NCBI GenBank assembly: GCA_947496235.1
Contig: CANMCE010000002.1
Location: 186,001-250,000, forward strand
Length of the DNA: 64,000 bases
Origin: an uncultured Glaciecola sp.
Lineage (GTDB): Bacteria; Pseudomonadota; Gammaproteobacteria; Enterobacterales; Alteromonadaceae
Direction of reading: 5' to 3'
Shown: positions 1-64,000 of the stretch, one piece after another
Numbering within the stretch: the stretch's first letter is position 1
Layout: every line of letters starts with the position of its first letter
Notes under the pieces: model-generated
Told to the model about the DNA's origin: nothing
The model's input: only the letters and a program-made list of their open reading frames with translations
Databases searched by the model: none
Program-made: the position numbers and the translations under genes

Positions 1-756
1 AGCCTGGAAACGGCATGTAAATCTATAATGGATGCGACTGAACAAGCCATTAAGCTTTCTGGACAGAAAATGTCTAGCGAACAAATTGTACTTTGTGCTG
101 GATTAGCAGGTGCCAATATTTCGTCTGCTAAAAAAGCGTTTTTAGATCAGCATTTACCTTTTCAAAAAGTGCAGTTAATCAGTGATCTTCATGCAGCTTG
201 TGCAGGCGCTCATGCTGGAGAAAATGGTGCTGTTATCGTTTGCGGTACAGGCTCATCAGCAACCCGTTACCTTGATGGACAGTTTACCGATTATGGTGGC
301 TATGGATTTCCTATTGGAGATAAAGCCAGCGGTGCTTGGTTAGGTTTACAAGCAATTCAATTTTGCCTACAGGCTTTCGATAATTTAAGGCCGAAAGAGG
401 CAACTTTTCATGCAGTCTGTCGTCATCTTAATGCAACATCTGCAGAAGATATTGTACGTAAATGTGCAGATTTTAATTCCAATAATTATGCCGAGATCGT
501 TTTGCCACTATTGCCTCTATTTGAGGAAAAAAACGCAGTGGTGACAGGATTTATAAATGAAGGGCTTGGATATATTCAACGTCTAGCTGACGAAGTATTA
601 ATTACTGAAGATATGCGTCTTTGTTTAATCGGTGGTTTAACTCAAATTTATCGTCCAATGTTAAGTAACGCTGTGCAGAAACGAATAAAAGACTGTCAGC
701 TAAGCCCAGAACAAGGCGCTATTTTATTGGCCAAACAGACAGGAGATTTTTCATGA
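1..756 (+). CDS. nagK: N-acetylglucosamine kinase, 5' partial
   Basis: Phosphorylates cytoplasmic GlcNAc to GlcNAc-6-phosphate as the first step of the nag pathway. The reading frame is open back to base 1, so the true start lies outside the window; an internal ATG at 28 is not a credible start because the N-terminal ATPase loop is missing. The visible part has the BadF/BcrA-type ATPase signatures: a phosphate loop GTGSSATRY and the block GYGFPIGDKASGAWLG. The gene ends in an ATGA overlap with the next gene, and the gene order nagK-nagB-II-nagA matches the Shewanella-type chitin-sugar pathway. The role rests on this family plus the neighbours; substrate identity is an inference. Confidence 0.9.
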   Translation, partial: SLETACKSIMDATEQAIKLSGQKMSSEQIVLCAGLAGANISSAKKAFLDQHLPFQKVQLISDLHAACAGAHAGENGAVIVCGTGSSATRYLDGQFTDYGGYGFPIGDKASGAWLGLQAIQFCLQAFDNLRPKEATFHAVCRHLNATSAEDIVRKCADFNSNNYAEIVLPLLPLFEEKNAVVTGFINEGLGYIQRLADEVLITEDMRLCLIGGLTQIYRPMLSNAVQKRIKDCQLSPEQGAILLAKQTGDFS

Positions 757-1751
757 CCAATAGCATTATGGCCAAAGAAGCTAGACAAGCTGGCAGCGCT
801 ATAGCAGGGCAACTAACGCACAACAAATCAGTGTGCGAGAAAATAGTAGCCAATATAAAAAACCGTCCCATCAATATGATAATGATGATAGCGCGAGGTT
901 CTTCAGATCATGCTGGCGTATTTGCCAAGTACCTTTTTGAAGTTGAACTGGGTATTCCAGTGTGTGCAGCTGCGCCTTCAGTTTCCGGGGTGTTCAATAA
1001 ACAATTAAAACTTTCCAATGCATTGGTGATTGTGATTTCTCAATCAGGCCGAAGCCCGGATATTTTAAGACAAGCCAAAGACGCCAAAGCCGGTGGAGCT
1101 TACACTGTGGCTTTAGTGAATGACGAATCTTCGCCATTGGCTCAATTATGTGATGAAGTTCTGCCTATTCGAGCAGGAGAAGAAAAAGCGGTTGCGGCAA
1201 CAAAAAGCTATCTCGCCAGTTTATCTGCTCTTTTACAGCTTTGCGCCGTTTGGTCTGAAAATGACGATTTGCTTGCTTCTTTGGATAAATTACCAGCCGC
1301 TTTGAATACGGTTTGCGAGCAAACTCAGCAGTTACGCTTAGAGCATTTAACCGCCATGCACAACTGTATCGTATTAGGCCGAGCTTTTGGTTACGCCATA
1401 GCTCGAGAGGTCGCCTTGAAATTAAAAGAAGTGTTAGGCATTCATGCCGAGGCTTTTAGCAGCGCAGAGTTTATCCATGGTCCAGTGACATTGGCTGAAA
1501 AACCTTTATCTATTATCGATTTAGAAATTCAAGATGAATCCCATAGCTATCATCGTGCTATGATTGAAGATATTGGTCGACGTCGTGCAAAGCTGGTAAA
1601 ACTTGCTAATGTGTCAAACGATTTTCACCCTAGAGTCTTGCCTTTGCTTTTAATGCAAAGGTTTTATTTAGATATAGAACAGGTTGCGGCAGATATGGGA
1701 TTAAATCCAGATGCACCTCCTGGATTAAACAAAGTCACGGAGACGGTGTAA
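753..1751 (+). CDS. nagB-II: Glucosamine-6-phosphate deaminase, SIS-domain type (NagB-II)
   Basis: Converts glucosamine-6-phosphate to fructose-6-phosphate and ammonia. The 332-residue protein consists of two SIS domains and lacks the glutaminase domain of GlmS, which marks the alternative NagB-II deaminase rather than classical NagB. Visible SIS features are ARGSSDHAG near residue 48, SQSGRSPD near 97, EKAVAATKSY near 143, and in the second domain the GRAFGYAIAREVALKLKE block followed by AEAFSSAEFIHGP. The start overlaps the nagK stop by 4 bp (ATGA) and the stop abuts the nagA start, so translation is probably coupled. Full length for the family. Confidence 0.93.
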   Translation: MTNSIMAKEARQAGSAIAGQLTHNKSVCEKIVANIKNRPINMIMMIARGSSDHAGVFAKYLFEVELGIPVCAAAPSVSGVFNKQLKLSNALVIVISQSGRSPDILRQAKDAKAGGAYTVALVNDESSPLAQLCDEVLPIRAGEEKAVAATKSYLASLSALLQLCAVWSENDDLLASLDKLPAALNTVCEQTQQLRLEHLTAMHNCIVLGRAFGYAIAREVALKLKEVLGIHAEAFSSAEFIHGPVTLAEKPLSIIDLEIQDESHSYHRAMIEDIGRRRAKLVKLANVSNDFHPRVLPLLLMQRFYLDIEQVAADMGLNPDAPPGLNKVTETV

Positions 1752-2867
1752 ATGAAGCTTTGTGTTGAGCGCGCAATCACGCCAGCAGGAATTGTAAACA
1801 ACGCGGCAATTTCAATCGAAAATGGAGTAATAACTCAGATTGAAGCATCGGTAGATCTACCCGTGCTTTCAGGCACTTTACTTCCTGGCTATGTAGATAC
1901 GCAAGTCAACGGTGGTGGAGGTGTTTTGTTTAATCAACACCTCGATTATAAAAGTCTAGATGTTCTTGCTAAAGCGCATTTGCAATACGGTACCACATCG
2001 ATGCTTCCGACGTTAATCACTGATTGTGAGCAGGTAATGGCGAAAGCAGCAGATGCAATCGCTGAAGCCATTGACGCCAATCACCCTACAATTGTTGGTG
2101 TGCATTATGAAGGTCCTTTTATAAATGAACTAAAACGTGGTGTACACGATAAACAGTTTATACGTACGCCTAAAGATTCTGAATTGGCAATATTAAGTCG
2201 TAAAGACTTAGGTAAAGTCTTGGTCACTGTTGCGCCGGACAATGTGCCCTTAAGTTTTATTCAAGAATTGGTTGCCGAAGGCGTAGTGGTTGCCCTTGGA
2301 CACAGTAATGCTACCTATGAACAAACCCAAGCCGCGCTTGATGCTGGCGCCACAGGTTTTACCCATCTATACAATGCCATGTCTGCATTGCAATCACGAG
2401 CGCCGGGTATGGTTGGAGCGGCACTAAACAACACTTCTGCCTACTGTGGTTTAATCGTTGATCATCATCATGTGCATCCAAGCAGTGCCGCCTTAGCCAT
2501 TAAAGCTAAAGGTGCAGAACATATAATGTTGGTTACAGATGCAATGGCCCACGTAGGTTGCGAACTTACCGAACTGGAATTTTTCGATACCGTAATTAAA
2601 CGTGCGGACGGAAAACTAACTACTCCAGATGGAACCCTAGCTGGCTCCTGCTTAGATATGCACCTAGCGGTGGTAAACACTCACAAAGACTTAGGTTTTT
2701 CCCTTATTGATTGTAGCCGTATGGCGAGTCAAACGCCGGCTAAATTCATGTCACTTGAAAATAGTCTTGGTAGTATTGCTGTGGGTCAGAAAGCAAATCT
2801 GTTATTAGTCAATGACAAACTTGAGCTCGACACTATCTGGCTGAATGGTACGGAAGTGGCAAAGTAA
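1752..2867 (+). CDS. nagA: N-acetylglucosamine-6-phosphate deacetylase
   Basis: Removes the acetyl group from GlcNAc-6-phosphate, feeding NagB-II. The 371-residue amidohydrolase barrel shows the NagA landmarks: GYVDTQVNGGGGV where other amidohydrolases have HxH, the metal-binding glutamate in HYEGPFI, histidines in LGHSNAT and HLYNAM, and the catalytic aspartate in LVTDAMAH. The ATG follows directly on the nagB-II TAA with no gap. A strong terminator lies 44 bp downstream, so this is the last gene of the operon. Full length with all expected catalytic residues. Confidence 0.95.
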   Translation: MKLCVERAITPAGIVNNAAISIENGVITQIEASVDLPVLSGTLLPGYVDTQVNGGGGVLFNQHLDYKSLDVLAKAHLQYGTTSMLPTLITDCEQVMAKAADAIAEAIDANHPTIVGVHYEGPFINELKRGVHDKQFIRTPKDSELAILSRKDLGKVLVTVAPDNVPLSFIQELVAEGVVVALGHSNATYEQTQAALDAGATGFTHLYNAMSALQSRAPGMVGAALNNTSAYCGLIVDHHHVHPSSAALAIKAKGAEHIMLVTDAMAHVGCELTELEFFDTVIKRADGKLTTPDGTLAGSCLDMHLAVVNTHKDLGFSLIDCSRMASQTPAKFMSLENSLGSIAVGQKANLLLVNDKLELDTIWLNGTEVAK

Positions 2868-2910
2868 TCATTATTTTCAGATTAGAAATCTGAAAAAAGT
2901 CAAAATCATT

Positions 2911-2941
2911 AATGCCGTTCAAATAAGAGCGGCATTTTTTT
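2911..2941 (+). terminator. Rho-independent terminator of the nag operon
   Basis: A 10-bp stem (AATGCCGTTC paired with GAGCGGCATT, one G-U pair) closes a 6-base loop and is followed by a run of T. It sits just after nagA in the correct orientation. Confidence 0.9.
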
Positions 2942-3064
2942 GCATATAAAACTCTGATCATGCCAACAGTAGGTCATATTGAATTGTGTAGAGATTCACA
3001 CTATTCTAACAATGAACGAAGTTTGTTTAAGGTTAAATAACTAAAAAACAACTTGCGAGGCACC

Positions 3065-6000
3065 ATGGAAGAACAGCCAACCTCTCCAAATGAAGATTTA
3101 ATTCAAAAAGCCTACTCAAAATACATCAAGGGCTATGAGCTTATGTTTGGATCTGACGATGACCAAATGCGAGCCATTGAATATTTTGAAGACGCCCAAG
3201 CTCTGTATAAAAAAGCCAACTCAAATGATTTCCTTATACCACTGCTCGAACATGGAAAGCTATTAGTCGAACAACGAAAATACCAAGAGGCTGAAACCAA
3301 ATTCATAGCGTATTTGGAAGCTTCCCCCGACAGCGCTGAGGTTTACAATCAACTAGGATTTTGCCGAACGCAGCAAGGCGAAAATCGATACACCGAAGCC
3401 AAATACGATTATAAAAGATCTATAGAATTATATGAATTAGTGGATTCAAATGACAGACAGTATCCTTTAAAGAATTGTGCAGAGTTGCTTCGTAATATTG
3501 GGGAATTCCAAGAAGCGGAAAGTCTGTATCGACAAGGACTTAAATTTGGCGATATACCTATGCAAGCTTTTTTGCACAATGGTCTGGGTTTATGTCTCGA
3601 AAACCAAGGTGAACAGGGATTTGATGAAGCAATTGAAGAATATCGAATATCAAGTCAGCTATATGATTCATTAGCTTCACCCGACAGAGTCTATCCTTTA
3701 AAAAATTGTGCAGAGTTGCTTCGTAAAATTGGGGAATATCGAGAAGCAGAAAGTCTGTATCGAGAAGGACTTAAATTCGGCGATAAATCTATGCAGGCTT
3801 ATTTGTATAATGGTTTAGGTATTTGTCTCCAAAACCAAGGAGATAGTAAGTTTGATGAGGCAATTGAAAATTATAAAATATCAAGTGAACTTTACGATTC
3901 ATTAGCTTCAAGCGACAGAATATATCCTCTGAGGAATTGGGGAAATACTTTGAGGTTAAAAGGTGATTATAAAGCAGCTGAAGAAAAGTTACGTGAAGTT
4001 GTTACTATAGATGATACCTATGCTGATGCATTTAATACATTAGGTATATGTATAGAAAGGCAAGATGAGTCTCGGATCAAAGAAGCATTAGAATATTACA
4101 AAAAATCCACTGAGCTTTATACTGAGCAAGGTTTAAAAGATAAGAAATATTCTCTAAGGAATTGGGGGCTCGTATTAAGTTACTTAGGAGATTATCAAGC
4201 TGCAGAAGAGAAGTTCCGGGAAGCATTATCTGAAGATTCTACTTATGCAGACGTTTATAACGACATAGGCATTTGTTTTGAAGTCCAAGGAGAAGAGCAT
4301 TTCGATGATGCGATAGAAGAATATAGAAAGTCTTGTCTCCAATATGATATCAACGGGCACAATGGCGATAAGCGGTACCCCTTACGCAATTTAGGCAATT
4401 TACTTCGAGTTCAAGGAGATTTAAAGGAAGCAGAAGAAGCTCTACTCGAAGCGATTAATGTAGATGAGACCTATGCTCAAGCCTATAATGATTTGGGACT
4501 ATGCTTAGAAGAACAAGGCATTGAGCGTTTTGAGGAAGCGCAAGAATACTACGAAAAGTCTATACACTGGTACATAAAAACCCTTCCAGACCAAGCATTT
4601 TTTCCTTATGGTAATCTGGGAGTTTTACATGCAAAAAAAGGTGAGTATACAAGCGCGTTTGACTATTTCGAAAAAGCAGTAAAAGTGAACAATAGTTCGC
4701 CTTTTCCTTATCATAATCTTGCCCATTACCAATTTAAAATTGGAAAATATGAAGAGGGATGGAAGAATTGGCGTGCAGCAATTGCCAGATACAATGAAGC
4801 TAAGTCTGACAAAATAGATTATTACAGCTTATCTGACCAAAATACCCTAGCACAACTGATTACCATGCTAGACGCTGATTATGCTGGCGCTGAAGCTTTA
4901 TATTTAGACGTTTTAGAACATGATAATACTAATCTAAATGCATTGTCTGGTTTGGCGCAACTATATTACGAATCCTTAAATTCAAATGCACCTGTACCAG
5001 CCGCTGGAATTGGTTTAGATTGTTATGTAAAGAAAACTATCGCTATATATAACGCAAGAATTACCAAAGACGACAATTGGAAGGATCAGATTGAATTAGC
5101 TGATTTCTATCTGAAAACGGGTGCATTTATAGACAGTGAAAAAGTGTTAGAAAAATGCAGATCCTATATATATGATTCTCCTGAAAAAAAGGTCGTTTTT
5201 AAAATCATTGAAGGCTTAATACACTTAAATTTAGAGCGCTATAAAAGGGCTAAAAATAGTTTTTCTGAAGCATTGAGATATGAACCTTCAAACATTGAAG
5301 CTAAAACTCACTTATCTGATGCACTTTTCAAAATGGAACGTTTTGAAGCTGCCGAATCCGAATATTTAAAATTGCTTCAACTAGCGCCTAATAATATTGA
5401 TGCGTTAACAGGGTACGCCTCATTGTGTATTGAGTTAGCCGATAATGGCGAGGTAGATCGCTACTGCGTAGCAGAAGAGAATTTAACCAAAGCTATCAAT
5501 GTTGGCTACAGTACTGAACGCGGATCTAAATTATTGAAAGATAGAGAGCTTTCAGAAGTATACTATTTGCGCGGTTATGCACGGGTTAGAATTTGTGAAA
5601 CAGACTCATTTAGTGGCAATAATGTTTCTTTAGCAACAGCAGTAAAAGATTTTAAACAGTGTAAAAAGCACGACGATAAAAATTTCAAAGCTGATGCTGC
5701 GATCTACAAATTGAACAAAACACTTAATCAACAAATTAAATCCAAGCTTGTTGATACTCTCGGTCCTCTACTTATAAGTCTGCTATCTGTAATTGTATTT
5801 ATACTTGCTCAAGTCGATTTTTTTGTTGCAGGAAGCATCGGGGCTGAACAGGGGAGCATACTATATCAATCTAGGCTTTCCCAAGAAGTCTATGTAGTGC
5901 TGACATTTTCCTCATTAATCTTTTTGACTGCAGGTATCTACCTACCCAATGTGCTTAAACTAAAAGTTGGAGGTATAGAACTAGAGAAAGGTGATGTGCA

Positions 6001-6070
6001 GCAGACCTCAATAAAAGCGATGAGTATAGGCATTACAAAGAGTTCGAGCATAGGGGCGGCAAAGAGCTAA
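3065..6070 (+). CDS. Large TPR-repeat protein with C-terminal membrane hairpin
   Basis: Function unknown. About 900 residues are tetratricopeptide-like helical repeats of the form AEEKxREALxxDxTYADxYNxLGxCxExQG, typical of a protein-interaction scaffold. Near the C-terminus two hydrophobic segments (about residues 895-915 and 940-960) probably form a membrane hairpin, followed by a short charged tail containing KVGGIELEKG. There is no signal peptide, so the TPR part should be cytoplasmic and tail-anchored. The ATG at 3065 is preferred, with GCGAGG four bases upstream; a TTG at 3053 is also in frame. Two of the repeats are nearly identical at DNA level (see repeat entry). It appears to be transcribed alone. 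Confidence 0.75.
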   Translation: MEEQPTSPNEDLIQKAYSKYIKGYELMFGSDDDQMRAIEYFEDAQALYKKANSNDFLIPLLEHGKLLVEQRKYQEAETKFIAYLEASPDSAEVYNQLGFCRTQQGENRYTEAKYDYKRSIELYELVDSNDRQYPLKNCAELLRNIGEFQEAESLYRQGLKFGDIPMQAFLHNGLGLCLENQGEQGFDEAIEEYRISSQLYDSLASPDRVYPLKNCAELLRKIGEYREAESLYREGLKFGDKSMQAYLYNGLGICLQNQGDSKFDEAIENYKISSELYDSLASSDRIYPLRNWGNTLRLKGDYKAAEEKLREVVTIDDTYADAFNTLGICIERQDESRIKEALEYYKKSTELYTEQGLKDKKYSLRNWGLVLSYLGDYQAAEEKFREALSEDSTYADVYNDIGICFEVQGEEHFDDAIEEYRKSCLQYDINGHNGDKRYPLRNLGNLLRVQGDLKEAEEALLEAINVDETYAQAYNDLGLCLEEQGIERFEEAQEYYEKSIHWYIKTLPDQAFFPYGNLGVLHAKKGEYTSAFDYFEKAVKVNNSSPFPYHNLAHYQFKIGKYEEGWKNWRAAIARYNEAKSDKIDYYSLSDQNTLAQLITMLDADYAGAEALYLDVLEHDNTNLNALSGLAQLYYESLNSNAPVPAAGIGLDCYVKKTIAIYNARITKDDNWKDQIELADFYLKTGAFIDSEKVLEKCRSYIYDSPEKKVVFKIIEGLIHLNLERYKRAKNSFSEALRYEPSNIEAKTHLSDALFKMERFEAAESEYLKLLQLAPNNIDALTGYASLCIELADNGEVDRYCVAEENLTKAINVGYSTERGSKLLKDRELSEVYYLRGYARVRICETDSFSGNNVSLATAVKDFKQCKKHDDKNFKADAAIYKLNKTLNQQIKSKLVDTLGPLLISLLSVIVFILAQVDFFVAGSIGAEQGSILYQSRLSQEVYVVLTFSSLIFLTAGIYLPNVLKLKVGGIELEKGDVQQTSIKAMSIGITKSSSIGAAKS
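3464..3925 (+). repeat. Two tandem 231-bp coding repeats inside the TPR gene
   Basis: Bases 3464-3694 and 3695-3925 are direct repeats of 77 codons with few differences (both contain the peptide AESLYR followed by GLKFGD). The neighbouring TPR units are much more diverged and have slightly different periods, so this pair looks like a recent in-frame duplication. Confidence 0.8.
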
Positions 6071-6529
6071 ATTATCCGTAATGAGCATAAAAATAGAGCC
6101 AAGTTTACTGAATGAGCAAAATAAGATTTCAGTATACTCGGCTACTAAGAAAATGTTATCTACGCCATGTAGGCTCCGCCACAAACAGGATTGTAAGTGC
6201 CCGTAATATGTGAACTTGCTTCACTTGCTAAATAGCTCAACCACGAGCGCCACCTGTCACAAGGGCATTACGTTGAGTCATTGAAATTCCTGTCTGTTTA
6301 TTTATTCCAAAATATGGAAAGTAACTAATTGAATTGTCTTTAGTTTACATTGGTTGAAGGAACTGAAATGCAGAACCTGCTATAAGTTGGATCTTGGTCA
6401 ATAAAATGGATAAATTTAACGAGCTTTATGTTTACCAAGAGACTTGGGAATAGAATTAGTCGAAGATAGTTTTTTAGGTTAGTGTATATGGGAATTATAC
6501 AAATAACCTTATCGAAAAAAGAGTTATCA
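6071..6529. other. Intergenic region with only a gene remnant
   Basis: Apart from the dehydrogenase scar (6160-6281) I see no intact gene, RNA or terminator. The part from 6290 to 6529 is AT-rich and must hold the promoter of the serine hydrolase, but I could not identify a convincing -35/-10 pair. Confidence 0.5.
6160..6281 (-). pseudogene. Deletion remnant of a PhaB-like short-chain dehydrogenase
   Basis: On the minus strand an ATG at 6281 with an upstream AGGAAT encodes MTQRNALVTGGARG, the Rossmann N-terminus of an SDR enzyme. At about 6240 this frame hits TGA, and a second frame immediately encodes LSYLASEASSHITG and then the end NPVCGGAYMA followed by TAG at 6160. That is the usual C-terminus of acetoacetyl-CoA reductase/3-hydroxyacyl dehydrogenases. 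About 200 central codons, including the catalytic Ser-Tyr-Lys, are gone. The two ends join directly out of frame, so this is an internal-deletion scar. The PhaB assignment rests only on these short termini. Confidence 0.7.
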
Positions 6530-7672
6530 ATGCGAAATTATTTAATCGTTTTATTATTTGCAACACTGTATTCAAGCGGAACTTTGGCCAAAGGTTTACC
6601 CGACCAAGAAATTGATAAGTGGTTTGAAACTGCTGTAACGCATGAGCATGTGCCTGGTATTACGGTCGCTGTTGGTGGCCCTGAAGGTGTTGTCTATGCT
6701 AAAGGCTTTGGATTTGCTGATTTAGAAAATTCATTACCCATGACCACTGAACACAAGGTTCGCATTGGAAGTGTATCCAAATTGATAGCGACTGCCGGTC
6801 TGATGCGACTGTATGACCAAGGCAAGGTAGATTTGGATAAACCTGTTATTGAATATGCGCCAGCCTGGTCACAAGATAAACCAGCGTTATCTCTACGACA
6901 ACTTACATCACACACTGCGGGCATTCGTCATTATAAAGCTGGGGCAGATGAGTTTTTACTGAATAAAAACTTTACTAGCATTAATGAATCCCTAACTCTT
7001 TTTAAAGATGATCCCCTGCTATTCACTCCAGGCGAAAAATTTACCTATTCTACATTTGCATGGACTTTAGTAAGCGCGGCTATGGAAGGGGCGGATAACA
7101 AGCGCAATTTTACTCAGATCATTCAACAAGAAGTGTTTGAACCTCTAGGTTTAAAGGACACTAGCTTTGACGACCAATACGAAATTATCAGTCATCGAGC
7201 GCAACCTTACAGTGTCTATCAAGACAAATTGTTTAATTCTCCGCAAACGGATCACAGTTATAAATGGGCCGGTGGCGGGTTTATCTCAACGCCATCTGAT
7301 GTGGTAAGGTTTGCAGTAGCACATCTGCAAAATGACTATTTAAAACCGGAAACGGTCAATCTCATGTTCACCCCCGCCAAGCTTAATAATGGCGACGGGG
7401 TTAATTTTGGTATTGGCTGGATGGTCGGCTTTAACAGCTATAAAAACCGCGACAGCTACAAGGACAATGAAGAAGTTCTCGCGATGATGGAATCAATGCC
7501 AAATGCGGTGATGCATTCAGGTGGCAGTATGGGCGGTATTACTATGTTGATCATGTGCACTGACCACAAGCGGGCTGTGACTGTTGTTAAAAATGTCAAT
7601 GGTGATGATTCTGCAGATGTTTTTGCTTTGGCGTTAAAAACCTTACATGTGTTCCACAAAGAAGATAATTAA
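6530..7672 (+). CDS. Secreted serine hydrolase, beta-lactamase/class C family
   Basis: A periplasmic penicillin-binding-protein-like hydrolase (PF00144 type) of unknown substrate. With the start at 6530 the protein has a clean signal peptide (residues 1-20, ending GTLA-KG); an in-frame ATG at 6482 would put 16 polar residues in front of it and is rejected. The catalytic motif SxxK is S81-V-S-K84. The second motif is YST, where YxN is usual, and HSGGSMGG near the C-terminus takes the place of the HTG/KTG box. Such enzymes include esterases, D-aminopeptidases and class C beta-lactamases; the sequence does not decide between them. Confidence 0.85.
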   Translation: MRNYLIVLLFATLYSSGTLAKGLPDQEIDKWFETAVTHEHVPGITVAVGGPEGVVYAKGFGFADLENSLPMTTEHKVRIGSVSKLIATAGLMRLYDQGKVDLDKPVIEYAPAWSQDKPALSLRQLTSHTAGIRHYKAGADEFLLNKNFTSINESLTLFKDDPLLFTPGEKFTYSTFAWTLVSAAMEGADNKRNFTQIIQQEVFEPLGLKDTSFDDQYEIISHRAQPYSVYQDKLFNSPQTDHSYKWAGGGFISTPSDVVRFAVAHLQNDYLKPETVNLMFTPAKLNNGDGVNFGIGWMVGFNSYKNRDSYKDNEEVLAMMESMPNAVMHSGGSMGGITMLIMCTDHKRAVTVVKNVNGDDSADVFALALKTLHVFHKEDN

Positions 7673-7718
7673 CTAAGTAAGAGTATCGCGACAAAGGCCA
7701 TGACTCAAATAAGGTGAG

Positions 7719-8168
7719 ATGGAATCTGTTTCCGAGCAAATAGGCACCGAATTTAATGCTGTCGTAGGGTGGGGATACTTTAGTCATTACTTTACAGAAA
7801 TTGACTATCAAAATGGCGTCTTCAATTTATACAAAACAAGTCCAGAGAGTACAGAAACATTAAGCGGGGTTCGATTTAACACAGATGCTGGACCGCTAAT
7901 TTTCAGCGCTACGTTAAATAATAAAGAAGTGAACCTTATGTTGGATACTGGTTCTCCAGTATCGGTTTTTGATCCAAGCAAAGCAGATATATCAGCTGTA
8001 GATGATGTGCAATTTACCGTCAATAACCAAGTTGTTAAGGTAGCTAAATATGAACAAGACTTATCAGTACTTGCAGATTTGGGAGTAGTAGGTATTGTCG
8101 GTGGAGATTTTCTTGCTCAATATAAAGTGCTTATTGACCCAAAAAATAAGCGACTTTACTTACTATAA
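7719..8168 (+). CDS. Retropepsin-like aspartyl protease, apparently shortened
   Basis: The second half carries one complete retropepsin-like lobe: LMLDTGSPVSVF with the catalytic DTG near residue 71, and a closing GGDFLAQYKVLIDPKNKRLY strand pair. The first 45 residues (GYFSHYFTEIDYQNGVFNLY) resemble the closing strands of another such lobe, so the front half of a two-lobed ancestor seems lost. A TAA lies in frame at 7710 and AAGG precedes the ATG by four bases. There is no signal peptide, unusual for this mainly periplasmic family. It may be a decayed gene or a domain that works as a homodimer. Confidence 0.6.
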   Translation: MESVSEQIGTEFNAVVGWGYFSHYFTEIDYQNGVFNLYKTSPESTETLSGVRFNTDAGPLIFSATLNNKEVNLMLDTGSPVSVFDPSKADISAVDDVQFTVNNQVVKVAKYEQDLSVLADLGVVGIVGGDFLAQYKVLIDPKNKRLYLL

Positions 8169-8171
8169 AAA

Positions 8172-8206
8172 GGCGACCTCCCAGGTCAGGGAACCTGTGG
8201 AAGTCG
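8172..8206. terminator. Imperfect hairpin between convergent genes
   Basis: GCGACCTCC...AGGT pairs with ACCT...GGAAGTCGC across a small loop. It lies between the convergent ends at 8168 and 8230 and could end transcription from either side, although no T-run follows. Confidence 0.4.
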
Positions 8207-8229
8207 CTCTGAGGTAACAGATTTACTGA

Positions 8230-8430
8230 TTAACTTTGGTGTTCATCATCGAAAATTTCTTCAATTTTCATGTTGAACACCCTGGCTGCTTTAAACGCTA
8301 AGGGTAAACTGGGATCAAATTTACCCTTTTCTATGGCATTAACGGTCTGGCGAGTGACATCTAAGGCTTCTGCTAAATCCGCTTGAGTCCAATCCCGTTC
8401 AGCTCGGAGTACTTTAAGTCTATTTTTCAT
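8230..8430 (-). CDS. Small XRE-family HTH regulator
   Basis: A 66-residue cytoplasmic DNA-binding protein made almost entirely of one helix-turn-helix of the Cro/CI type (RDWTQADLAEALDVTRQTVN followed by AIEKGKFDPSLPLAFKAARVF). Its start overlaps the end of the upstream membrane-protein gene by 4 bp, giving the frequent two-gene unit of membrane protein plus mini-XRE regulator. Repeated GTAAA/TTTAC elements upstream of the pair are a likely operator, so autoregulation is probable. Confident about the family, not about the target genes. Confidence 0.85.
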   Translation of the reverse strand: MKNRLKVLRAERDWTQADLAEALDVTRQTVNAIEKGKFDPSLPLAFKAARVFNMKIEEIFDDEHQS

Positions 8431-8840
8431 TCGTACTTCCTAAAGCCAACAAAAACACTGACTAAGTAGCTAATGCCCATTACGAACAAAATATTGGCAG
8501 GATTAGGTGTCGATTCGATTAAACGAATACCTTCAAGTAATCCGTAAACCGCACCAAAAATCATACTGATTCCCAAGGATATGGCCATTGCATTCATGTG
8601 CACTCTTCGCTGTAACTCGTCCATTGCCATAAGGTGTGCTTTATTTGCCATGATCATTTTGTATCCACAGCTCAAGTTTACAAGAATGACAATTAAGGAA
8701 ATGACCACTGAATAATCCCAGAGAAACTTAGGACCAAAGGCAAGTAACGCTAAGCTTAATACCCAAGATGCTGTCCAAATAAAAATAGTATGAGAGGATT
8801 TATTCAATCGTTGTGTCAGATTCGCATTTTCATGTTGCAT
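8427..8840 (-). CDS. Four-helix membrane protein paired with the XRE regulator
   Basis: A 137-residue inner-membrane protein with four predicted helices (around residues 25-42, 47-65, 80-102 and 112-130). Function unknown. The ATG at 8840 is chosen because AGTGAGG lies six bases upstream; a GTG at 8852 has no such site. The gene is first in a two-gene unit with the overlapping XRE gene. Proteins in this arrangement are often regulated by their small partner, but what they sense has not been defined from sequence. Confidence 0.7.
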   Translation of the reverse strand: MQHENANLTQRLNKSSHTIFIWTASWVLSLALLAFGPKFLWDYSVVISLIVILVNLSCGYKMIMANKAHLMAMDELQRRVHMNAMAISLGISMIFGAVYGLLEGIRLIESTPNPANILFVMGISYLVSVFVGFRKYE

Positions 8841-8860
8841 TATTAACCTCACTTAAAATG

Positions 8861-8935
8861 TATAGTGTACTTTACTTTTTGTAAACTATACGCGCATCAT
8901 TTAAAAAGTCAAGCATACTTTACATAAAATCGCTA
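8861..8935 (-). promoter_or_regulatory. Probable operator/promoter of the XRE unit
   Basis: TATAGTGTAC (8861-8870) and GTAAACTATA (8881-8890) form an inverted repeat with 9 of 10 matches and a 10-bp spacer that itself contains TTTAC. A further CATACTTTACATA lies at about 8910-8925. Repeated GTAAAGT/ACTTTAC half-sites over a promoter are a typical XRE operator layout; the regulator assignment is inferred from adjacency. Confidence 0.5.
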
Positions 8936-8991
8936 AAGCTTGACATTATGCCAAGCAAGCTAGATTGTTTTGTGAGTTATTTCAGGGGGTA

Positions 8992-11616
8992 TTAGGGGGC
9001 GATTTGTGAGAGTTTGGATTGTAACTCTAGAATTGTCTGTTCATCTGATGGAGAGCTTTCTTTATAAACTTCTAAGGCCCGTTGCCAGTATTGTTTTGCT
9101 AGTTCTGGTTGCTCTAGTGTCCAATATGTATCGCCAATATGGCTTGCGCTTAATGCAATTCGTCTGTCCGGGCCAGAAAAATGTGAATTTGCTATTTCAT
9201 AGCTCTTCAAAAAAGTTTCCAGAGCCCGTTCGTATTGTTCTTGAGCAACATATACCTCACCTAAATTTAGATAAGCATCAGCTTTGTAGTAATCCGCATT
9301 TTCACCAATGTCATCGAATACTTTGATTGATTTATTGAAGTATTCAACGGCAATGTCTGAATCACCAGCTTGTTCATATATTTTTGCTTGAGAAGAAAGC
9401 GTAATACCCACGTAAGGGTGATTTGCGCCGACAGTGGCGACCAAAATATCGAATACTTTTTGACGTGCTTCAATGGCTTCTTCAAATCTTCCCAAAGCAG
9501 CCAATATAGAACTTTGATTACCCAAGCTTGCGGCTTCCTCAGGCGTGGGTTCTTCAAAATTATGCCGTATGACTTCAATGCTTTCTTGGGTGAGTGGTAA
9601 AGCCTCTTCATATCGCTCTAATTTGAAAAGATTCCGAGCTTGCTGATTAAGGGCTAAACCATACTCTAAATCGTTAGCGCCTTTTACTCGTTTAAATATC
9701 GGAAGCGCTATTTTCATATGTTCAGTGGCGGCTTGAAGATTATCTACTCTTCTTTCAAGGTGAGCCAATAAAGCATGAGCGTCTGCAATTTCTTTGGAGT
9801 CATTCGAGTATAATTGCTTGGTAACTTGCATGTGTTTTCGACCATCCTCTAGAGCAATTTGATTTTGCCTAAGTTCACTGTGAGTGGTGGCTTTGCTAGC
9901 TAGCGCTGAGCGTAGTAGCTCTAACATGTCTTCATTTCGAATACTGGTATCTTTTTGCGAAAACTCATGCTCTAGCAGTTCTATGGTCTGTTGGGCTTTT
10001 TCTATCGCGCTTTCATATTCACCCTGTTGCAGGAAAATATTGGCCCAATTTATCCATAAATTGGCTTGCATAATGACTTGAGGGCTTTCACTTTTGTCTA
10101 CTAGCGCTTGGGCTTCACGTAGCAAACCTCGTGCTTGTTCAGTTTGGTTGAGGTTAACATTTGCAGACGCAATTGCGTTTAAAAGCCGCATTTTTACAGT
10201 ATTGGTACTTTCCATATTTTTAATATCAGTGCCAGCTTTCTCTAGTAAATCTAACGCTGATAGTTTCTCACCTGAGTTCTCCATGGGATCGGCACTGTCA
10301 AAAATTGATAATAAGAAATCATTCATTGAACCTGATATTTGCGCTTCTTCCACTGCGGCTACACGCTGCTTTTCTAAAGCAATTGATTGCTTATATAAAG
10401 TGGCTGAAAATACGCCTAAAGAGATAACGATTAAAATGGTTAAAGCCGAAACAATTGCGTTGCGCTGTAAATAGCGTGTGAGGCGATACCCTATGGTCGG
10501 TTTCTTTGCGGCAACTGGATATCTCAAGAGGAAATTTTTCACGTCTTGGCGTAATTCGGTCACGGTTGTATAGCGTTGATTAGGCTCTTTGTTCATTGCC
10601 TTAATTACGATAGCGTCCAAATCCCCTTTAAGTTTGGAAACAAATTTAAAAGCTGCTGAGCTGAGATTGTCATTTTCAATTTTGCTAGGCGGCGTTAACG
10701 GTGAATGGCAAATGCGCTCGAGGGTTTTGTCTCTGCTTGATTTGCTATCGATAAAAGGAGGACATTCAGTTAATAGTTGGTATAACAATGTCCCTAGGCC
10801 ATAAACATCAGTTGCGGTGGTAACAGTGTTTCCTTTTATCTGTTCAGGTGCGGCGCATTCTAAAGACAGTACCTTGTGATCAGGTGAACTTACTTCGGTA
10901 GTAGAATTATTAAGGATTCTGGCAATACCAAAATCCAAAATTTTCGCTCTTCCTTGGCTGTCGACAATTACATTGCTAGGCTTGATATCACGATGAATAA
11001 TAAGATGTTGATGCGCATATTCAATTGCATCACAAACGTTCAAAAACAGTGTAAGCCTTGGTTCCAATGGGAGATTATGAGAACGACAATACTCAATTAA
11101 AGGTTGGCCTTCGATATATTCCATTACTAGATATGGAATGGGGTGCTCACTTTGATCATTTACAGTGCCGCCATCTAGTAAATTCGCGATATTGGGATGG
11201 TTCAAATCCGCGAGAATTTGGCGCTCTTGTTTAAATTGTTCCAGTAATTGTTCAGTTAAAAGATGTTTGTGGATTATTTTAATCGCCACAAGTTGACGAA
11301 ACTCTGCGTCATCTCGCTCGCCTAAATAAACGGCTCCCATGCCGCCTTTACCTAAAAGTTTGGTAATTTTAAAGGCCCCAACGCGGCTCCCTGCTGGTAA
11401 ATCAAAATTGCTATTAATCACATTTTCAACGCTTGAAACAACAGCATTGTTTACTTGCGTCATGCCATATTGGTCTTGCTCAAGCATTTGCTTGACCATG
11501 CTAATAATTTCTTGATCTTGGGTTTGCGAGAGTAGGAGTTTTTCTTGTTCTTGTTGCGGTAAGTCAGCAATTTTATAAAAAATATCCTTACTTAGTTGCC
11601 ATTGCGCCTTATCCAT
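8992..11616 (-). CDS. Membrane serine/threonine protein kinase with TPR domain (PknT-like)
   Basis: A Hanks-type kinase that probably phosphorylates the neighbouring sigma factor. The 874-residue protein has the glycine loop GKGGMGAVY (89-97), the catalytic lysine in VAIKI (about 113), HRDIKPSN (208-215) and DFGIAR (228-233), so the kinase should be active. One transmembrane helix follows near 390-410 and then about 450 residues of TPR repeats, which would lie in the periplasm. It is 24 bp downstream of the ECF sigma gene on the same strand. This is the ECF43 arrangement known from Vibrio parahaemolyticus PknT/EcfP; the inducing signal here is unknown. Confidence 0.88.
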   Translation of the reverse strand: MDKAQWQLSKDIFYKIADLPQQEQEKLLLSQTQDQEIISMVKQMLEQDQYGMTQVNNAVVSSVENVINSNFDLPAGSRVGAFKITKLLGKGGMGAVYLGERDDAEFRQLVAIKIIHKHLLTEQLLEQFKQERQILADLNHPNIANLLDGGTVNDQSEHPIPYLVMEYIEGQPLIEYCRSHNLPLEPRLTLFLNVCDAIEYAHQHLIIHRDIKPSNVIVDSQGRAKILDFGIARILNNSTTEVSSPDHKVLSLECAAPEQIKGNTVTTATDVYGLGTLLYQLLTECPPFIDSKSSRDKTLERICHSPLTPPSKIENDNLSSAAFKFVSKLKGDLDAIVIKAMNKEPNQRYTTVTELRQDVKNFLLRYPVAAKKPTIGYRLTRYLQRNAIVSALTILIVISLGVFSATLYKQSIALEKQRVAAVEEAQISGSMNDFLLSIFDSADPMENSGEKLSALDLLEKAGTDIKNMESTNTVKMRLLNAIASANVNLNQTEQARGLLREAQALVDKSESPQVIMQANLWINWANIFLQQGEYESAIEKAQQTIELLEHEFSQKDTSIRNEDMLELLRSALASKATTHSELRQNQIALEDGRKHMQVTKQLYSNDSKEIADAHALLAHLERRVDNLQAATEHMKIALPIFKRVKGANDLEYGLALNQQARNLFKLERYEEALPLTQESIEVIRHNFEEPTPEEAASLGNQSSILAALGRFEEAIEARQKVFDILVATVGANHPYVGITLSSQAKIYEQAGDSDIAVEYFNKSIKVFDDIGENADYYKADAYLNLGEVYVAQEQYERALETFLKSYEIANSHFSGPDRRIALSASHIGDTYWTLEQPELAKQYWQRALEVYKESSPSDEQTILELQSKLSQIAP

Positions 11617-11640
11617 TTAACACCTTGTCGTCAGATTTAA

Positions 11641-12219
11641 TTAATGCGGGCTAGCGTCTTGTTGTATTTGCAGTTGCAACCAAGCTTTTGCTGCTCTAAA
11701 TTCCCTTTCAACCGTTGAGGTTGAAATAGCCTCATATTCCGCAATTTCTTCGTTGGTTAAACCGCAAAATAAGCGTAATTCGAGCAAGCGAGCTCCTCGC
11801 TCATCTATGGTTTTGAAAGCATTGAGTAATTTATCCAACGTCAGAATATCTGTGCTTGTTGCATGATTATCTTGTCCAATGATATTTTCTTCGAATTCCA
11901 CTTGGTCGAATTCTACCCCACGTTTGGAAGCGTTTTTTGCTCTAGCATGATCAACTAAAATGTGTCGCATTTGGCGAGCAGCAAGCGCAAAAAAATGGCG
12001 TCTATCTTGATAGCTAACATCGCCGACAACTAACTTAATGTAAGCTTCATTTATCAAAGCGGTTGGTTGAAGAGTATGGCTGTCAACTTCACCTTTCATA
12101 TAGCGGCTGGCAAGAGAATGTAACTCTTGCCAAATCATGGGGGTCAGTTCTTTTTCCAGATTTTTCTTACCACCACTGTGAGACAGCAACAGTTGGGTAA
12201 AGTTTACCGCTTGATTCAT
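11641..12219 (-). CDS. ECF sigma factor, kinase-linked (ECF43/EcfP-like)
   Basis: Directs RNA polymerase to a stress regulon. The 192-residue protein shows sigma region 2 (ALINEAYIKLV...RRHFFALAARQMRHILVDHARAK) and a region 4 HTH (LELRLFCGLTNEEIAEYEAISTS, given here only as LFCGLTNEEIAEYEAIS). In region 2.2 the acidic DAED stretch of typical ECF factors is replaced by QPTA with a threonine at position 53. In EcfP a threonine at this place is phosphorylated by the partner kinase to allow polymerase binding. ATG at 12219 is preferred over a GTG at 12228. No anti-sigma gene is visible, consistent with kinase control. Confidence 0.88.
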   Translation of the reverse strand: MNQAVNFTQLLLSHSGGKKNLEKELTPMIWQELHSLASRYMKGEVDSHTLQPTALINEAYIKLVVGDVSYQDRRHFFALAARQMRHILVDHARAKNASKRGVEFDQVEFEENIIGQDNHATSTDILTLDKLLNAFKTIDERGARLLELRLFCGLTNEEIAEYEAISTSTVEREFRAAKAWLQLQIQQDASPH

Positions 12220-12473
12220 TTTTTGCACCGCTTAAGCAAGAAGCATTGAACTCATTAGACTGCCTAAAAATTCATCATAACATCTTGTTTGATGGACAGT
12301 AAATGAATAAAAAGTTTAGGGAGTTAGCGACTATTCTACCTAGTTTGTAGAGAACAATAGATAAAATACATGTTATTCAGACTTCCCCATAAAGTCAAAA
12401 TCGCGGAGAATAACCATCTTCAATTATTGGGGTGTTATTGACCAGCCCCGCATGCTTACAAATGGAAAGACTT

Positions 12474-13055
12474 ATGCCTAAGGCAAGTGAAATTAAAAAG
12501 AACAACACTATCGTATTTAACGGTAAAACCTGCATTGTTAGAGATATCGAACGCTCAGTTCCCCAAGGACGAGCAGGAGGCAGTATATATCGCATGCGTA
12601 TGTATGACGTAGTTAGCGGTGCAAAATTTGATGAAACCTTTAAAGATTCTGACATGCTAGAAATGGCTGATTTGGTTAGACGCCCAGCTATGTTCTCCTA
12701 TATTGACGGCGATGATTATGTGTTTTTAGATAAAGAAGACTACACGCCTTATCACTTGAACAAAGACAGCATTGCGGAAGAAATTTTATTTTTTAATGAA
12801 GAGACAGACGGTATTCAGGTGTTGATAGTGAGTGATTCTCCTGTGGCGCTAGACTTGCCAATAAGTGTAGAACTTGAGGTTGTTGAAACTGATCCCTCTA
12901 TTAAAGGCGCTTCAGCAACATCTCGCACCAAGCCAGCCACCTTATCAACAGGGCTAGTTGTGCAAGTACCAGAATATATCAGCACAGGTGAATGGATAAA
13001 AATTAATATCGAAGAACGCAAATTCCAAAGCCGCGGAGAAAACACTAAAAAATAG
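12474..13055 (+). CDS. efpL: Elongation factor P-like protein EfpL (YeiP)
   Basis: Binds the ribosome and relieves stalling at proline-rich and some other motifs. The 193-residue protein has the three-domain EF-P layout and is closest in pattern to Yei[19 protein letters not shown] at the start, PGIKGA-like [18 protein letters not shown] in the middle, and [20 protein letters not shown] at the end. The loop tip that carries lysine 34 in EF-P has arginine at position 33 (SVPQGRAGG), the defining feature of EfpL, which needs no lysine modification. The ATG at 12474 gives the conserved family start; in-frame ATG at 12432 adds a non-conserved extension. Confidence 0.93.
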
Positions 13056-13091
13056 TGCCCCACTTCAACGTTGGAACCGTAGACTAATAAA

Positions 13092-13166
13092 GGAGCCGTA
13101 GTTCATTATTTCTCCGCGATTTGATAAGACCTCTGGAAAATTCCTGAAATAATGAACTACGGCTCC
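13092..13166. repeat. Hairpin repeat, locus A (single module)
   Basis: Two perfectly complementary 21-nt arms (13092-13112 and 13146-13166) begin with GGAGCCGTAGTTCATT and close a 33-nt loop. The stem should be very stable. The same module recurs at 14004-14125 and 46488-46614. Its loop shares GAAAA(T/C)TCCTGAA with locus C. It lies between efpL and a membrane-protein gene, where it could act as a terminator in both directions. Confidence 0.9.
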
Positions 13167-13184
13167 ATTTTTCTACTACATTAT

Positions 13185-13204
13185 TTAAACTACGACTTCA
13201 TTTG
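13185..13204 (-). repeat. Degenerate copy of the hairpin-repeat module
   Basis: TTTAAACTACGACTTCATTT differs from the intact module TTTGAACTACGGCTCCATTG at only a few positions. It has no partner arm and lies 11 bp before the start of the next gene. Confidence 0.6.
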
Positions 13205-13215
13205 TAGGAGGAGAT

Positions 13216-14001
13216 ATGAAAACAGGGAAATTTAATAATACTTTAGCGCTGGTGAGTGGTTCTATAGTTTTCATACTCTATTTGTTCACCTTTGTTATGT
13301 TAACCGAATCTCGGTGGAGATTTCTGGGGAACTACTCCGAAACTGTTTTTACCTTTATCATTCCAATGGTGTATCTGCTTATAGGAATAGTATTGGTTTT
13401 TTGGCTGATATCGTTTTGCGTCAGTATAGTCAGACTCATAGGCGAAAGTTCTCCGCTCCAAGACCAAAGTGAGGTAAATAAGACCCTACAGAACAATTTG
13501 ATTCGACATCTAAGAGTCATTGGTATTTCTTTGATGTTTATCTTCGCACTAGAAATTTTAAATGATGAAGTCGAAGAAGAAATTTCTTTTGTAATGCTGC
13601 TAACGCTCGCCACCTTAATTCCTATTTTAATCGGTATTTTTGATACTGTATTACCGAGCGTAAACAATATATTTCTTCCACGATGGACGTTTGCAGGATG
13701 GTTTTCAGTCATAGGGTTTGGCGTATTGCTAGCCATTCCATTTTCCGATATTCAACAAGCGACGCAATTTGCATCCACATTTTTTACTGAAACTTGGAAA
13801 CTAGTCTCAGGAAGCGAAGAAGCATTAAAGGCTGAATATGTTTTAGTCTCGGTGATCTACCTATTTTTAACTTTCTATTATCTGTACAAAATAATCGTGC
13901 AATGGAAAAAAATTCGTGGCGATATCTACACGCTATATCGAAAGCTACGATATTTAGGTTCGAAACACATCAGAAAACAACAAGACAGTTCAGAATCATA
14001 A
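13216..14001 (+). CDS. Multi-pass membrane protein of unknown function
   Basis: A 261-residue inner-membrane protein with about six hydrophobic segments (approximately residues 10-30, 43-70, 95-112, 118-138, 155-172 and 210-228) and a basic C-terminal tail rich in K and R. I do not recognise a family. A strong AGGAGGAG site lies just upstream of the ATG. The gene stands alone between two copies of the long hairpin repeat (13092-13166 and 14004-14125), an arrangement that isolates it transcriptionally and makes it resemble a cassette. Codon use looks like that of its neighbours. Confidence 0.7.
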   Translation: MKTGKFNNTLALVSGSIVFILYLFTFVMLTESRWRFLGNYSETVFTFIIPMVYLLIGIVLVFWLISFCVSIVRLIGESSPLQDQSEVNKTLQNNLIRHLRVIGISLMFIFALEILNDEVEEEISFVMLLTLATLIPILIGIFDTVLPSVNNIFLPRWTFAGWFSVIGFGVLLAIPFSDIQQATQFASTFFTETWKLVSGSEEALKAEYVLVSVIYLFLTFYYLYKIIVQWKKIRGDIYTLYRKLRYLGSKHIRKQQDSSES

Positions 14002-14003
14002 AT

Positions 14004-14125
14004 AATGGAGCCGTAGTTCAAACAATGGAGCCGTAGTTCATTCTTTCTAAAATGTATCTTGATTCTGCTATCCCCGGCTAAGAAAGAATGAACTACGGCT
14101 CCATTGTTTGAACTACGGCTCCATT
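14004..14125. repeat. Hairpin repeat, locus B (double module)
   Basis: Perfect inverted arms of 45 nt (14004-14048 and 14081-14125) enclose a 32-nt loop. Each arm holds two copies of TGGAGCCGTAGTTCA separated by AACAA. The innermost part of the stem (TTCTTTCT with AGAAAGAA) differs from loci A and C but is still fully complementary. The hairpin starts 3 bp after the stop of the membrane-protein gene. Confidence 0.92.
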
Positions 14126-14250
14126 GTTTTTAAGCTCGCCACCCTACTAAATGACTCCAAGTAAACTCTTCAAACTTTTTTGACGGGTTTTCCCTACGCT
14201 TTGCGCTTTACCTTATTAAGGCAAAAATTTTATCCCATTGGAGGTAGTCA

Positions 14251-14316
14251 ATGGCATTTGGTAAACAAGCCAAAAAAGCATATCTACTTTTTCCATGGAG
14301 TTGGAGAACACAATGA
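14251..14316 (+). CDS. Putative 21-residue leader peptide coupled to the surface-protein gene
   Basis: ATG at 14251 has an excellent GGAGG six bases upstream and opens a 21-codon ORF (MAFGKQAKKAY then LLFPWSWRTQ). Its TGA (14314-14316) overlaps the ATG of the 2065-residue protein as ATGA. Both the ribosome site and the exact overlap suggest translational coupling or a regulatory upstream ORF. The peptide has a basic N-terminal half and a short hydrophobic patch, with no family recognised. Expression is not shown by sequence alone. Confidence 0.5.
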   Translation: MAFGKQAKKAYLLFPWSWRTQ

Positions 14317-17300
14317 AACAGATATTTCCCAGTCACCTGTCGCGAGTAGGCGCGGCGGTACTTTCTGGCTTACTAGTCATTACCCCTAGCGTATTGGCGG
14401 AAGATAAAACACCAGCAGATAACTCTGATTTAATCGATCAACAATCTTTTTTAATCGGCGCGCTCGATACAGCAATTGTTGCTGGCTTCGTGCCTTTTGA
14501 ACCAGTAAGCAAACCAGCGGAATTATTGGATCTCTCTACTAACTTAACATTAAAAGCAGTTGCGCCAGCACTTTATATTCCCAATGACTTAACTTTACTG
14601 CCAGACGCAAGTATTACCGACGATCTAGACACCTATGGCAAGGATTGCTACCGAAATTTCCATCTTCCGCAGAATTTTACAAAAGAAGGTGATACCTACA
14701 CTTATGATTACGAAAACTGGTTTGGTTTTTGGGACATTATTCCGCTACCTGGCGACAACGAATGGTTTGATTTTGGAACCCCTGAGGTTCGCCACGCGAA
14801 TACAGGTGTAAAACTTTCGATGACATTGTACGGTGATGTCAACGATTTACCGGATCTAATTACCTTAAGAGAAGGGCGCTACGACGTTAAATGGCGAGCT
14901 ACCAGTCACTTATCACCCTTTTGGGATATCGCTCTTCCCGTTGCGCTAATTTGGCCAAACCTATCGGTCGAAACCCGTTATGGCGCTTCTGTCACAATGA
15001 AAGCGGCAGGGAAAAGTTCAAAAGCGGCCCGTGGATTTCGCTATTATTTGCAAAAATCAGCTAAGTCCATTGCTGAAGCCGCTTCTATTTCATTCGCCGA
15101 CTATGTAGTGAACAATGAACTAGGTGTCTACGATGACAACTTTATCATTGGTATGCTGACTGACACTATACCAACCCATTCGAATGCGGCTACCCAAACC
15201 ATTACGATTCTTGATATTCATACGCCGCAAATATCTACTTCACAGCAAAGCGTAGTGGCAGAAGCGCGTAACTTTGGCGGTTCCTATTTCGAAAGTATTG
15301 AATCAGATTTAATCGACACCCTAACTTATGCAGATCCTTGTAAGCGCCCTGTGACCTTAACCAACAACGCACCAGAATTTTTGCCTATTGGCGAAAATAT
15401 TGAAATTACCTGGACCGTGAGTGACGGTGGAATATATGCTCCTAATGTTGCGCCGACCATGTCGATTACTCAAACAGTCAGAGTAGAGGATACCCAAGGG
15501 CCTATACTTGTTCCGCCTGCGGGATTCTCCCAATATGCAGAAGCACCTGTGGATACCAGTGATCAGAACTTTAACGCTGGTGTTCCACTGGTGGCAGATT
15601 TAGCTAACCCTAATCCGGTAGTAAGTAGTAACTTACCAGATACCTTGGCGTTAAACCGACGATATGTGGTGAATTACAGTGCCGTTGATGCAACAGGTAA
15701 TGTCACGGCCGCTGACGAAAACAATCCTGATGCATATTCACAAATAATCACGATTAAAAGTCCTGGCACTAACACGGCTCCTTCAGCGACTGCCCAACAA
15801 GCCTCAACCAACACCTCTGTGCCAGTGGCGATAACCTTAACGGGTATGGATAACGATATTTTGGATGGCATACCAGATCCATTGGCTTTTGGGATAGTTG
15901 ATAGACCTGCTAATGGTGAGTTTGTCGCGCCCCTATATCCTTACTTTATCGAAGATTATCGACTGCAACCTGAAATCCCTATTAATGGTGATATCAGCTA
16001 TGAGACCTTAGCATGTCCAAGCGACCCTATGGATGGTAAAACGTTAGAGGCAAGTTTAGCGCTGCTACATTACCAGTATCAAGATGAGTACATGGAAAAG
16101 TGCTATTGCGACGGCACAGGTGGCGACAAGCAAATTCCCGGTGACTTTATTTTCAACCCTCAGTTTATGCATATCACCGACGATGGCATCTTGTATGTCA
16201 CTGATCAGCGTTGGGGTTGTTATGATGGTAATCATGATGCCCGCCGAGGCAATCGAATTGCTAAATTCAAAGATGACGAATTACTGGCGGAAAATACCAA
16301 TATCCCAAGCAATTTGGATATTTTCCAAATGGATAAAGAGCAACGTATTTGGTATCGCTATTTAACCGGTGGTGGCGATAAAGAGCTCTTTATTAATGGC
16401 TTAAACGCCAATCTTCAGCCCATTACCACTAGTCCTGCAGGTGCAAAATATAGTCGCGCCACGTTAAAAATGAGCGAAGACGGTTTAGAATTTGATGCAG
16501 GTAATTTGGTCCGAACCCATGTAGACAGCGAAAGAGGTGTTGTTTATGTCAACGACAAACACCGTATTTACATGTTTGATGCGCAAGATCCTGAACGCTT
16601 TTTAGGGGCAGCCAAAAATGAAGAGCGATTCTTAGAAAATTGTTTGTCAGCTGGCGCGGGTTCGCGAGATGGTTATTGGATGGTAACTGATACCCAAGGT
16701 AGCTTGTATCAAATCTGTTCTACTGAAATCCATAAAATCGGACCGCCTCAGATGATTGATGGCGAGCTACACATCGGCGAATACATCGGCTGGATGGGTA
16801 AGTGTACGGGCAACAAACAACACCCAGAAACCGGAGTTCCTTATAACTACTGTGATGTTGATAATCAAGTCTCAAAAGGCTTCCAATGTACAGATGAAAC
16901 CTGCGAAAGGCCAACAGACAACTTAGACTTACACGGCGCTAATCCTGGCCAATTTAGTTTTGCTCGTCATTTGGATATAGATCCTAACGATGTGCTCTAC
17001 ATTGTAGACAGCGGCAACCAACGTATACAACGATTTTCAGCAGACGGTACTTTTGCTGGCGAAGCTAAATCAACCGGTGAGGGCGTTACTCAAGACGGCA
17101 GTTTTGTATTAGGTAACATGGGCAGTCCAGAAAATGTCTCGGTTAACAGTACCGAGTTTCATGTGTTAGAGGCAGATCCACAAAATGCTGACTACTTCTT
17201 ACATATTTTTAAAACGCTACCCTTTTACGATATTACGACTGATAGCGCAAAAGTTGATTATGTTTCTGATATCAATTTCCAAGGCACAGACACTTTTACT

Positions 17301-20300
17301 TATTTGGTCGATGATGGCATTGATTTAAGCGATGTAGCTACCGTTAGTGTCGATGTGTCAAGGGCTTACCGAGCACCTGAAAATCTGCGCGTAGAATGTT
17401 TCAATGATAGTAATTTTACAATACCAACAGCTTGTGACAAAACAAGTGAAGCAGGTTCGATCTGGGTACGCTTTTTCGCAGATGATAAAGATGGCTTTAT
17501 TGGTTACGGCGGTTTAGATCAGTTAACGTTCGAGATTACTCAAGCACCAGAAAATACCACTCTCACGCTACTTGATACTCAAGTTGACCGTGCTGATTAT
17601 CGACTCGATGCATCAACAGACTTCTTTGGAATTGATACCTTTAGCTTTAGAGCAACCGATGGTGATAAATATTCAGAAGTATTCATCTTAGAATATGAGG
17701 TTGAACCTACAGCAGATCTATTAGAGTTCACTCTGCCACATGATGAAGAAATTCGTGTTGCACGGGGTTTTTCTCAAGCTTATGTGTTTGAATTTAACGA
17801 CCCTGATAGGGAATCATCAGCGCAACCTCGGGCAGATGAAGTCATTTTTGGTGATGGTACCTCTTCAAAAAGAACCGAAGGTTGGCAGAATATTGGTGTT
17901 TACGACGATGATGACGAACCCGTTGATCCGCAAACCAACACCTTACCCGGTCAAGGTATAGTCTCAGTGGCCAGAGCCTTTGATCAAGACTCTGCGGGAA
18001 TAAGTTTGTGTATTACTGACTTTTCCGCCTATGACATGCCTGATCCAACAGAATTGTTATGTCAAACAACGCCACCAATAAAAGCCATTTCAGTTACTCA
18101 AGTCATTTTGAGCAACGAATCGCAAGATATTGCAGAGCCAGCCGCAGATTTCGATTTGAATATGCTAGTGGTAAACCAAAAACCTTCAACTTGGGCAGGA
18201 TATACGGCAGAAAATAATCTCGTAAGTTTTGATTTGCCTGACGGCGTTGAAATGACGCAAAGAGACAACCGATGTGTTCGTGCTGGCAAACAAGTGACTT
18301 GTGTACTAGGTAATTTGGCGGTTGAAGAAGAAAAATTATTAGAGTTTAAAGTTCGCTTCGACCCTCAAGTAGGCCAAGATGAAAAACATTTCACCTTTGA
18401 AGTACAACATTCTGATGCTGGGCCAAGTTTAGAATCGTCTAGAACAGTTAAGATGACAGTATCCATGGCAGATGACGACGATGATGGCACTATTAACTAC
18501 CTAGACGCCTTTCCCAATAATCCAGTTTATGCCAATGATACCGATGGAGATGGTATAGCCGATGAATGGGAAACCGAATACGGACTTAACCCCAATGATG
18601 GCAGCGATGCCAACCTCGACAGTGATGGAGACGGAGCGACTAACCTAACAGAGTTTCAGAACCGCACCGCGCCTTTGATTGCCGATGCCGCTCATGCTGC
18701 TGCGCGTATTACCTCAGCTGCGGCAAATATTAATCGGGAATATTCAGGTTATCTTGGCTCTAATATAGCGGCAGGTGATTTTAATGGCGATGGCTACATG
18801 GACGTAGTGGCTTCGGCACCTAATTCCAGCAATTTGGATGGCGGTTTTGGATATGTACTAGTGCAATACGGTAGCGAATCAGGATTAACCAACACCACCG
18901 AAGTATTGATGATAGAGTATGGTTTTATTCGAGAAAACCTTGCTGCAGGCGACATTAATAACGATGGCATTGATGATATTGTCACTCAATCCTATTTACA
19001 TGTTAATGTGTTTTTAGGCACTGAAAACGGGTTTTTATCTCCCTTTGAAATAGAAAGCCAAGGCAATGTGGCTACCTATGGAACCTCATTAGCTATAGCT
19101 GATATAGATGGCGACGAGCTGAATGACTTGTTGGTTGGATCACTTTTTTACAGCAACAATGGTGTTGATACATCAGGTGCTGTGCATGTTTACCTAGGGC
19201 GCACTGATTTCTGGCGAGACGCGAATCCAGTGCCAACAGAAACCCTATCCATAACTGATTCGGATCAGTCAGGCGCAAGCATGGTAGTCGCAGATATTGA
19301 TGGCGATGACATCTTAGATATCATCGTTGGTGCACCCAATATGAATAGCGGCCGCGTTGATATTTATTTAGGTGGAAATATTGACTGGTCGCAAAGCACT
19401 GAAGGCACTGATGATTTTATTTTGTCTGACATTACGCTCTATGGTGAAGCTGAATCTGATTACTTTGGCTATAGCCTATCCAGCGGACAGGATGTGGATG
19501 GAGATGGCATTGCAGATTTGGTCATTGGCGCATATCGTCATCTTGGCAAAGGCGCGGTTTATTTATATCAAAGTAGCGATAATCCTTGGTCTGGGGCGCA
19601 AAACCCAGTAGCAAGTTATGTGCTCTACGGTGATCAGGAGGCTGAGCAGTTTGGTCTCGCGGTTGAATTAATGCCAAATATGGCGTTTACAGACCAGCCC
19701 TCGTTATTGGTGGGTTCAAGCCAGTTTAATGCGCCAACAGATGAAGCACCGGATACTGAAAATCATGGCAAAGTGACCTTATATTCCGATGCGCTTTTAG
19801 CAAACGCCTATCACAGTTGGACAGGAGAAGAACAGTCGCATTTTGGTTATGCTATTGCTTATCTTGGAGATTTAAATGCAGACCAACAGGCAGATTTTGG
19901 TGTTGGTGCGCCTTATCTGTTTGGTGGCGGACAGGGTGATGTCTTTATCTATTATGGCGGCGCCACTGGTCAGCAATTAGATTCTGACTTCGATAATATC
20001 GCAGATGGCTTTGATAATTGTCCAAGTGTTGTGAATACCGATCAAGCGGATATGGATGGCGACGGCATTGGTGATCTTTGTGATAGTACCGATGACACCG
20101 ATAGTGACAATGATGGCGTGCCCGACATAGAAGATGCCTTCCCTAACGATCCAAATGAGTGGATTGATACGGATGGTGATGGTATTGGAAACAATGGGGA
20201 TACAGATGATGATGGAGACGGTGTTAGCGATTCTGAAGACGCATTTCCTTTAGATCCTGCCGAATCAGTTGATACCGACGGCGATGGTATTGGTAACAAT

Positions 20301-20510
20301 GCTGACACCGATGATGACAACGACGGTGTGCCAGATGCTCAAGATGCCTATCCATTAGATCCCAACAGGTCTGAACAACCCGCGCCACCGACGCCAGCAC
20401 CGCCCTCGGGTGGAAATGGTGGCAGTGAAAGTGGCGGTGGTTCCACAAGCATTGTTTGGTTTATGTTATTACTGGTTAGTATCTACCTTAGACGCAGTGT
20501 AACTAAGTAA
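14313..20510 (+). CDS. Giant surface protein with FG-GAP, cadherin-like and TSP3 repeats and a GlyGly-CTERM tail
   Basis: Exported to the outer surface; probably adhesive or structural. Signal peptide 1-29. Then in order: an unassigned N-terminal region, HYR-like and cadherin-like modules (about 360-560), an NHL-type propeller (about 600-980, e.g. DPNDVLYIVDSGNQRIQRFS), more cadherin-like modules with DTFTYLVDDG, a calcium-binding DxDGDG stretch near 1400, about seven FG-GAP/integrin-alpha repeats (1470-1890), and thrombospondin type 3 calcium repeats (about 1895-2010). The C-terminus has glycine-serine linker, one TM helix and RR, the GlyGly-CTERM signal cut by rhombosortase. Start 14313 has GGAG six bases upstream. 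Confidence 0.88.
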   Translation: MKQIFPSHLSRVGAAVLSGLLVITPSVLAEDKTPADNSDLIDQQSFLIGALDTAIVAGFVPFEPVSKPAELLDLSTNLTLKAVAPALYIPNDLTLLPDASITDDLDTYGKDCYRNFHLPQNFTKEGDTYTYDYENWFGFWDIIPLPGDNEWFDFGTPEVRHANTGVKLSMTLYGDVNDLPDLITLREGRYDVKWRATSHLSPFWDIALPVALIWPNLSVETRYGASVTMKAAGKSSKAARGFRYYLQKSAKSIAEAASISFADYVVNNELGVYDDNFIIGMLTDTIPTHSNAATQTITILDIHTPQISTSQQSVVAEARNFGGSYFESIESDLIDTLTYADPCKRPVTLTNNAPEFLPIGENIEITWTVSDGGIYAPNVAPTMSITQTVRVEDTQGPILVPPAGFSQYAEAPVDTSDQNFNAGVPLVADLANPNPVVSSNLPDTLALNRRYVVNYSAVDATGNVTAADENNPDAYSQIITIKSPGTNTAPSATAQQASTNTSVPVAITLTGMDNDILDGIPDPLAFGIVDRPANGEFVAPLYPYFIEDYRLQPEIPINGDISYETLACPSDPMDGKTLEASLALLHYQYQDEYMEKCYCDGTGGDKQIPGDFIFNPQFMHITDDGILYVTDQRWGCYDGNHDARRGNRIAKFKDDELLAENTNIPSNLDIFQMDKEQRIWYRYLTGGGDKELFINGLNANLQPITTSPAGAKYSRATLKMSEDGLEFDAGNLVRTHVDSERGVVYVNDKHRIYMFDAQDPERFLGAAKNEERFLENCLSAGAGSRDGYWMVTDTQGSLYQICSTEIHKIGPPQMIDGELHIGEYIGWMGKCTGNKQHPETGVPYNYCDVDNQVSKGFQCTDETCERPTDNLDLHGANPGQFSFARHLDIDPNDVLYIVDSGNQRIQRFSADGTFAGEAKSTGEGVTQDGSFVLGNMGSPENVSVNSTEFHVLEADPQNADYFLHIFKTLPFYDITTDSAKVDYVSDINFQGTDTFTYLVDDGIDLSDVATVSVDVSRAYRAPENLRVECFNDSNFTIPTACDKTSEAGSIWVRFFADDKDGFIGYGGLDQLTFEITQAPENTTLTLLDTQVDRADYRLDASTDFFGIDTFSFRATDGDKYSEVFILEYEVEPTADLLEFTLPHDEEIRVARGFSQAYVFEFNDPDRESSAQPRADEVIFGDGTSSKRTEGWQNIGVYDDDDEPVDPQTNTLPGQGIVSVARAFDQDSAGISLCITDFSAYDMPDPTELLCQTTPPIKAISVTQVILSNESQDIAEPAADFDLNMLVVNQKPSTWAGYTAENNLVSFDLPDGVEMTQRDNRCVRAGKQVTCVLGNLAVEEEKLLEFKVRFDPQVGQDEKHFTFEVQHSDAGPSLESSRTVKMTVSMADDDDDGTINYLDAFPNNPVYANDTDGDGIADEWETEYGLNPNDGSDANLDSDGDGATNLTEFQNRTAPLIADAAHAAARITSAAANINREYSGYLGSNIAAGDFNGDGYMDVVASAPNSSNLDGGFGYVLVQYGSESGLTNTTEVLMIEYGFIRENLAAGDINNDGIDDIVTQSYLHVNVFLGTENGFLSPFEIESQGNVATYGTSLAIADIDGDELNDLLVGSLFYSNNGVDTSGAVHVYLGRTDFWRDANPVPTETLSITDSDQSGASMVVADIDGDDILDIIVGAPNMNSGRVDIYLGGNIDWSQSTEGTDDFILSDITLYGEAESDYFGYSLSSGQDVDGDGIADLVIGAYRHLGKGAVYLYQSSDNPWSGAQNPVASYVLYGDQEAEQFGLAVELMPNMAFTDQPSLLVGSSQFNAPTDEAPDTENHGKVTLYSDALLANAYHSWTGEEQSHFGYAIAYLGDLNADQQADFGVGAPYLFGGGQGDVFIYYGGATGQQLDSDFDNIADGFDNCPSVVNTDQADMDGDGIGDLCDSTDDTDSDNDGVPDIEDAFPNDPNEWIDTDGDGIGNNGDTDDDGDGVSDSEDAFPLDPAESVDTDGDGIGNNADTDDDNDGVPDAQDAYPLDPNRSEQPAPPTPAPPSGGNGGSESGGGSTSIVWFMLLLVSIYLRRSVTK

Positions 20511-20530
20511 TTGCTAGCAGCGCGAGACAG

Positions 20531-20546
20531 CCCCGCGAAAGCGGGG
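20531..20546. terminator. Short GC-rich hairpin between convergent genes
   Basis: CCCCGC-GAAA-GCGGGG, a six-pair stem on a stable GNRA tetraloop, lies between the convergent ends at 20510 and 20563. There is no T-run, so terminator function is only likely. Confidence 0.5.
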
Positions 20547-20562
20547 ACTTCTCCAAATTCAC

Positions 20563-21228
20563 CTAAATTCTCCTGCGTACACTTGAAAGAATATAACCAA
20601 CGGATATAAACAAAACAGCCCCTAAAGAAAAGGCAATTGTTTTTAAATATTCTGGGGCATAGCCATCAAATTTAAAGTTAGATAGGCGGGATTCTTGGTG
20701 CATAGTGTTCCACCATTCGGGAGACTGGTGTGATAAAAATAAGACGATTGCTGCGACCGCAACTAAAAGTAGATAAATAAAGTAAAGTTTTGGGTTATTT
20801 AACACTTTTGTAGTGCCAACGTATATTCCAAAACACACAACAAGAAATAATACTGTAAATCCTGATCTAGCGTCCCATACCCAGAAATCTCCCCATACTG
20901 GAACAGCCCATATAGCCCCTGTTAATAGAGTCATTAGAGTTAAAAATACTATGCAAGCGGCCATTGCTCGGAAAAATAGGAGAAGCAAGGTATTTGCTGA
21001 ACCGAATTTCTTAAAGCTAATGAAGGCTAGTATGAAAAACAATATGCCTGCTGAAAATGCCGCTGCAACATGAGGAAAAAGCCACCTGACATAAACACCC
21101 ATTTGGTAGTCTAACGGTACTACATAAAATATTTGATATGCGGCGATTATCGCTAGCATTAACCCAGTAGAAACTAGCGCCAAAGGCACGCCTAAGGTGT
21201 TTAATCTAAAAGTATCGAAACTATTCAT
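20563..21228 (-). CDS. Stand-alone CcmC/CcsA-type haem-handling membrane protein
   Basis: An integral membrane protein of the haem-handling WWD family used in cytochrome c maturation. Six hydrophobic segments are visible in 221 residues. The tryptophan-rich signature is WGDFWVWDAR (about residues 112-121), and the haem-ligand histidines of CcmC have counterparts in FPHVAAAF and SPEWWNTMHQ, the latter almost the CcmC sequence EWWNTLHQ. No other ccm gene is nearby; a real CcmC normally sits in ccmABCDEFGH. It may be a paralogue with a special substrate or a fragment of a dispersed system. Neighbours give no further clue. Confidence 0.8.
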   Translation of the reverse strand: MNSFDTFRLNTLGVPLALVSTGLMLAIIAAYQIFYVVPLDYQMGVYVRWLFPHVAAAFSAGILFFILAFISFKKFGSANTLLLLFFRAMAACIVFLTLMTLLTGAIWAVPVWGDFWVWDARSGFTVLFLVVCFGIYVGTTKVLNNPKLYFIYLLLVAVAAIVLFLSHQSPEWWNTMHQESRLSNFKFDGYAPEYLKTIAFSLGAVLFISVGYILSSVRRRI

Positions 21229-21294
21229 TCATTTTTATTATTGGTTTTAGCCAAAAAATAAGTCAAACCTACACTAGATATTTTGAGATTAACT

Positions 21295-22236
21295 CTATGG
21301 TTTTGCGTTTACAACTTTAGACTCGGCGGCGACAACTTTGCGTTTTGCCTTGAGTGTTAACACTCCCGCCAAAACCAAAACCATACCAATGATCTGTAAC
21401 ATGGTGATGGGTTCATCTAAGATCAACCAGCCAAAAATTATCGTAAGCGCTGGACCAATTGTACTTATTAGCACGACTCTGGCTGCACCAATATACTTTA
21501 TAGCACTGGATTGTAAAAACACTGGAAGCACAGTAGAGAACAGCGCCATCATAAAACAAAGCGTGTATATCTCCATGGGTTGCACTAAATTCGAAACCGG
21601 TAATTGAATAAAAAAGTGTAATTCAACAGCCAGTATAGATACCAACATGGCCAGTACTGAAAACTGCTTAGATCCCAGTTTTTTAATCATAGGTTCGGAA
21701 AATGCTTGGTAAAAAGCGTAACTAATTGCTGAGCCTGCGATTAAGAAAATTCCCCAAATAATCTCCTGATTGTTCTCGTTCACGGACAAATCGCTTATAC
21801 AGGCAAAAAGTACGCCCAGTGTTGTAAGTAGAATAGGGGGAATCAATCGTTTTTCAAACGATTGACCAAGAAAAATTACCCCCATGAAAATAGTCAGAAT
21901 GGGGTAAGAAAACAAAATGATCCTTTCTAAACCAGCGGAAATATACTCTAGCCCCATGAAATCCAATATGGATGCTGCGTAATACCCTGCCACTCCTAAA
22001 CAACTAAGTAGAAATACTTCTTTGAAACTCAGTCGGTGGAAACTTTTCAAGCCATGTAAGCTAATCAATAAGAAAAATGGCAGAGCAAAAATCATACGCA
22101 GACTTAATAGCGTAATAGGTTCAATGGGAGCTATCATGTAGGCTTGCTTAACAAATATAGCTTTTAACGAAAAGCCCGTCGCTGATAATACGGCAAGTAA
22201 AACGCCTAGTTGAGTAAGGTTATATCGAGATTTCAC
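21295..22236 (-). CDS. EamA/DMT-superfamily transporter
   Basis: A 313-residue inner-membrane carrier with ten hydrophobic segments arranged as two EamA halves (about residues 12-145 and 158-298), as in RhaT/YdcZ-like metabolite exporters. The second half ends with the typical GWLILDEPITMLQIIGMVLV pattern seen in this superfamily. It uses a GTG start. Substrate cannot be read from the sequence. It stands between convergent or co-directional genes with its own short leader and no evident operon partner. Confidence 0.85.
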   Translation of the reverse strand: MKSRYNLTQLGVLLAVLSATGFSLKAIFVKQAYMIAPIEPITLLSLRMIFALPFFLLISLHGLKSFHRLSFKEVFLLSCLGVAGYYAASILDFMGLEYISAGLERIILFSYPILTIFMGVIFLGQSFEKRLIPPILLTTLGVLFACISDLSVNENNQEIIWGIFLIAGSAISYAFYQAFSEPMIKKLGSKQFSVLAMLVSILAVELHFFIQLPVSNLVQPMEIYTLCFMMALFSTVLPVFLQSSAIKYIGAARVVLISTIGPALTIIFGWLILDEPITMLQIIGMVLVLAGVLTLKAKRKVVAAESKVVNAKP

Positions 22237-22293
22237 AATTTACTTCATATTTCCAAATCTAAGGATTCATTAGCACAAAAGATCAGCGTTTTA

Positions 22294-23463
22294 TTATTGT
22301 CGCAAAATCTCAAGGGTACGATTGTATTGAATTTCAAACAGCCCCCAATGCTGATAGTCACTGAAGTTTGCTGTGTTCGCAAACTGTACCATGACAGTGT
22401 CTATATCAGGATGATAACGGGCAATACTTTGATAGCCTGGCATAAGACCGGTGTGACCATAAAAATATAACTCAGAATAAATAGCCTGTTCTTTTTCGTC
22501 AGTAAAAATAGAGCCGTCGTTTAATGCTCGAATAAATTTGCCTACATCTTCGGCGGTGCCTATCATTGCCGTTAGTTCAGTGCCGTAATCCGACATTTTT
22601 ATATCATGCTCGATTCCCACATAGTAACCGCTCATGACCTTATCAGTGTCAACTTCCGATAATGAGCCATAAGTGTTGTGTAACTCATTAGGCACTAAAA
22701 TCGCCTGTTTGATATACTCAAATTTAGCCATACCAGTGGTTTTTTCAATCAACATTGAAAGTAATAGATAATTGGTATTGGAATACTCAAACTCTTGATT
22801 GGGCGGAAAATTGGCAGCTTTATCCAGAATCAATGCAAGGGCTTCTTGTTGGGTTATCGGAGGTTTTACCCAAAAGTTTTCTACGTCGGTGATGTTGGGT
22901 ATACCAGAGCGATGCTGAACCAACATGCGCAGTGTGATTTCTTCTGCATTCTCAATTCTCCCCACTAAGTTTGGAAACAACTGAGCTAAACTTGCATCCA
23001 AAGAAAGCTGATTATTGCTCACTAGTTTAGTGATAGCGAGCGCGTCATATAACTTACTAATACTTGCCAACTTAAATAAAGCATGCGGATTTGCTGGAAT
23101 TTTTTTATCTCGATCATGCCAACCTGCGCTATAAAAAGCGGGTGGTTCACCGGCTCGATCTATGTACAGAATAATGCCATCAAAACCTCGTTCAGTCCCT
23201 TGTTTAACATATTCTTCAATAGTATCAGGTAGCGGCATTAAATTAGCAAAAACTAAGCGCCAAGGTGGAAAAACAATAGTGCAGACAACGCCTATTATTA
23301 AGGCTGTAATGCGAGCGACAAATATGAATCTTTGACGTTTACTTTGATTTGTCGTTTGTGCCGGTTTCATGGGCCTTTCCCTAGGGTATTTTGACGCGCG
23401 CAATCTCAAATATTGTGCCTGAGATATTACCACAAGACCTAAAATTAAAATAATTAAGTACAT
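22294..23463 (-). CDS. Membrane-anchored serine hydrolase, beta-lactamase family
   Basis: A class C beta-lactamase-like hydrolase tethered to the inner membrane. With the ATG at 23463 the 389-residue protein has two N-terminal hydrophobic segments (about 2-17 and 47-67), then the hydrolase domain with S134-I-S-K137, YSNTNY as the YxN box and HTGLMPG as the third motif. All three catalytic elements are intact, unlike the YST variant of the other hydrolase in this window. A TTG at 23475 is an alternative start. Physiological substrate unknown; it could be a peptidase or an esterase. Confidence 0.83.
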   Translation of the reverse strand: MYLIILILGLVVISQAQYLRLRASKYPRERPMKPAQTTNQSKRQRFIFVARITALIIGVVCTIVFPPWRLVFANLMPLPDTIEEYVKQGTERGFDGIILYIDRAGEPPAFYSAGWHDRDKKIPANPHALFKLASISKLYDALAITKLVSNNQLSLDASLAQLFPNLVGRIENAEEITLRMLVQHRSGIPNITDVENFWVKPPITQQEALALILDKAANFPPNQEFEYSNTNYLLLSMLIEKTTGMAKFEYIKQAILVPNELHNTYGSLSEVDTDKVMSGYYVGIEHDIKMSDYGTELTAMIGTAEDVGKFIRALNDGSIFTDEKEQAIYSELYFYGHTGLMPGYQSIARYHPDIDTVMVQFANTANFSDYQHWGLFEIQYNRTLEILRQ

Positions 23464-23564
23464 GTTTTCATACAATTAGCATAGCGGGCATACCCTTCTT
23501 CGGCTAATATTATTAGATAATCCAAAACTATTTTGGCATCCATTAGGGAAAATATAGGTTTTAC

Positions 23565-24932
23565 ATGCCCAGCGACTCGCAAGAATCCGTTTTTACAAAT
23601 TCAGTAAAAAATCTTTTAAGAGATTTTCACGATCCCTCTGACGCTGAAGATTCTGCCATAGGCGTTGCATTGGCATACTTCAATGAGTTAGAAGGTGAAT
23701 CCAAAGCTAAAATGTCGAACGAAGCGAATACGGGGGAAGGTGAAAAGCTTCGCATCGCTCGCTTGGCAAATATTATTTATATTGCCACTCAACTACTAAA
23801 ATTAACCGAAGGTAAAAATTGGAAAGAAACACAGGTCCAATCCTCTAGATTGTTAGGCACATTATTTCTGCTTAGTTCTTATGATGGGCCAAAGGCGCGT
23901 CGCTTACATCAAAGAATGAAACCTATTTACAAAGCCGTTTTATCTGTAAGATTACTTGATGGCTTACTAGCAAAAGATAAAATTACACATCCGTATATTT
24001 TGAAGCACTTTGATTCCAAACAGCGGTATTTTTCGCCTGAAACTGAATATACCGAGTTTCAGCAATTTGTGGTGCTGCCCATGATTATTGCGAATCTGAT
24101 TCAAGACGTCGGCTTATTTCATCCCAAATGTCGCGAGATTTTATATGGAAAGTCAGGTGACCAAGATGAATTTAGAGTGTTGGATAAAGAAGATCGCATA
24201 TTGCTGCTACGCCTAAACTATAAAGCCACTATGGATTACTTGACCAAAGGGCTTGGAAAAGAAAAATATATAGGTAACTCTAAACAAGAACGAATAGTCT
24301 TTAATCAGCAGCAAGACGAGCAAATGGAATTTATGGAAGATTTGCTCAAAGGGGCGTTATCTCCTAAAGATGGAGTAGGAAATTTAATAAAGATACCTCA
24401 GGTTTATACCTCGGTAGTGTTATCAACAAAAGCAAAAATGGATTTGATGGATCTACCCAAAGCCATTTTTCTTATTGATCAGTTAGCAAAATCAGGCAGC
24501 GTAGATGCTGAGGCGGCAAAAACCTTTATCAAAATTGTAGGGCAATTCCCTCAAGGCTTTGGCGTTGTGTATTGTCAACCTGATCACGCGGATAATCCCC
24601 CTGATAAATATGAATACGCAATAGTCAATCAACTAAATCCAGAAAAATTGCGGGAACCCTTGTGTCGAGCGGTGACACGTAGTCTTCAATTTACCAGTTC
24701 AGGCACTAATTTAGTGGTAACAACAGATGCGAATTTGTATTTTCCAAGTGCTAGAGATTTGCTATCTAAAATCAGTAAAGAACGTTTAGAGGAGATTCTT
24801 AGCCTCCTTTACAAAGAATCAAAACATGGTGGAGAGCGGGAATTATTGCCTCATTGTTGGAATGTTTATGACTTTTTTAGTGAAAAACGATTTCAGAATC
24901 TTTGGAATAAAAGCACCACAAAAACGGTTTGA
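23565..24932 (+). CDS. Unrecognised cytoplasmic protein, possibly a degenerate HD-GYP-like domain
   Basis: A 455-residue soluble protein with no signal peptide or membrane segment. I do not recognise it with confidence. Residues 165-345 follow the helical pattern of an HD-GYP domain: ANLIQDVGLFHPKCREILYG sits where HD-GYP proteins have the HDIGK block, and TFIKIVGQFPQGFGVVYC matches the closing segment of those domains. The HD pair is replaced by QD and the GYP loop is absent, so it could not be a normal c-di-GMP phosphodiesterase. It may be a binding or scaffold protein. AGG lies six bases before the ATG. Confidence 0.6.
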   Translation: MPSDSQESVFTNSVKNLLRDFHDPSDAEDSAIGVALAYFNELEGESKAKMSNEANTGEGEKLRIARLANIIYIATQLLKLTEGKNWKETQVQSSRLLGTLFLLSSYDGPKARRLHQRMKPIYKAVLSVRLLDGLLAKDKITHPYILKHFDSKQRYFSPETEYTEFQQFVVLPMIIANLIQDVGLFHPKCREILYGKSGDQDEFRVLDKEDRILLLRLNYKATMDYLTKGLGKEKYIGNSKQERIVFNQQQDEQMEFMEDLLKGALSPKDGVGNLIKIPQVYTSVVLSTKAKMDLMDLPKAIFLIDQLAKSGSVDAEAAKTFIKIVGQFPQGFGVVYCQPDHADNPPDKYEYAIVNQLNPEKLREPLCRAVTRSLQFTSSGTNLVVTTDANLYFPSARDLLSKISKERLEEILSLLYKESKHGGERELLPHCWNVYDFFSEKRFQNLWNKSTTKTV

Positions 24933-25196
24933 CTCTTCTTAACGATAATCACGTTTTAAGGCCGAATGGCCCGATTTCATTTAAAGTAGAAAATAAACTT
25001 TTATCCAACACCATGTGAATTCGGATGAGAAGTATGTATCGCAAGAGGCTCGAATATTTGAGCTCCCTAACTTTTAAGACATCTACATTTGTATTTTCGT
25101 TTTTGGTGATATTATAATCAATTGATAACGATATGATTTGTATATCAGTGCGTGCTGTTTTAACTGATAAGGTATGATATAGAAGGGAATCTAGCG
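24933..25196. other. AT-rich intergenic region
   Basis: No gene, repeat or terminator with a T-run is evident. A short GGCC-GAAT-GGCC hairpin lies near 24960. The promoter of the TIR gene must be here, but I cannot place it. Confidence 0.4.
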
Positions 25197-27233
25197 ATGT
25201 CACCAGTAAATGAAAGCCCTCAAATATTTGATGTTTTTATCAGCCATGCGTCTGAAAATCGAAAAGAAGCCATTGCGCTTTGCCAATATTTAGAAAACCA
25301 AGGCTTATCCTGTTGGATTGCCCCTCGAAATGTTCGCGTAGGTCGTGATTACAGTGAAGAAATCATTGAAGGAGTAATCAATTCGAAAAGCTTGATTCTA
25401 CTGTTATCTGAACACGTAGAATCATCAAACTTCGTTAAACGAGAAGTGGAACGAGCCACGTCTTATCGACGAAAAGTATTTACTATTCGGTTACAAGATG
25501 TCCAAGTCCCTAAGTCGATAGAGTTATTTTTAGGTTTACCTCATTGGGTTGACCAATGGAGTTCAGATTACCCAGAAAGGCTTAAAGGCATAGTCGCCGA
25601 AATTACCAATACGCAAGTTTCTTCGGCTCAAATTAAAGGGCCTAGTGCAGCAACACGCTTGTTACGCTTTTCAACGAAAAATGCGATTGGACTTGTGTCC
25701 GCAATTATCTTAGTAAGCTTCGCAATCTATTTCTTCAGTCAACGCCAAGCAATGCCCCCACCACCAGAAATAGTTACTCGTTACAGTCAAATAGAAAGAA
25801 AAGATTTTTCTGTTTCTGTCAATCAATCTTTTGCCAATGGACCCATTATCATTACTGTAAAAGCCAATCTTTTAACATTCAGTCCCAGTCCTGAGTTAAT
25901 GCAAGAACAAGTTAGATTTAAATATTCTCTGGACAATGGGCATAATGGAGAAGAGATCAGTAATCTGGCATTAGTACAAATTAAAGTGCCTGCATCTTCA
26001 TCCCCTGCAAGTAATTTACGCCTGACCATTGAGGATCTTGGCCGACAAAAACAGACTGAAACTTTGGAATTTAACCTACCTCAGTTAAAAGAAATGATGG
26101 AATCTTCAAATTCAGAAGCACAGGCAAAAGCCCAACAATTGTTAGAAAAAGGATTAAAATGTACTTCATCAATTTCTAATGTGCCCGCTTTTCCCATCTG
26201 TTATTTCGGTGGGATTGGCCAAGAGAAGCAGTTATCCGAATTACAAACTTCTATCCAAAAAATTACCTTTGGATCATCACCTGAAAAAATGTCAGATTGG
26301 GTATCCTTATCCCCCCTAAGTACACAAGGGCAAGTAAGCGCAATAATTGATAGGCGGCAAAAATTTTCAATCATGATACCTATTACAAACTCAAACACTT
26401 ATTACCAAGTACATTTTACTAATGACGAAACAGGGAATATTCACCTGCTTCCGCAAAAAAATAGTACGCTTCGAGCTGTTCAATTGAACTCAGATGATCC
26501 TAAAGCGCCAGCTCTTTTTTTAGCGAATGACTTTTCCCAGCAAAATAAATTATTAGTCCCGCTAATAGCCTCAGATACTCAAAAAGTTAGTTGGAGTATT
26601 TATGCTGGGGTTAATAGAAAAATGCAGAATTCACAGGGTTGGTTTTTTGCAACCAATATTAAACCGTCAGAGTTACGAAGCATTAAGCAAATCACATTGA
26701 ATGTGACAGGTAAAAATGGGCAATCAAAGAGCTTTCAATATCAATTAGATTTAAGCGTAATTGAACAACAAGCTTCTTTAACAAAATATAAGAAGTTGCA
26801 CGATAGAATAGTTACTTGTGGAGTAAATGGTTGTTATTTTACCCAATTTGAAGGCGTTGCCAGTAAAGGCATAATAAAAGATGTATTAATTGGGCTAGAT
26901 GCTAATAATATGCTTTCTATTCATGAAGATTTTACGTCATTTCAAAATACTATGGAAGAGCGACGCCAAAAGGTTTTAGCAAAGGAACGCGCAAACAATA
27001 CCGAAGAGTCTGAAAGCAGTTTAAGCTTCGGTACGCCCGTGCGTATTAGTGGTCCCACATTGGTTGAACGTTTAAGCGAGCCCTCTGCCATTAAGGTTAA
27101 TAAAAATTGGCAGAATAAAAGCACCACCGAAATTTTGCGGTACTCATGGCCAGTGGGCCCAATTTTTGTACAACTGGTTTGGCTTGATGGGACGAGGTCG
27201 GAAATAATAGTATTTCAAATACCATTAAAATAG
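25197..27233 (+). CDS. Membrane protein with N-terminal TIR domain
   Basis: The cytoplasmic TIR domain (residues 9-135) begins with the box FDVFISHASE and includes the BB-loop region CWIAPRNVRVGRDYSEEI. The segment SSNFVKREVERA places a glutamate (E83) where TIR NAD-cleaving enzymes have their catalytic residue. One transmembrane helix follows (about 163-180) and then some 490 residues, rich in beta-strand patterns and with cysteine pairs such as CGVNGC, which would be periplasmic. I do not recognise that region. The layout suggests a receptor-like protein with an outside sensor and an inside TIR effector. AAGGGA precedes the ATG by eight bases. Confidence 0.78.
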   Translation: MSPVNESPQIFDVFISHASENRKEAIALCQYLENQGLSCWIAPRNVRVGRDYSEEIIEGVINSKSLILLLSEHVESSNFVKREVERATSYRRKVFTIRLQDVQVPKSIELFLGLPHWVDQWSSDYPERLKGIVAEITNTQVSSAQIKGPSAATRLLRFSTKNAIGLVSAIILVSFAIYFFSQRQAMPPPPEIVTRYSQIERKDFSVSVNQSFANGPIIITVKANLLTFSPSPELMQEQVRFKYSLDNGHNGEEISNLALVQIKVPASSSPASNLRLTIEDLGRQKQTETLEFNLPQLKEMMESSNSEAQAKAQQLLEKGLKCTSSISNVPAFPICYFGGIGQEKQLSELQTSIQKITFGSSPEKMSDWVSLSPLSTQGQVSAIIDRRQKFSIMIPITNSNTYYQVHFTNDETGNIHLLPQKNSTLRAVQLNSDDPKAPALFLANDFSQQNKLLVPLIASDTQKVSWSIYAGVNRKMQNSQGWFFATNIKPSELRSIKQITLNVTGKNGQSKSFQYQLDLSVIEQQASLTKYKKLHDRIVTCGVNGCYFTQFEGVASKGIIKDVLIGLDANNMLSIHEDFTSFQNTMEERRQKVLAKERANNTEESESSLSFGTPVRISGPTLVERLSEPSAIKVNKNWQNKSTTEILRYSWPVGPIFVQLVWLDGTRSEIIVFQIPLK

Positions 27234-27365
27234 AAAATCACTTATCTTATGGGAAGTAAAAAATAATCTAAGTGCCCGTATGTCCCCGAGAGATAACTTT
27301 ACTCTCAAAAGATTTGTGAGGGATTCCAAATGCGGCAACAATGACAAGGGGATATCTTGCATAGC

Positions 27366-27611
27366 TTATTGTCTAACGATAACGTATTCTCTATTTTTGT
27401 AAGTTACTATCGGCGGTTGCCGGTTTGCTTCAAAATACTCATACCCTTGCTGCAGGTTTTTCCAAAAACTAAACCATTGATGCTCTTTGTAATCATTCAG
27501 CTTTTCTTCAACACTTTCAATGGCTTTTTCAGCTCTAAGGCTTGTGGGAAAATCTGATGCAAATCCATGATGTAATGTAAAAATCAGCAAAAGTGGAATA
27601 GTCCATTTCAT
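27366..27611 (-). CDS. Small secreted hypothetical protein
   Basis: An 81-residue protein with a signal peptide (MKWTIPLLLIFTLHHGFA, cut before SDF) and a short mature part with many aromatic residues and charged helices. No family is recognised. GGAGAAAACTCAGAG precedes the ATG. It belongs to a group of three small minus-strand genes between the TIR and TrkA-RyR genes, but spacing of 170 bp to the next gene makes an operon uncertain. Confidence 0.5.
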   Translation of the reverse strand: MKWTIPLLLIFTLHHGFASDFPTSLRAEKAIESVEEKLNDYKEHQWFSFWKNLQQGYEYFEANRQPPIVTYKNREYVIVRQ

Positions 27612-27781
27612 CTCTGAGTTTTCTCCAATGAAGTTGAGGTGACAAATTGAATGAAATCACCCTCCGCGAAAAAAATTTATGCTAAAAAAAGTACCAATAG
27701 AGCAGCAATAGGCCAAAAAAGATTCACGACATTTAAAAACGTAAAACAATACTTTCCATAAAAAGTATCCTCGAGGGAAAT

Positions 27782-28036
27782 TCAATCCCACCAACAATAG
27801 AGCGTTTTAGTATTTTTCATCTCGAGCTCTAACTCTTCGATACTGCCCGTACCTTGCCAAACAACGTCAGGACAAAATTTAAATACTTCTTTGGCAAACT
27901 GTTTCCAATTTACCTTATTTAAGGTCACTTTGGCTTCAATCCAATCTTGACCTGCACCAAACAAACTAAGACCATAAATAGAATGCCATTGTTGATATTT
28001 TTTTAAAACATCGTCTGATGTTATGTTGTAATTCAT
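27782..28036 (-). CDS. Short DUF4253-like protein
   Basis: An 84-residue cytoplasmic protein whose C-terminal half (WKQFAKEVFKFCPDVVWQGT then SIEELELEMKNTKTLYCWWD) matches the pattern of DUF4253, including the terminal LYxWWD. Longer DUF4253 proteins have an additional N-terminal region, so this is either a short form or a truncated one. The domain has no established biochemical role. The stop is 24 bp from the end of the next upstream gene's coding region, so co-transcription with the periplasmic protein gene is likely. Confidence 0.6.
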   Translation of the reverse strand: MNYNITSDDVLKKYQQWHSIYGLSLFGAGQDWIEAKVTLNKVNWKQFAKEVFKFCPDVVWQGTGSIEELELEMKNTKTLYCWWD

Positions 28037-28060
28037 GCCATCAGTACGAACACTTTGTAG

Positions 28061-28414
28061 TTAAGCTAAATCATCCTTGGCTTCAAAAATAACGATTTCA
28101 TCTTCTCGATAGCCAAAATTAGTGTCATATAAATAAACGTAGTTGGAAGAATCTGTAAGTTTGCTTCTCAATTCACTTACAATTTTGTAGCCATTGTCCG
28201 GTTCGACTTTGGCCAAGACACCGCTGACGTCAATTATTTCAAAGTTTTCATCATATGCAGAAAGTTGTTCTACCGAAATTACTGCATTACTGACTGTAAT
28301 ATATGAGGCTTTGCTAATATTATTGTTTAGGAAAAGCGCCTCATCTTCATTTCCAATCGATGTTTTGGAAAATGCAAAAGACAACAGCAACAATAAAAGC
28401 ACTTTTAATTTCAC
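28061..28414 (-). CDS. Small exported hypothetical protein
   Basis: A 117-residue protein with an N-terminal signal peptide (MKLKVLLLLLLSFAFSKTSIG). The mature part has alternating strands and acidic residues and ends IVIFEAKDDLA. No family is recognised. It is the first gene of a probable two-gene unit with the DUF4253-like gene, 24 bp downstream. Confidence 0.55.
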   Translation of the reverse strand: MKLKVLLLLLLSFAFSKTSIGNEDEALFLNNNISKASYITVSNAVISVEQLSAYDENFEIIDVSGVLAKVEPDNGYKIVSELRSKLTDSSNYVYLYDTNFGYREDEIVIFEAKDDLA

Positions 28415-28509
28415 AGATCAGTTTCCTTACTAAGAAGAATTAACTCGCCGACGATGGCAAGACTTTCATCATAACAGTGTTTTTATCTTTTTGTAGGTTA
28501 GGAAGGTGG

Positions 28510-28528
28510 TTCCGCATCAAGTGCGGAA
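28510..28528. repeat. REP-like hairpin, copy 1
   Basis: TTCCGCA-TCAAG-TGCGGAA is a seven-pair hairpin; a near-identical element (with C for T and G for A at the ends) recurs at 30388-30406. The form CCGCATCAAGTGCGG plus ATGACG is a common dispersed intergenic repeat in many proteobacteria. Confidence 0.75.
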
Positions 28529-28611
28529 TGACGAATAGGTAACCTCGGAATGACGAATAGGTAACCTCGGAATGACGAATAGCTAACCTCGGAATGACGG
28601 ATGGTTAACCA
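28524..28611 (+). repeat. Four tandem 22-bp repeats
   Basis: Units begin CGGAATGACGAATAGGTAAC and are complete at 28524, 28546, 28568 and 28590; the first two are identical, the third has one change and the fourth several. A fifth, partial unit (TGGAACGAC) follows. They grow out of the right arm of the REP-like hairpin. Confidence 0.9.
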
Positions 28612-28630
28612 TGGAACGACAATTAGATAA

Positions 28631-30430
28631 TTGCATTGTAAAACAACAGTTTGGTATATTGTCAGACTACATCAATCATTAAACTTGGCTGACGACAAAA
28701 CGGTGAATTCTAATCACTCGGGTATCATTTTCACCAATAAAGAGCAAATAAGCCTGCTTGTGCTGGTAATTATAGCTTTTGTATTAGGTGTACTAGGCTA
28801 CTACGAATACTATAAATCCATAGACCAATCCGCGACCCTATTCGATCTAATGTATCGCTCTTTGACAATGTTTTTCTTAGATTTTCCAGCGGAAGGAAAA
28901 CTTCCTTGGACATTAGAAATGGCCCGCTGGCTGGCGCCATTAACGCTTACATTCACCATAGTGAAAACATTTTTAGCACTCGCAAGGAGTAAATTTCATT
29001 TATACCAGCTAAGTCGTAAACATGACCATGCCATTCTGTTTGGCTTAGACAAAAATAGTGCAAAACTAGCCTGCTCTATGCTTAAAAATGGACAAAATCC
29101 AGTGGTAGTGGAAGACGATGAACACAACCAATATTTGGGGATACTAGCGGAATCAAAAGTCCCCTATTTAATTGCTAATCCGGCAGATAAAACCTTATTG
29201 AAAAAACTCAATCTGGCACAAGCTAAATATTTATTTGCAAATACAGCGTCTGATTCAACTAATCTTGAAATTCTGCATCAGGCGCTCAGTATCGAGAAAA
29301 CCCGATTACTTAAAGCGGTCTGTAAAATCCGGCAAATATCATTGATCAATGTGCTTAGCTCTTGCTCACTTTTTTCGACTAATCATCCGAACATGGAAAC
29401 TAAGCTCATTAACCATAAAAAGTTAACGGCTCGGTGGTTACTCGGGCACCAAGGTCCTGATATTTTGATTAAGGATTTTGCGAGCAGACAGAATCTGCAT
29501 ATTGGTATTTTGGGCGACAACTTGTTGCTAAATTCATTAGTCGAACGGTTAGCAGAAATTGGTATTTATTGTCCTAATAGCCAATTAAAAGTCAGCATAA
29601 TCCATGTTGGTAAAGTGCCAGAGGAGAATTTATTAGAACAAAGCTCTGTTCTAAACGAGTTGCTGGATATAAATCACATTCATTTACCCGATTTCAACCT
29701 TGAGTCTTTACAAACCAATGCCAAAATCACTAAATTTGACTGTCTTTATGTTTTGCTGAAGGAATTTGATTCCGTACTTTTATCTTTGCACTACTTGCAA
29801 AGGTGTAGTGTCGATTTTCCTGTAGTTGTCACGGAAACTGACAACTTGCAAGGGTTTACATGGTTGTCTGAAGAATTTTACAATCAAACTAATTTTATTT
29901 TTGCCAACCCATATGATGCTATCCATGATTTCGATAGCATATTCGGAGAAAAGCAGGACGCTCTCGCCAAGGCCATTCACAATGCATACCTAGCGGAAGA
30001 AGAAGCCAAAGGTCTAAGCGTGCAAGATAATAACGCTTTGGTACCATGGGATGAATTACCTGAGGTATTAAAGGACGCCAATCGCAATCAAGCGGATCAC
30101 TCGCTAACTAAATGTCGTTTTTTAACGGGAACATCCTCTCCTGATAAACAAACCTTGATGCAAACCCTATCCAAGGAAAATGTTGAGCTGTTAGCCGAAA
30201 TGGAACATCAACGTTGGGTTGCTGAAAAACGACTTGCTGGTTGGCAGTACACCTCAGGTGAAAAAGACAGCAATCGCCGCTTGTCCCCAAGCTTAATTCC
30301 ATACAATGAGTTAAGCGAAGCCGAAAAGCAAAAAGATAGGGACACTATTTTGAATTTGCCTAAATTGTTAGAGCTTAGGGGGAAAGCTCCCGCATCAAGT
30401 GCGGGATGTCGGAGGCTGGCTGCGGGATGA
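28631..30430 (+). CDS. Two-helix membrane protein with TrkA-N and RyR domains
   Basis: Resembles the ligand-gated potassium-channel family with a cytosolic nucleotide-binding module. Two hydrophobic segments (about residues 43-60 and 98-116) flank a short extracellular loop, followed by a TrkA-N/RCK-like Rossmann region (from AILFGLDKNSAK, about 135-260; a second one from 285). Residues about 528-585 form a RyR domain: HQRWVAEKRLAGWQY, SPSLIPYNELSEAEKQKDRD. No selectivity filter TxGYG is seen, so channel activity is unproven. No credible ribosome site marks the start; the TTG at 28631 is the first possibility, GTG at 28703 another. The last 15 codons come from a REP-like repeat. Confidence 0.7.
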   Translation: MHCKTTVWYIVRLHQSLNLADDKTVNSNHSGIIFTNKEQISLLVLVIIAFVLGVLGYYEYYKSIDQSATLFDLMYRSLTMFFLDFPAEGKLPWTLEMARWLAPLTLTFTIVKTFLALARSKFHLYQLSRKHDHAILFGLDKNSAKLACSMLKNGQNPVVVEDDEHNQYLGILAESKVPYLIANPADKTLLKKLNLAQAKYLFANTASDSTNLEILHQALSIEKTRLLKAVCKIRQISLINVLSSCSLFSTNHPNMETKLINHKKLTARWLLGHQGPDILIKDFASRQNLHIGILGDNLLLNSLVERLAEIGIYCPNSQLKVSIIHVGKVPEENLLEQSSVLNELLDINHIHLPDFNLESLQTNAKITKFDCLYVLLKEFDSVLLSLHYLQRCSVDFPVVVTETDNLQGFTWLSEEFYNQTNFIFANPYDAIHDFDSIFGEKQDALAKAIHNAYLAEEEAKGLSVQDNNALVPWDELPEVLKDANRNQADHSLTKCRFLTGTSSPDKQTLMQTLSKENVELLAEMEHQRWVAEKRLAGWQYTSGEKDSNRRLSPSLIPYNELSEAEKQKDRDTILNLPKLLELRGKAPASSAGCRRLAAG

Positions 30431-30464
30431 CCAGTTTTCTCCGTCAACGCGGTGCTAGCCGCGT
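30388..30464. repeat. REP-like hairpins, copy 2, overlapping a gene end
   Basis: TCCCGCA-TCAAG-TGCGGGA (30388-30406) repeats the element at 28510 with a stronger stem. A second hairpin, ACGCGG-TGCTAG-CCGCGT, follows at 30447-30464. The first lies inside the coding region of the TrkA-RyR gene and supplies its C-terminal residues. Confidence 0.75.
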
Positions 30465-30507
30465 CCAAGATTCAATTGTATCCCTGACATAGCAGCTTAG
30501 GCCGCAA

Positions 30508-30912
30508 TTAGAACTGGTCTTGAATCATATCAATGTTGTAACCCTTAGGGGCTATAACTTGACGAATTTGCTCCAGACTTAGGTGTTCGCGGTTTGCCAA
30601 CGCCCAAAGATGAACAGCTCTTGTACCTGTTTTGCAGAACGCATGCACCACGGACGAATCATGCAGATTGTGGGCAAATTTCTCGATATCTGTAGCGTTG
30701 TATTGACAAGGTTTCACAGGAATATGCACATATTCGATACCGTGACTTTCACATAGCGCCTGCCATTGCGCGTCGTTGGTTTGGTCTGGTTGCTCACCAT
30801 CTGGTCGTAGGTTAATAAGCGTTGTGATGCCCGCTGCTTTTAGTTTATCGATATCGCTTTCAGTTAACTCACCCGAGATAGAAAAATTATCGTGTAGTTC
30901 TGTTATTGTCAT
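30508..30912 (-). CDS. DSP-like phosphatase/sulfurtransferase-type protein (TIGR01244 family)
   Basis: A 134-residue cytoplasmic protein of the beta-lactamase-hydrolase-like phosphatase family. The catalytic loop is HAFCKTGTRAVHLW, with C93 and R98 in the CxxGxR signature of dual-specificity phosphatases. The family typically begins, as here, with a short strand plus ISGELTESDIDKLKAAGITT. In several proteobacteria this domain is fused or adjacent to a persulfide-dioxygenase-type MBL protein; here it is the last gene after that enzyme, 44 bp downstream on the same strand. A role in sulfur handling is inferred from context. Confidence 0.82.
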   Translation of the reverse strand: MTITELHDNFSISGELTESDIDKLKAAGITTLINLRPDGEQPDQTNDAQWQALCESHGIEYVHIPVKPCQYNATDIEKFAHNLHDSSVVHAFCKTGTRAVHLWALANREHLSLEQIRQVIAPKGYNIDMIQDQF

Positions 30913-30956
30913 TGGTTTTCCTATTTATCTAATCTTTTATATGTAAAAAATAATGC

Positions 30957-31829
30957 TTAGTTCAATTGAACCGATAACGGCAATTTTAAATAACGAGTGC
31001 CATTAGACTCTTCTGCGGGTAGTTCACCCCCGCATATATTCAGTTGCATAGCTGGTAGCAATAAACGAGGTGCAGTAAGTTTAGCATCTCGTTGTTTACA
31101 GATTTGAATAAATTCAGTTTCAGTGATCCCGCGTTTTATATGAATGTTGCTACGTTTTTGATGAAATACGGATGTTTCACAAGCGTGATAATCGCGGTTG
31201 GTGGTTTTAAAATCATGACCTACAAAAATGCGTGTTTGGTCTGGTAGGGATAATATCTTTTGAATAGAGTAAAAAAGGGATTTAGCACTGCTATTGGGAA
31301 AATCGGTTCTAGCTGTTCCGTAGTCGGGCATGAAGAGCGTATCGCCAACGAAAATGCTATCCTCAATTTTATAGCTAACACAGGCAGGCGTGTGTCCAGG
31401 AGTATGAATAACCTCAATTTCTAAATGACCGAGATTGATGATTTCGCCATCTTCAAATAGCATATCGAATTGGCTGCCATCACAAGGAACTTCACCATTA
31501 AAGTTGAACATTCGTTTAAAGGTATTTTGAACTTTGCGAATATGTTCTCCAATGCCTATTTGTCCACCGCGTTTTTCTTTTAAATATTTTGATGCAGTAA
31601 TGTGATCTGAGTGAGCATGGGTTTCTAAGATCCATTCAAGTGTTAGATTATTTTCATCCATAAAACCAATAATTTTATCTATACTTGCCGATGACAGTGT
31701 TCCAGAATTGGGATCGTAATCTAAAACAGGATCTATCACTGCAGTTTGCCATGTGGCTTTATCTGTTACGACATAGGTTACGGTATTAGTGGATTCATCA
31801 AAAAAAGGTTGAATTGAAAGTCTATTCAT
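30957..31829 (-). CDS. pdo: Metallo-beta-lactamase fold persulfide dioxygenase (ETHE1/Blh-like)
   Basis: Probably oxidises glutathione persulfide to sulfite. The 290-residue protein has the MBL metal motif H71-A-H73-S-D75-H76, then HTPGHTPACVSY, GDTLFMPDYGTARTDFP and VGHDF, which is the pattern of ETHE1-type dioxygenases (the DTLF-RTDFP block especially). The start MNRLSIQPFF at 31829 matches the family; an in-frame ATG at 31862 would add 11 residues. It overlaps the cydC end by 8 bp, tying it to the bd-oxidase operon. The presence of SQR and a FisR-type regulator nearby supports the sulfur role. Confidence 0.85.
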   Translation of the reverse strand: MNRLSIQPFFDESTNTVTYVVTDKATWQTAVIDPVLDYDPNSGTLSSASIDKIIGFMDENNLTLEWILETHAHSDHITASKYLKEKRGGQIGIGEHIRKVQNTFKRMFNFNGEVPCDGSQFDMLFEDGEIINLGHLEIEVIHTPGHTPACVSYKIEDSIFVGDTLFMPDYGTARTDFPNSSAKSLFYSIQKILSLPDQTRIFVGHDFKTTNRDYHACETSVFHQKRSNIHIKRGITETEFIQICKQRDAKLTAPRLLLPAMQLNICGGELPAEESNGTRYLKLPLSVQLN

Positions 31830-33408
31830 AATGAATGATTCCTTTTCCAGAAAATAAATCATTTTTGGAATAATCTAGATTGATGCTTTGATACACATTG
31901 AGATTTTGAGGTGCAATATGTGTAGTTGCTATCACAATTTTTGACATTGCTAGCGCATTTAAATTTTCTGTCACTATGTCGATTGTTTTCACATCTAAAG
32001 ATTCAAAGGGTTCGTCTAACAACAATATTTTTGCATTACTTAGGAGAGCTCTCGCTAAGCCTAGACGCTTTTTCTCCCCGCCAGAGAGTCTGCGACCATT
32101 CTCGCCTAACCATTGATCCAGTGAGCCAAGGTAGGCTAGGTCGACTTTGCCTAAAATATCTTCCAACAAAGCGTCGCTTGCTTGTGGATTAGCGACTAGT
32201 AGGTTGGCTCTCAATGTATCTGCTAAACAATAAGGAAATTGTTCAATGTAATAAGCTTGTCGTAAAAGACCTGTTTGGCTTTGATTAGTAGATGTTTTAG
32301 AGCAAAAACGGGCGCCTGAAAAAGCCGCTAAACCCGCAATAGCATGAAGTATACGTGTCTTTCCAACGCCAGAGCTTCCCTCGAGTAAATGGCATTTTCC
32401 GATTGGGAAGTTGGCATTAATTCTTGGAATATTGGAATGTTCCGGTTGAAAACCTTTTAAACTCAGCATTTCCACAGAAAAATCCACAGGAGTAAGCTGT
32501 TTGGTCGTTTGTGCGACCTTGTCTATTGCCTGTTTAGCTTTGAAAAAGTTAAGTAATTGCTGTTGATTTGCAAGACTAGGAGTTAGCCAATCGTTGATAG
32601 ACAATAATGCTATGGGCAAGATAATGAAAAGAGGATTGCCTAGCATATTTTCAGCATTTACTTGCATAAAATAACTCAATGCAAATATTGATATCAGGAA
32701 TAAACATAAGGCAGCCGTACGAATACGAAACTGAATCTTTTGTTCAATAACTTGCAGATTTTTGATGCTGGGTGTTACTGCCCTTAGATTTCCATGCAGA
32801 TGCCAAATAGCGGCAGCTTCCACATGTTCCAATAGGCGATATTGCAACTGAGTTTTTATTTCAACTAGTTTAGCGCTAGTGCTCAACAAAGATGTTAATA
32901 AAACCCCATAAAGGCAGACGAAAACTAAGGTAAAAATAAGCGTAACAGGCCAAGCATCGGTGGTTAGAAAAATTGCGAAGCCATTTAACAAGGCTAAAGA
33001 CATTATAAATCCCGCATTTTGCCCAACCCAAGATATCCAAATACTGGCAACCTCTTCAGTCTGATGTTGCAAAGCATCTAGGGAATTGGCTTTTGGCGGC
33101 GTTATGCTATTTTCTAGTTGAGCGAAACTTATTAGCCTCAATTTCGCCAACACTTGTAATAGATGGTGATGACCAAATAACATACTGAAATAGCCAGAGG
33201 CAATTCTCAGTAAGGCTAATGCTCTAATGATCACAGCAGGTAACATATAGTTGAATCCCATGCCTGCAATACTGCTCGCCGCAATAAACCATGACGCGAC
33301 CATAAGTATAAGAAGACCTGTTGTCATATGTAGCAGAATCAAAAATAGGGTCAATATGGTAGCTGGCCAACTTATGACAGTAGCATTGGGTGTATTGTGT
33401 TTATTCAT
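31822..33408 (-). CDS. cydC: ABC exporter subunit CydC
   Basis: With CydD forms the heterodimeric ABC exporter for glutathione/cysteine needed to assemble cytochrome bd. The 528-residue protein has six membrane segments (residues 15-290) followed by the ATPase: Walker A GSSGVGKT, signature LSGGEKKRLGLARAL and Walker B LLLDEP. Start at 33408 gives the 4-bp ATGA overlap with cydD; an in-frame earlier start would overlap by more. Position after cydABX-cydD is typical of gammaproteobacterial cyd clusters, although order D-C behind the oxidase genes in a single unit is less common. Confidence 0.92.
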   Translation of the reverse strand: MNKHNTPNATVISWPATILTLFLILLHMTTGLLILMVASWFIAASSIAGMGFNYMLPAVIIRALALLRIASGYFSMLFGHHHLLQVLAKLRLISFAQLENSITPPKANSLDALQHQTEEVASIWISWVGQNAGFIMSLALLNGFAIFLTTDAWPVTLIFTLVFVCLYGVLLTSLLSTSAKLVEIKTQLQYRLLEHVEAAAIWHLHGNLRAVTPSIKNLQVIEQKIQFRIRTAALCLFLISIFALSYFMQVNAENMLGNPLFIILPIALLSINDWLTPSLANQQQLLNFFKAKQAIDKVAQTTKQLTPVDFSVEMLSLKGFQPEHSNIPRINANFPIGKCHLLEGSSGVGKTRILHAIAGLAAFSGARFCSKTSTNQSQTGLLRQAYYIEQFPYCLADTLRANLLVANPQASDALLEDILGKVDLAYLGSLDQWLGENGRRLSGGEKKRLGLARALLSNAKILLLDEPFESLDVKTIDIVTENLNALAMSKIVIATTHIAPQNLNVYQSINLDYSKNDLFSGKGIIHYE

Positions 33409-35015
33409 CGACTCGAAATCCTCCCATCTTCTACATGCCAAGATTGGTTAAACCAACTTTCTGGCAGACTTTTATGGGAAGCCCAAATAACTGTTTTATG
33501 CATGAGTTTTTTATGAATTAGATGGGCTATTTGCTGATGCTGATCTTGGGTTAAATGTGCGGTAGGTTCGTCTAACAACACACATTCTTTATTTTGAAGC
33601 AATATTCTAGCAAGAGCGAGACGATGAGCTTCGCCGCCAGATAACAATGGATACTCTCCTAAACAAGTATCTAGGCCATAGGGGAGTTTGGAATACCACT
33701 GAGTCAATTCCACTTCATCTAATGCCTGCAAAATCTCCCCGTCATTAATGAGAGCATGTCCCATAGATAAGTTATCTCTTAAGCTGGCATTGAGTACTTT
33801 GGTTTCTTGAGTCATCAGCGCAAGATCGCCTGATAGTTTGTGAGAAGCTTGTCTAAACCCCATTAAGGCTTCTAATAAAGCCGTTTTACCCGCACCAGAT
33901 CTTCCATTCAAACTTACCCAGTCACCCGCAGATAGTTGTAATTTGTTAGCTACCAAAGTGGGGGTATGTACCCGATAGTTGAGCCAGGCAATACCGGTAA
34001 AGTGAGATTGTTTCTGTGGTTGTGGGATATCTACCAGCACATTTAATAGTCGATCAGCGCCAGCTTCGGCTTTAGCTTTTTGGTGGTAAAACTTACCTAA
34101 TGCGCGCAATTCTGAGAATAACAACGGACTGACAAGCAACATAAAAAGGCCATGGTGCAAACTTATCGCAGGTCCAAGGTTGATTTCGCCTAGCATAGTA
34201 AAACCAATAAATACGGCTACCAAGGCTATGGAAATAGTGGCAAAGAAATCCAGTACAGTATTGGAAAGAAATGCCACTGATACAACACTCATTGTTTTAC
34301 GATTGACAATAGCACTGGCATCTTGGATTCGCTTTGTTTGCTGTTCATGCTGAAAGCTAGCCGTAATCAATGGCATGGCTTTAAGTCTATCCGAAAACAT
34401 GTCCCCCAAGCGCTCGAGCGCCAAAAAATGTTTTTTATGTAAATTAGCTGCGCCTTTGCCGACTAAAATCATAAACAGCGGCACTAATGGCAGGGTAAAA
34501 ACTAGGGTTAACCCAACCACATAATGAATAGGGAATATCACCACTAAGACCAATATTGGGGCAATGCCGGATAACCACTTTTGCACATTATATTGGGTAA
34601 AAAACTGCGCAATATCAGGTACATTTTCTAACAGTAATTGCTGCCAAAAAGTAGCTGAATATTGGCGCGTAATAGCAAGTTGTTGCTGATTCAAAACCTG
34701 ATGGATTTTCTGTTCAAGGTCAGCTTCTATCTTGTGCTTAGTATTTAGTGCTAAAAAATCAGCAACCCATGCACAGATTGCCCAACTACCAATAGCTATT
34801 AGCATTGGCGTAAATTGAGTGAATAAAATAGCTTGTTGCTCAACTACAACTAAGTGAATTTGGTGAGCGAAAAACCAAAACGCACTGACCTGAGCAACAA
34901 GCTGTAAAATTTTAATCCCCAATATTTGCAGTTGACGTTGACGATACGGCTTGGCTAATTGATTTAGCCAAGCACGGGTTTGTTCAACAGAAATTGGGGA
35001 TTGATTATTCTGCAT
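33405..35015 (-). CDS. cydD: ABC exporter subunit CydD
   Basis: Partner of CydC in the thiol exporter of the inner membrane. The 536-residue protein shows a six-helix membrane domain and an ATPase with Walker A NGRSGAGKT, signature LLSGGEAHRLALARILL and Walker B ECVLLDEPTAHL. Its ATG shares one base with the cydX stop (TAATG), and its own TGA overlaps the cydC start, so the whole stretch should be translationally coupled. Confidence 0.92.
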   Translation of the reverse strand: MQNNQSPISVEQTRAWLNQLAKPYRQRQLQILGIKILQLVAQVSAFWFFAHQIHLVVVEQQAILFTQFTPMLIAIGSWAICAWVADFLALNTKHKIEADLEQKIHQVLNQQQLAITRQYSATFWQQLLLENVPDIAQFFTQYNVQKWLSGIAPILVLVVIFPIHYVVGLTLVFTLPLVPLFMILVGKGAANLHKKHFLALERLGDMFSDRLKAMPLITASFQHEQQTKRIQDASAIVNRKTMSVVSVAFLSNTVLDFFATISIALVAVFIGFTMLGEINLGPAISLHHGLFMLLVSPLLFSELRALGKFYHQKAKAEAGADRLLNVLVDIPQPQKQSHFTGIAWLNYRVHTPTLVANKLQLSAGDWVSLNGRSGAGKTALLEALMGFRQASHKLSGDLALMTQETKVLNASLRDNLSMGHALINDGEILQALDEVELTQWYSKLPYGLDTCLGEYPLLSGGEAHRLALARILLQNKECVLLDEPTAHLTQDQHQQIAHLIHKKLMHKTVIWASHKSLPESWFNQSWHVEDGRISSR

Positions 35016-35125
35016 TACTCTTGTTCCGGACGGTCCATATCTTCGGTAGATTCAAGCCACATCGCGTTGATGATGCCGAATGAACAAGCTAGTAATACGC
35101 CTAAAATCCAAGTGAAATACCACAT
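35015..35125 (-). CDS. cydX: Cytochrome bd oxidase small subunit CydX
   Basis: A 36-residue single-helix subunit that stabilises the haem site of the bd oxidase. The sequence starts MWYFTWILGVLLACSFGIIN and continues AMWLESTED, matching CydX/YbgT closely. GGAGTTCGACT precedes the ATG, with AAGGAG as ribosome site. It lies 14 bp downstream of cydB and its stop overlaps the cydD start by one base. Confidence 0.95.
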   Translation of the reverse strand: MWYFTWILGVLLACSFGIINAMWLESTEDMDRPEQE

Positions 35126-35139
35126 AGTCGAACTCCTTA

Positions 35140-36276
35140 TTAATAGATTGCGTGAGACTTATTTAAGTCTGCTTGTTTAATGCGTCCACGCATGACCCAG
35201 AAACCATAAAGGGTGTAGGACAGAACGATAGGCACAAAAATACAAGCCACAATAAACATAGTTTTTAAGGTCAGTAGAGACGAAGTAGCATCCCAAACGG
35301 TTAGACTGGCTTCTGGCATAGTGCTACTTGGCATTAAAAACGGAAACATTGAAAAACCTGCGGTTAGTATGATGCCGGTAATGGTCAGTGAACTTGTTAT
35401 GAAGGCAAGTCCATTGTGGCCTTGATAAGACATCCAAGCACAGGCCAAGGCACCACCAATACCAAGAATGGGGGCAATCAACATCCACGGATAATTAGCA
35501 TAATTTGCTAACCAGCCGCCGCTGACCACTTCTACTGTTTTGGTTAACGGGTTACTGGTCGCTTGCGTGTCGATAATAGAAGTGACTGCATAGCCATCAA
35601 CACCTAATGCGAGGTAAATACCCGCTAAGATAAATAACCCAGCAGTGGCCAAAGATAAGATAACTGACACAGCTCTGGCGCGTTGTAATAGCAATCCATC
35701 GGTTTTAAGTTGTAACCAGGTAGCACCATGGTTTAATAACATGGCGACAGAAACTAAGCCCGCAAGCAAAGCAAAGGGAGTTAACAAGCCGAAAAAACTG
35801 CCCGTATACGTTGCTTTAAGTGTGTTATCTAGTTCAAAAGGCACACCTAAAAGCAGATTACCAAATGCCACACCAAAAATAAGAATCGGAATGATACCGC
35901 CAGCAAATAACGCCCAATCCCACATTAAACGCCACTTCTTATTCGGTAATTTACTGCGATAATCAAAGCCTAAAGGTCGCATCCACAAGGCAATTAAGGT
36001 AAGCGCCAAAGCGAGATAAAAACCTGAGAATGCGGTAGCGTAAATCATTGGCCAAGCAGCAAAAATAGCACCGCCAGCGGTAATAAACCAAACTTGATTG
36101 CCATCCCAGTGAGGACCTATGGTATTAATCATCACCCGACGATCTTCATCGGTTTTGCCGACTAAGGTGAGTAGAGCTCCAACGCCCAAATCGAAACCAT
36201 CAGTTATTGCAAAGCCAATTAGCAGCACGCCAACTAACACCCACCAAACAACGCGAAGAAATTCATAATCGATCAT
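35140..36276 (-). CDS. cydB: Cytochrome bd ubiquinol oxidase subunit II
   Basis: The second large subunit of the quinol oxidase in the inner membrane. The 378-residue protein has nine hydrophobic segments and the conserved N-terminus [20 protein letters not shown] followed by [13 protein letters not shown], and [17 protein letters not shown] after the third turn. Its start overlaps the cydA stop by 4 bp (36273-36276). Full length for the family. Confidence 0.96.
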
Positions 36277-37859
36277 GATTGTGCTCCTTGAGGTTCTGCG
36301 CCAATTGTAGAAGCATCTTCCAATGCTTTTTCAGACTCTGCGAAAGTCGCAGAAGGGCCTTTCTTGGCATATTTTTGCATCAAATAAAATGCGGCAATAA
36401 ACATCAACGTATAAAAAGTAGTGTAAGCGACCATGGTGATGACCACGTCAGTTACGGTTAAGTTAGATACTGATGTGTGAACAGGTAAAATCTCGGCGAT
36501 AGACCAGGGTTGGCGACCGTACTCGGCAACAAACCATCCAGCTTCAGAGGCTATCCAAGGTAATGGTAAGCTCCAAACGGCGGCTTTTAGTAACCAGCGA
36601 GGTTTGGTTATCTGATGTTTAGTTGAGTAGTAGAAAGCTAAAACGAATAACACTAGCATTGCCACGCCTGATGCTACCATCAACCTGAAACTCCAAAATA
36701 ATGGCGCAACTTTGGGGATGCTGTAATCAACCGCTTTGGCTATAGCTTCTTCACTTGGGTTAGTGATGTCTTGAGTGAAAGGTTGCAATAGCATTGCATA
36801 ACCAAGATCGTCTTTATGATCTTCAAACACTTGTCTCTCGGCAGCTGTTGCTGTGTTAGTTCTCACTTTATCTAACACTTCATAGGCCTGAATACCGGAA
36901 AGAATGCGCTCGCGATGATGTATTTTATGGTCTTTTAAGCCGGTAACTTCTTCGTCTAGTGAGCGAGTAGCTATGATACCCATGGCATAAGGGATTTGAA
37001 TTGCATAATCTACCGTTTGGGTTTCGTCATTTGGAAGCCCTACTATAGTAAATGGTGCAGGTGCAGGATGGGTTTCATATTCAGCTTCAACTGCTGCCAG
37101 TTTGACTTTCTGAACATCACCTAATTCGTAGCCACTTTCATCGCCAAGCACTATTACTGACAATACAGATGCCAAACCGAAACTAGCGGCGATAGCAAAA
37201 GAGCGGCGAGCAAACGCAATATCTCGGCCTTTAAGTAAGTAATATGAAGAGATGGCCAATACGAAAATAGCGGCGGTTACATATCCAGCGGAGACTGTGT
37301 GCACAAATTTAACCTGAGCAACAGGGTTGAACATGACTTCGGTAAAGCTAGTCATTTCCATTCGCATAGATTCAAAGTTAAATTCCGCGCCTACTGGATA
37401 TTGCATCCAACCGTTGGCAATTAGAATCCACAATGCTGAAAAGTTTGAGCCTAAGGCTACCAACCAAGTTGCCATCAAATGCTTAACCTTTGACATGCGA
37501 TCCCAGCCGAAAAAGAATAGACCAACGAAGGTTGATTCAAGAAAGAAAGCCATCAAACCTTCAATGGCTAAAGGGGCGCCGAAAATATCCCCTACGTAAT
37601 GAGAATAATATGACCAGTTCATGCCAAACTGGAATTCCATGGTTAAACCAGTTGCTACACCAATGGCGAAGTTAATCCCAAACAATTTGCCCCAAAACTT
37701 GGTCATTTGTTTGTAGATTTCCTTTCCTGTCATTACATAAACCGATTCCATTATTGCCAACATAAAGGTGAGCCCTAGTGTTAGCGGAACGAAAATGAAA
37801 TGAAACATTGCTGTCATGGCAAATTGCAACCGAGAAAGCTCGACTAGCGTCTCATTCAT
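36273..37859 (-). CDS. cydA: Cytochrome bd ubiquinol oxidase subunit I
   Basis: Catalytic subunit carrying haems b558, b595 and d. The 528-residue protein shows haem ligand H20 in [19 protein letters not shown], the haem-associated block [18 protein letters not shown], and the long Q-loop of the E. coli type ([18 protein letters not shown] then [10 protein letters not shown]). This long-loop form is the one reported to tolerate sulfide in E. coli. It is first in the unit cydABX-cydDC-pdo-phosphatase, about 50 bp downstream of a sigma-54-type promoter sequence, so induction by the nearby FisR-like activator is likely. Confidence 0.96.
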
Positions 37860-37907
37860 GATTTGTCTCCTAAACTAAATAAAAACAATAAAAACTATTT
37901 TGCGTTT

Positions 37908-37923
37908 AGCATAGGTTGTGCCA
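37908..37923 (-). promoter_or_regulatory. Sigma-54-type promoter of the cyd operon
   Basis: On the minus strand TGGCACA-ACCT-ATGCT has the -24 GG and -12 GC dinucleotides separated by exactly 10 bases and matches the consensus TGGCACG-N4-TTGCT at nearly all other positions. It ends about 50 bp before the cydA ATG, the same distance as the sqr site. A sigma-54 activator gene lies about 2.3 kb away. Confidence 0.7.
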
Positions 37924-38011
37924 TACCAAGAAAGTAATTTATGTATATGAAATATATGAAAAAATTTATTCTTTCGTGATTGATTATGCAGGCTTCGGTC
38001 AGAGATGACAA

Positions 38012-38039
38012 AAACGACTGACATATTTGTCAGTCGTTT
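38012..38039 (-). terminator. Terminator downstream of the sqr/haem-protein unit
   Basis: A perfect 12-bp stem (38012-38023 with 38028-38039) with a four-base loop is followed, on the minus strand, by TTTTTG. It separates the sqr-DUF3365 unit from the cyd operon. The stem contains TGACA/TGTCA, also seen in the putative FisR dyad, so a double use as a binding site cannot be excluded. Confidence 0.82.
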
Positions 38040-38070
38040 CTTTAGGATAGAATACGGATTTAGTTGCGTG

Positions 38071-38691
38071 TTAAAGATCTTTGGTTAGGGTAAAAGCGCC
38101 TCGAATATCTTCTAAAGTAAACCCTGTTGCAGCATCCTTAGGATATTTTTCGTGAATGACAGTTCTGACTTCTTCACTAATTGAAGTGCCATGACAGGCT
38201 AAACATACTTGGCCAGTAGGAATAGCCTTCATCATCCTAAATTGATTGTCTTGAATTGAAGTAACCATCAAAGTATCTGGTGCGGCGCCCGACTTAAAGG
38301 ACTTATCAAAAGCGATGAGATTCTGAGTTTCCCAATCATCAGGCTGATTTGCTTGGTTTCGAGTTTTTAGACTAGTGCGAGCAAGTTGCCAACCATGGGT
38401 AGATAACTTGTCCGCTATTTTAGGCGCTTCTTGATGACAAACTTCTACCGCTGCAGTTAAACCTTGCGTCTGAATCGTTGTAACCAAGGTGTGCTTTAAG
38501 GTTTCAGCGAATTTGCTTATTCGCATTTTGCCTTCCAGCGCTAACGCTTCTTGTTCATTGACAATTTCAGCGTCGGTCAGTGCTGGTTTTTCAGCTAAGG
38601 AAATTGCGTCAGAGCCTTCTGCGGGTTGTTGAGCTGACACATTCAAATAAACCAATAAAAGAGCTGGCGCAATATAACGACTTGCTGTCAT
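38071..38691 (-). CDS. Periplasmic c-type haem protein, DUF3365 (Tll0287-like)
   Basis: A 206-residue exported protein with a signal peptide (residues 1-20, ending NVSAQQ). It has one haem-c attachment site, CLACHG, near residue 168, preceded by the DUF3365 pattern of paired helices (VCHQEAPKIADKLS) and followed by RGAFTLTKDL. Such proteins are haem-based sensors or electron carriers. It is 12 bp downstream of sqr and ends before a terminator, so it belongs to the sulfide regulon; it may accept electrons or sense the redox state. The functional role is an inference. Confidence 0.8.
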   Translation of the reverse strand: MTASRYIAPALLLVYLNVSAQQPAEGSDAISLAEKPALTDAEIVNEQEALALEGKMRISKFAETLKHTLVTTIQTQGLTAAVEVCHQEAPKIADKLSTHGWQLARTSLKTRNQANQPDDWETQNLIAFDKSFKSGAAPDTLMVTSIQDNQFRMMKAIPTGQVCLACHGTSISEEVRTVIHEKYPKDAATGFTLEDIRGAFTLTKDL

Positions 38692-38703
38692 GTTGTTATC
38701 CTT

Positions 38704-39981
38704 TTACTCGTGTTCTGTTCTTTCTATTCCAAGCACTTTTAGTACGTATTTTTCATAAACTGGCTCGCTGGTGCCCGTCTTCATTTTTCGCATAAAGTAC
38801 TTTTCAAAGGCAATTTTGGCAATATGCACCCATTTTCCTTTTTTAAACCAAGTGATATTACGTGGTGGAATTTGCGGCATTGCCACAAAAGCTGCACCAG
38901 TATCCCCCATGTCTGCAAGACATATAGCATGCCAGGTGCCTTTTGTAGACGGCGCCTGACCATCGACAATGATGGCTTTAAGATTATGTGCAATAGCCGT
39001 CATCATGGTTTCGATCATGTAACCTGTTTTTGGCGTCCCCGTTGGCACTGGCGTTACTTCTACTGGCGGAATTGCCACACAAACACCGCCTGAAAAAATG
39101 TTTGGGTAAGTTGGATTGCGTTGATACTCATCGGTGATCACAAAGCCTTTGGGGTTACATAAGCCTTCAACCTTAGCGACCGCATCTATACCTGCAAAAG
39201 GTGGTATCAACATAGAATGATTAAAGGGTAATTCATGTTGATATTCGGCCTCGCCTTTGCGGTTAAATTCCGACACAAACATAGTACCGTCTTCGACTTT
39301 GTCTACACTGGCATTACAAGTCCACTTGATATCCCGAGTACGCAGTTCAGATTCCAATACTGATTTAGAATCGCCAACACCTCCCAAACCAAGGTGACCT
39401 ATGTAGGGCTCGCTAGTAACAAAATGAATCGGTACTTTGTGACGAATTTTTGCGTTACGTAGCGCTTTATCTAATATAAAGGCGTATTCATAAGCTGGGC
39501 CAAAACAGCTCGCGCCCTGAAAAGCACCCACAACCACAGGTCCAGGGTCTTTTACCAATCGTTCGAAATCTTCGTAGCATTGCTCGGCGTGATCAAGGGT
39601 GCAGATTGATTGCGTGTATCCTTTAGGACCTGCACCTGGAATAGTGTCAAAAGCTAATTTGGGGCCGGTAGCTATAATCAAATAATCATAGTCGATAACG
39701 TCCCCTTGTTCGGTCTTCAATTGATTATTCTTGGCGTCAATTTCGATTACCTTACCGCATACAAAACCTATATTTTTTTTACTCAAATATTTTTCAATAG
39801 GTAAGGTAATAGCCTCAGCATGTCGCCATCCGACAGCAACCCAAGGATTTGAAGGAACGAACCTAAACTCAGGCCTTTCATTAACAACAACGACTTCGTG
39901 ATCTTTACCTAAAATTTCTTTTGTTTCATAAGCTGCAGGCATTCCACCTGTTCCAGCACCTAACACCACAACTTTAGCCAT
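38704..39981 (-). CDS. sqr: Sulfide:quinone oxidoreductase
   Basis: Membrane-associated FAD enzyme that oxidises sulfide to sulfane sulfur and reduces quinone. The 425-residue protein has the FAD-binding GAGTGGMPAAYE (8-19), ATGPKLAFDTIPG near 104, and cysteines at 159 (QGASCFGP) and in GGVCVAIPP near 347, the positions of the redox-active pair in SQR enzymes. The C-terminal tail is amphipathic, suiting peripheral membrane binding. It is transcribed divergently from the FisR-type regulator, has GAGAGG before the ATG, and lies about 60 bp downstream of a sigma-54-type promoter. Flavocytochrome-c-type relatives exist, but the context favours SQR. Confidence 0.87.
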   Translation of the reverse strand: MAKVVVLGAGTGGMPAAYETKEILGKDHEVVVVNERPEFRFVPSNPWVAVGWRHAEAITLPIEKYLSKKNIGFVCGKVIEIDAKNNQLKTEQGDVIDYDYLIIATGPKLAFDTIPGAGPKGYTQSICTLDHAEQCYEDFERLVKDPGPVVVGAFQGASCFGPAYEYAFILDKALRNAKIRHKVPIHFVTSEPYIGHLGLGGVGDSKSVLESELRTRDIKWTCNASVDKVEDGTMFVSEFNRKGEAEYQHELPFNHSMLIPPFAGIDAVAKVEGLCNPKGFVITDEYQRNPTYPNIFSGGVCVAIPPVEVTPVPTGTPKTGYMIETMMTAIAHNLKAIIVDGQAPSTKGTWHAICLADMGDTGAAFVAMPQIPPRNITWFKKGKWVHIAKIAFEKYFMRKMKTGTSEPVYEKYVLKVLGIERTEHE

Positions 39982-40039
39982 CGAATTATCCTCTCATTCG
40001 GTTGCCACCGAAATATTTGTAATTTGTAAAACTTATGTA

Positions 40040-40055
40040 AACAAAAGACGTGCCA
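40040..40055 (-). promoter_or_regulatory. Sigma-54-type promoter of sqr
   Basis: On the minus strand TGGCACG-TCTT-TTGTT matches the full -24 box and keeps the 10-base spacing; the -12 element is TTGTT rather than TTGCT, one mismatch at the usually conserved C. The site ends about 58 bp before the sqr ATG. Confidence 0.6.
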
Positions 40056-40137
40056 AAAATGATAAACATCTATCTAATTGAATTTTTTAGAAAAAATACT
40101 CTAAGGAAAAATTAAGTTGTTTTAACGTTGCGTTTTA

Positions 40138-40172
40138 TGTCAAATTTGTCAAAGTTAAAGACAGCAATGACA
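40138..40172. promoter_or_regulatory. Symmetric TGTC/GACA dyad, candidate activator site
   Basis: TGTC at 40138 and 40147 and GACA at 40160 and 40169 form the perfectly symmetric pattern TGTC-N5-TGTC-N9-GACA-N5-GACA. Its centre is about 100 bp upstream of the sqr -24 box, the usual distance for an enhancer of a sigma-54 activator, and it lies just before the regulator's own start, so autoregulation would follow. Confidence 0.55.
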
Positions 40173-40195
40173 GAATAAAAACTAGGTAATTCTTT

Positions 40196-41488
40196 ATGTC
40201 AATCGTGCAATCTATGATCAACGCTATCGATAAACCGGCTATTTTTATTAACAATAATTATGAAATATTGGCTGTTAACGATGCTTATCGAGACACCTAT
40301 GAAACAGAAGTAAAGGTAGGTACCAGTCGTTGTTTTGAAATTTCTCATGGACATAGTAAGCCTTGCGATAAGCATGGCGAGGAGTGTCCAATCCAGCAGT
40401 GTGCTAAAACTGAAAAAGCAGCAAGTGTTATTCACATTCATAATGTGGCCGGTGGTAAAACCTACTGCGATATTTTGATGAAACCGGTTAAGGATGAAAA
40501 TGGCATTACTACCGGCTATCTAGAAATTTTAGACCGCATTAACTTTGCTTCAGCAGAGTCTCAAGACAACAAAATGATAGGCACATCAGCGCCATTTAAG
40601 GAAATGTTAACTAAGATAAATCGCGCAGCAAAATCAGAAATTGCAGTACTCTTGCACGGTGAAACCGGCACAGGTAAAGAATTAGTTGCCAAAGCTTTAC
40701 ATGCTTCTAGTCGAAGAGCTGAAAAGCCCTTTGTTGTTATTGAGTGTACAGGGTTGAATGAGAACTTGTTTGAGTCTGAACTTTTTGGGCATGAAAAAGG
40801 GGCCTTTACCGGCGCCACTCATGCAAAAAAAGGGTTGATTGAAATTGCCAATGGTGGCACGGTATTTTTTGATGAAATAGCCGATGTACCTCTAAGCATG
40901 CAGGTAAAATTGCTAAGGTTATTAGAAACGCAATGCTACCGCACCGTTGGTGGCATTAAACAGCGCAAAGCTGATTTTCGTTTGATCTGTGCCAGCCACA
41001 AGAATTTGCTCGATTTGGTCGACCAAGGGGAGTTTCGACAAGATCTCTATTATCGTATTGCTGGTTTTCCCATCGATCTACCTTCTCTGAGTCAAAGAGA
41101 GGAAGATATACCTGCGTTAGCCAAACATTTTTTAAGTCAATCAGAAATGCGACATAAAAAATTTAGTCCAGAATCCCTTAAAAAACTGTCTGAATACCGA
41201 TTCCCGGGAAATATAAGGGAACTGAAAAATATAGTGGAGCAGGCGGCGTTGTTAGCGAATGAAGATGTTATATCGCTAGATGATTTACCTGCTCAGGTTA
41301 AACCTAATACAACAAACGCAAAGCAAGCCTTAACCAAATTAATGTCCTTGGATGACGCTGAAAAATCCTATTTGCAGCATTTGTGTGAATCAGAGCAATT
41401 ACCAATCGATGAATTAGCAGCTAAATTGGAAGTAAGTACTCGCACACTTTATAGGAAGCTACAAAAATACGGGCTGAAATATGAATAA
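40196..41488 (+). CDS. fisR: FisR-like sigma-54-dependent sulfane-sulfur-responsive activator
   Basis: Enhancer-binding protein of 430 residues. An N-terminal PAS-like sensor (1-120) is followed by an AAA+ domain with Walker A GETGTGKE, the sigma-54-contacting loop GAFTGA and Walker B GGTVFFDEIADVP, and a C-terminal Fis-type HTH (LAAKLEVSTRTLYRKL). The sensor contains C46, C57 and C64; the spacings of 11 and 7 equal those of C53, C64 and C71, the persulfide-sensing cysteines of FisR. C69 is an extra one. It is divergent from sqr, whose upstream region has a sigma-54-type promoter and a dyad. Assignment as the switch for sqr and cyd operons is a strong inference. Confidence 0.85.
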   Translation: MSIVQSMINAIDKPAIFINNNYEILAVNDAYRDTYETEVKVGTSRCFEISHGHSKPCDKHGEECPIQQCAKTEKAASVIHIHNVAGGKTYCDILMKPVKDENGITTGYLEILDRINFASAESQDNKMIGTSAPFKEMLTKINRAAKSEIAVLLHGETGTGKELVAKALHASSRRAEKPFVVIECTGLNENLFESELFGHEKGAFTGATHAKKGLIEIANGGTVFFDEIADVPLSMQVKLLRLLETQCYRTVGGIKQRKADFRLICASHKNLLDLVDQGEFRQDLYYRIAGFPIDLPSLSQREEDIPALAKHFLSQSEMRHKKFSPESLKKLSEYRFPGNIRELKNIVEQAALLANEDVISLDDLPAQVKPNTTNAKQALTKLMSLDDAEKSYLQHLCESEQLPIDELAAKLEVSTRTLYRKLQKYGLKYE

Positions 41489-41497
41489 CGTCAGCCC
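41471..41497. terminator. Hairpin overlapping the end of fisR
   Basis: GGGCTGA (41471-41477) pairs with TCAGCCC (41491-41497) between the convergent fisR and DUF2892 genes, followed by AATTTCG. Likely a weak bidirectional terminator. Confidence 0.45.
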
Positions 41498-41516
41498 AAT
41501 TTCGATATGAAAATCG

Positions 41517-41738
41517 TTATTCAGTAATTCCTGTTGCTAACTCTTTTTCGGTTTTAAAGCCAAAGACTTTACGCAACACTATGGTCGCAGGACAAAAGCC
41601 GGTAAAGCTTTGTTGGAATAGGTTGGCACCAATAAATACAGTAAACCACACAAAATTTGGATGCACCCAAACAGTGAGCGCTACTGACAATAACACCATA
41701 AAGCCTGCAAAAGCGGTTAATGCACGTTCAGATGACAT
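41517..41738 (-). CDS. DUF2892 (YgaP-type) inner-membrane protein
   Basis: A 73-residue protein with two membrane helices and the DUF2892 signature GANLFQQSFTGFCPATIVLRK, as found at the C-terminus of the rhodanese YgaP. TGAGGAG lies five bases before the ATG. Only 13 bp separate it from the barrel-protein gene upstream, so it may be the last gene of the RND operon; on the other side it faces fisR. Stand-alone DUF2892 proteins frequently occur with sulfide-oxidation genes, which fits the neighbourhood better. Rhodanese domain itself is absent. Confidence 0.85.
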   Translation of the reverse strand: MSSERALTAFAGFMVLLSVALTVWVHPNFVWFTVFIGANLFQQSFTGFCPATIVLRKVFGFKTEKELATGITE

Positions 41739-41751
41739 AATTACTCCTCAG

Positions 41752-43056
41752 TTAATAAAAGTATCGATAACGAACAAAGACGTTTGACGCATCTTCAAAT
41801 TGATTAAAAAAAGTGAAAGGCTCATCACCGTAGAATATGTTGAACCCGCCTGATAGTCGCCAGTCGTCAGTTGGGCTATAGTCGGCGGAGAACTTAAAAT
41901 ACCCATCCTGATCAGTGGTTGAAAAAAAGTTAAATCCACTTAAGGTTAGGGTTTGCTGCAAGGCTCTGTACATTAGGCGTTGGGTGATCCAAATTCTACT
42001 TCGACCAATTTCAAATTGTGGAGCAGGGCTATTCGCTATTAGTGCATCGTAGTCGTCATTGCGTTCTAAATACCATTGCACACTGCCGGTAAAATTCTTG
42101 GCTAATTCCTGTTTGTATCCTATCAACCAACGTTGTTGGCTGTTAGGAATAAGAGGATTAGTGCCTTCACTGTCTTCTTTTGAGTCGTATAGAGCAAATT
42201 CAGCATTAAAAAGGCCCGGCCCTAGGGTAGTGATCATACTGGCACCCACTACCTGTAACTCTGAAAATGTAGGCTCGCCTAAAGGAGTCGCACTATTCGG
42301 TGACTTATGAAAGCCATCATAAAAATAAGCTGCGTATTCCGTTGGTCCCACACTTTTATAAATGCGAATCGCATATTCTGGCGAATCGGGCTTTAGCGGT
42401 GATTTGACATCAAATCCTGGCGCTATATTTTGTCCTGCCATTGGCGAAAAGAAAGAGAAATAATCTCCGTTTATGTAGTTGTCAGGAGTGAATTTAGGTG
42501 TTACCACAAAATCCACATTAGCCCAATCGAAAAAGCCGGAGATTTTTGCTGATAAAGAAGGCGCTTTTAAATATTCATCGTCACGTCCCGAAAAGAACGA
42601 CTGGTAATCTTTTGGGAACATATCGTTTAAAAATATGTAATCGCCCGTACCCCAAGTGAGAATTTGTTGGCCAATTTTAACATCAAAGTTTTTACCCCAA
42701 TCTCCTACCGAATCTAGGTTACCTTGCCAAAAGGCCTCACGAACTTGGAGTTTAGATTGCTGTAATACACCGTCGTAGTAAGCATCGGCACTGAATTGTA
42801 AACGCGATGCGGCTAAATCATAGTCGACTTGTATTTGCGCTCTTAAATCTCTCAAGGTGCCTTCGCTGTCAATAACAGGATCAGAGCTTAATCTTGTGCC
42901 TAGTGCCCCCTCAATAAAGCCGGTGATTTGGTAGGCTTTAGCCTCTTCTTCCTCTCCCCAATCGCCCATATCCCAATCATCGTCTTGAGAAAAAGCCATT
43001 GTTGAGCTAAGACCCAAACAAAGGGCCAAGACACTTAATTTACGAAGTTTACCCAT
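41752..43056 (-). CDS. Outer-membrane beta-barrel protein, DUF1302-like
   Basis: A 434-residue exported protein with a signal peptide (MGKLRKLSVLALCLGLSSTM, cut after AFS) and a pattern of amphipathic strands ending in YRYFY with a C-terminal aromatic residue, as in outer-membrane barrels. It carries an acidic DDDWDMGDWGEEEE stretch just after the signal peptide. Start at 43056 gives the cleaner signal; ATG at 43077 would overlap the upstream gene by 13 bp. It sits in a three-gene unit with a LolA-like protein and an RND exporter, so it probably forms the outer-membrane part or receives the cargo. Confidence 0.75.
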   Translation of the reverse strand: MGKLRKLSVLALCLGLSSTMAFSQDDDWDMGDWGEEEEAKAYQITGFIEGALGTRLSSDPVIDSEGTLRDLRAQIQVDYDLAASRLQFSADAYYDGVLQQSKLQVREAFWQGNLDSVGDWGKNFDVKIGQQILTWGTGDYIFLNDMFPKDYQSFFSGRDDEYLKAPSLSAKISGFFDWANVDFVVTPKFTPDNYINGDYFSFFSPMAGQNIAPGFDVKSPLKPDSPEYAIRIYKSVGPTEYAAYFYDGFHKSPNSATPLGEPTFSELQVVGASMITTLGPGLFNAEFALYDSKEDSEGTNPLIPNSQQRWLIGYKQELAKNFTGSVQWYLERNDDYDALIANSPAPQFEIGRSRIWITQRLMYRALQQTLTLSGFNFFSTTDQDGYFKFSADYSPTDDWRLSGGFNIFYGDEPFTFFNQFEDASNVFVRYRYFY

Positions 43057-43064
43057 GGGCTTTA

Positions 43065-43850
43065 TTAATCCAACCATTTTCTTGGAGGGTTACGTAGACT
43101 GCGCTCAGAAAATACATCGTCCTCTAAGCCGACATTATATTTAATATTTCTAAATTCCATCAGGGTATAGGCGTCGTTGGCTAAATCACTGACCTTTGAA
43201 CGCACAACCGTTGGGAAGCCCTCAATGGTCTCAATTTTTACGGCTTCTACTCTACGGTAATTAGTGTCGCCTTTGTTGTAAAAATCAATTAATACAGGCA
43301 GTTTGGTCTCTTTATCTATAGTCACCATGTAATATTCAAATTCAACTGAATCTGGAACTTTTGGAACGGCTTTTAATACATAACTGGTATCGGTTTCTTC
43401 AGCCAAAGTAAAGTCATCTTCACTGATGGCACGACCTGATACATCTTCATAAAAGAAGTGAGAACCCACGAAGGAAGTGCGTTTGTCTCCAGCGGAGATT
43501 CGATTGACTAAATCAAGTCCAGGCGCATACATCCAACGGTCATCATCAACATCAAGTGCTGTATGCTTTTCTACACGAAACACAAAATCTTTGACATCAG
43601 CAGGTCGTGAGAAAAACACCATCATTTGTTGATCGCCGTTGTCTTGGGAGTCACGACGTAAAATAGTAAACTGGCGCAACTGTTTACGCCCTTGAGAGTC
43701 AACAATCATCATTCTGGCATCGGAGCGACCATCATCGCCCGCATAATAAGCGACTTTTTCGGCTTCTTTCACTAAAGCATCGACATCAACGGATGCCAAG
43801 CTAGAAAATGACAATGCAACTAAAGCTAATCCTAAAATTTGTTTTTTCAT
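43065..43850 (-). CDS. LolA-like outer-membrane lipoprotein-sorting protein
   Basis: A 261-residue periplasmic protein with a short signal peptide (MKKQILGLALVALSFSSLAS). It has the long curved-sheet pattern of the LolA_like family that accompanies MMPL/RND exporters: MMVFFSRPADVKDFVFRVEK, WMYAPGLDLVNRISAGDKRT, SFVGSHFFYEDVSGR, and PVLIDFYNKGDTNYRRVEAV. The protein would shuttle a lipid-like or hydrophobic cargo between membranes. It is 18 bp downstream of the RND gene and runs to or slightly into the barrel-protein gene. Confidence 0.82.
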   Translation of the reverse strand: MKKQILGLALVALSFSSLASVDVDALVKEAEKVAYYAGDDGRSDARMMIVDSQGRKQLRQFTILRRDSQDNGDQQMMVFFSRPADVKDFVFRVEKHTALDVDDDRWMYAPGLDLVNRISAGDKRTSFVGSHFFYEDVSGRAISEDDFTLAEETDTSYVLKAVPKVPDSVEFEYYMVTIDKETKLPVLIDFYNKGDTNYRRVEAVKIETIEGFPTVVRSKVSDLANDAYTLMEFRNIKYNVGLEDDVFSERSLRNPPRKWLD

Positions 43851-43868
43851 TTTAGTACTCCAATTAAT

Positions 43869-46403
43869 TTATTTACCGAAAACAAGGCGTTTCGCCATTG
43901 TCATTACCGCTGGTAAGATCAACAAGGTGACCAGCGCAGATATCGCCATAATACTTGCTAAAAAGATACCTACCGTTATATATGGCACCAAAGGGGCAAA
44001 TAATAAAGGTGTGAAGCCCAGCGCAATTACCAAAGCGTTTCGCGTAATTGCAGTCGCTGGTTCGTCAAACATAATGGCGAAGGTTTGTTTTAGATCCTTT
44101 GTTTGTGAATAAGTTTCTCTCGCCCGTTCAAGGAAGTGGATGGCGAAGTCTACTGAAAGTCCCAAGGTTAATGCTGAAAGCACAGCAATGGGCATATCGT
44201 AGTCCTTTCCAACAATGCCAATTAATCCATAAATGAAGGTAATTGTGATGGTCAAAGGTAACATCGCAAGAATGCCGAACACAAAGGATCTGAACAGTAC
44301 TACCATCATGATAAAGACGATGAAAAAGGCACTGATCAAACTGTCTAACATGCCAGCTACCATGTTGTCTTGCCAGACTACGTTTAAGTATGCTTTACCT
44401 GCCCAGCCCAAAGTCAGGTTTGCTGGCAAAGGGTTCTCTTCAATAAATTTGTCAACTTGTTCGATGACCTGAGTCATGTCTTGATTGTCGCCCGAAGTAA
44501 GCTGTAACCAAATCAACGTTTTTTGATAATCTGGGGTAACAAAATGCCATAAGTCTCCCGGACGGTGCGATGATTGATATTGCAATAGCGTTTGGGCAAC
44601 ACCTTGAGGTGAATTTGGAATTTTATAATCGCTAGCCTCACCTGAACGCAACTCGCGATTCACTATCTTTGTGACATCCGCAAGAGAATTGGATTTACCT
44701 ACCAAACCTGAAGCTTGCAGGTAATCCTGCATGTCACTTATGTAAGCTAATAATTCAGGTGACTGGAAAACCTTGGATTGACTTAGAGCCTGCTCCATGT
44801 CGTTGATTAAAATGGATAAATACTGATCTTCTTCATCGGTGACATCTGAGAATAATTTATCATCTATGCGAATTAATAATTCTTGGTATTGCTCACTAAT
44901 GACTTGACTATCTAATTCCTGGACCACATCTTGTACCCAAGTGGTTAAACTTTCTGGTGCGCTTTTTAATCTGTCATTTAAAGGGGCTAAGGTTTCTGTG
45001 CTACTAAGCACCACGTAAGCGTTATAAGTACCTGCAAACTGCTCATTTAACACGCGATCAGCAACTCGAATTTCATGGTCTTGCTTAAACCATCTTACGG
45101 GATTGTCATTAATTTGAATTTGAGTAATACCCCAAACTGAAACCGCGAATACAGCTGCAAAACCTAATACTAAAACCACTCTAAATTTTAACGCAAAACC
45201 GCCTAAACTTTTGGCAAATCGAGCTATTTTACTGCCACCTTGTTGGGAGTGCATGACTTCTTGAAGTTTGTCTAGACTGGATTCATTCATGCGTGATAAA
45301 TAGGCAGGCATAAAAGTAATAGTGATTAAAAACGCCAGTAAAATACCGGTGCCGACAAAAGCACCAAATATTTGTACTGGTGGAATGGGCGTTAACATTA
45401 ACGAGTAGAAACCAATACAGGAAGTAACGGAGGTATACAACATAGGTGTGAATAGATGCCCCACCACTTCTTCAATGGTCTCTTGTAAGTTTCTACCTGG
45501 CTTATAGCGATCGCTGAATTCCGACAATATGTGCACTGAGTCAACCACTGCGATCGGCATTAAAAAGATCGCAATCATTGACGACATAATGTGGACAGTG
45601 AAACCCATTCCAATTAAGGCGCCCATGGTGATTAGAACGGTTGCCATAGCAACAACCATAGGCGCAATGATTAAGGGAATATTGCGGAAAAATATGAATA
45701 ATAGAATGAAAATGGTTAAACCCGCTAGCGGTGCTGAAATTCCCATTTGGATAAACATCTCTACGCCGAATTGATCTTCAGCGACGGGCAATCCAGTGAT
45801 ATACCAATTGGATGTGCCATCTAGTTGATCAATTTCAGCCCGAATTTGCTCAGCAATATTGTAACTTTGATTTTTATCTGCAATGGGCACGTAAATAGCA
45901 GCCGCTTTACCGTTTTGCGAGGCCAAAGTTTCTTGTAGCAGGGGAAGTCTTGCTAAGTTGCTACGGATGTTACTTGCTTCTTCAGCAGATGAGGGTGGAT
46001 TAGACATCATCCACTCAAATCGAATAGTACCGGGAGCTTCTTGGGAAATGTTATCCACTGTGGAAATGGACATTAAATCAGCATTAATAACCCCTTCAAT
46101 TGACAGAATTGACTCTGTAATGTCATAAATGTCAGCAAGACTCTGCTGGGTGAAGACACCATTTTCATCTTGGGTATTCACTATGCCAACCACTATCGCA
46201 TCATGCATGGCGAACTGAGTCTTTACCTCGTTATGAAACACTCTAGCCGGATGCTCTGCATCCAGCATGTTCTCTGGGTCTGTGTCCACTTTTATCCGCG
46301 GCATTTGCGCCGTAAAAGCGATGGCTAAAACAAGTAAAATTCCGTACACCAATTTAGGTTTTTGGGTACAAAAATGGACTAATTTATCTGCAATTGACAT
46401 CAT
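43869..46403 (-). CDS. RND/MMPL-family exporter
   Basis: An inner-membrane transporter of 844 residues with twelve predicted helices in two halves, each followed by a large periplasmic loop (about residues 40-215 and 440-670). The conserved helix 4 charge pattern is seen as GMGFTVHIMSSMIAIFLMPI then AVVDSVHI, and in the second half SALTLGLSVDFAIHFLERARE. No MFP or TolC gene is near; instead LolA-like and barrel genes follow on the same strand, the layout of exporters that move hydrophobic compounds to the outer membrane. Start may also be the next codon (46400). Confidence 0.88.
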   Translation of the reverse strand: MMSIADKLVHFCTQKPKLVYGILLVLAIAFTAQMPRIKVDTDPENMLDAEHPARVFHNEVKTQFAMHDAIVVGIVNTQDENGVFTQQSLADIYDITESILSIEGVINADLMSISTVDNISQEAPGTIRFEWMMSNPPSSAEEASNIRSNLARLPLLQETLASQNGKAAAIYVPIADKNQSYNIAEQIRAEIDQLDGTSNWYITGLPVAEDQFGVEMFIQMGISAPLAGLTIFILLFIFFRNIPLIIAPMVVAMATVLITMGALIGMGFTVHIMSSMIAIFLMPIAVVDSVHILSEFSDRYKPGRNLQETIEEVVGHLFTPMLYTSVTSCIGFYSLMLTPIPPVQIFGAFVGTGILLAFLITITFMPAYLSRMNESSLDKLQEVMHSQQGGSKIARFAKSLGGFALKFRVVLVLGFAAVFAVSVWGITQIQINDNPVRWFKQDHEIRVADRVLNEQFAGTYNAYVVLSSTETLAPLNDRLKSAPESLTTWVQDVVQELDSQVISEQYQELLIRIDDKLFSDVTDEEDQYLSILINDMEQALSQSKVFQSPELLAYISDMQDYLQASGLVGKSNSLADVTKIVNRELRSGEASDYKIPNSPQGVAQTLLQYQSSHRPGDLWHFVTPDYQKTLIWLQLTSGDNQDMTQVIEQVDKFIEENPLPANLTLGWAGKAYLNVVWQDNMVAGMLDSLISAFFIVFIMMVVLFRSFVFGILAMLPLTITITFIYGLIGIVGKDYDMPIAVLSALTLGLSVDFAIHFLERARETYSQTKDLKQTFAIMFDEPATAITRNALVIALGFTPLLFAPLVPYITVGIFLASIMAISALVTLLILPAVMTMAKRLVFGK

Positions 46404-46487
46404 TTCTCAAACATTTGTTTTGTTAAACTAACGTTAAGTAATACAAGAAGAATGCCAAAAGCGCCAGCAAAGCAAGGTTAAAATAAA

Positions 46488-46614
46488 GGAGACGTAGTTC
46501 ATTCTAAAAATGGAGCCGTAGTTCATTATCGCCTCAGCGTAAACATTGAAAACTCCTGAAGCCAAGTTGGCGATAATGAACTACGGCTCCATTTTTAGAA
46601 TGAACTACGGCTCC
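46488..46614. repeat. Hairpin repeat, locus C (nested double module)
   Basis: Arms of 46 nt (46488-46533 and 46569-46614) with a single mismatch enclose a 35-nt loop. Each arm has two modules: an outer GGAG(C/A)CGTAGTTCATT followed by CTAAAAA, and an inner GGAGCCGTAGTTCATT followed by ATCGCC. The inner stem extension (ATCGCC/GGCGAT) differs from loci A and B but remains complementary. It lies between the divergent RND exporter and aldehyde dehydrogenase genes. Confidence 0.92.
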
Positions 46615-46784
46615 ATTATTTACGCTCGTGCTTTGAGTAAGCCCCTACGACTTTAGACTTAGTGAATTACAGGTGTTAATTCTATGTGCTATACATGGGG
46701 CACTTCGGATTGACCTAGATTTGTGCTTTGGGTTGCATGAAAAGGTCAAATTTTTATGTGGTAACTAAAAGCAGGAGGATTCCT

Positions 46785-48302
46785 ATGATCTATTCAGCAC
46801 CCGGTGAAGCTGGCAGCTTAGTCAGCTTCAAATCACGTTATGAAAACTTTATTGGTGGCGAATGGGTACCACCCAAACAAGGTTTATATTTTAAAAACGT
46901 TTCACCCGTTAATAACGAAGTTTTTTGTGAGATTCCTCGCTCTTCCAGTGATGACATCGACCTAGCCCTAGATGCCGCGCATAAAGCAAAAGATGCTTGG
47001 GGCAAGACTTCAGTAACCGAACGTTCTAACATCCTTTTAAAAATAGCTGCTCGCATGGAAGCCAACCTAGAAATGTTGGCAGTGGCTGAGACTTGGGACA
47101 ATGGTAAAGCGATTAGAGAAACTCTGAATGCCGACATTCCCTTATGTATTGATCATTTCCGCTACTTTGCCGGTTGTGTTCGGGCGCAAGAAGGCAGTAT
47201 AGGCGAAATTGATAGCAACACAGTGTCTTATCATTTTCATGAACCTTTAGGCGTAGTTGGCCAAATCATACCGTGGAACTTTCCATTATTAATGGCAGCA
47301 TGGAAACTAGGTCCTGCACTTGCCGCGGGCAACTGCGTAGTATTAAAACCAGCGGAGCAAACACCTGCTTCAATCTTAGTGTTTGCCGATTTGATCAAGG
47401 ACTTACTACCGCCAGGTGTGTTAAACATAGTAAATGGCTATGGTAAAGAAGCGGGCCAAGCGTTGGCCATGAGCAAACGTATTGCGAAAATCGCGTTTAC
47501 CGGTTCAACGCCCGTTGGCTCGCAAATCCTGAAATATGCTGCTGATAATATCATTCCATCGACTGTGGAATTAGGTGGTAAGTCTCCTAATATATTCTTT
47601 GCGGATATCATGGACCACGAAGATGCCTTCTTAAGCAAATGTGTAGAAGGTACCGTTCTTGCGTTCTTTAACCAAGGTGAAGTCTGTACTTGTCCATCTC
47701 GAGCCCTGGTTCAAGAGACAATTTATGACAAATTCATCGAAATGGTTATTGCTCGAACGAAACAAATAAAGCGCGGCAATCCTTTAGATGATGAAGTTCA
47801 GGTAGGTGCGCAAGCGTCTCAAGAACAATTTGATAAAATTCTTCATTATTTAGATATAGGTCGTAACGAAGGTGCGCAAGTTTTAACTGGTGGCTCTAAG
47901 CAACTAGTGCAAGGTTTCGAAAAAGGATTTTACATAGAACCTACGTTACTCAAAGGCGACAATTCCATGCGCGTGTTCCAGGAAGAAATTTTTGGGCCTG
48001 TGGTTGGTGTGACTACCTTTAAAGATGAAACTGAAGCTCTTCATATAGCCAACGATACAGAATTTGGTTTAGGCGCAGGTGTTTGGACTCGTGACATGAA
48101 TCTATCTTTCCGCATGGGACGTGGTATTCAAGCCGGTCGCGTATGGACCAACTGTTACCATGCATATCCTGCACACGCAGCTTTCGGTGGATATAAAAAA
48201 TCAGGGGTTGGTCGTGAAACCCATAAAATTGCCCTTGAACATTATCAACAGACTAAGAACTTACTGGTCAGTTATGATGTAAATCCGCTAGGTTTCTTCT
48301 AA
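46785..48302 (+). CDS. Aldehyde dehydrogenase, AldB/ExaC type
   Basis: Oxidises short aldehydes such as acetaldehyde with NAD(P). The 505-residue protein has the NAD-binding GSTPVGSQ motif, the glutamate in ELGGKSPNI and the catalytic cysteine in [15 protein letters not shown] near residue 300; the [11 protein letters not shown] form marks the AldB/AcoD/ExaC branch. The start at 46785 has AGGAGG six bases upstream; an upstream ATG at 46728 is rejected. A terminator follows the gene, so it appears monocistronic. Confidence 0.93.
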
Positions 48303-48326
48303 ACTTAAAAAGAAGTTCATAATGCG

Positions 48327-48352
48327 AAAGGCGCGGTTTTTACTGCGCCTTT
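48327..48352 (+). terminator. Rho-independent terminator of the aldehyde dehydrogenase gene
   Basis: AAAGGCGC pairs with GCGCCTTT and is followed by TTTTTG. Confidence 0.85.
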
Positions 48353-48469
48353 TTGTTACACTAAGGCAAAAATTCTAAACCATAAAACATTACCCTTGTA
48401 GCTTGTCCGAGTTGTTATCTTTTGGCACGACATTACAATGGGCGCAGATTTTCCTAAAGGACATATTCG

Positions 48470-49672
48470 ATGATTATAAAACCAAAAATTCGCGGGTTCA
48501 TTTGTACTACTACTCATCCGGTTGGATGTGAGCAAAATGTCAGACAACAGATTGCTTTAACAAAGGCTAAAGGGACCATTGAAAACGCACCTAAACGTGT
48601 ATTAGTGATAGGGGCGTCCAGCGGATATGGCTTGTCATCTCGAATAGCGGCGGCATTTGGATGTGGTGCTGCAACCATTGGCGTATTTTTCGAAAAACCT
48701 GCTACAGAGAAAAAACCAGGTACGGCAGGATGGTATAACGCTGCGGCATTCGACAAAGCAGCGAAAGAGGAAGGCTTGTATGCGAAAAGCATTAACGGCG
48801 ATGCCTTCTCTCACGAGGCAAGAGCTAAGGTTATAGAGCTGATTAAACAAGACCTAGGCCAAATTGATATGGTGGTGTACTCCTTGGCCTCTCCTGTACG
48901 CAAAATGCCTGACTCAGGTGAAGTTGTGCGTTCCGTGCTAAAACCTATCGGTCAACCCTATAAATCTACCGCAATTGATACAAATCGAGATGTAATCATC
49001 GATGCTGAGATTGAGCCGGCAACAGAAGAAGAAATAGCTGCAACTGTAACCGTAATGGGCGGGCAAGATTGGGAATTGTGGATGCAAGCTTTATCTGAGG
49101 CTGGTGTGCTTGCTGAAGGTACTAGAAGTGTTGCTTATTCCTATATTGGCTCTGATATCACTTGGCCGATTTACTGGCATGGAGCATTAGGCAAAGCAAA
49201 AGAAGATTTAGATCGCGCTGCTCATGCCATCAACAGTGATTTAAAACAAATGGGTGGTGGTGCTAATGTGGCGGTTTTAAAATCTGTGGTCACGCAAGCT
49301 TCTTCTGCAATACCTGTAATGCCTTTGTATTTGTCTATGGTATTCAAAGTAATGCGCGAAAAGGGTTTACATGAAGGCTGCATGGAACAAATTTATCGTT
49401 TGTTTGCAGAGCGCCTATACAACCAATGCTCACCTGATGAGCTTACCGATGACAGTAACCGATTAAGATTAGATGATTGGGAACTGCGTGACGATGTGCA
49501 ACAAGCTTGCCGCGACCTTTGGCCAAAAGTCACAGATGAAAATCTGTTTGATGAGACAGATTATCAACTTTACAAAGACGAATTCCTTAAGCTATTCGGT
49601 TTTGGGTTAGACGATGTTGACTATGAAGCAGATGTTGATCCTCTAGTAGAATTTGACGTCGAATCCATATAA
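48470..49672 (+). CDS. fabV: Enoyl-ACP reductase FabV
   Basis: Reduces trans-2-enoyl-ACP/CoA with NADH in the last step of fatty-acid elongation. The 400-residue protein begins [20 protein letters not shown], the FabV hallmark. It has [15 protein letters not shown] for NADH binding and the catalytic Y235-x8-K244 pair ([10 protein letters not shown]), longer than the spacing in FabI-type reductases. This isozyme is naturally insensitive to triclosan in several gammaproteobacteria. It is transcribed alone. Confidence 0.96.
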
Positions 49673-49684
49673 TTTCTTAAGAGT

Positions 49685-49726
49685 AAGGCTCAATTTTCTT
49701 AACTGGTTTTAAGTTTATTGAGCCTT
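49685..49726 (+). terminator. Hairpin after fabV
   Basis: AAGGCTCAAT (49685-49694) pairs with ATTGAGCCTT (49717-49726); the long loop has a weaker internal pairing. No strong T-run follows. Confidence 0.5.
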
Positions 49727-49837
49727 CCTAATTCCTAGTTCCAAAGCGCTCTAAACACAAGCAAACAATTTCTTTTGTAGTAAAGTCTTTCACTCTTCTC
49801 TAGAATAGATAAAAGCATACAAGAAGAAGGACTGACC

Positions 49838-50089
49838 ATGCTGGATCCCAAAAAAATTGAAGAAATAGCGCGAAATATCACCAATGCCATTCCCCCAGGC
49901 ATGAAAAACATGGCTGAAGAAGCGGAAACCAAGGTAAAACAAGTTATACAAGCTCAGTTAACTAAGCTAGATTTTGTCAGTCGAGAAGAATTTGATATTC
50001 AAAGCCAAGTACTTATTCGAACTCGAGAAAAGTTAGAAGCACTAGAAGCCCGTATTGCAGAATTAGAAAATCAATCTACTAAAGATTAG
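49838..50089 (+). CDS. ubiK: Ubiquinone biosynthesis accessory factor UbiK
   Basis: A small accessory factor of the soluble ubiquinone-synthesis complex, required for efficient aerobic ubiquinone production. The 83-residue protein has the UbiK/BMFP (YqiC) pattern: an amphipathic N-terminal helix ([20 protein letters not shown]), the sequence [20 protein letters not shown], and a C-terminal coiled coil ([16 protein letters not shown]) for oligomerisation. GAAGAAGGAC precedes the ATG. Confidence 0.92.
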
Positions 50090-50183
50090 GCCTAGGTTGC
50101 AGTAAACAAAAAATACACAATTCTTAGATTGCCAACAGATGCAGTTTTCAGTACTGTAAACTTCGATATAATTCGGAGAAGTT

Positions 50184-50498
50184 ATGGAACTAGCAATCGC
50201 TTATATACCTTGCGCTAATGCGTCTTCAGCGAAATACATCGCAAAAATGATGATTGAAGCTAAGTTGGCAGTGTGTGGCAATATTATTCCCGAAGTCATT
50301 TCGATTTTTTCAGGGGATACAGATGTTCAACAGGAAATGGAATCACTGCTTTTGCTAAAACATGACAAGGCGAAATTCGCCGATTTGATTCAAGCTGTGA
50401 GCGAAATCCATCCCTATGACACGCCCTGCATTACGCAAATTGAAGTTAAAGATACTAATAAAGAATATTTGCAGTGGTGCAATATGATTTTAGAGTAA
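50184..50498 (+). CDS. cutA: CutA-family protein
   Basis: A 104-residue trimeric CutA1-type protein, historically linked to divalent cation tolerance although its actual role is unsettled. Family features are LAVCGNIIPEVISIFSGD, EMESLLLLKHDKAKFADLIQ, and the closing HPYDTPCITQIEV followed by YLQW. Most CutA proteins show YxW after the first strand; here the corresponding stretch is shorter and reads ISIFSGD. Spacing to the next gene (27 bp) suggests a shared transcript. Confidence 0.85.
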   Translation: MELAIAYIPCANASSAKYIAKMMIEAKLAVCGNIIPEVISIFSGDTDVQQEMESLLLLKHDKAKFADLIQAVSEIHPYDTPCITQIEVKDTNKEYLQWCNMILE

Positions 50499-50525
50499 TT
50501 TCTAATTTGCCTTGGAGATTTGAAT

Positions 50526-51107
50526 ATGAGTGAAATCCTTCCTCTAGAATGTGCCTGCGGCTCGGTAAAAGGCGAACTCAAAGTCGTAAAGTCGGATGCT
50601 TTTCATGTTCAATGTCTGTGTTGCGATTGTCAAAAGTACGCAACAGAATTAGGTACTGCGTCGGCGGTATTAGATGCCCATGGGGCTTCCGATTTGTTTC
50701 AAACATATCCTAGCTATTTACAAATTACCCAAGGACAAGAAAACATTAGTTGTATGCAATTGAGCCCGAAAGGCTTATTCCGTTGGCATACTAGCTGCTG
50801 TAATATGCCTATCGCTAACACCTTGCGTTCAGCCAAAGTGCCTTTTGTGGGCATTTCAACCACATTTATGAAATTTGGGAATGGACAAACAAAGGACCAA
50901 TGTTTGGGACCTGTTATTTTAAAAGCATACGGTCGCCATGCTATCGGGAATGTGCCAGAAGATGTGCATCCGACCTTTCCCAAAACTTTTTTACCTAAGA
51001 TATTGTGGTTCATGCTTAAAGGTAAGATTTTTGCGAAACACCAGCCATCAGTATTCTTTCCCGATGGTCACCCATTGGTTGAAAGCAAATTAGCGCCAAA
51101 AAATTAA
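50526..51107 (+). CDS. Zinc-binding DUF6151/GFA-like protein
   Basis: A 193-residue cytoplasmic protein with cysteine pairs resembling the glutathione-dependent formaldehyde-activating enzyme fold: CACGSVKGEL near residue 9, CLCCDCQKY near 34, and CC in WHTSCCNMPIANT near 87. These probably hold a structural zinc. The start at 50526 has GGAG eight bases upstream, while the in-frame TTG at 50520 lies too near the site. Function is unknown beyond the fold. Confidence 0.7.
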   Translation: MSEILPLECACGSVKGELKVVKSDAFHVQCLCCDCQKYATELGTASAVLDAHGASDLFQTYPSYLQITQGQENISCMQLSPKGLFRWHTSCCNMPIANTLRSAKVPFVGISTTFMKFGNGQTKDQCLGPVILKAYGRHAIGNVPEDVHPTFPKTFLPKILWFMLKGKIFAKHQPSVFFPDGHPLVESKLAPKN

Positions 51108-51160
51108 AGATGTAGTCGGGTAGCATTTAAACAAATTAAAATAACAAAAAGGGGTTAACT

Positions 51161-52480
51161 GTGAAAACACTAAATATCATTGTATTTGTTTGGTTATGCT
51201 TGGTCAGCGCATCAAGTTTTGCCAACTTAACAAAGGAAATTGAGAAAGATTATCAAGCTTATTTAAAAGAGCTTTTTATCCATTTTCACCAGAATCCTGA
51301 ACTATCAATGGCTGAAACTAAAACGGCTGCTCGCATAGCCAAAGATTTAAAAGCTCTAGGTTTTACTGTGCATGAAGGTATTGCCGAAACCGGAATCATT
51401 GCAACGTTAAAAAATGGCAAAGGCCCTACGGTAATGATGCGAGCCGACATGGACGGATTGCCGGTTAAAGAAGCTAGCGGATTGGATTATGCGTCACAAG
51501 CCATGCAGTTTGATCCTATTACCAAAGAAGAACGTCCGGTTATGCATGCTTGCGGCCATGACGTCCACATCACTTCTTTGATTGGTACAGCCCGTTATAT
51601 GACTACCCACAAAGATGATTGGTCAGGAACCCTTATGTTGGTGGCTCAGCCTGCAGAAGAGCGCATCATGGGTGCGCGCAAAATGATGGAAGAAAATATC
51701 TGGGAGACTTATGGAAAGCCAGATTATGCCCTCGCTTTACACGTCAGTTCTAACTTCGAAACCGGTAAAATTAATGTATTTGCTGGACCTACTTCGGCAG
51801 GTTCAAACAGCGTTGATATTATTGTACATGGTATAGGTACACACGGCGCTTACCCTCAAGGCGGAAAAGATCCAGTGGTGCTTGGTTCGCAAATTGTCTT
51901 GGCGTTACAAACCTTAGTGTCACGTGAATTAGGACCCAAAGAGCCTGGCGTTGTGACTGTAGGTGCCTTTAATAGCGGATTCAAACATAATATTATTTCT
52001 GATAAGGCGCATTTAAAAATAACCGTGCGCAGTGCAACAATAGAGACTCGGGATAAGCTTCTTGATGGAATTAAGCGGATTGCTGAAAACATGGGAAGAG
52101 TTGCCGGTTTACCGGAAGATAAATTACCTGAAGTTAGGGTGTCTTTAGAAGAAGGCACATTACCGCAAATTAATGACGATGCTTTGACCGCGCGTTTACA
52201 AAAGGCGTGGAAACAGCAACTCGGTGCCAGTAATTTAATGGAAAAGCCGTCTGAAGGAATGGGTGCAGAAGATTTTCCTTATTTTGTTCATGAACATAAT
52301 ATACCAAGTGTATACTGGTCAGTAGGTGGAACACCTAAAGCTGATTTTGAAAAAGCAGCCAATGGTGGACCTGCGGTTCCCTCTCATCACTCACCATTAT
52401 TCAAAATTGAACCGGATGGATCCGTGCCTTTTGCGGTTGAAACCACAGTGACGGCTCTTTTGGATTTATTACAAGAGTAG
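51161..52480 (+). CDS. Exported M20-family metallopeptidase/amidohydrolase
   Basis: A 439-residue zinc hydrolase of the M20D (hippurate/IAA-amino-acid amidohydrolase) branch. A GTG start has AGGGG six bases upstream. The signal peptide (residues 1-21, ending SSFA) suggests export to the periplasm, unlike most cytosolic relatives. Metal and catalytic sites are HACGHDVHITSL, QPAEERIMGARKM and the late SEGMGAEDFPYF; the dimerisation domain starts with NSVDIIVHGIGTHGAYPQGG. Full length. The exact acyl amino acid substrate cannot be read. Confidence 0.88.
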   Translation: MKTLNIIVFVWLCLVSASSFANLTKEIEKDYQAYLKELFIHFHQNPELSMAETKTAARIAKDLKALGFTVHEGIAETGIIATLKNGKGPTVMMRADMDGLPVKEASGLDYASQAMQFDPITKEERPVMHACGHDVHITSLIGTARYMTTHKDDWSGTLMLVAQPAEERIMGARKMMEENIWETYGKPDYALALHVSSNFETGKINVFAGPTSAGSNSVDIIVHGIGTHGAYPQGGKDPVVLGSQIVLALQTLVSRELGPKEPGVVTVGAFNSGFKHNIISDKAHLKITVRSATIETRDKLLDGIKRIAENMGRVAGLPEDKLPEVRVSLEEGTLPQINDDALTARLQKAWKQQLGASNLMEKPSEGMGAEDFPYFVHEHNIPSVYWSVGGTPKADFEKAANGGPAVPSHHSPLFKIEPDGSVPFAVETTVTALLDLLQE

Positions 52481-52501
52481 CCTGAATAGCAAACACATAG
52501 C

Positions 52502-52538
52502 AAAGCCATCACTTTACATTCTAGCGATGGCTTTTTTT
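52502..52538 (+). terminator. Rho-independent terminator after the M20 gene
   Basis: AAAGCCATC (52502-52510) pairs with GATGGCTTT (52526-52534) and a run of T follows. Confidence 0.85.
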
Positions 52539-52713
52539 CGTCAATTCTTAGCATTCTTTAATCAAATCAAGAGTTTTAGGCATGCATTTTAGACAATTGT
52601 GCAAATAATCTAACTATCCAAAAATCAAATTTCTACATACAAATAGGTAACCCTGGTGATGACAAGTTTGGCGCCTTGTTTATCAATTCCTATAAACAAT
52701 TATAGAGGAAATA

Positions 52714-53262
52714 ATGAAGTTACCTAATATGAAAAAACTGTCAGTACTTGCTAAAAGTTGTTTAGTCGTTTTTGGCTTTAGTGCAAATGCCAGCGAAACT
52801 GAACAAAAATATTATCCAGACGAAGAGCAAAAGTCTTTTGTTGGGCCAGAGGAATATTTTACCGGTGATGTAAACGTACAAATGTTGTTTCCAGATAATG
52901 ACACCGCACACTATTCCGGCGCCAATGTTACCTTTCAACCAGGTGCACGCACTGCATGGCATCAACATCCTGCAGGTCAGCATATGGTAGTAACAGAGGG
53001 GACAGCAGTTACTGGCACCAGAGATGGCAGGGTCATCGAGTTCCATGCTGGTGAAACTGTATGGTGCCCTAAAGACATCGATCATTGGCATGGTGCTACG
53101 CCACATGCTGCTATGACGCATATTGCGCTGACCGGCAGTAAAGACGGCAAAAATGTAATTTGGAAAGACAAGGTAACAGATGAGGTTTATCAGAAAGTCT
53201 TCTCCGTTAACCAAGAAGAGCAAAAAGTATTAAGGCACTGTCTGCTGAACAACAAGCTTTAG
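52714..53262 (+). CDS. Exported cupin-domain protein, 5' part of a frameshifted gene
   Basis: A signal-peptide protein whose residues 45-155 form a cupin: HWHQHP-like WHQHPAGQHMVV and later DIDHWHGATPHAAMTHIAL, giving the metal-binding histidines. The domain ends naturally at WKDKVTDEVYQK; after this the frame reads EEQKVLRHCLLNNKL and stops. A carboxymuconolactone-decarboxylase-like domain continues in the -1 frame, so the original gene was probably a fusion interrupted at the A5 run at 53222-53226. The cupin itself is intact, with a good AGAGGA site before the ATG, and may still work. Confidence 0.75.
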   Translation: MKLPNMKKLSVLAKSCLVVFGFSANASETEQKYYPDEEQKSFVGPEEYFTGDVNVQMLFPDNDTAHYSGANVTFQPGARTAWHQHPAGQHMVVTEGTAVTGTRDGRVIEFHAGETVWCPKDIDHWHGATPHAAMTHIALTGSKDGKNVIWKDKVTDEVYQKVFSVNQEEQKVLRHCLLNNKL

Positions 53263-53579
53263 TCACAATTTCGGCCTTTACCGCCAGTGGTGATTTAATC
53301 GCCCTTGAACGAGCAGTAACACAAGGATTAGAAAATGGTCTATCCATAAGTAAAATTAAAGAGTTGCAAATGCATTTGTATGCATATGCAGGATTTCCTC
53401 GTAGTCTGAATGCGCTGGGCACTAACATGAAAGTGGTGGAAGCCAGAAAGTCTCAAGGCAAAGAGGATATTCAAGGGGAAATAGCGGATCCTTTTGCATC
53501 TCCAGAAGATAGCTTAGCATTGCTTAAGAAACAAGTGAGTCTTGAAGCATCCCAAAACGTCATAAAAGCACTTCAATAA
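53211..53579 (+). pseudogene. Frameshifted carboxymuconolactone-decarboxylase-like domain
   Basis: In the frame -1 to the cupin ORF, the sequence from about 53238 encodes LSAEQQALVTISAFTASGDL and continues with IALERAVTQGLENGLSISK and MHLYAYAGFPRSLNALGTN, typical of the CMD domain found together with such cupins. An ATG at 53364 lies inside the domain, so no proper start exists. The ORF stops after one CMD half. It is therefore the tail of the upstream gene after a frameshift, and it is shorter than known two-domain forms. Sequencing error, true mutation or programmed slippage are all possible. Confidence 0.7.
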
Positions 53580-53600
53580 TTAGGCATACCCCAAGACTGT

Positions 53601-53626
53601 TCGACGTTGAGTATACTCAACGTCGA
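53601..53626. terminator. 26-bp perfect palindrome between convergent genes
   Basis: The palindrome starts TCGACGTTGAGTA and its second half is the exact complement; TTTT follows on the plus strand. It sits between the cupin/CMD locus and the convergent PEP-CTERM-like gene and should terminate transcription. Confidence 0.75.
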
Positions 53627-53656
53627 TTTTAAACTAAGTTGCTATATTAACTCGGT

Positions 53657-54331
53657 TTAGTCTTTGCTCTTTTTAATTCGATTAACGCTAGCCACCCCAA
53701 TCATTCCCAAAACAAATAGCATAAGGGCGTGAGGAGAGGAAACCGCAGAGGCTTGTCGTACTTCCATTAAAATGGATGCGTTGTCAAATCCTGCATCTAT
53801 ATAAGAGCCGTTGATCAATTCGCCAGTAGCAATAAAGCTGATATAACGGGTATCTGATACAAGCGAAAAAGTTTGCGAAATACTCTGGTTGTTAGCGCTA
53901 GGTCCGCCCAAACCAGTAAACACTATTTGCGATGCTAGCAAGTTTAAATTTGTATCATAAAGCTCGTAGCCTAGCGTAATTCTATCATTTGCGTAAATTG
54001 CTTCAGCCGAAAACGTAAAAGTACCCAGTAACGTTGCTGATAAAGTGGCTAAATCAACTCTTTGAAACAAGGTTGTAGTTTGTGGGTTGGGACCTTCTTC
54101 CCATGGAGACGCGAAGAAACTACCATCTGAAGATTCAAGAAAATAAGCACCTATAGGTGCCGCAGACGTAACTCCCCATTCTAAAGGCGTAATTGGATCC
54201 GATTGAGTCCAACTACTTAGATCCCCAGTAGCGAAATCGCCATTAGTGAGGATTTCTATTGGTGTTGCCCATGCTTGAAGATTTGTTATTAAAAGTAAAC
54301 ATACTCCGGCCAACATCTTTTTTAAATTCAT
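53657..54331 (-). CDS. Exported protein with PEP-CTERM-like tail
   Basis: A 224-residue secreted protein. After the signal peptide (1-22) comes NGDFATGDLSSWTQ, the start of a jelly-roll/carbohydrate-binding-like beta domain common in PEP-CTERM proteins, with repeated Thr/Ser-rich strands. The C-terminus has SSPHALMLFVLGMIGVASVN followed by RIKKSK, the motif-TM-basic tripartite form of the PEP-CTERM sorting tail, although the canonical PEP triplet is replaced by SPH. Such tails are cut by exosortase, and no exosortase gene is in the window. Surface or extracellular location is inferred. Confidence 0.75.
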   Translation of the reverse strand: MNLKKMLAGVCLLLITNLQAWATPIEILTNGDFATGDLSSWTQSDPITPLEWGVTSAAPIGAYFLESSDGSFFASPWEEGPNPQTTTLFQRVDLATLSATLLGTFTFSAEAIYANDRITLGYELYDTNLNLLASQIVFTGLGGPSANNQSISQTFSLVSDTRYISFIATGELINGSYIDAGFDNASILMEVRQASAVSSPHALMLFVLGMIGVASVNRIKKSKD

Positions 54332-54643
54332 AACTAAATTTCCTTATTAATCAAACATCATGACCACTGCGTTAGCAGCAGAAAAATACTGCGCAAATAT
54401 TAGGCCAAATATTATTTATTAAAAAAATCAGTGAATTAGGTGGTATTTAAGAAGTAAATACTAGGCGAGTGTAAAATTTATTGACGGTTGAATAGAGCTC
54501 AAACTAAATAATATACACGAGTGTCCCAAAACCTCCGAATTTGCGTATTTAGTTTATGGTTCAACAAGGTAACAAGAAGTATGAACTTAATCGTTAATTT
54601 TGCGTTCAAAGTTTATGCTCTTAACTAAAAGTTTATAATTGAA
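54332..54643. other. Intergenic region without recognised elements
   Basis: AT-rich; it must hold the divergent promoters of the PEP-CTERM-like and TerB-like genes. I see no gene, repeat or convincing promoter boxes. Confidence 0.4.
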
Positions 54644-55078
54644 ATGCTAGGAAAATTTAAGAAGTTCTTCGAAACTAACGACAATGACGATCAAAAATCA
54701 CAAGCAGAAAAGCTCCACGAAGCATGTGCTATTTTGCTATTGGAAGTATCTAAAGCTGATTACGAAGAGACGTCAGAAGAAACCCAAAAAGTAAGAGAAC
54801 TGTTAAAGCGAAACTTTGATTTAACGGAAGAAAAACTAACTGATCTTATTCAAAACAGCCGCGAAACTGAAGCAACTTCAGTTCATCCGTTTACTGCGCT
54901 TATTAACGAACATTACGAATATGAGCAAAGAGTTGCGCTGGTCGACAAACTTTGGGCGGTGGCCTATGTTGACGGCGAGTTAAGCAAATACGAGGAAGCC
55001 TTGATTCGTAAAGTGGCAGATTTGTTATATATCCGCCATTCTGATTATATAAAATCCAAACTCGCGAATGCCTCTTAA
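54644..55078 (+). CDS. TerB-like protein
   Basis: A 144-residue cytoplasmic helical protein of the TerB/DjlA-N superfamily. The repeated acidic helix motif is visible twice: ACAILLLEVSKADYEETSEE near residue 27 and LWAVAYVDGELSKYEEALIRK near 104. TerB domains bind metal through these acidic residues and occur in tellurite resistance and in stress or envelope complexes. No other ter gene is close, so tellurite resistance should not be assumed. Confidence 0.82.
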   Translation: MLGKFKKFFETNDNDDQKSQAEKLHEACAILLLEVSKADYEETSEETQKVRELLKRNFDLTEEKLTDLIQNSRETEATSVHPFTALINEHYEYEQRVALVDKLWAVAYVDGELSKYEEALIRKVADLLYIRHSDYIKSKLANAS

Positions 55079-55163
55079 TCCAAATATAATGGACTAACTG
55101 ATACTGGTTTTAACCAACCAGTTCCGACAAAATAAAATTATAAAGATAAAAGAGAGACAGAGC

Positions 55164-56078
55164 ATGCAAGCCTATCCAATTGGTACCAAAGGGCAACCTT
55201 GGGGTGATGAAGAAAAAGGACTTTGGTTATCCAAACAGGAAGTTAAACGAAGCTATCAAGGAGAAGTCGTCGACAAACTACAAGCAGTTTCCGATCATTT
55301 TTCACGTTTTCAATATGGTGCGCTTTCGTACAACAAAACCCGATATCCATTATTGGCCTTTACTTCTGCCCAAATGGCACTGAATAAACCCACTGTGCTG
55401 ATAACCGGCGGTGTACACGGTTATGAGACTAGCGGCGTGCAAGGTGCAATAGAATTTTTACTGCATCATGCCAGCGACTATCATACGCATTTTAACTTTG
55501 TGATTACCCCCTGCATTAGTCCTTGGGGTTATGAAACTATCAATCGCTGGAATCCTGAAACTATAGATCCTAACCGCTCGTTTTTTCAAGACAGTCCAGC
55601 CCAAGAAGCGCAAAAAGTCATGGACTATGTCCATTCTTTGGATGTTCCTATTTTTGCCCATTTTGACCTGCATGAAACAACAGATACTGATGATTCAGAA
55701 TTCCGGCCCGCTCTAGCCGCCAAAATAGGCAGTGAATTTCATGATTGGGGAATTCCAGATGGATTCTATACCGTAGCTGACAGTACACGCCCTCAACTCG
55801 ACTTCCAAAAAGCGGTCATCAACTCAGTTAAAAAGGTAACCCATATTGCGCCGCCCGATGATAAAAACCAGATTATTGGCAGTGAAATGGTGCAAGAAGG
55901 CGTAATTGAGTATGATAAAAGAGCTTTATTTTTGTGCGCTGGTTTTACCGATGCTGATTACGTCACTACCACAGAGGTGTATCCAGATAGCCCAAAATCT
56001 ACGCCAGAGATTTGTATTAAGGCTCAAATTGCGGCTGTTATTGGCGGCTTAGATTATTTGAAATCGGAAATCGCGTAA
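55164..56078 (+). CDS. M14-family zinc carboxypeptidase-like protein
   Basis: A 304-residue metallopeptidase without a signal peptide. Zinc ligands are H85 and E88 in GGVHGYETSG, with the third histidine H170 in HFDLHETTDT; N137 and R138 in DPNRSF correspond to substrate-binding residues of the family. The probable catalytic glutamate is in the C-terminal part. Bacterial members of this branch may act on peptidoglycan fragments or modified peptides; the substrate is unknown. AGAGAGACAGAG precedes the ATG. Confidence 0.85.
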   Translation: MQAYPIGTKGQPWGDEEKGLWLSKQEVKRSYQGEVVDKLQAVSDHFSRFQYGALSYNKTRYPLLAFTSAQMALNKPTVLITGGVHGYETSGVQGAIEFLLHHASDYHTHFNFVITPCISPWGYETINRWNPETIDPNRSFFQDSPAQEAQKVMDYVHSLDVPIFAHFDLHETTDTDDSEFRPALAAKIGSEFHDWGIPDGFYTVADSTRPQLDFQKAVINSVKKVTHIAPPDDKNQIIGSEMVQEGVIEYDKRALFLCAGFTDADYVTTTEVYPDSPKSTPEICIKAQIAAVIGGLDYLKSEIA

Positions 56079-56160
56079 AGATATCGGGCTCAAAGTCTTT
56101 AATTCGCGCTCGAATTCATCTATTTTACAATGTGATTATATCTTCTAGGACGAAGACCCC

Positions 56161-58806
56161 ATGTTGTTAGAGCGCGACCTTGCTATACAACAATTTAAAC
56201 AGGCAGCTGAATTATCCAAACATTCGGGTAAGCTGCTTTTAATAAAAGGGGAAGCAGGGGTTGGAAAGACGGTGTTGCTCGAGCACATGCGTCTGGCACT
56301 ACAACAACAATTCATTTGGAGCGGTTGCGATCCATTATCCACCCCAAAACCCTATGCGCCAATACTTGAAATCGCCGGCGCAATTTCTAACGATTTAATC
56401 GATGTTCTAGAACAAAATACCCTTGCAGCCAAAGTTGCTAATATCTTTTTTAATACTTTATTCGACTTGAACAAGGGCACAATTATTGTCATAGAAGATG
56501 TTCATTGGGCTGATAATGCCACCTTAGATCTTTTAAAGTTCATCGCTCGGCGTATTTCGTTTTTACCCTGCTTAATTTGCATTAGCTTTAGAGATGATGA
56601 AATTTCTCCTGAACACCCACTTGCAGCTGTACTGAATTTAGTCCCTTCTGCTCATACTATGCGTATTGAGCTTTCGCCTTTTAGCTTAGATGCAGTAAAA
56701 CTGCTGGCTTTAGAACAAAACAAAGATGCCCAGCGGATTTTTGAAATCACCTCTGGTAACCCCTTTTTTGTAACTGAACTTATTTCAGCTCAACCCCTGA
56801 GTGAAAATAGTATTCCCTCATCTGTTCGGGATACAGTGAATAGCAAAGTGGCTAAACTCTCTCATCGACACCGACATTTTGTGCAGTTTTTATCTGTTAT
56901 GCCCTATGGCATACCTGTATGGCTAATCGAGGATATTTTTGATCAGGCGGTAGATGATTTACTAAGCCAATGCATAAGATATCGAATCCTAATGGTGGAT
57001 AACAGTCAAGTGATTCGATTCTGCCATGAACTCGCCCGATTGGCCGTGTTAGACAACATGCCAATTACTGCACAAAAACAGTTTCACGAGAAGATTTTAT
57101 CGGTATTGGAAGCAAGTGAACAGGCACAAAATATAGCGTGGATGGTCCAGCACGCTGAAGGCGCATTAAACGCAGAAAAGGTGATTCAATATGCCACATT
57201 GGCAGCTAACAAAGCGGCAGTAATGGGAGCGCACAAAGAAGCAGCTTCTTACTTTAAAAGAGCCCTTGATTTTTCTGACAATGCAGAAACTCAGGTAAAA
57301 GCGCAATTGTATGAGAGTTGGGCCTATGAAGTGGGTTTAACTGCTCATATGGAACAATCTGTGATCGATGCAGTGCGCCACGCAGTGGATTTATGGAAAG
57401 CCTTAGGCAGAACCGACAAAGTCGGCAAAAACCTCAGGTTTTTAGCCCGTTTATATTGGTATCAAGGAAAGGCGCACAGAGCCGAGCAATTTTCTTTGCA
57501 AGCCATTCAAGTATTTGAAACCTTGGGAGCTTCCAGTGACCTAGCAATGGCTTATTCTATGCGTTCCCAATTAGACATGCTAAATGATAGAACCAAAGAC
57601 GCGATTAACTGGGCTGACAAGGCGTTGCAACTTGAAAAGCAGTTTCCTAATCCTTTAATTCGAGCTCATGCCCTTAACAACAAGGGAACTGCTCTTATTA
57701 TGAAAGGCGATAGCTCTGGTGAAAGCATGATGCACGAGAGTTTAGATATTGCCTTAAAACAAGATTTTCACGAAGATGCGGCGCGGGTTTACACTAATTT
57801 GTCTGACTACTACATTAGGTTTAAAAAGCTCAAACAAGCAGATAGTTTTATTACCCAGGGTATCCAATTTGATATCTCGCATGACTTGGATGCCTGGACC
57901 TATTACTTGGTAGGCATCCAATCGGCATTGCGTTTGGAACAAGGACGCTTTTATGATGCAGTTACCATTTCTCAAGGTGTACAAAAATTAGAAAATCAAA
58001 CATTGCTGATGAAGTTACCTTCTTTATTAGTTTTAGGACGAGCATTGTCAAGATTAGGTGATCCCAAGGCTTTGGAAGTGTTGTCGAATGGCTTGCAAAA
58101 CGCGAATGCAACCGACGAATATCAATACATGATACCGGCTCGTTTGGGGTTAATAGAACATGCGTTTTTCAATCATCGCTCAGAAGATTGCCTTGCCCAT
58201 TTGCATTGGTTTTCTGAGTTACCTGAAAATGTGCTCAACGCATGGCAGTACCAAGAGCTAAGGCTTTGGATGGATTTACTCGAAATCTATACTGCGAATA
58301 AAATTCAATTGCCTATTATTACTGCTCCCGAGCCATTGGCGGCAATTCAATTACCTAAGGCAGTCGATGATTGGATGTTGCTGGGCGTACCCTACAACGC
58401 TGCAATGCAGTTTTTGGCATCAAATAAAGAACCACAAGACAGCAAACAGGAATTACTTAAGGCCTATTCTATCTTTGAACAATTAGAAGCTAGCGGCGCC
58501 ATTGCTTGGCTCAGACGCTATGCTACCCAAACGGGGTTTATCAACGAATTACCTAAACAAAAGCGTGGACCCTATAGTAAAACTAAACAGCATCCATTAG
58601 GCTTGACCAGTAAAGAACAAAAAGTCTTGGTATTGCTTGCAGAAGGCTGCAGCAACGCCGAAATTGCCGAGACATTATGCCGTTCAACACGTACTATAGA
58701 AAATCATGTATCTTCAATTTTGGCCAAACTTAATGTACAAAATAGAATAGATGTGATGTTAAAGATCCAAAATGAAACATGGCTAATTGAAGAAGCAGCC
58801 AAATAA
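56161..58806 (+). CDS. Large ATP-binding LuxR-family regulator (LAL type)
   Basis: An 881-residue signal-transduction ATPase and transcription regulator. The N-terminal AAA domain has Walker A GEAGVGKT (residues 30-37) and Walker B IIVIEDVHWAD (near 112). The middle (about 330-780) is made of TPR-like helices. The C-terminal LuxR helix-turn-helix spans LTSKEQKVLVLLAEGCSNAE followed by IAETLCRSTRTIENHVSSIL (about 820-870). The arrangement is that of MalT/LAL regulators, in which a ligand on the TPR part controls ATP-driven assembly. Target genes are unknown; cytidine deaminase follows only 38 bp downstream. Confidence 0.88.
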   Translation: MLLERDLAIQQFKQAAELSKHSGKLLLIKGEAGVGKTVLLEHMRLALQQQFIWSGCDPLSTPKPYAPILEIAGAISNDLIDVLEQNTLAAKVANIFFNTLFDLNKGTIIVIEDVHWADNATLDLLKFIARRISFLPCLICISFRDDEISPEHPLAAVLNLVPSAHTMRIELSPFSLDAVKLLALEQNKDAQRIFEITSGNPFFVTELISAQPLSENSIPSSVRDTVNSKVAKLSHRHRHFVQFLSVMPYGIPVWLIEDIFDQAVDDLLSQCIRYRILMVDNSQVIRFCHELARLAVLDNMPITAQKQFHEKILSVLEASEQAQNIAWMVQHAEGALNAEKVIQYATLAANKAAVMGAHKEAASYFKRALDFSDNAETQVKAQLYESWAYEVGLTAHMEQSVIDAVRHAVDLWKALGRTDKVGKNLRFLARLYWYQGKAHRAEQFSLQAIQVFETLGASSDLAMAYSMRSQLDMLNDRTKDAINWADKALQLEKQFPNPLIRAHALNNKGTALIMKGDSSGESMMHESLDIALKQDFHEDAARVYTNLSDYYIRFKKLKQADSFITQGIQFDISHDLDAWTYYLVGIQSALRLEQGRFYDAVTISQGVQKLENQTLLMKLPSLLVLGRALSRLGDPKALEVLSNGLQNANATDEYQYMIPARLGLIEHAFFNHRSEDCLAHLHWFSELPENVLNAWQYQELRLWMDLLEIYTANKIQLPIITAPEPLAAIQLPKAVDDWMLLGVPYNAAMQFLASNKEPQDSKQELLKAYSIFEQLEASGAIAWLRRYATQTGFINELPKQKRGPYSKTKQHPLGLTSKEQKVLVLLAEGCSNAEIAETLCRSTRTIENHVSSILAKLNVQNRIDVMLKIQNETWLIEEAAK

Positions 58807-58844
58807 AGTGTATTGATAATTTGTCAGGAACAACACTAACTATT

Positions 58845-59243
58845 ATGAAAGACCCAATATTTGAACAATTAAAACAAACATTAACAAAGGCTTACAGTCC
58901 ATATTCAGGCGTCCAAGTGGCCGCTGCAATTGAGTATGAAATTGATGGGGAGTCTTTCATTGAGTACGGGGTAAACGTAGAAAACGTATCTTACGGGCTC
59001 ACTCAATGTGCAGAACGAAATGCAATTTGTTCGGCAGTGACAAAGGGCATGAAAAAAATTACATCTGTCCGTTTAATGTCCAATCAAGAAGCGCCTTTAA
59101 CGCCTTGCGGAGCATGTCGACAAGTGATCGTTGAGTTTGCAGCAGACGCAAGTACTTGGATTGAAAGTAAATCCATGCAGGATGATGTGGCTTGGCACTG
59201 TACTGTCCCCGAACTCCTTCCTTCTGCTTTTGTCCTTAAATAA
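58845..59243 (+). CDS. cdd: Cytidine deaminase
   Basis: Deaminates cytidine and deoxycytidine to uridine forms in pyrimidine salvage. The 132-residue protein is the short tetrameric type: zinc ligands C55, C88 and C91 with catalytic E57 in CAERNAIC and PCGACRQ. The ATG at 58845 matches the family length; an in-frame TTG at 58821 would add a non-conserved extension. It closely follows the LuxR-type regulator and its stop is embedded in a palindromic element. Confidence 0.93.
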   Translation: MKDPIFEQLKQTLTKAYSPYSGVQVAAAIEYEIDGESFIEYGVNVENVSYGLTQCAERNAICSAVTKGMKKITSVRLMSNQEAPLTPCGACRQVIVEFAADASTWIESKSMQDDVAWHCTVPELLPSAFVLK

Positions 59244-59278
59244 GTGTCCGGAGCGGACACTTTAGCTGTCCGCGGACA
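59242..59278. promoter_or_regulatory. Two palindromic activator-type sites upstream of the efflux operon
   Basis: AAGTGTCCG-GAG-CGGACACTT (59242-59262) is a perfect inverted repeat, and TGTCCGCGGACA (59267-59278) is a second palindrome built from the same TGTCCG half-site. Their centres are about 20 bp apart, i.e. on the same DNA face, and 63-83 bp upstream of the sigma-54-type -24 box, as expected for enhancer sites of an NtrC-type regulator. The first may also terminate cdd transcripts. Confidence 0.65.
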
Positions 59279-59333
59279 CTTTAAAAATCGCAAATATTTC
59301 TTAATTTTATAGTATTTTCAATAAGATAAGAGT

Positions 59334-59349
59334 TGGCTCGAAGCTGGCA
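59334..59349 (+). promoter_or_regulatory. Sigma-54-type promoter of the HlyD/ABC/FtsX operon
   Basis: TGGCTCG-AAGC-TGGCA has GG and GC separated by exactly 10 bases and matches the consensus TGGCACG-N4-TTGCA except at two positions. Transcription would start near 59360, before the small ORF at 59395. Confidence 0.65.
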
Positions 59350-59394
59350 TAGGTAATATCAAGTTTTTACCATTTTATTAATGCCAGGTCGTTT

Positions 59395-59487
59395 ATGTTA
59401 GCTATTTATTTGTTGTTATCCCCTCTTTCTGTGCTGTTTTTTGCATGGCTAATTTGTCTGGTGGAAACACCTAAACTACCAGATTAG
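59395..59487 (+). CDS. Putative 30-residue single-helix membrane peptide
   Basis: ATG at 59395, with CCAGGT seven bases upstream, opens a short ORF: MLAIYLLLSPLSVLFFAWLI followed by CLVETPKLPD. It is a single hydrophobic helix with a short polar tail. It lies directly after the sigma-54-type promoter, and its stop overlaps the AGGA ribosome site of the HlyD gene. Possibly a small subunit or a leader peptide of the efflux operon; expression is not proven. Confidence 0.5.
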   Translation: MLAIYLLLSPLSVLFFAWLICLVETPKLPD

Positions 59488-59497
59488 GACTTCTGTG

Positions 59498-60757
59498 ATG
59501 ATTAAGGATACTAGCGGTCAGGATGTGGTTTTAGAAAAATCCTCTGTGAACAAGGTTAAGTTAGCAGCTGGCGTTATTACAGTATTGGTGCTTATTGCAG
59601 TTCTTAGCTTGGTGTTTGCTAAACCTTCTGCCAATAAATCGGTTGATATGGCTCGAGTACAAATTGCCACCTTGGAAACCGGCGACTTGGTACGGGACAT
59701 TATTGCAAATGGCCGTATAGTTGCCGCTAACGCGCCTCAGTTGTACGCCCCAGAACAAGGATTTGTCGAATTAACCGTAAATGCTGGTGACAGTGTTGAA
59801 TACGGTCAGGTACTCGCGGTAGTGGAAAGTCCTGAATTGCAAAATAAACTTGAGCAAGAGCGTTCAGAGCAACAAAGGTTAGAAGGACAGCTTGCGAGAC
59901 AGGAGTTAGACGCTCGTCGACAAACCCTTCAACTCACCAAACAACTGGATCTTGCAGAGGTAGACTTGCAAGCAGCTGAAAGAGAAAACAGACGGGCACA
60001 AAAAAGTATCATCAACAATTTAATCAGCCAGATAGACCTAGAAAAAGCGGTAGATGATCTTGCTCGCGCACAATTAAATTTCAAACATGCCAAACAAGAA
60101 GTTGATCTCGCCAAAGATACCTTAGCGTTCGAGCTTGATGTTTCTCGTTCAACGCTTTCCAGGCAAAAGTTAATCGTTGAAGAACTAGAGCGTAAAATTC
60201 AGCAGCTCAATGTAACCGCCAGCGTTACTGGCGTAGTAGGAAATCTGCTGGTGCAACATGGAGCCTTGGTAGATAAAAACATGCCATTGATGACTTTAGT
60301 TGACCTTACAGCTTATGAAGCAGAAGTTAACGTTGCTGAAAGCTATGCAAGTGAACTAAGCATCGGGTTGCCAGTTGAGCTACGTATTGGGAATTCTATA
60401 CTAGAAGGTACTTTGGCCGCCGTATCGCCGGAAATAAAAAATCGCGAGGTCACCACTAGGGTTAAGCTACACCAGCCAGATTTGACCATGCTGCGCCAAA
60501 ATCAGCAAGTCACAGCCCGCGTACTGTTAGATAACAAATCTAACGTATTGAAAGTAAAGCGGGGTAGCTTCATGCAGTCAGGTGGTTTTATAGCCTATAA
60601 GCTTGAGGGCAATATTGCCCACAAAGTCGATATCGAAGTTGGCGCTAAGAGCATGCGTGAAGTGGAGATTTTGACCGGACTGCAAGCAAACGATCAAATT
60701 ATTATTTCAAATTATCAAGAATTTATCGACGCAGACACTGTTCTGCTGAGAAATTAA
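59498..60757 (+). CDS. HlyD/MacA-type periplasmic adaptor (membrane fusion protein)
   Basis: Links an inner-membrane ABC transporter to an outer-membrane channel. The 419-residue protein has one N-terminal membrane anchor (about 20-40), a split lipoyl domain (LYAPEQGFVELTVNAGDSVE near 85 and the return VTASVTGVVGNLLVQHGALV near 245), a long coiled-coil hairpin between them (about 120-235), and a beta-barrel/MP domain at the end. ATG at 59498 is chosen; a GTG at 59495 is equally possible. The ABC ATPase gene follows 14 bp downstream. Confidence 0.9.
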   Translation: MIKDTSGQDVVLEKSSVNKVKLAAGVITVLVLIAVLSLVFAKPSANKSVDMARVQIATLETGDLVRDIIANGRIVAANAPQLYAPEQGFVELTVNAGDSVEYGQVLAVVESPELQNKLEQERSEQQRLEGQLARQELDARRQTLQLTKQLDLAEVDLQAAERENRRAQKSIINNLISQIDLEKAVDDLARAQLNFKHAKQEVDLAKDTLAFELDVSRSTLSRQKLIVEELERKIQQLNVTASVTGVVGNLLVQHGALVDKNMPLMTLVDLTAYEAEVNVAESYASELSIGLPVELRIGNSILEGTLAAVSPEIKNREVTTRVKLHQPDLTMLRQNQQVTARVLLDNKSNVLKVKRGSFMQSGGFIAYKLEGNIAHKVDIEVGAKSMREVEILTGLQANDQIIISNYQEFIDADTVLLRN

Positions 60758-60771
60758 AAGGAACAACACTT

Positions 60772-61488
60772 ATGTTAACTATGCAAAACGTCAGCAAGGT
60801 ATACACCACGGAAAAAGTACAAACCCATGCCCTACGCGATTTTAATTTAGAAGTAAACGAAGGTGAATTTATTGCAGTTACTGGTCCTTCTGGCTCAGGT
60901 AAAACCACCTTTTTGAATATTGCGGGAATGTTAGAAACCTACAGCTCAGGGCAATATTTATTGGACGGTATCGACATTGGGCGATTAAGTGACAATCAAC
61001 GTGCAGATTTACGCAATCAAAAAATTGGGTTTATCTTTCAAGGCTTTAACCTTATTCCAGATCTTAATATTTTTGAAAATGTAGAAGTGCCGCTTCGATA
61101 TCGAGGAATTAAATCTGCAGAACGTAAAGCAAGAGTGATGGAATGTTTGGAACAAGTTGGTCTTGGCAGCCGATTGAAGCATTTACCCCAACAATTGTCT
61201 GGAGGGCAACAACAACGAGTGGCTATTGCTCGTGCCTTGGCGGGTCGTCCTCGTTTTTTATTAGCGGATGAACCTACAGGTAATCTCGATAGTTTGATGG
61301 CCAGACAGGTAATGGAGTTGCTTGAAAAAATCAATCAAGAAGGGGCTACTATTATTATGGTTACCCATGATCCCGAATTGGCGCGACGTGCACCTAGAAA
61401 TATTCAAGTAGTTGATGGACAAATTGCCGATTTTTCACTTTATCAAAAACAACTCGCAGGTACTGAGCCTGCTGTGGCCGAGGTGTAA
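60772..61488 (+). CDS. ABC transporter ATPase, MacB/LolD type
   Basis: ATPase subunit of 238 residues for the FtsX-type permeases downstream. It contains Walker [11 protein letters not shown]-loop [20 protein letters not shown], signature [15 protein letters not shown], Walker [13 protein letters not shown] and the H-loop VTHDPE. The ADEPTGNLD form is characteristic of the LolD/MacB/FtsE group. AAAGGAACAACACTT precedes the ATG, and the stop is one base before the next start. Confidence 0.94.
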
Positions 61489-61489
61489 T

Positions 61490-62803
61490 ATGCTAGCGCA
61501 TTATCTGGATTTGAGTGTTCGTAGTTTTAAACGCACACCCATGACCACTTTACTGATGATCATTGCAATAGCATTGGGCATTGGTGTGACTATGACAAGT
61601 TTGTCTGTGTATCACATGATGTCCATGGACCCAATGCCGCACAAAAGCAGTAAATTATTTCATCCGCAATTAAATACTCGTGATCAAGGGGTTAACTGGT
61701 GGACCCAAGACGATCTGCCTCATCAATTGACTTACATAGACGCGAAAAACCTATATCAAGCAGATATTCCGGCGTTAAAAACACCTTCAGTGAAAACCGG
61801 TTATAGCGTGCATCTAAATGATGACCAAATTAAACCCTTTATGGAAACAGTGAGACTGATTGATAACGACTTTTTCACTATGTTCGACATGAGGTTTATT
61901 TACGGTGGTCCTTGGTCAGATGAGAGTGATAATAGTGGCGAGTTAGTCACTGTAATAAGTGCCGAACTCAACGACATATTGTTTGGTGGAGAAAACTCCG
62001 TTGGCAAACAAGTATTTTTCGATAAAGTGGCATTTCGTATCGTGGGTGTATTTGATGATTTTGATTATCACGTTAAATTTTACGACTTAACCAATGGTGC
62101 TTTTAATCAAAATGAACAGGTATTTATTCCCTTTTCCCTGATAGAACCTTTAGAAGTTAACAATTGGGGTAATACCAATGGTTGGAAGTATGAAGATATA
62201 AGATCCTTTCAAGACAAACTTAACTCGGAATTAGTTTGGCTACAATTCTGGGTGCAATTAGATTCTCCTGAAGAAGTCACCTCATATAAAAACTTTTTAA
62301 CCAACTATTTAACCGAGCAAGCAACCCTAGGCCGATTCGAACGCCAAGACGTGCATTTTGACCTAAAAAATGTGATGCAATGGCTGGATTACAACAATGT
62401 AGTCACTGAGGATAATAGAGTAGTTGTGGGTTTAAGTTTTTTATTTCTGGCAGTTTGTGTGGCAAATATTGTTGGCTTGTTACTTGGTAAGTTTTTAAAA
62501 CGCGTACCAGAAGTGGGAGTGCGCAGAGCCTTAGGCGCCAGTAAACGCCAAGTGTTTATGCAGCATTTGGTAGAGGTATCGCTGTTAGGGCTTATCGGAG
62601 GAACTTTGGGGATAGCCATCGCTCAACTCGGATTATGGGGCGTGAGGTCAACCTATAGCTACTATGACGCTTTGGCTACTATGGATTTGAGTATGTTTTT
62701 AGCTGCGCCTTTAATCGCTATTTTAGCATGTATTATAGCTGGGCTTTACCCTGCTTGGTTGGTTTGCAATACCAACCCTGCTTACTGCTTGAAAACGCAA
62801 TAA
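61490..62803 (+). CDS. FtsX/MacB-type ABC permease, first copy
   Basis: A 437-residue permease with the four-helix FtsX/MacB plan: one N-terminal helix (about 18-40), a large periplasmic domain (about 45-310), then three C-terminal helices. The last part has RVPEVGVRRALGASKRQVFM, typical for the coupling helix of MacB permeases. GAGGTG precedes the ATG by four bases and the start is one base after the ATPase stop, so a longer ORF beginning inside the ATPase gene is rejected. It pairs with a second permease rather than being fused to the ATPase. Confidence 0.9.
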   Translation: MLAHYLDLSVRSFKRTPMTTLLMIIAIALGIGVTMTSLSVYHMMSMDPMPHKSSKLFHPQLNTRDQGVNWWTQDDLPHQLTYIDAKNLYQADIPALKTPSVKTGYSVHLNDDQIKPFMETVRLIDNDFFTMFDMRFIYGGPWSDESDNSGELVTVISAELNDILFGGENSVGKQVFFDKVAFRIVGVFDDFDYHVKFYDLTNGAFNQNEQVFIPFSLIEPLEVNNWGNTNGWKYEDIRSFQDKLNSELVWLQFWVQLDSPEEVTSYKNFLTNYLTEQATLGRFERQDVHFDLKNVMQWLDYNNVVTEDNRVVVGLSFLFLAVCVANIVGLLLGKFLKRVPEVGVRRALGASKRQVFMQHLVEVSLLGLIGGTLGIAIAQLGLWGVRSTYSYYDALATMDLSMFLAAPLIAILACIIAGLYPAWLVCNTNPAYCLKTQ

Positions 62804-62813
62804 GGAAGTAAAA

Positions 62814-64000
62814 ATGTTAGATATTAAACCCACCATCAGCGCATTACGACGTTCTAAAGCAGGCGCTTTTTTGTTGTTGATTCAGATTGCAATTGCAACT
62901 GCCATTGTGAGTAACGCGTCATTTATCGTGTATGACCGCGTACAATATATTTCTCAAGATACAGGATATCCAGAAGATGAAGTGTTTTCATTTTCACTAA
63001 ATACCTTTGGAGATGTTGAAGACTTATCGCAACAAATGGAACAAACAGAACAGCTGCTGCGGAATATGCCCGGTGTGATAGATGCAGTCTACGTGGATAG
63101 TGTGCCTTTAAGTGGCAGTGGATCCGCTAGCTCTTTTGCTAACTTACCACGCGACCAAAATGAACAAGAAAACTATCGTGAAGTTCGCGCGGCCTATATA
63201 GGCGCAGATGAACACATTTTTGAGGCCCTAGGCGTGGAAATAGCAGAAGGCCGAGGCTTTCTTCCCAGCGATGTGATTGTTACCAATACTCGAGCAGATT
63301 TACCACCAGTTGCTATTGTAAGCCGATCGTTTTTAGATGAAATGTTTCCTGAAGGTGACGGCTTAGGTCAACATATTTTCACTGGCAATATGGGTGCTCA
63401 AATTATAGGTGTGGTAGAAAAGATGAAAGGACCATGGCTGAAAGACTCACGCCCAGATAATTTGCTTTTGATCCCATATGCAGAAGCCAGTGTGTATCAA
63501 AACTTTATTGTGCGAACTAAAGCTCAAGACAGATCTGAGGTTATAGGCAAAATAGAGGACTTATTGTTAGAACAATATAATGAAAGAGTGATTATCAATT
63601 TACGCGGCATGGATGAATCCAAAGCAAGATACAATGCCGCAGACTTACTCATGGTGCGTATGCTAATAGTACTAATGGTAATCCTGGTATTGGTCACAGC
63701 CCTAGGCATATTTGGTTTAACCGTATTTAATATTAGCAAACGGACCAAACAAATTGGTACAAGAAGAGCCTTAGGTGCTAGAAAATCAGCCATAGTACGC
63801 TATTTTTTAGTAGAGAATTCATTGGTTTGTGTACTTGGATTAGCGGTAGGAATTACTGGCGCTATAGGTTTGGGTCATTTCTTAATGACAGAATATTCGT
63901 TACCAAAATTAAGTTTGTATTATGTAGTTGCGACTGCTATTGGGGTGTTTATAATCAGTTTACTGTCAGTGTTAATACCGGCAAACAAGGCCGCTAACAT
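62814..64000 (+). CDS. FtsX/MacB-type ABC permease, second copy, 3' partial
   Basis: Second permease of the transporter. The frame is open from ATG 62814 (AAGGAAG upstream) to the window end, so 395 codons are visible and the stop lies beyond. It shows an N-terminal helix (about 18-38), a periplasmic domain, three helices near the end, and the coupling motif RTKQIGTRRALGARKSAIVR, parallel to that in the first permease. The two proteins probably form a heterodimer with one ATPase dimer. Only the last few residues appear to be missing. Confidence 0.88.
   Translation, partial: MLDIKPTISALRRSKAGAFLLLIQIAIATAIVSNASFIVYDRVQYISQDTGYPEDEVFSFSLNTFGDVEDLSQQMEQTEQLLRNMPGVIDAVYVDSVPLSGSGSASSFANLPRDQNEQENYREVRAAYIGADEHIFEALGVEIAEGRGFLPSDVIVTNTRADLPPVAIVSRSFLDEMFPEGDGLGQHIFTGNMGAQIIGVVEKMKGPWLKDSRPDNLLLIPYAEASVYQNFIVRTKAQDRSEVIGKIEDLLLEQYNERVIINLRGMDESKARYNAADLLMVRMLIVLMVILVLVTALGIFGLTVFNISKRTKQIGTRRALGARKSAIVRYFLVENSLVCVLGLAVGITGAIGLGHFLMTEYSLPKLSLYYVVATAIGVFIISLLSVLIPANKAAN

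Follow-up and report, generated by a model that had tools for sequence, protein, structure and literature searches.

Three intergenic loci in the genome of an uncultured Glaciecola sp. carry long hairpins in which a shared sequence module is paired with its own inverted copy, while the inner part of the stem differs from locus to locus but stays complementary. What kind of element are these hairpins, and how do their arms remain matched? The host assembly comprises 4.42 Mb in 55 contigs. The stretch of 64,000 nucleotides that contains the three loci, positions 186001-250000 of contig C2, is called the window here, and 30 further host stretches with the module were examined beside it.

An earlier reading, made from the letters of the window alone (the sequence-only reading), described inverted module pairs around loops of 32-35 nt, continued inwards by stem sequence peculiar to each locus. 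The module pairs are found exactly as described. The loops are 33, 32 and 35 nt long in hairpins 1, 2 and 3, and beyond the 14-nt core each stem has its own inner arm (TTATTTC, TTCTTTCT and TTATCGCC, respectively), with an exact complement on the other arm. The features of the three loci are the following, in coordinates of the window.

13089..13169, no strand: hairpin 1, inner arm TTATTTC, 33-nt loop
13092-13107 and 13151-13166: exact modules of hairpin 1, facing each other; decayed module-like stretches lie outside them on both sides
14004..14125, no strand: hairpin 2, nested; the two arms share the spacer AACAAT, and the inner arm TTCTTTCT leads to a loop of 32 nt
14007-14020 and 14109-14122: outer modules (core) of hairpin 2
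14027-14042 and 14087-14102: inner modules of hairpin 2
46485..46617, no strand: hairpin 3, nested, with divergent genes on its two sides; the two arms share the spacer TTCTAAAAAT, and the inner arm TTATCGCC leads to a loop of 35 nt
46488-46503 (one mismatch) and 46599-46614: outer modules of hairpin 3
46512-46527 and 46575-46590: inner modules of hairpin 3

Hairpins 2 and 3 are double-layered. From the outer module through the spacer and the inner module to the inner arm, their arms match at all 42 positions and at 45 of 46, respectively. The ssDNA folding energies of hairpins 1, 2 and 3 are 7.4, 18.4 and 18.0 s.d. below those of dinucleotide shuffles. With up to three mismatches allowed, the window contains 10 module matches compared to 0.35 expected (10 were reached in 0 of 100 shuffles), all of them confined to the three hairpin loci.

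The repeat family in the host genome

The family is much wider than the three loci of the window, and the objection foreseen in the sequence-only reading, that there might be no others, is thereby answered. The 16-mer GGAGCCGTAGTTCATT is present in 90 copies in the host genome at up to one mismatch (reversed control, 0), and the 19-mer in 104 copies at up to three mismatches (control, 3). Thirteen loci, including those of the window, are long hairpins, that is, clusters in which two exact copies of the 16-mer face each other and are separated by 42-49 nt. Their inner arms extend 7-9 bp beyond the 14-nt core and their loops are 32-37 nt long. A second, outer module is found on both sides in nine of them, on one side in three and on neither side in one; the matching of the arms is not universal, because some hairpins are lopsided in this way. 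The remaining clusters are short facing pairs, outward pairs, direct doubles, composites and singles. The alignment, loop and spacer tests described below were restricted to the long hairpins, leaving aside the short facing pairs (L012, two), the outward pairs (L029, L035, L036), L028, L034, the contig-end composites, the modules bracketing the transposase gene and a gene pair on contig C13, and the single copies.

According to mechanical ORF calls, 18 of the 37 module clusters lie between tandem genes, 10 between convergent and 2 between divergent genes, and 7 near contig or stretch edges; 32 are clear of ORFs of at least 90 aa, and 5 overlap them. The strong stems, and the placement of 28 of the 37 clusters between tandem or convergent genes by these calls, would suit RNA elements or transcription terminators that are retained for their RNA structure. 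This explanation is nevertheless very improbable. Termination had been suggested in the sequence-only reading, but the hairpin at 46488-46614 is flanked by divergent genes, and a pattern scan of 12900-14400, which covered loops of 3-8 nt only, marked neither hairpin there. No Rfam family was found in the window at the gathering score, stem pairs 1-21 of the aligned hairpins are devoid of wobble, and the same module is situated at the ends of a transposase gene. Rfam searches of four contig-end stretches gave no 5S rRNA.

A single 19-nt module has a folding energy of 0 kcal/mol, and direct doubles fold no better than shuffles. Because the single module does not fold, the modules are not canonical REPs, in which a 5' tetranucleotide stands at the foot of a short palindrome. 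The earlier opinion that the conserved core is not a usual REP type is thus upheld; furthermore, the motifs of the transposase are those of a subclass that has been reported, in the account of Quentin et al. (PMC6006769), without REPs.

The exact 16-mer was absent from the 59 other genomes searched, 12 congeners included. The hairpin pattern gave 0 matches across a contig collection that may exclude the host's own genome. In an order-wide search, exact facing copies of GGGGTCAGAGTC were found in only 3 of 295 genomes, with 1 or 2 hairpins each; hairpins built of other modules would escape such a search.

The Y1 transposase and its empty sites

RAYTs are widespread, and we know of no role for them in the cell. 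The host genome contains one gene for a Y1 transposase (RAYT) over the Pfam cut-off, whereas a second match, with 13.5 bits, is below it.

C4:247493-248182: RAYT gene, 230 aa, with inverted double modules on both sides, overlapping the stop codon

The likeness to REPINs noticed in the window, and the link to a RAYT that it implied, are therefore well founded: the sole Y1 transposase over the cut-off is flanked by inverted double copies of the module that forms the hairpins. The transposase gene has this module as its terminal repeat, further copies are dispersed through the genome, and the link between the RAYT and the hairpins is secure by position.

The transposase domain (PF01797, 51.4 bits) has an intact HuH motif, NHVH, and an intact Y---NP motif, YIELNP, but its W motif deviates. 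The match to the NCBIfam model REP_Tyr_transpos (E 1.5e-17, 63.8 bits) is under the cut-off of 80. A profile of 22 sequences, compared to solved structures, matched 4er8 (TnpArep) best, with E 1.8e-5, whereas phmmer with the host sequence alone gave no match in the PDB. The protein alignment comprises 21 of the 29 relative loci (L061, L068, L070, L072, L076, L078, L079 and L080 were left out). No Pfam match to a C-terminal helix-turn-helix was obtained at E<=5 for the host RAYT and four relatives. Judged by NHVH, YIELNP and a length of 230 aa, compared to about 238, the protein fits the group 1/subclass 2.1 (TIRYT) kind. In the table of Quentin et al. subclass 2.1 is the largest RAYT subclass; it takes in 291 of the 292 group 1 RAYTs of Bertels 2017 (PMC6006769) and probably the TIRYTs described in PMC3733652 as well.

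RAYT matches at E<=1e-8 are present in 50 of the 295 genomes of the order, the host included. A scan of the contig collection yielded 27 relatives, 24 of them with a best-segment identity below 45%, and a repeated word containing GGGTCAG was found in 18 of the 30 RAYT stretches scanned. The nearest relative, in G132, is 53% identical and has a dispersed module of its own in 30 copies, often in short hairpins. Hairpins were taken from 24 of these 30 places; in the 11 facing pairs read, the inner stem is 7-8 bp long in 6 and 0-3 bp in 5. The RAYT of the congener G003 is 46% identical and is accompanied by a different module.

The 855-bp unit, comprising the transposase gene and its repeats, has an empty site in congeners. 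Ten of the 12 lack it between yebC and rnpB, and there rnpB lies about 100 nt or less after yebC; in the two exceptions rnpB is elsewhere in the fetched stretch (G011) or missing from it (G002). The identity of the host rnpB was confirmed by Rfam. Hairpin L030 is absent from G004, where the syntenic flanks are separated by about 220 bp compared to about 470 bp in the host. For the window's own hairpins there is no empty site, because the DNA of 12300-15300 is matched in 7 of the 12 congeners over the upstream gene only (64-68% identity). The hairpins may be mobile, for which the support is indirect; no transposition event was observed.

A stretch of about 1.15 kb on contig C13 is bracketed by double modules and contains two genes, one for a NUDIX protein and one that is maltose-acetyltransferase-like. 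The bracketed pair is missing in G001, where rplS is followed by the AbgT gene. At the same site the AbgT-like gene of G004 is more distant (45%), G011 has an acetyltransferase (34%), and the content differs again in other congeners. The NUDIX gene occurs in 10 of 98 genomes of the family, including the host. A bolder proposal would have the terminal repeats act as working transposon ends that moved both the transposase gene and this two-gene passenger (NUDIX hydrolase and hexapeptide acyltransferase), and would add an ssDNA hairpin stage in which one arm is rewritten from the other, the family evolving in concert. Taken as a whole, this proposal is unlikely.

The position of the Y1 gene between inverted double modules, its subclass 2.1 motifs and the lack of the 855-bp unit in congeners make a REPIN-like interpretation the best one. 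The hairpins are probably non-autonomous mobile elements that arose from the terminal repeats of the TIRYT-kind RAYT in the same genome. The RAYT would recognise facing modules in ssDNA folded as a hairpin and might help to copy the hairpin to other places. Copying by this route would hold the modules constant and maintain the pairing of the arms.

Loops, arms and spacers of the long hairpins

The loops of the 13 hairpins seem unrelated at first, and most comparisons between them are at chance level. It could be supposed, then, that each hairpin originated on the spot, one arm having been copied in inverted orientation beside itself around local host sequence, with no unit moving; a single template-switching event can create a hairpin (PMC8794818). 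We find this quite improbable. The 156 loop comparisons (78 pairs in two orientations, with 300 mononucleotide shuffles per pair) include 10 at p<0.01, where about 1.6 are expected. Moreover, loop length is restricted to 32-37 nt and the module family is tied to a transposase. Three of the 10 matches are forward and seven inverted; the inverted ones fit either insertion in both orientations or inversion of the spacer. We read the likeness as a sign of remote common descent. In the best match, L014 with inverted L023 (z 6.7), the loops are alike, yet the arms are TTATTCC and TTATTTC, so that a base pair has changed on both sides.

That the arms change together is confirmed by the alignment of the 13 inner units, which was the check called for on the inner stems. 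In a helix of 22 pairs, 99.0% of the 286 cells are paired. Cells changed on both sides number 16, compared to 5.7 in shuffles (0 of 500), and the covariation score is 0.160, compared to 0.055 (0 of 500). Pairs 1-21 have no unpaired or wobble cells; pair 22 has three unpaired cells and one U-G. Of the five covariation measures, two do not reach significance, namely the number of pairs in which both sides have changed (4, compared to 3.2 in shuffles; 182 of 500) and the number of further pair types (7, compared to 6.1; 172 of 500). Five of the 13 rows (w13092, w46512, L014, L026 and L037) were reversed by hand after the loop scores had been obtained, but pair counts are independent of row orientation because the arms are symmetric. 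The orientations are not fully consistent, L014 and L026 scoring higher inverted (3.0) than forward (2.6).

The same mobile elements could have kept matching arms through selection alone, if mismatched hairpins were left uncopied and second changes restored pairing base by base. The fixed modules and variable loops agree with this. In Pseudomonas fluorescens SBW25, REPINs appear to depend critically on the length of the spacer and the capacity to form a hairpin, and compensatory changes are common (Bertels and Rainey, PMC3116915), a report by which the core of the present finding is already known for REPINs. However, the spacer between the two layers is the same in both arms in nine of the nine double-layer hairpins (0 of 100,000 shuffles). 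These nine have 8 distinct spacers of four lengths (6, 8, 9 and 10 nt), and 402 of their 406 arm positions match. Matching insertions or deletions are unlikely to arise by separate events, and pairs 1-21 lack the wobble cells. Selection alone therefore appears doubtful as the cause.

Separate compensation could hardly produce length changes shared by both arms, from which we infer that one arm may be copied from the other. The choice originally offered, between selection on structure and arm copying, stands as an alternative, and the identical spacers, which agree in length too, lean towards copying. Arm copying at the DNA level, by template switching in replication or by repair inside the folded hairpin, might keep the arms identical; it is the favoured, although unproven, cause. 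Template switching is reported to homogenise the arms of inverted repeats and to invert spacers (PMC8604942), and both to generate stems and to preserve them (PMC8794818).

Relation to known systems

The hairpins resemble the REPINs of SBW25, as described in PMC3116915, in their facing repeats, a spacer of limited length range, a long ssDNA hairpin, compensatory changes, extragenic dispersal and a single cognate RAYT gene near copies. Unlike those REPINs, they are built of a non-palindromic repeat and are frequently nested; their RAYT carries the motifs of subclass 2.1, whereas the SBW25 protein belongs to group 3 with 2.5 motifs. With the TIRtrons/TIRYT of Di Nocera et al. 2013 (PMC3733652) the host shares a Y1 transposase between terminal inverted repeats, which are found in other parts of the genome too, as dimers and in clusters. 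The repeats flanking the host gene, however, read GGAGCCGT and do not fit the GGGGWSAS motif, which that source gives for many, but not all, of its elements; neither long nested hairpins whose arms covary nor a bracketed gene pair is known to be described there.

The HuH and Y motifs and a length near the median of 238 aa are as in TnpA-Y1 subclass 2.1 (Quentin et al. 2018, PMC6006769). Members of this subclass are reported there without REP-like sequences nearby, whereas the host gene is flanked by dispersed repeats. Template-switch homogenisation likewise makes arms identical in one event and can invert the spacer, but it was demonstrated in yeast coding DNA and in RNA genes (PMC8604942, PMC8794818); here it would apply to a transposase-linked family.

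In the literature searched, mainly at title and abstract level, there was no earlier report of this arrangement of hairpins and RAYT, and such hairpins are little described for this branch of RAYTs. What is new is the association of repeats with a subclass reported without REPs, the non-palindromic modules, the nested arms with shared length changes and the repeat-bracketed gene pair that is missing in a congener. The hairpins offer natural material for telling whether compensatory changes in stems come from selection or from the copying of arms. With the empty site of its RAYT in congeners, its hairpin population and its bracketed gene pair, the host genome allows DNA mobility by subclass 2.1 to be tested.

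The transposase gene and its repeats

The RAYT (Y1 transposase) gene of the host, on contig C4, is flanked by inverted double copies of the 16-nt module. These terminal repeats overlap two stop codons, that of the RAYT gene itself and that of the neighbouring yebC.

L019:4984-5030 (contig C4): terminal repeats overlapping both stop codons

The congener G003 (L056/L043) carries a different RAYT, 46% identical to that of the host and located at another genomic place. It is accompanied by its own repeat, GGGGCCAGGTACC, some copies of which are arranged in G003 as facing pairs.

Other segments between double inverted modules

The double inverted modules of the RAYT unit are found in a similar arrangement around two other segments of the host genome.

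L034:2003-2250 (contig C15): 235-bp unit with double inverted modules at both ends
L031:2001-3156 (contig C13, about 20801-21956): gene pair between double inverted modules

The 235-bp unit is possibly a small, non-autonomous element related to the RAYT unit. Of the two genes enclosed on C13, one is a NUDIX gene and the other is maltose-acetyltransferase-like. In the congener G001, AbgT adjoins rplS without the module-bracketed pair.

A module composite at contig ends

Four contig ends have in common a composite in which the module occurs up to four times.

L010:1-450 (C2): composite
L038:1-330 (C25): composite
last 100-180 bases of L020 (C4) and of L032 (C13): composite

There was no Rfam call for 5S rRNA at these contig ends. 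Because the sequence preceding the composite resembles, by eye, the 3' end of 5S rRNA at two of the four, the composite may be located behind rRNA operons.
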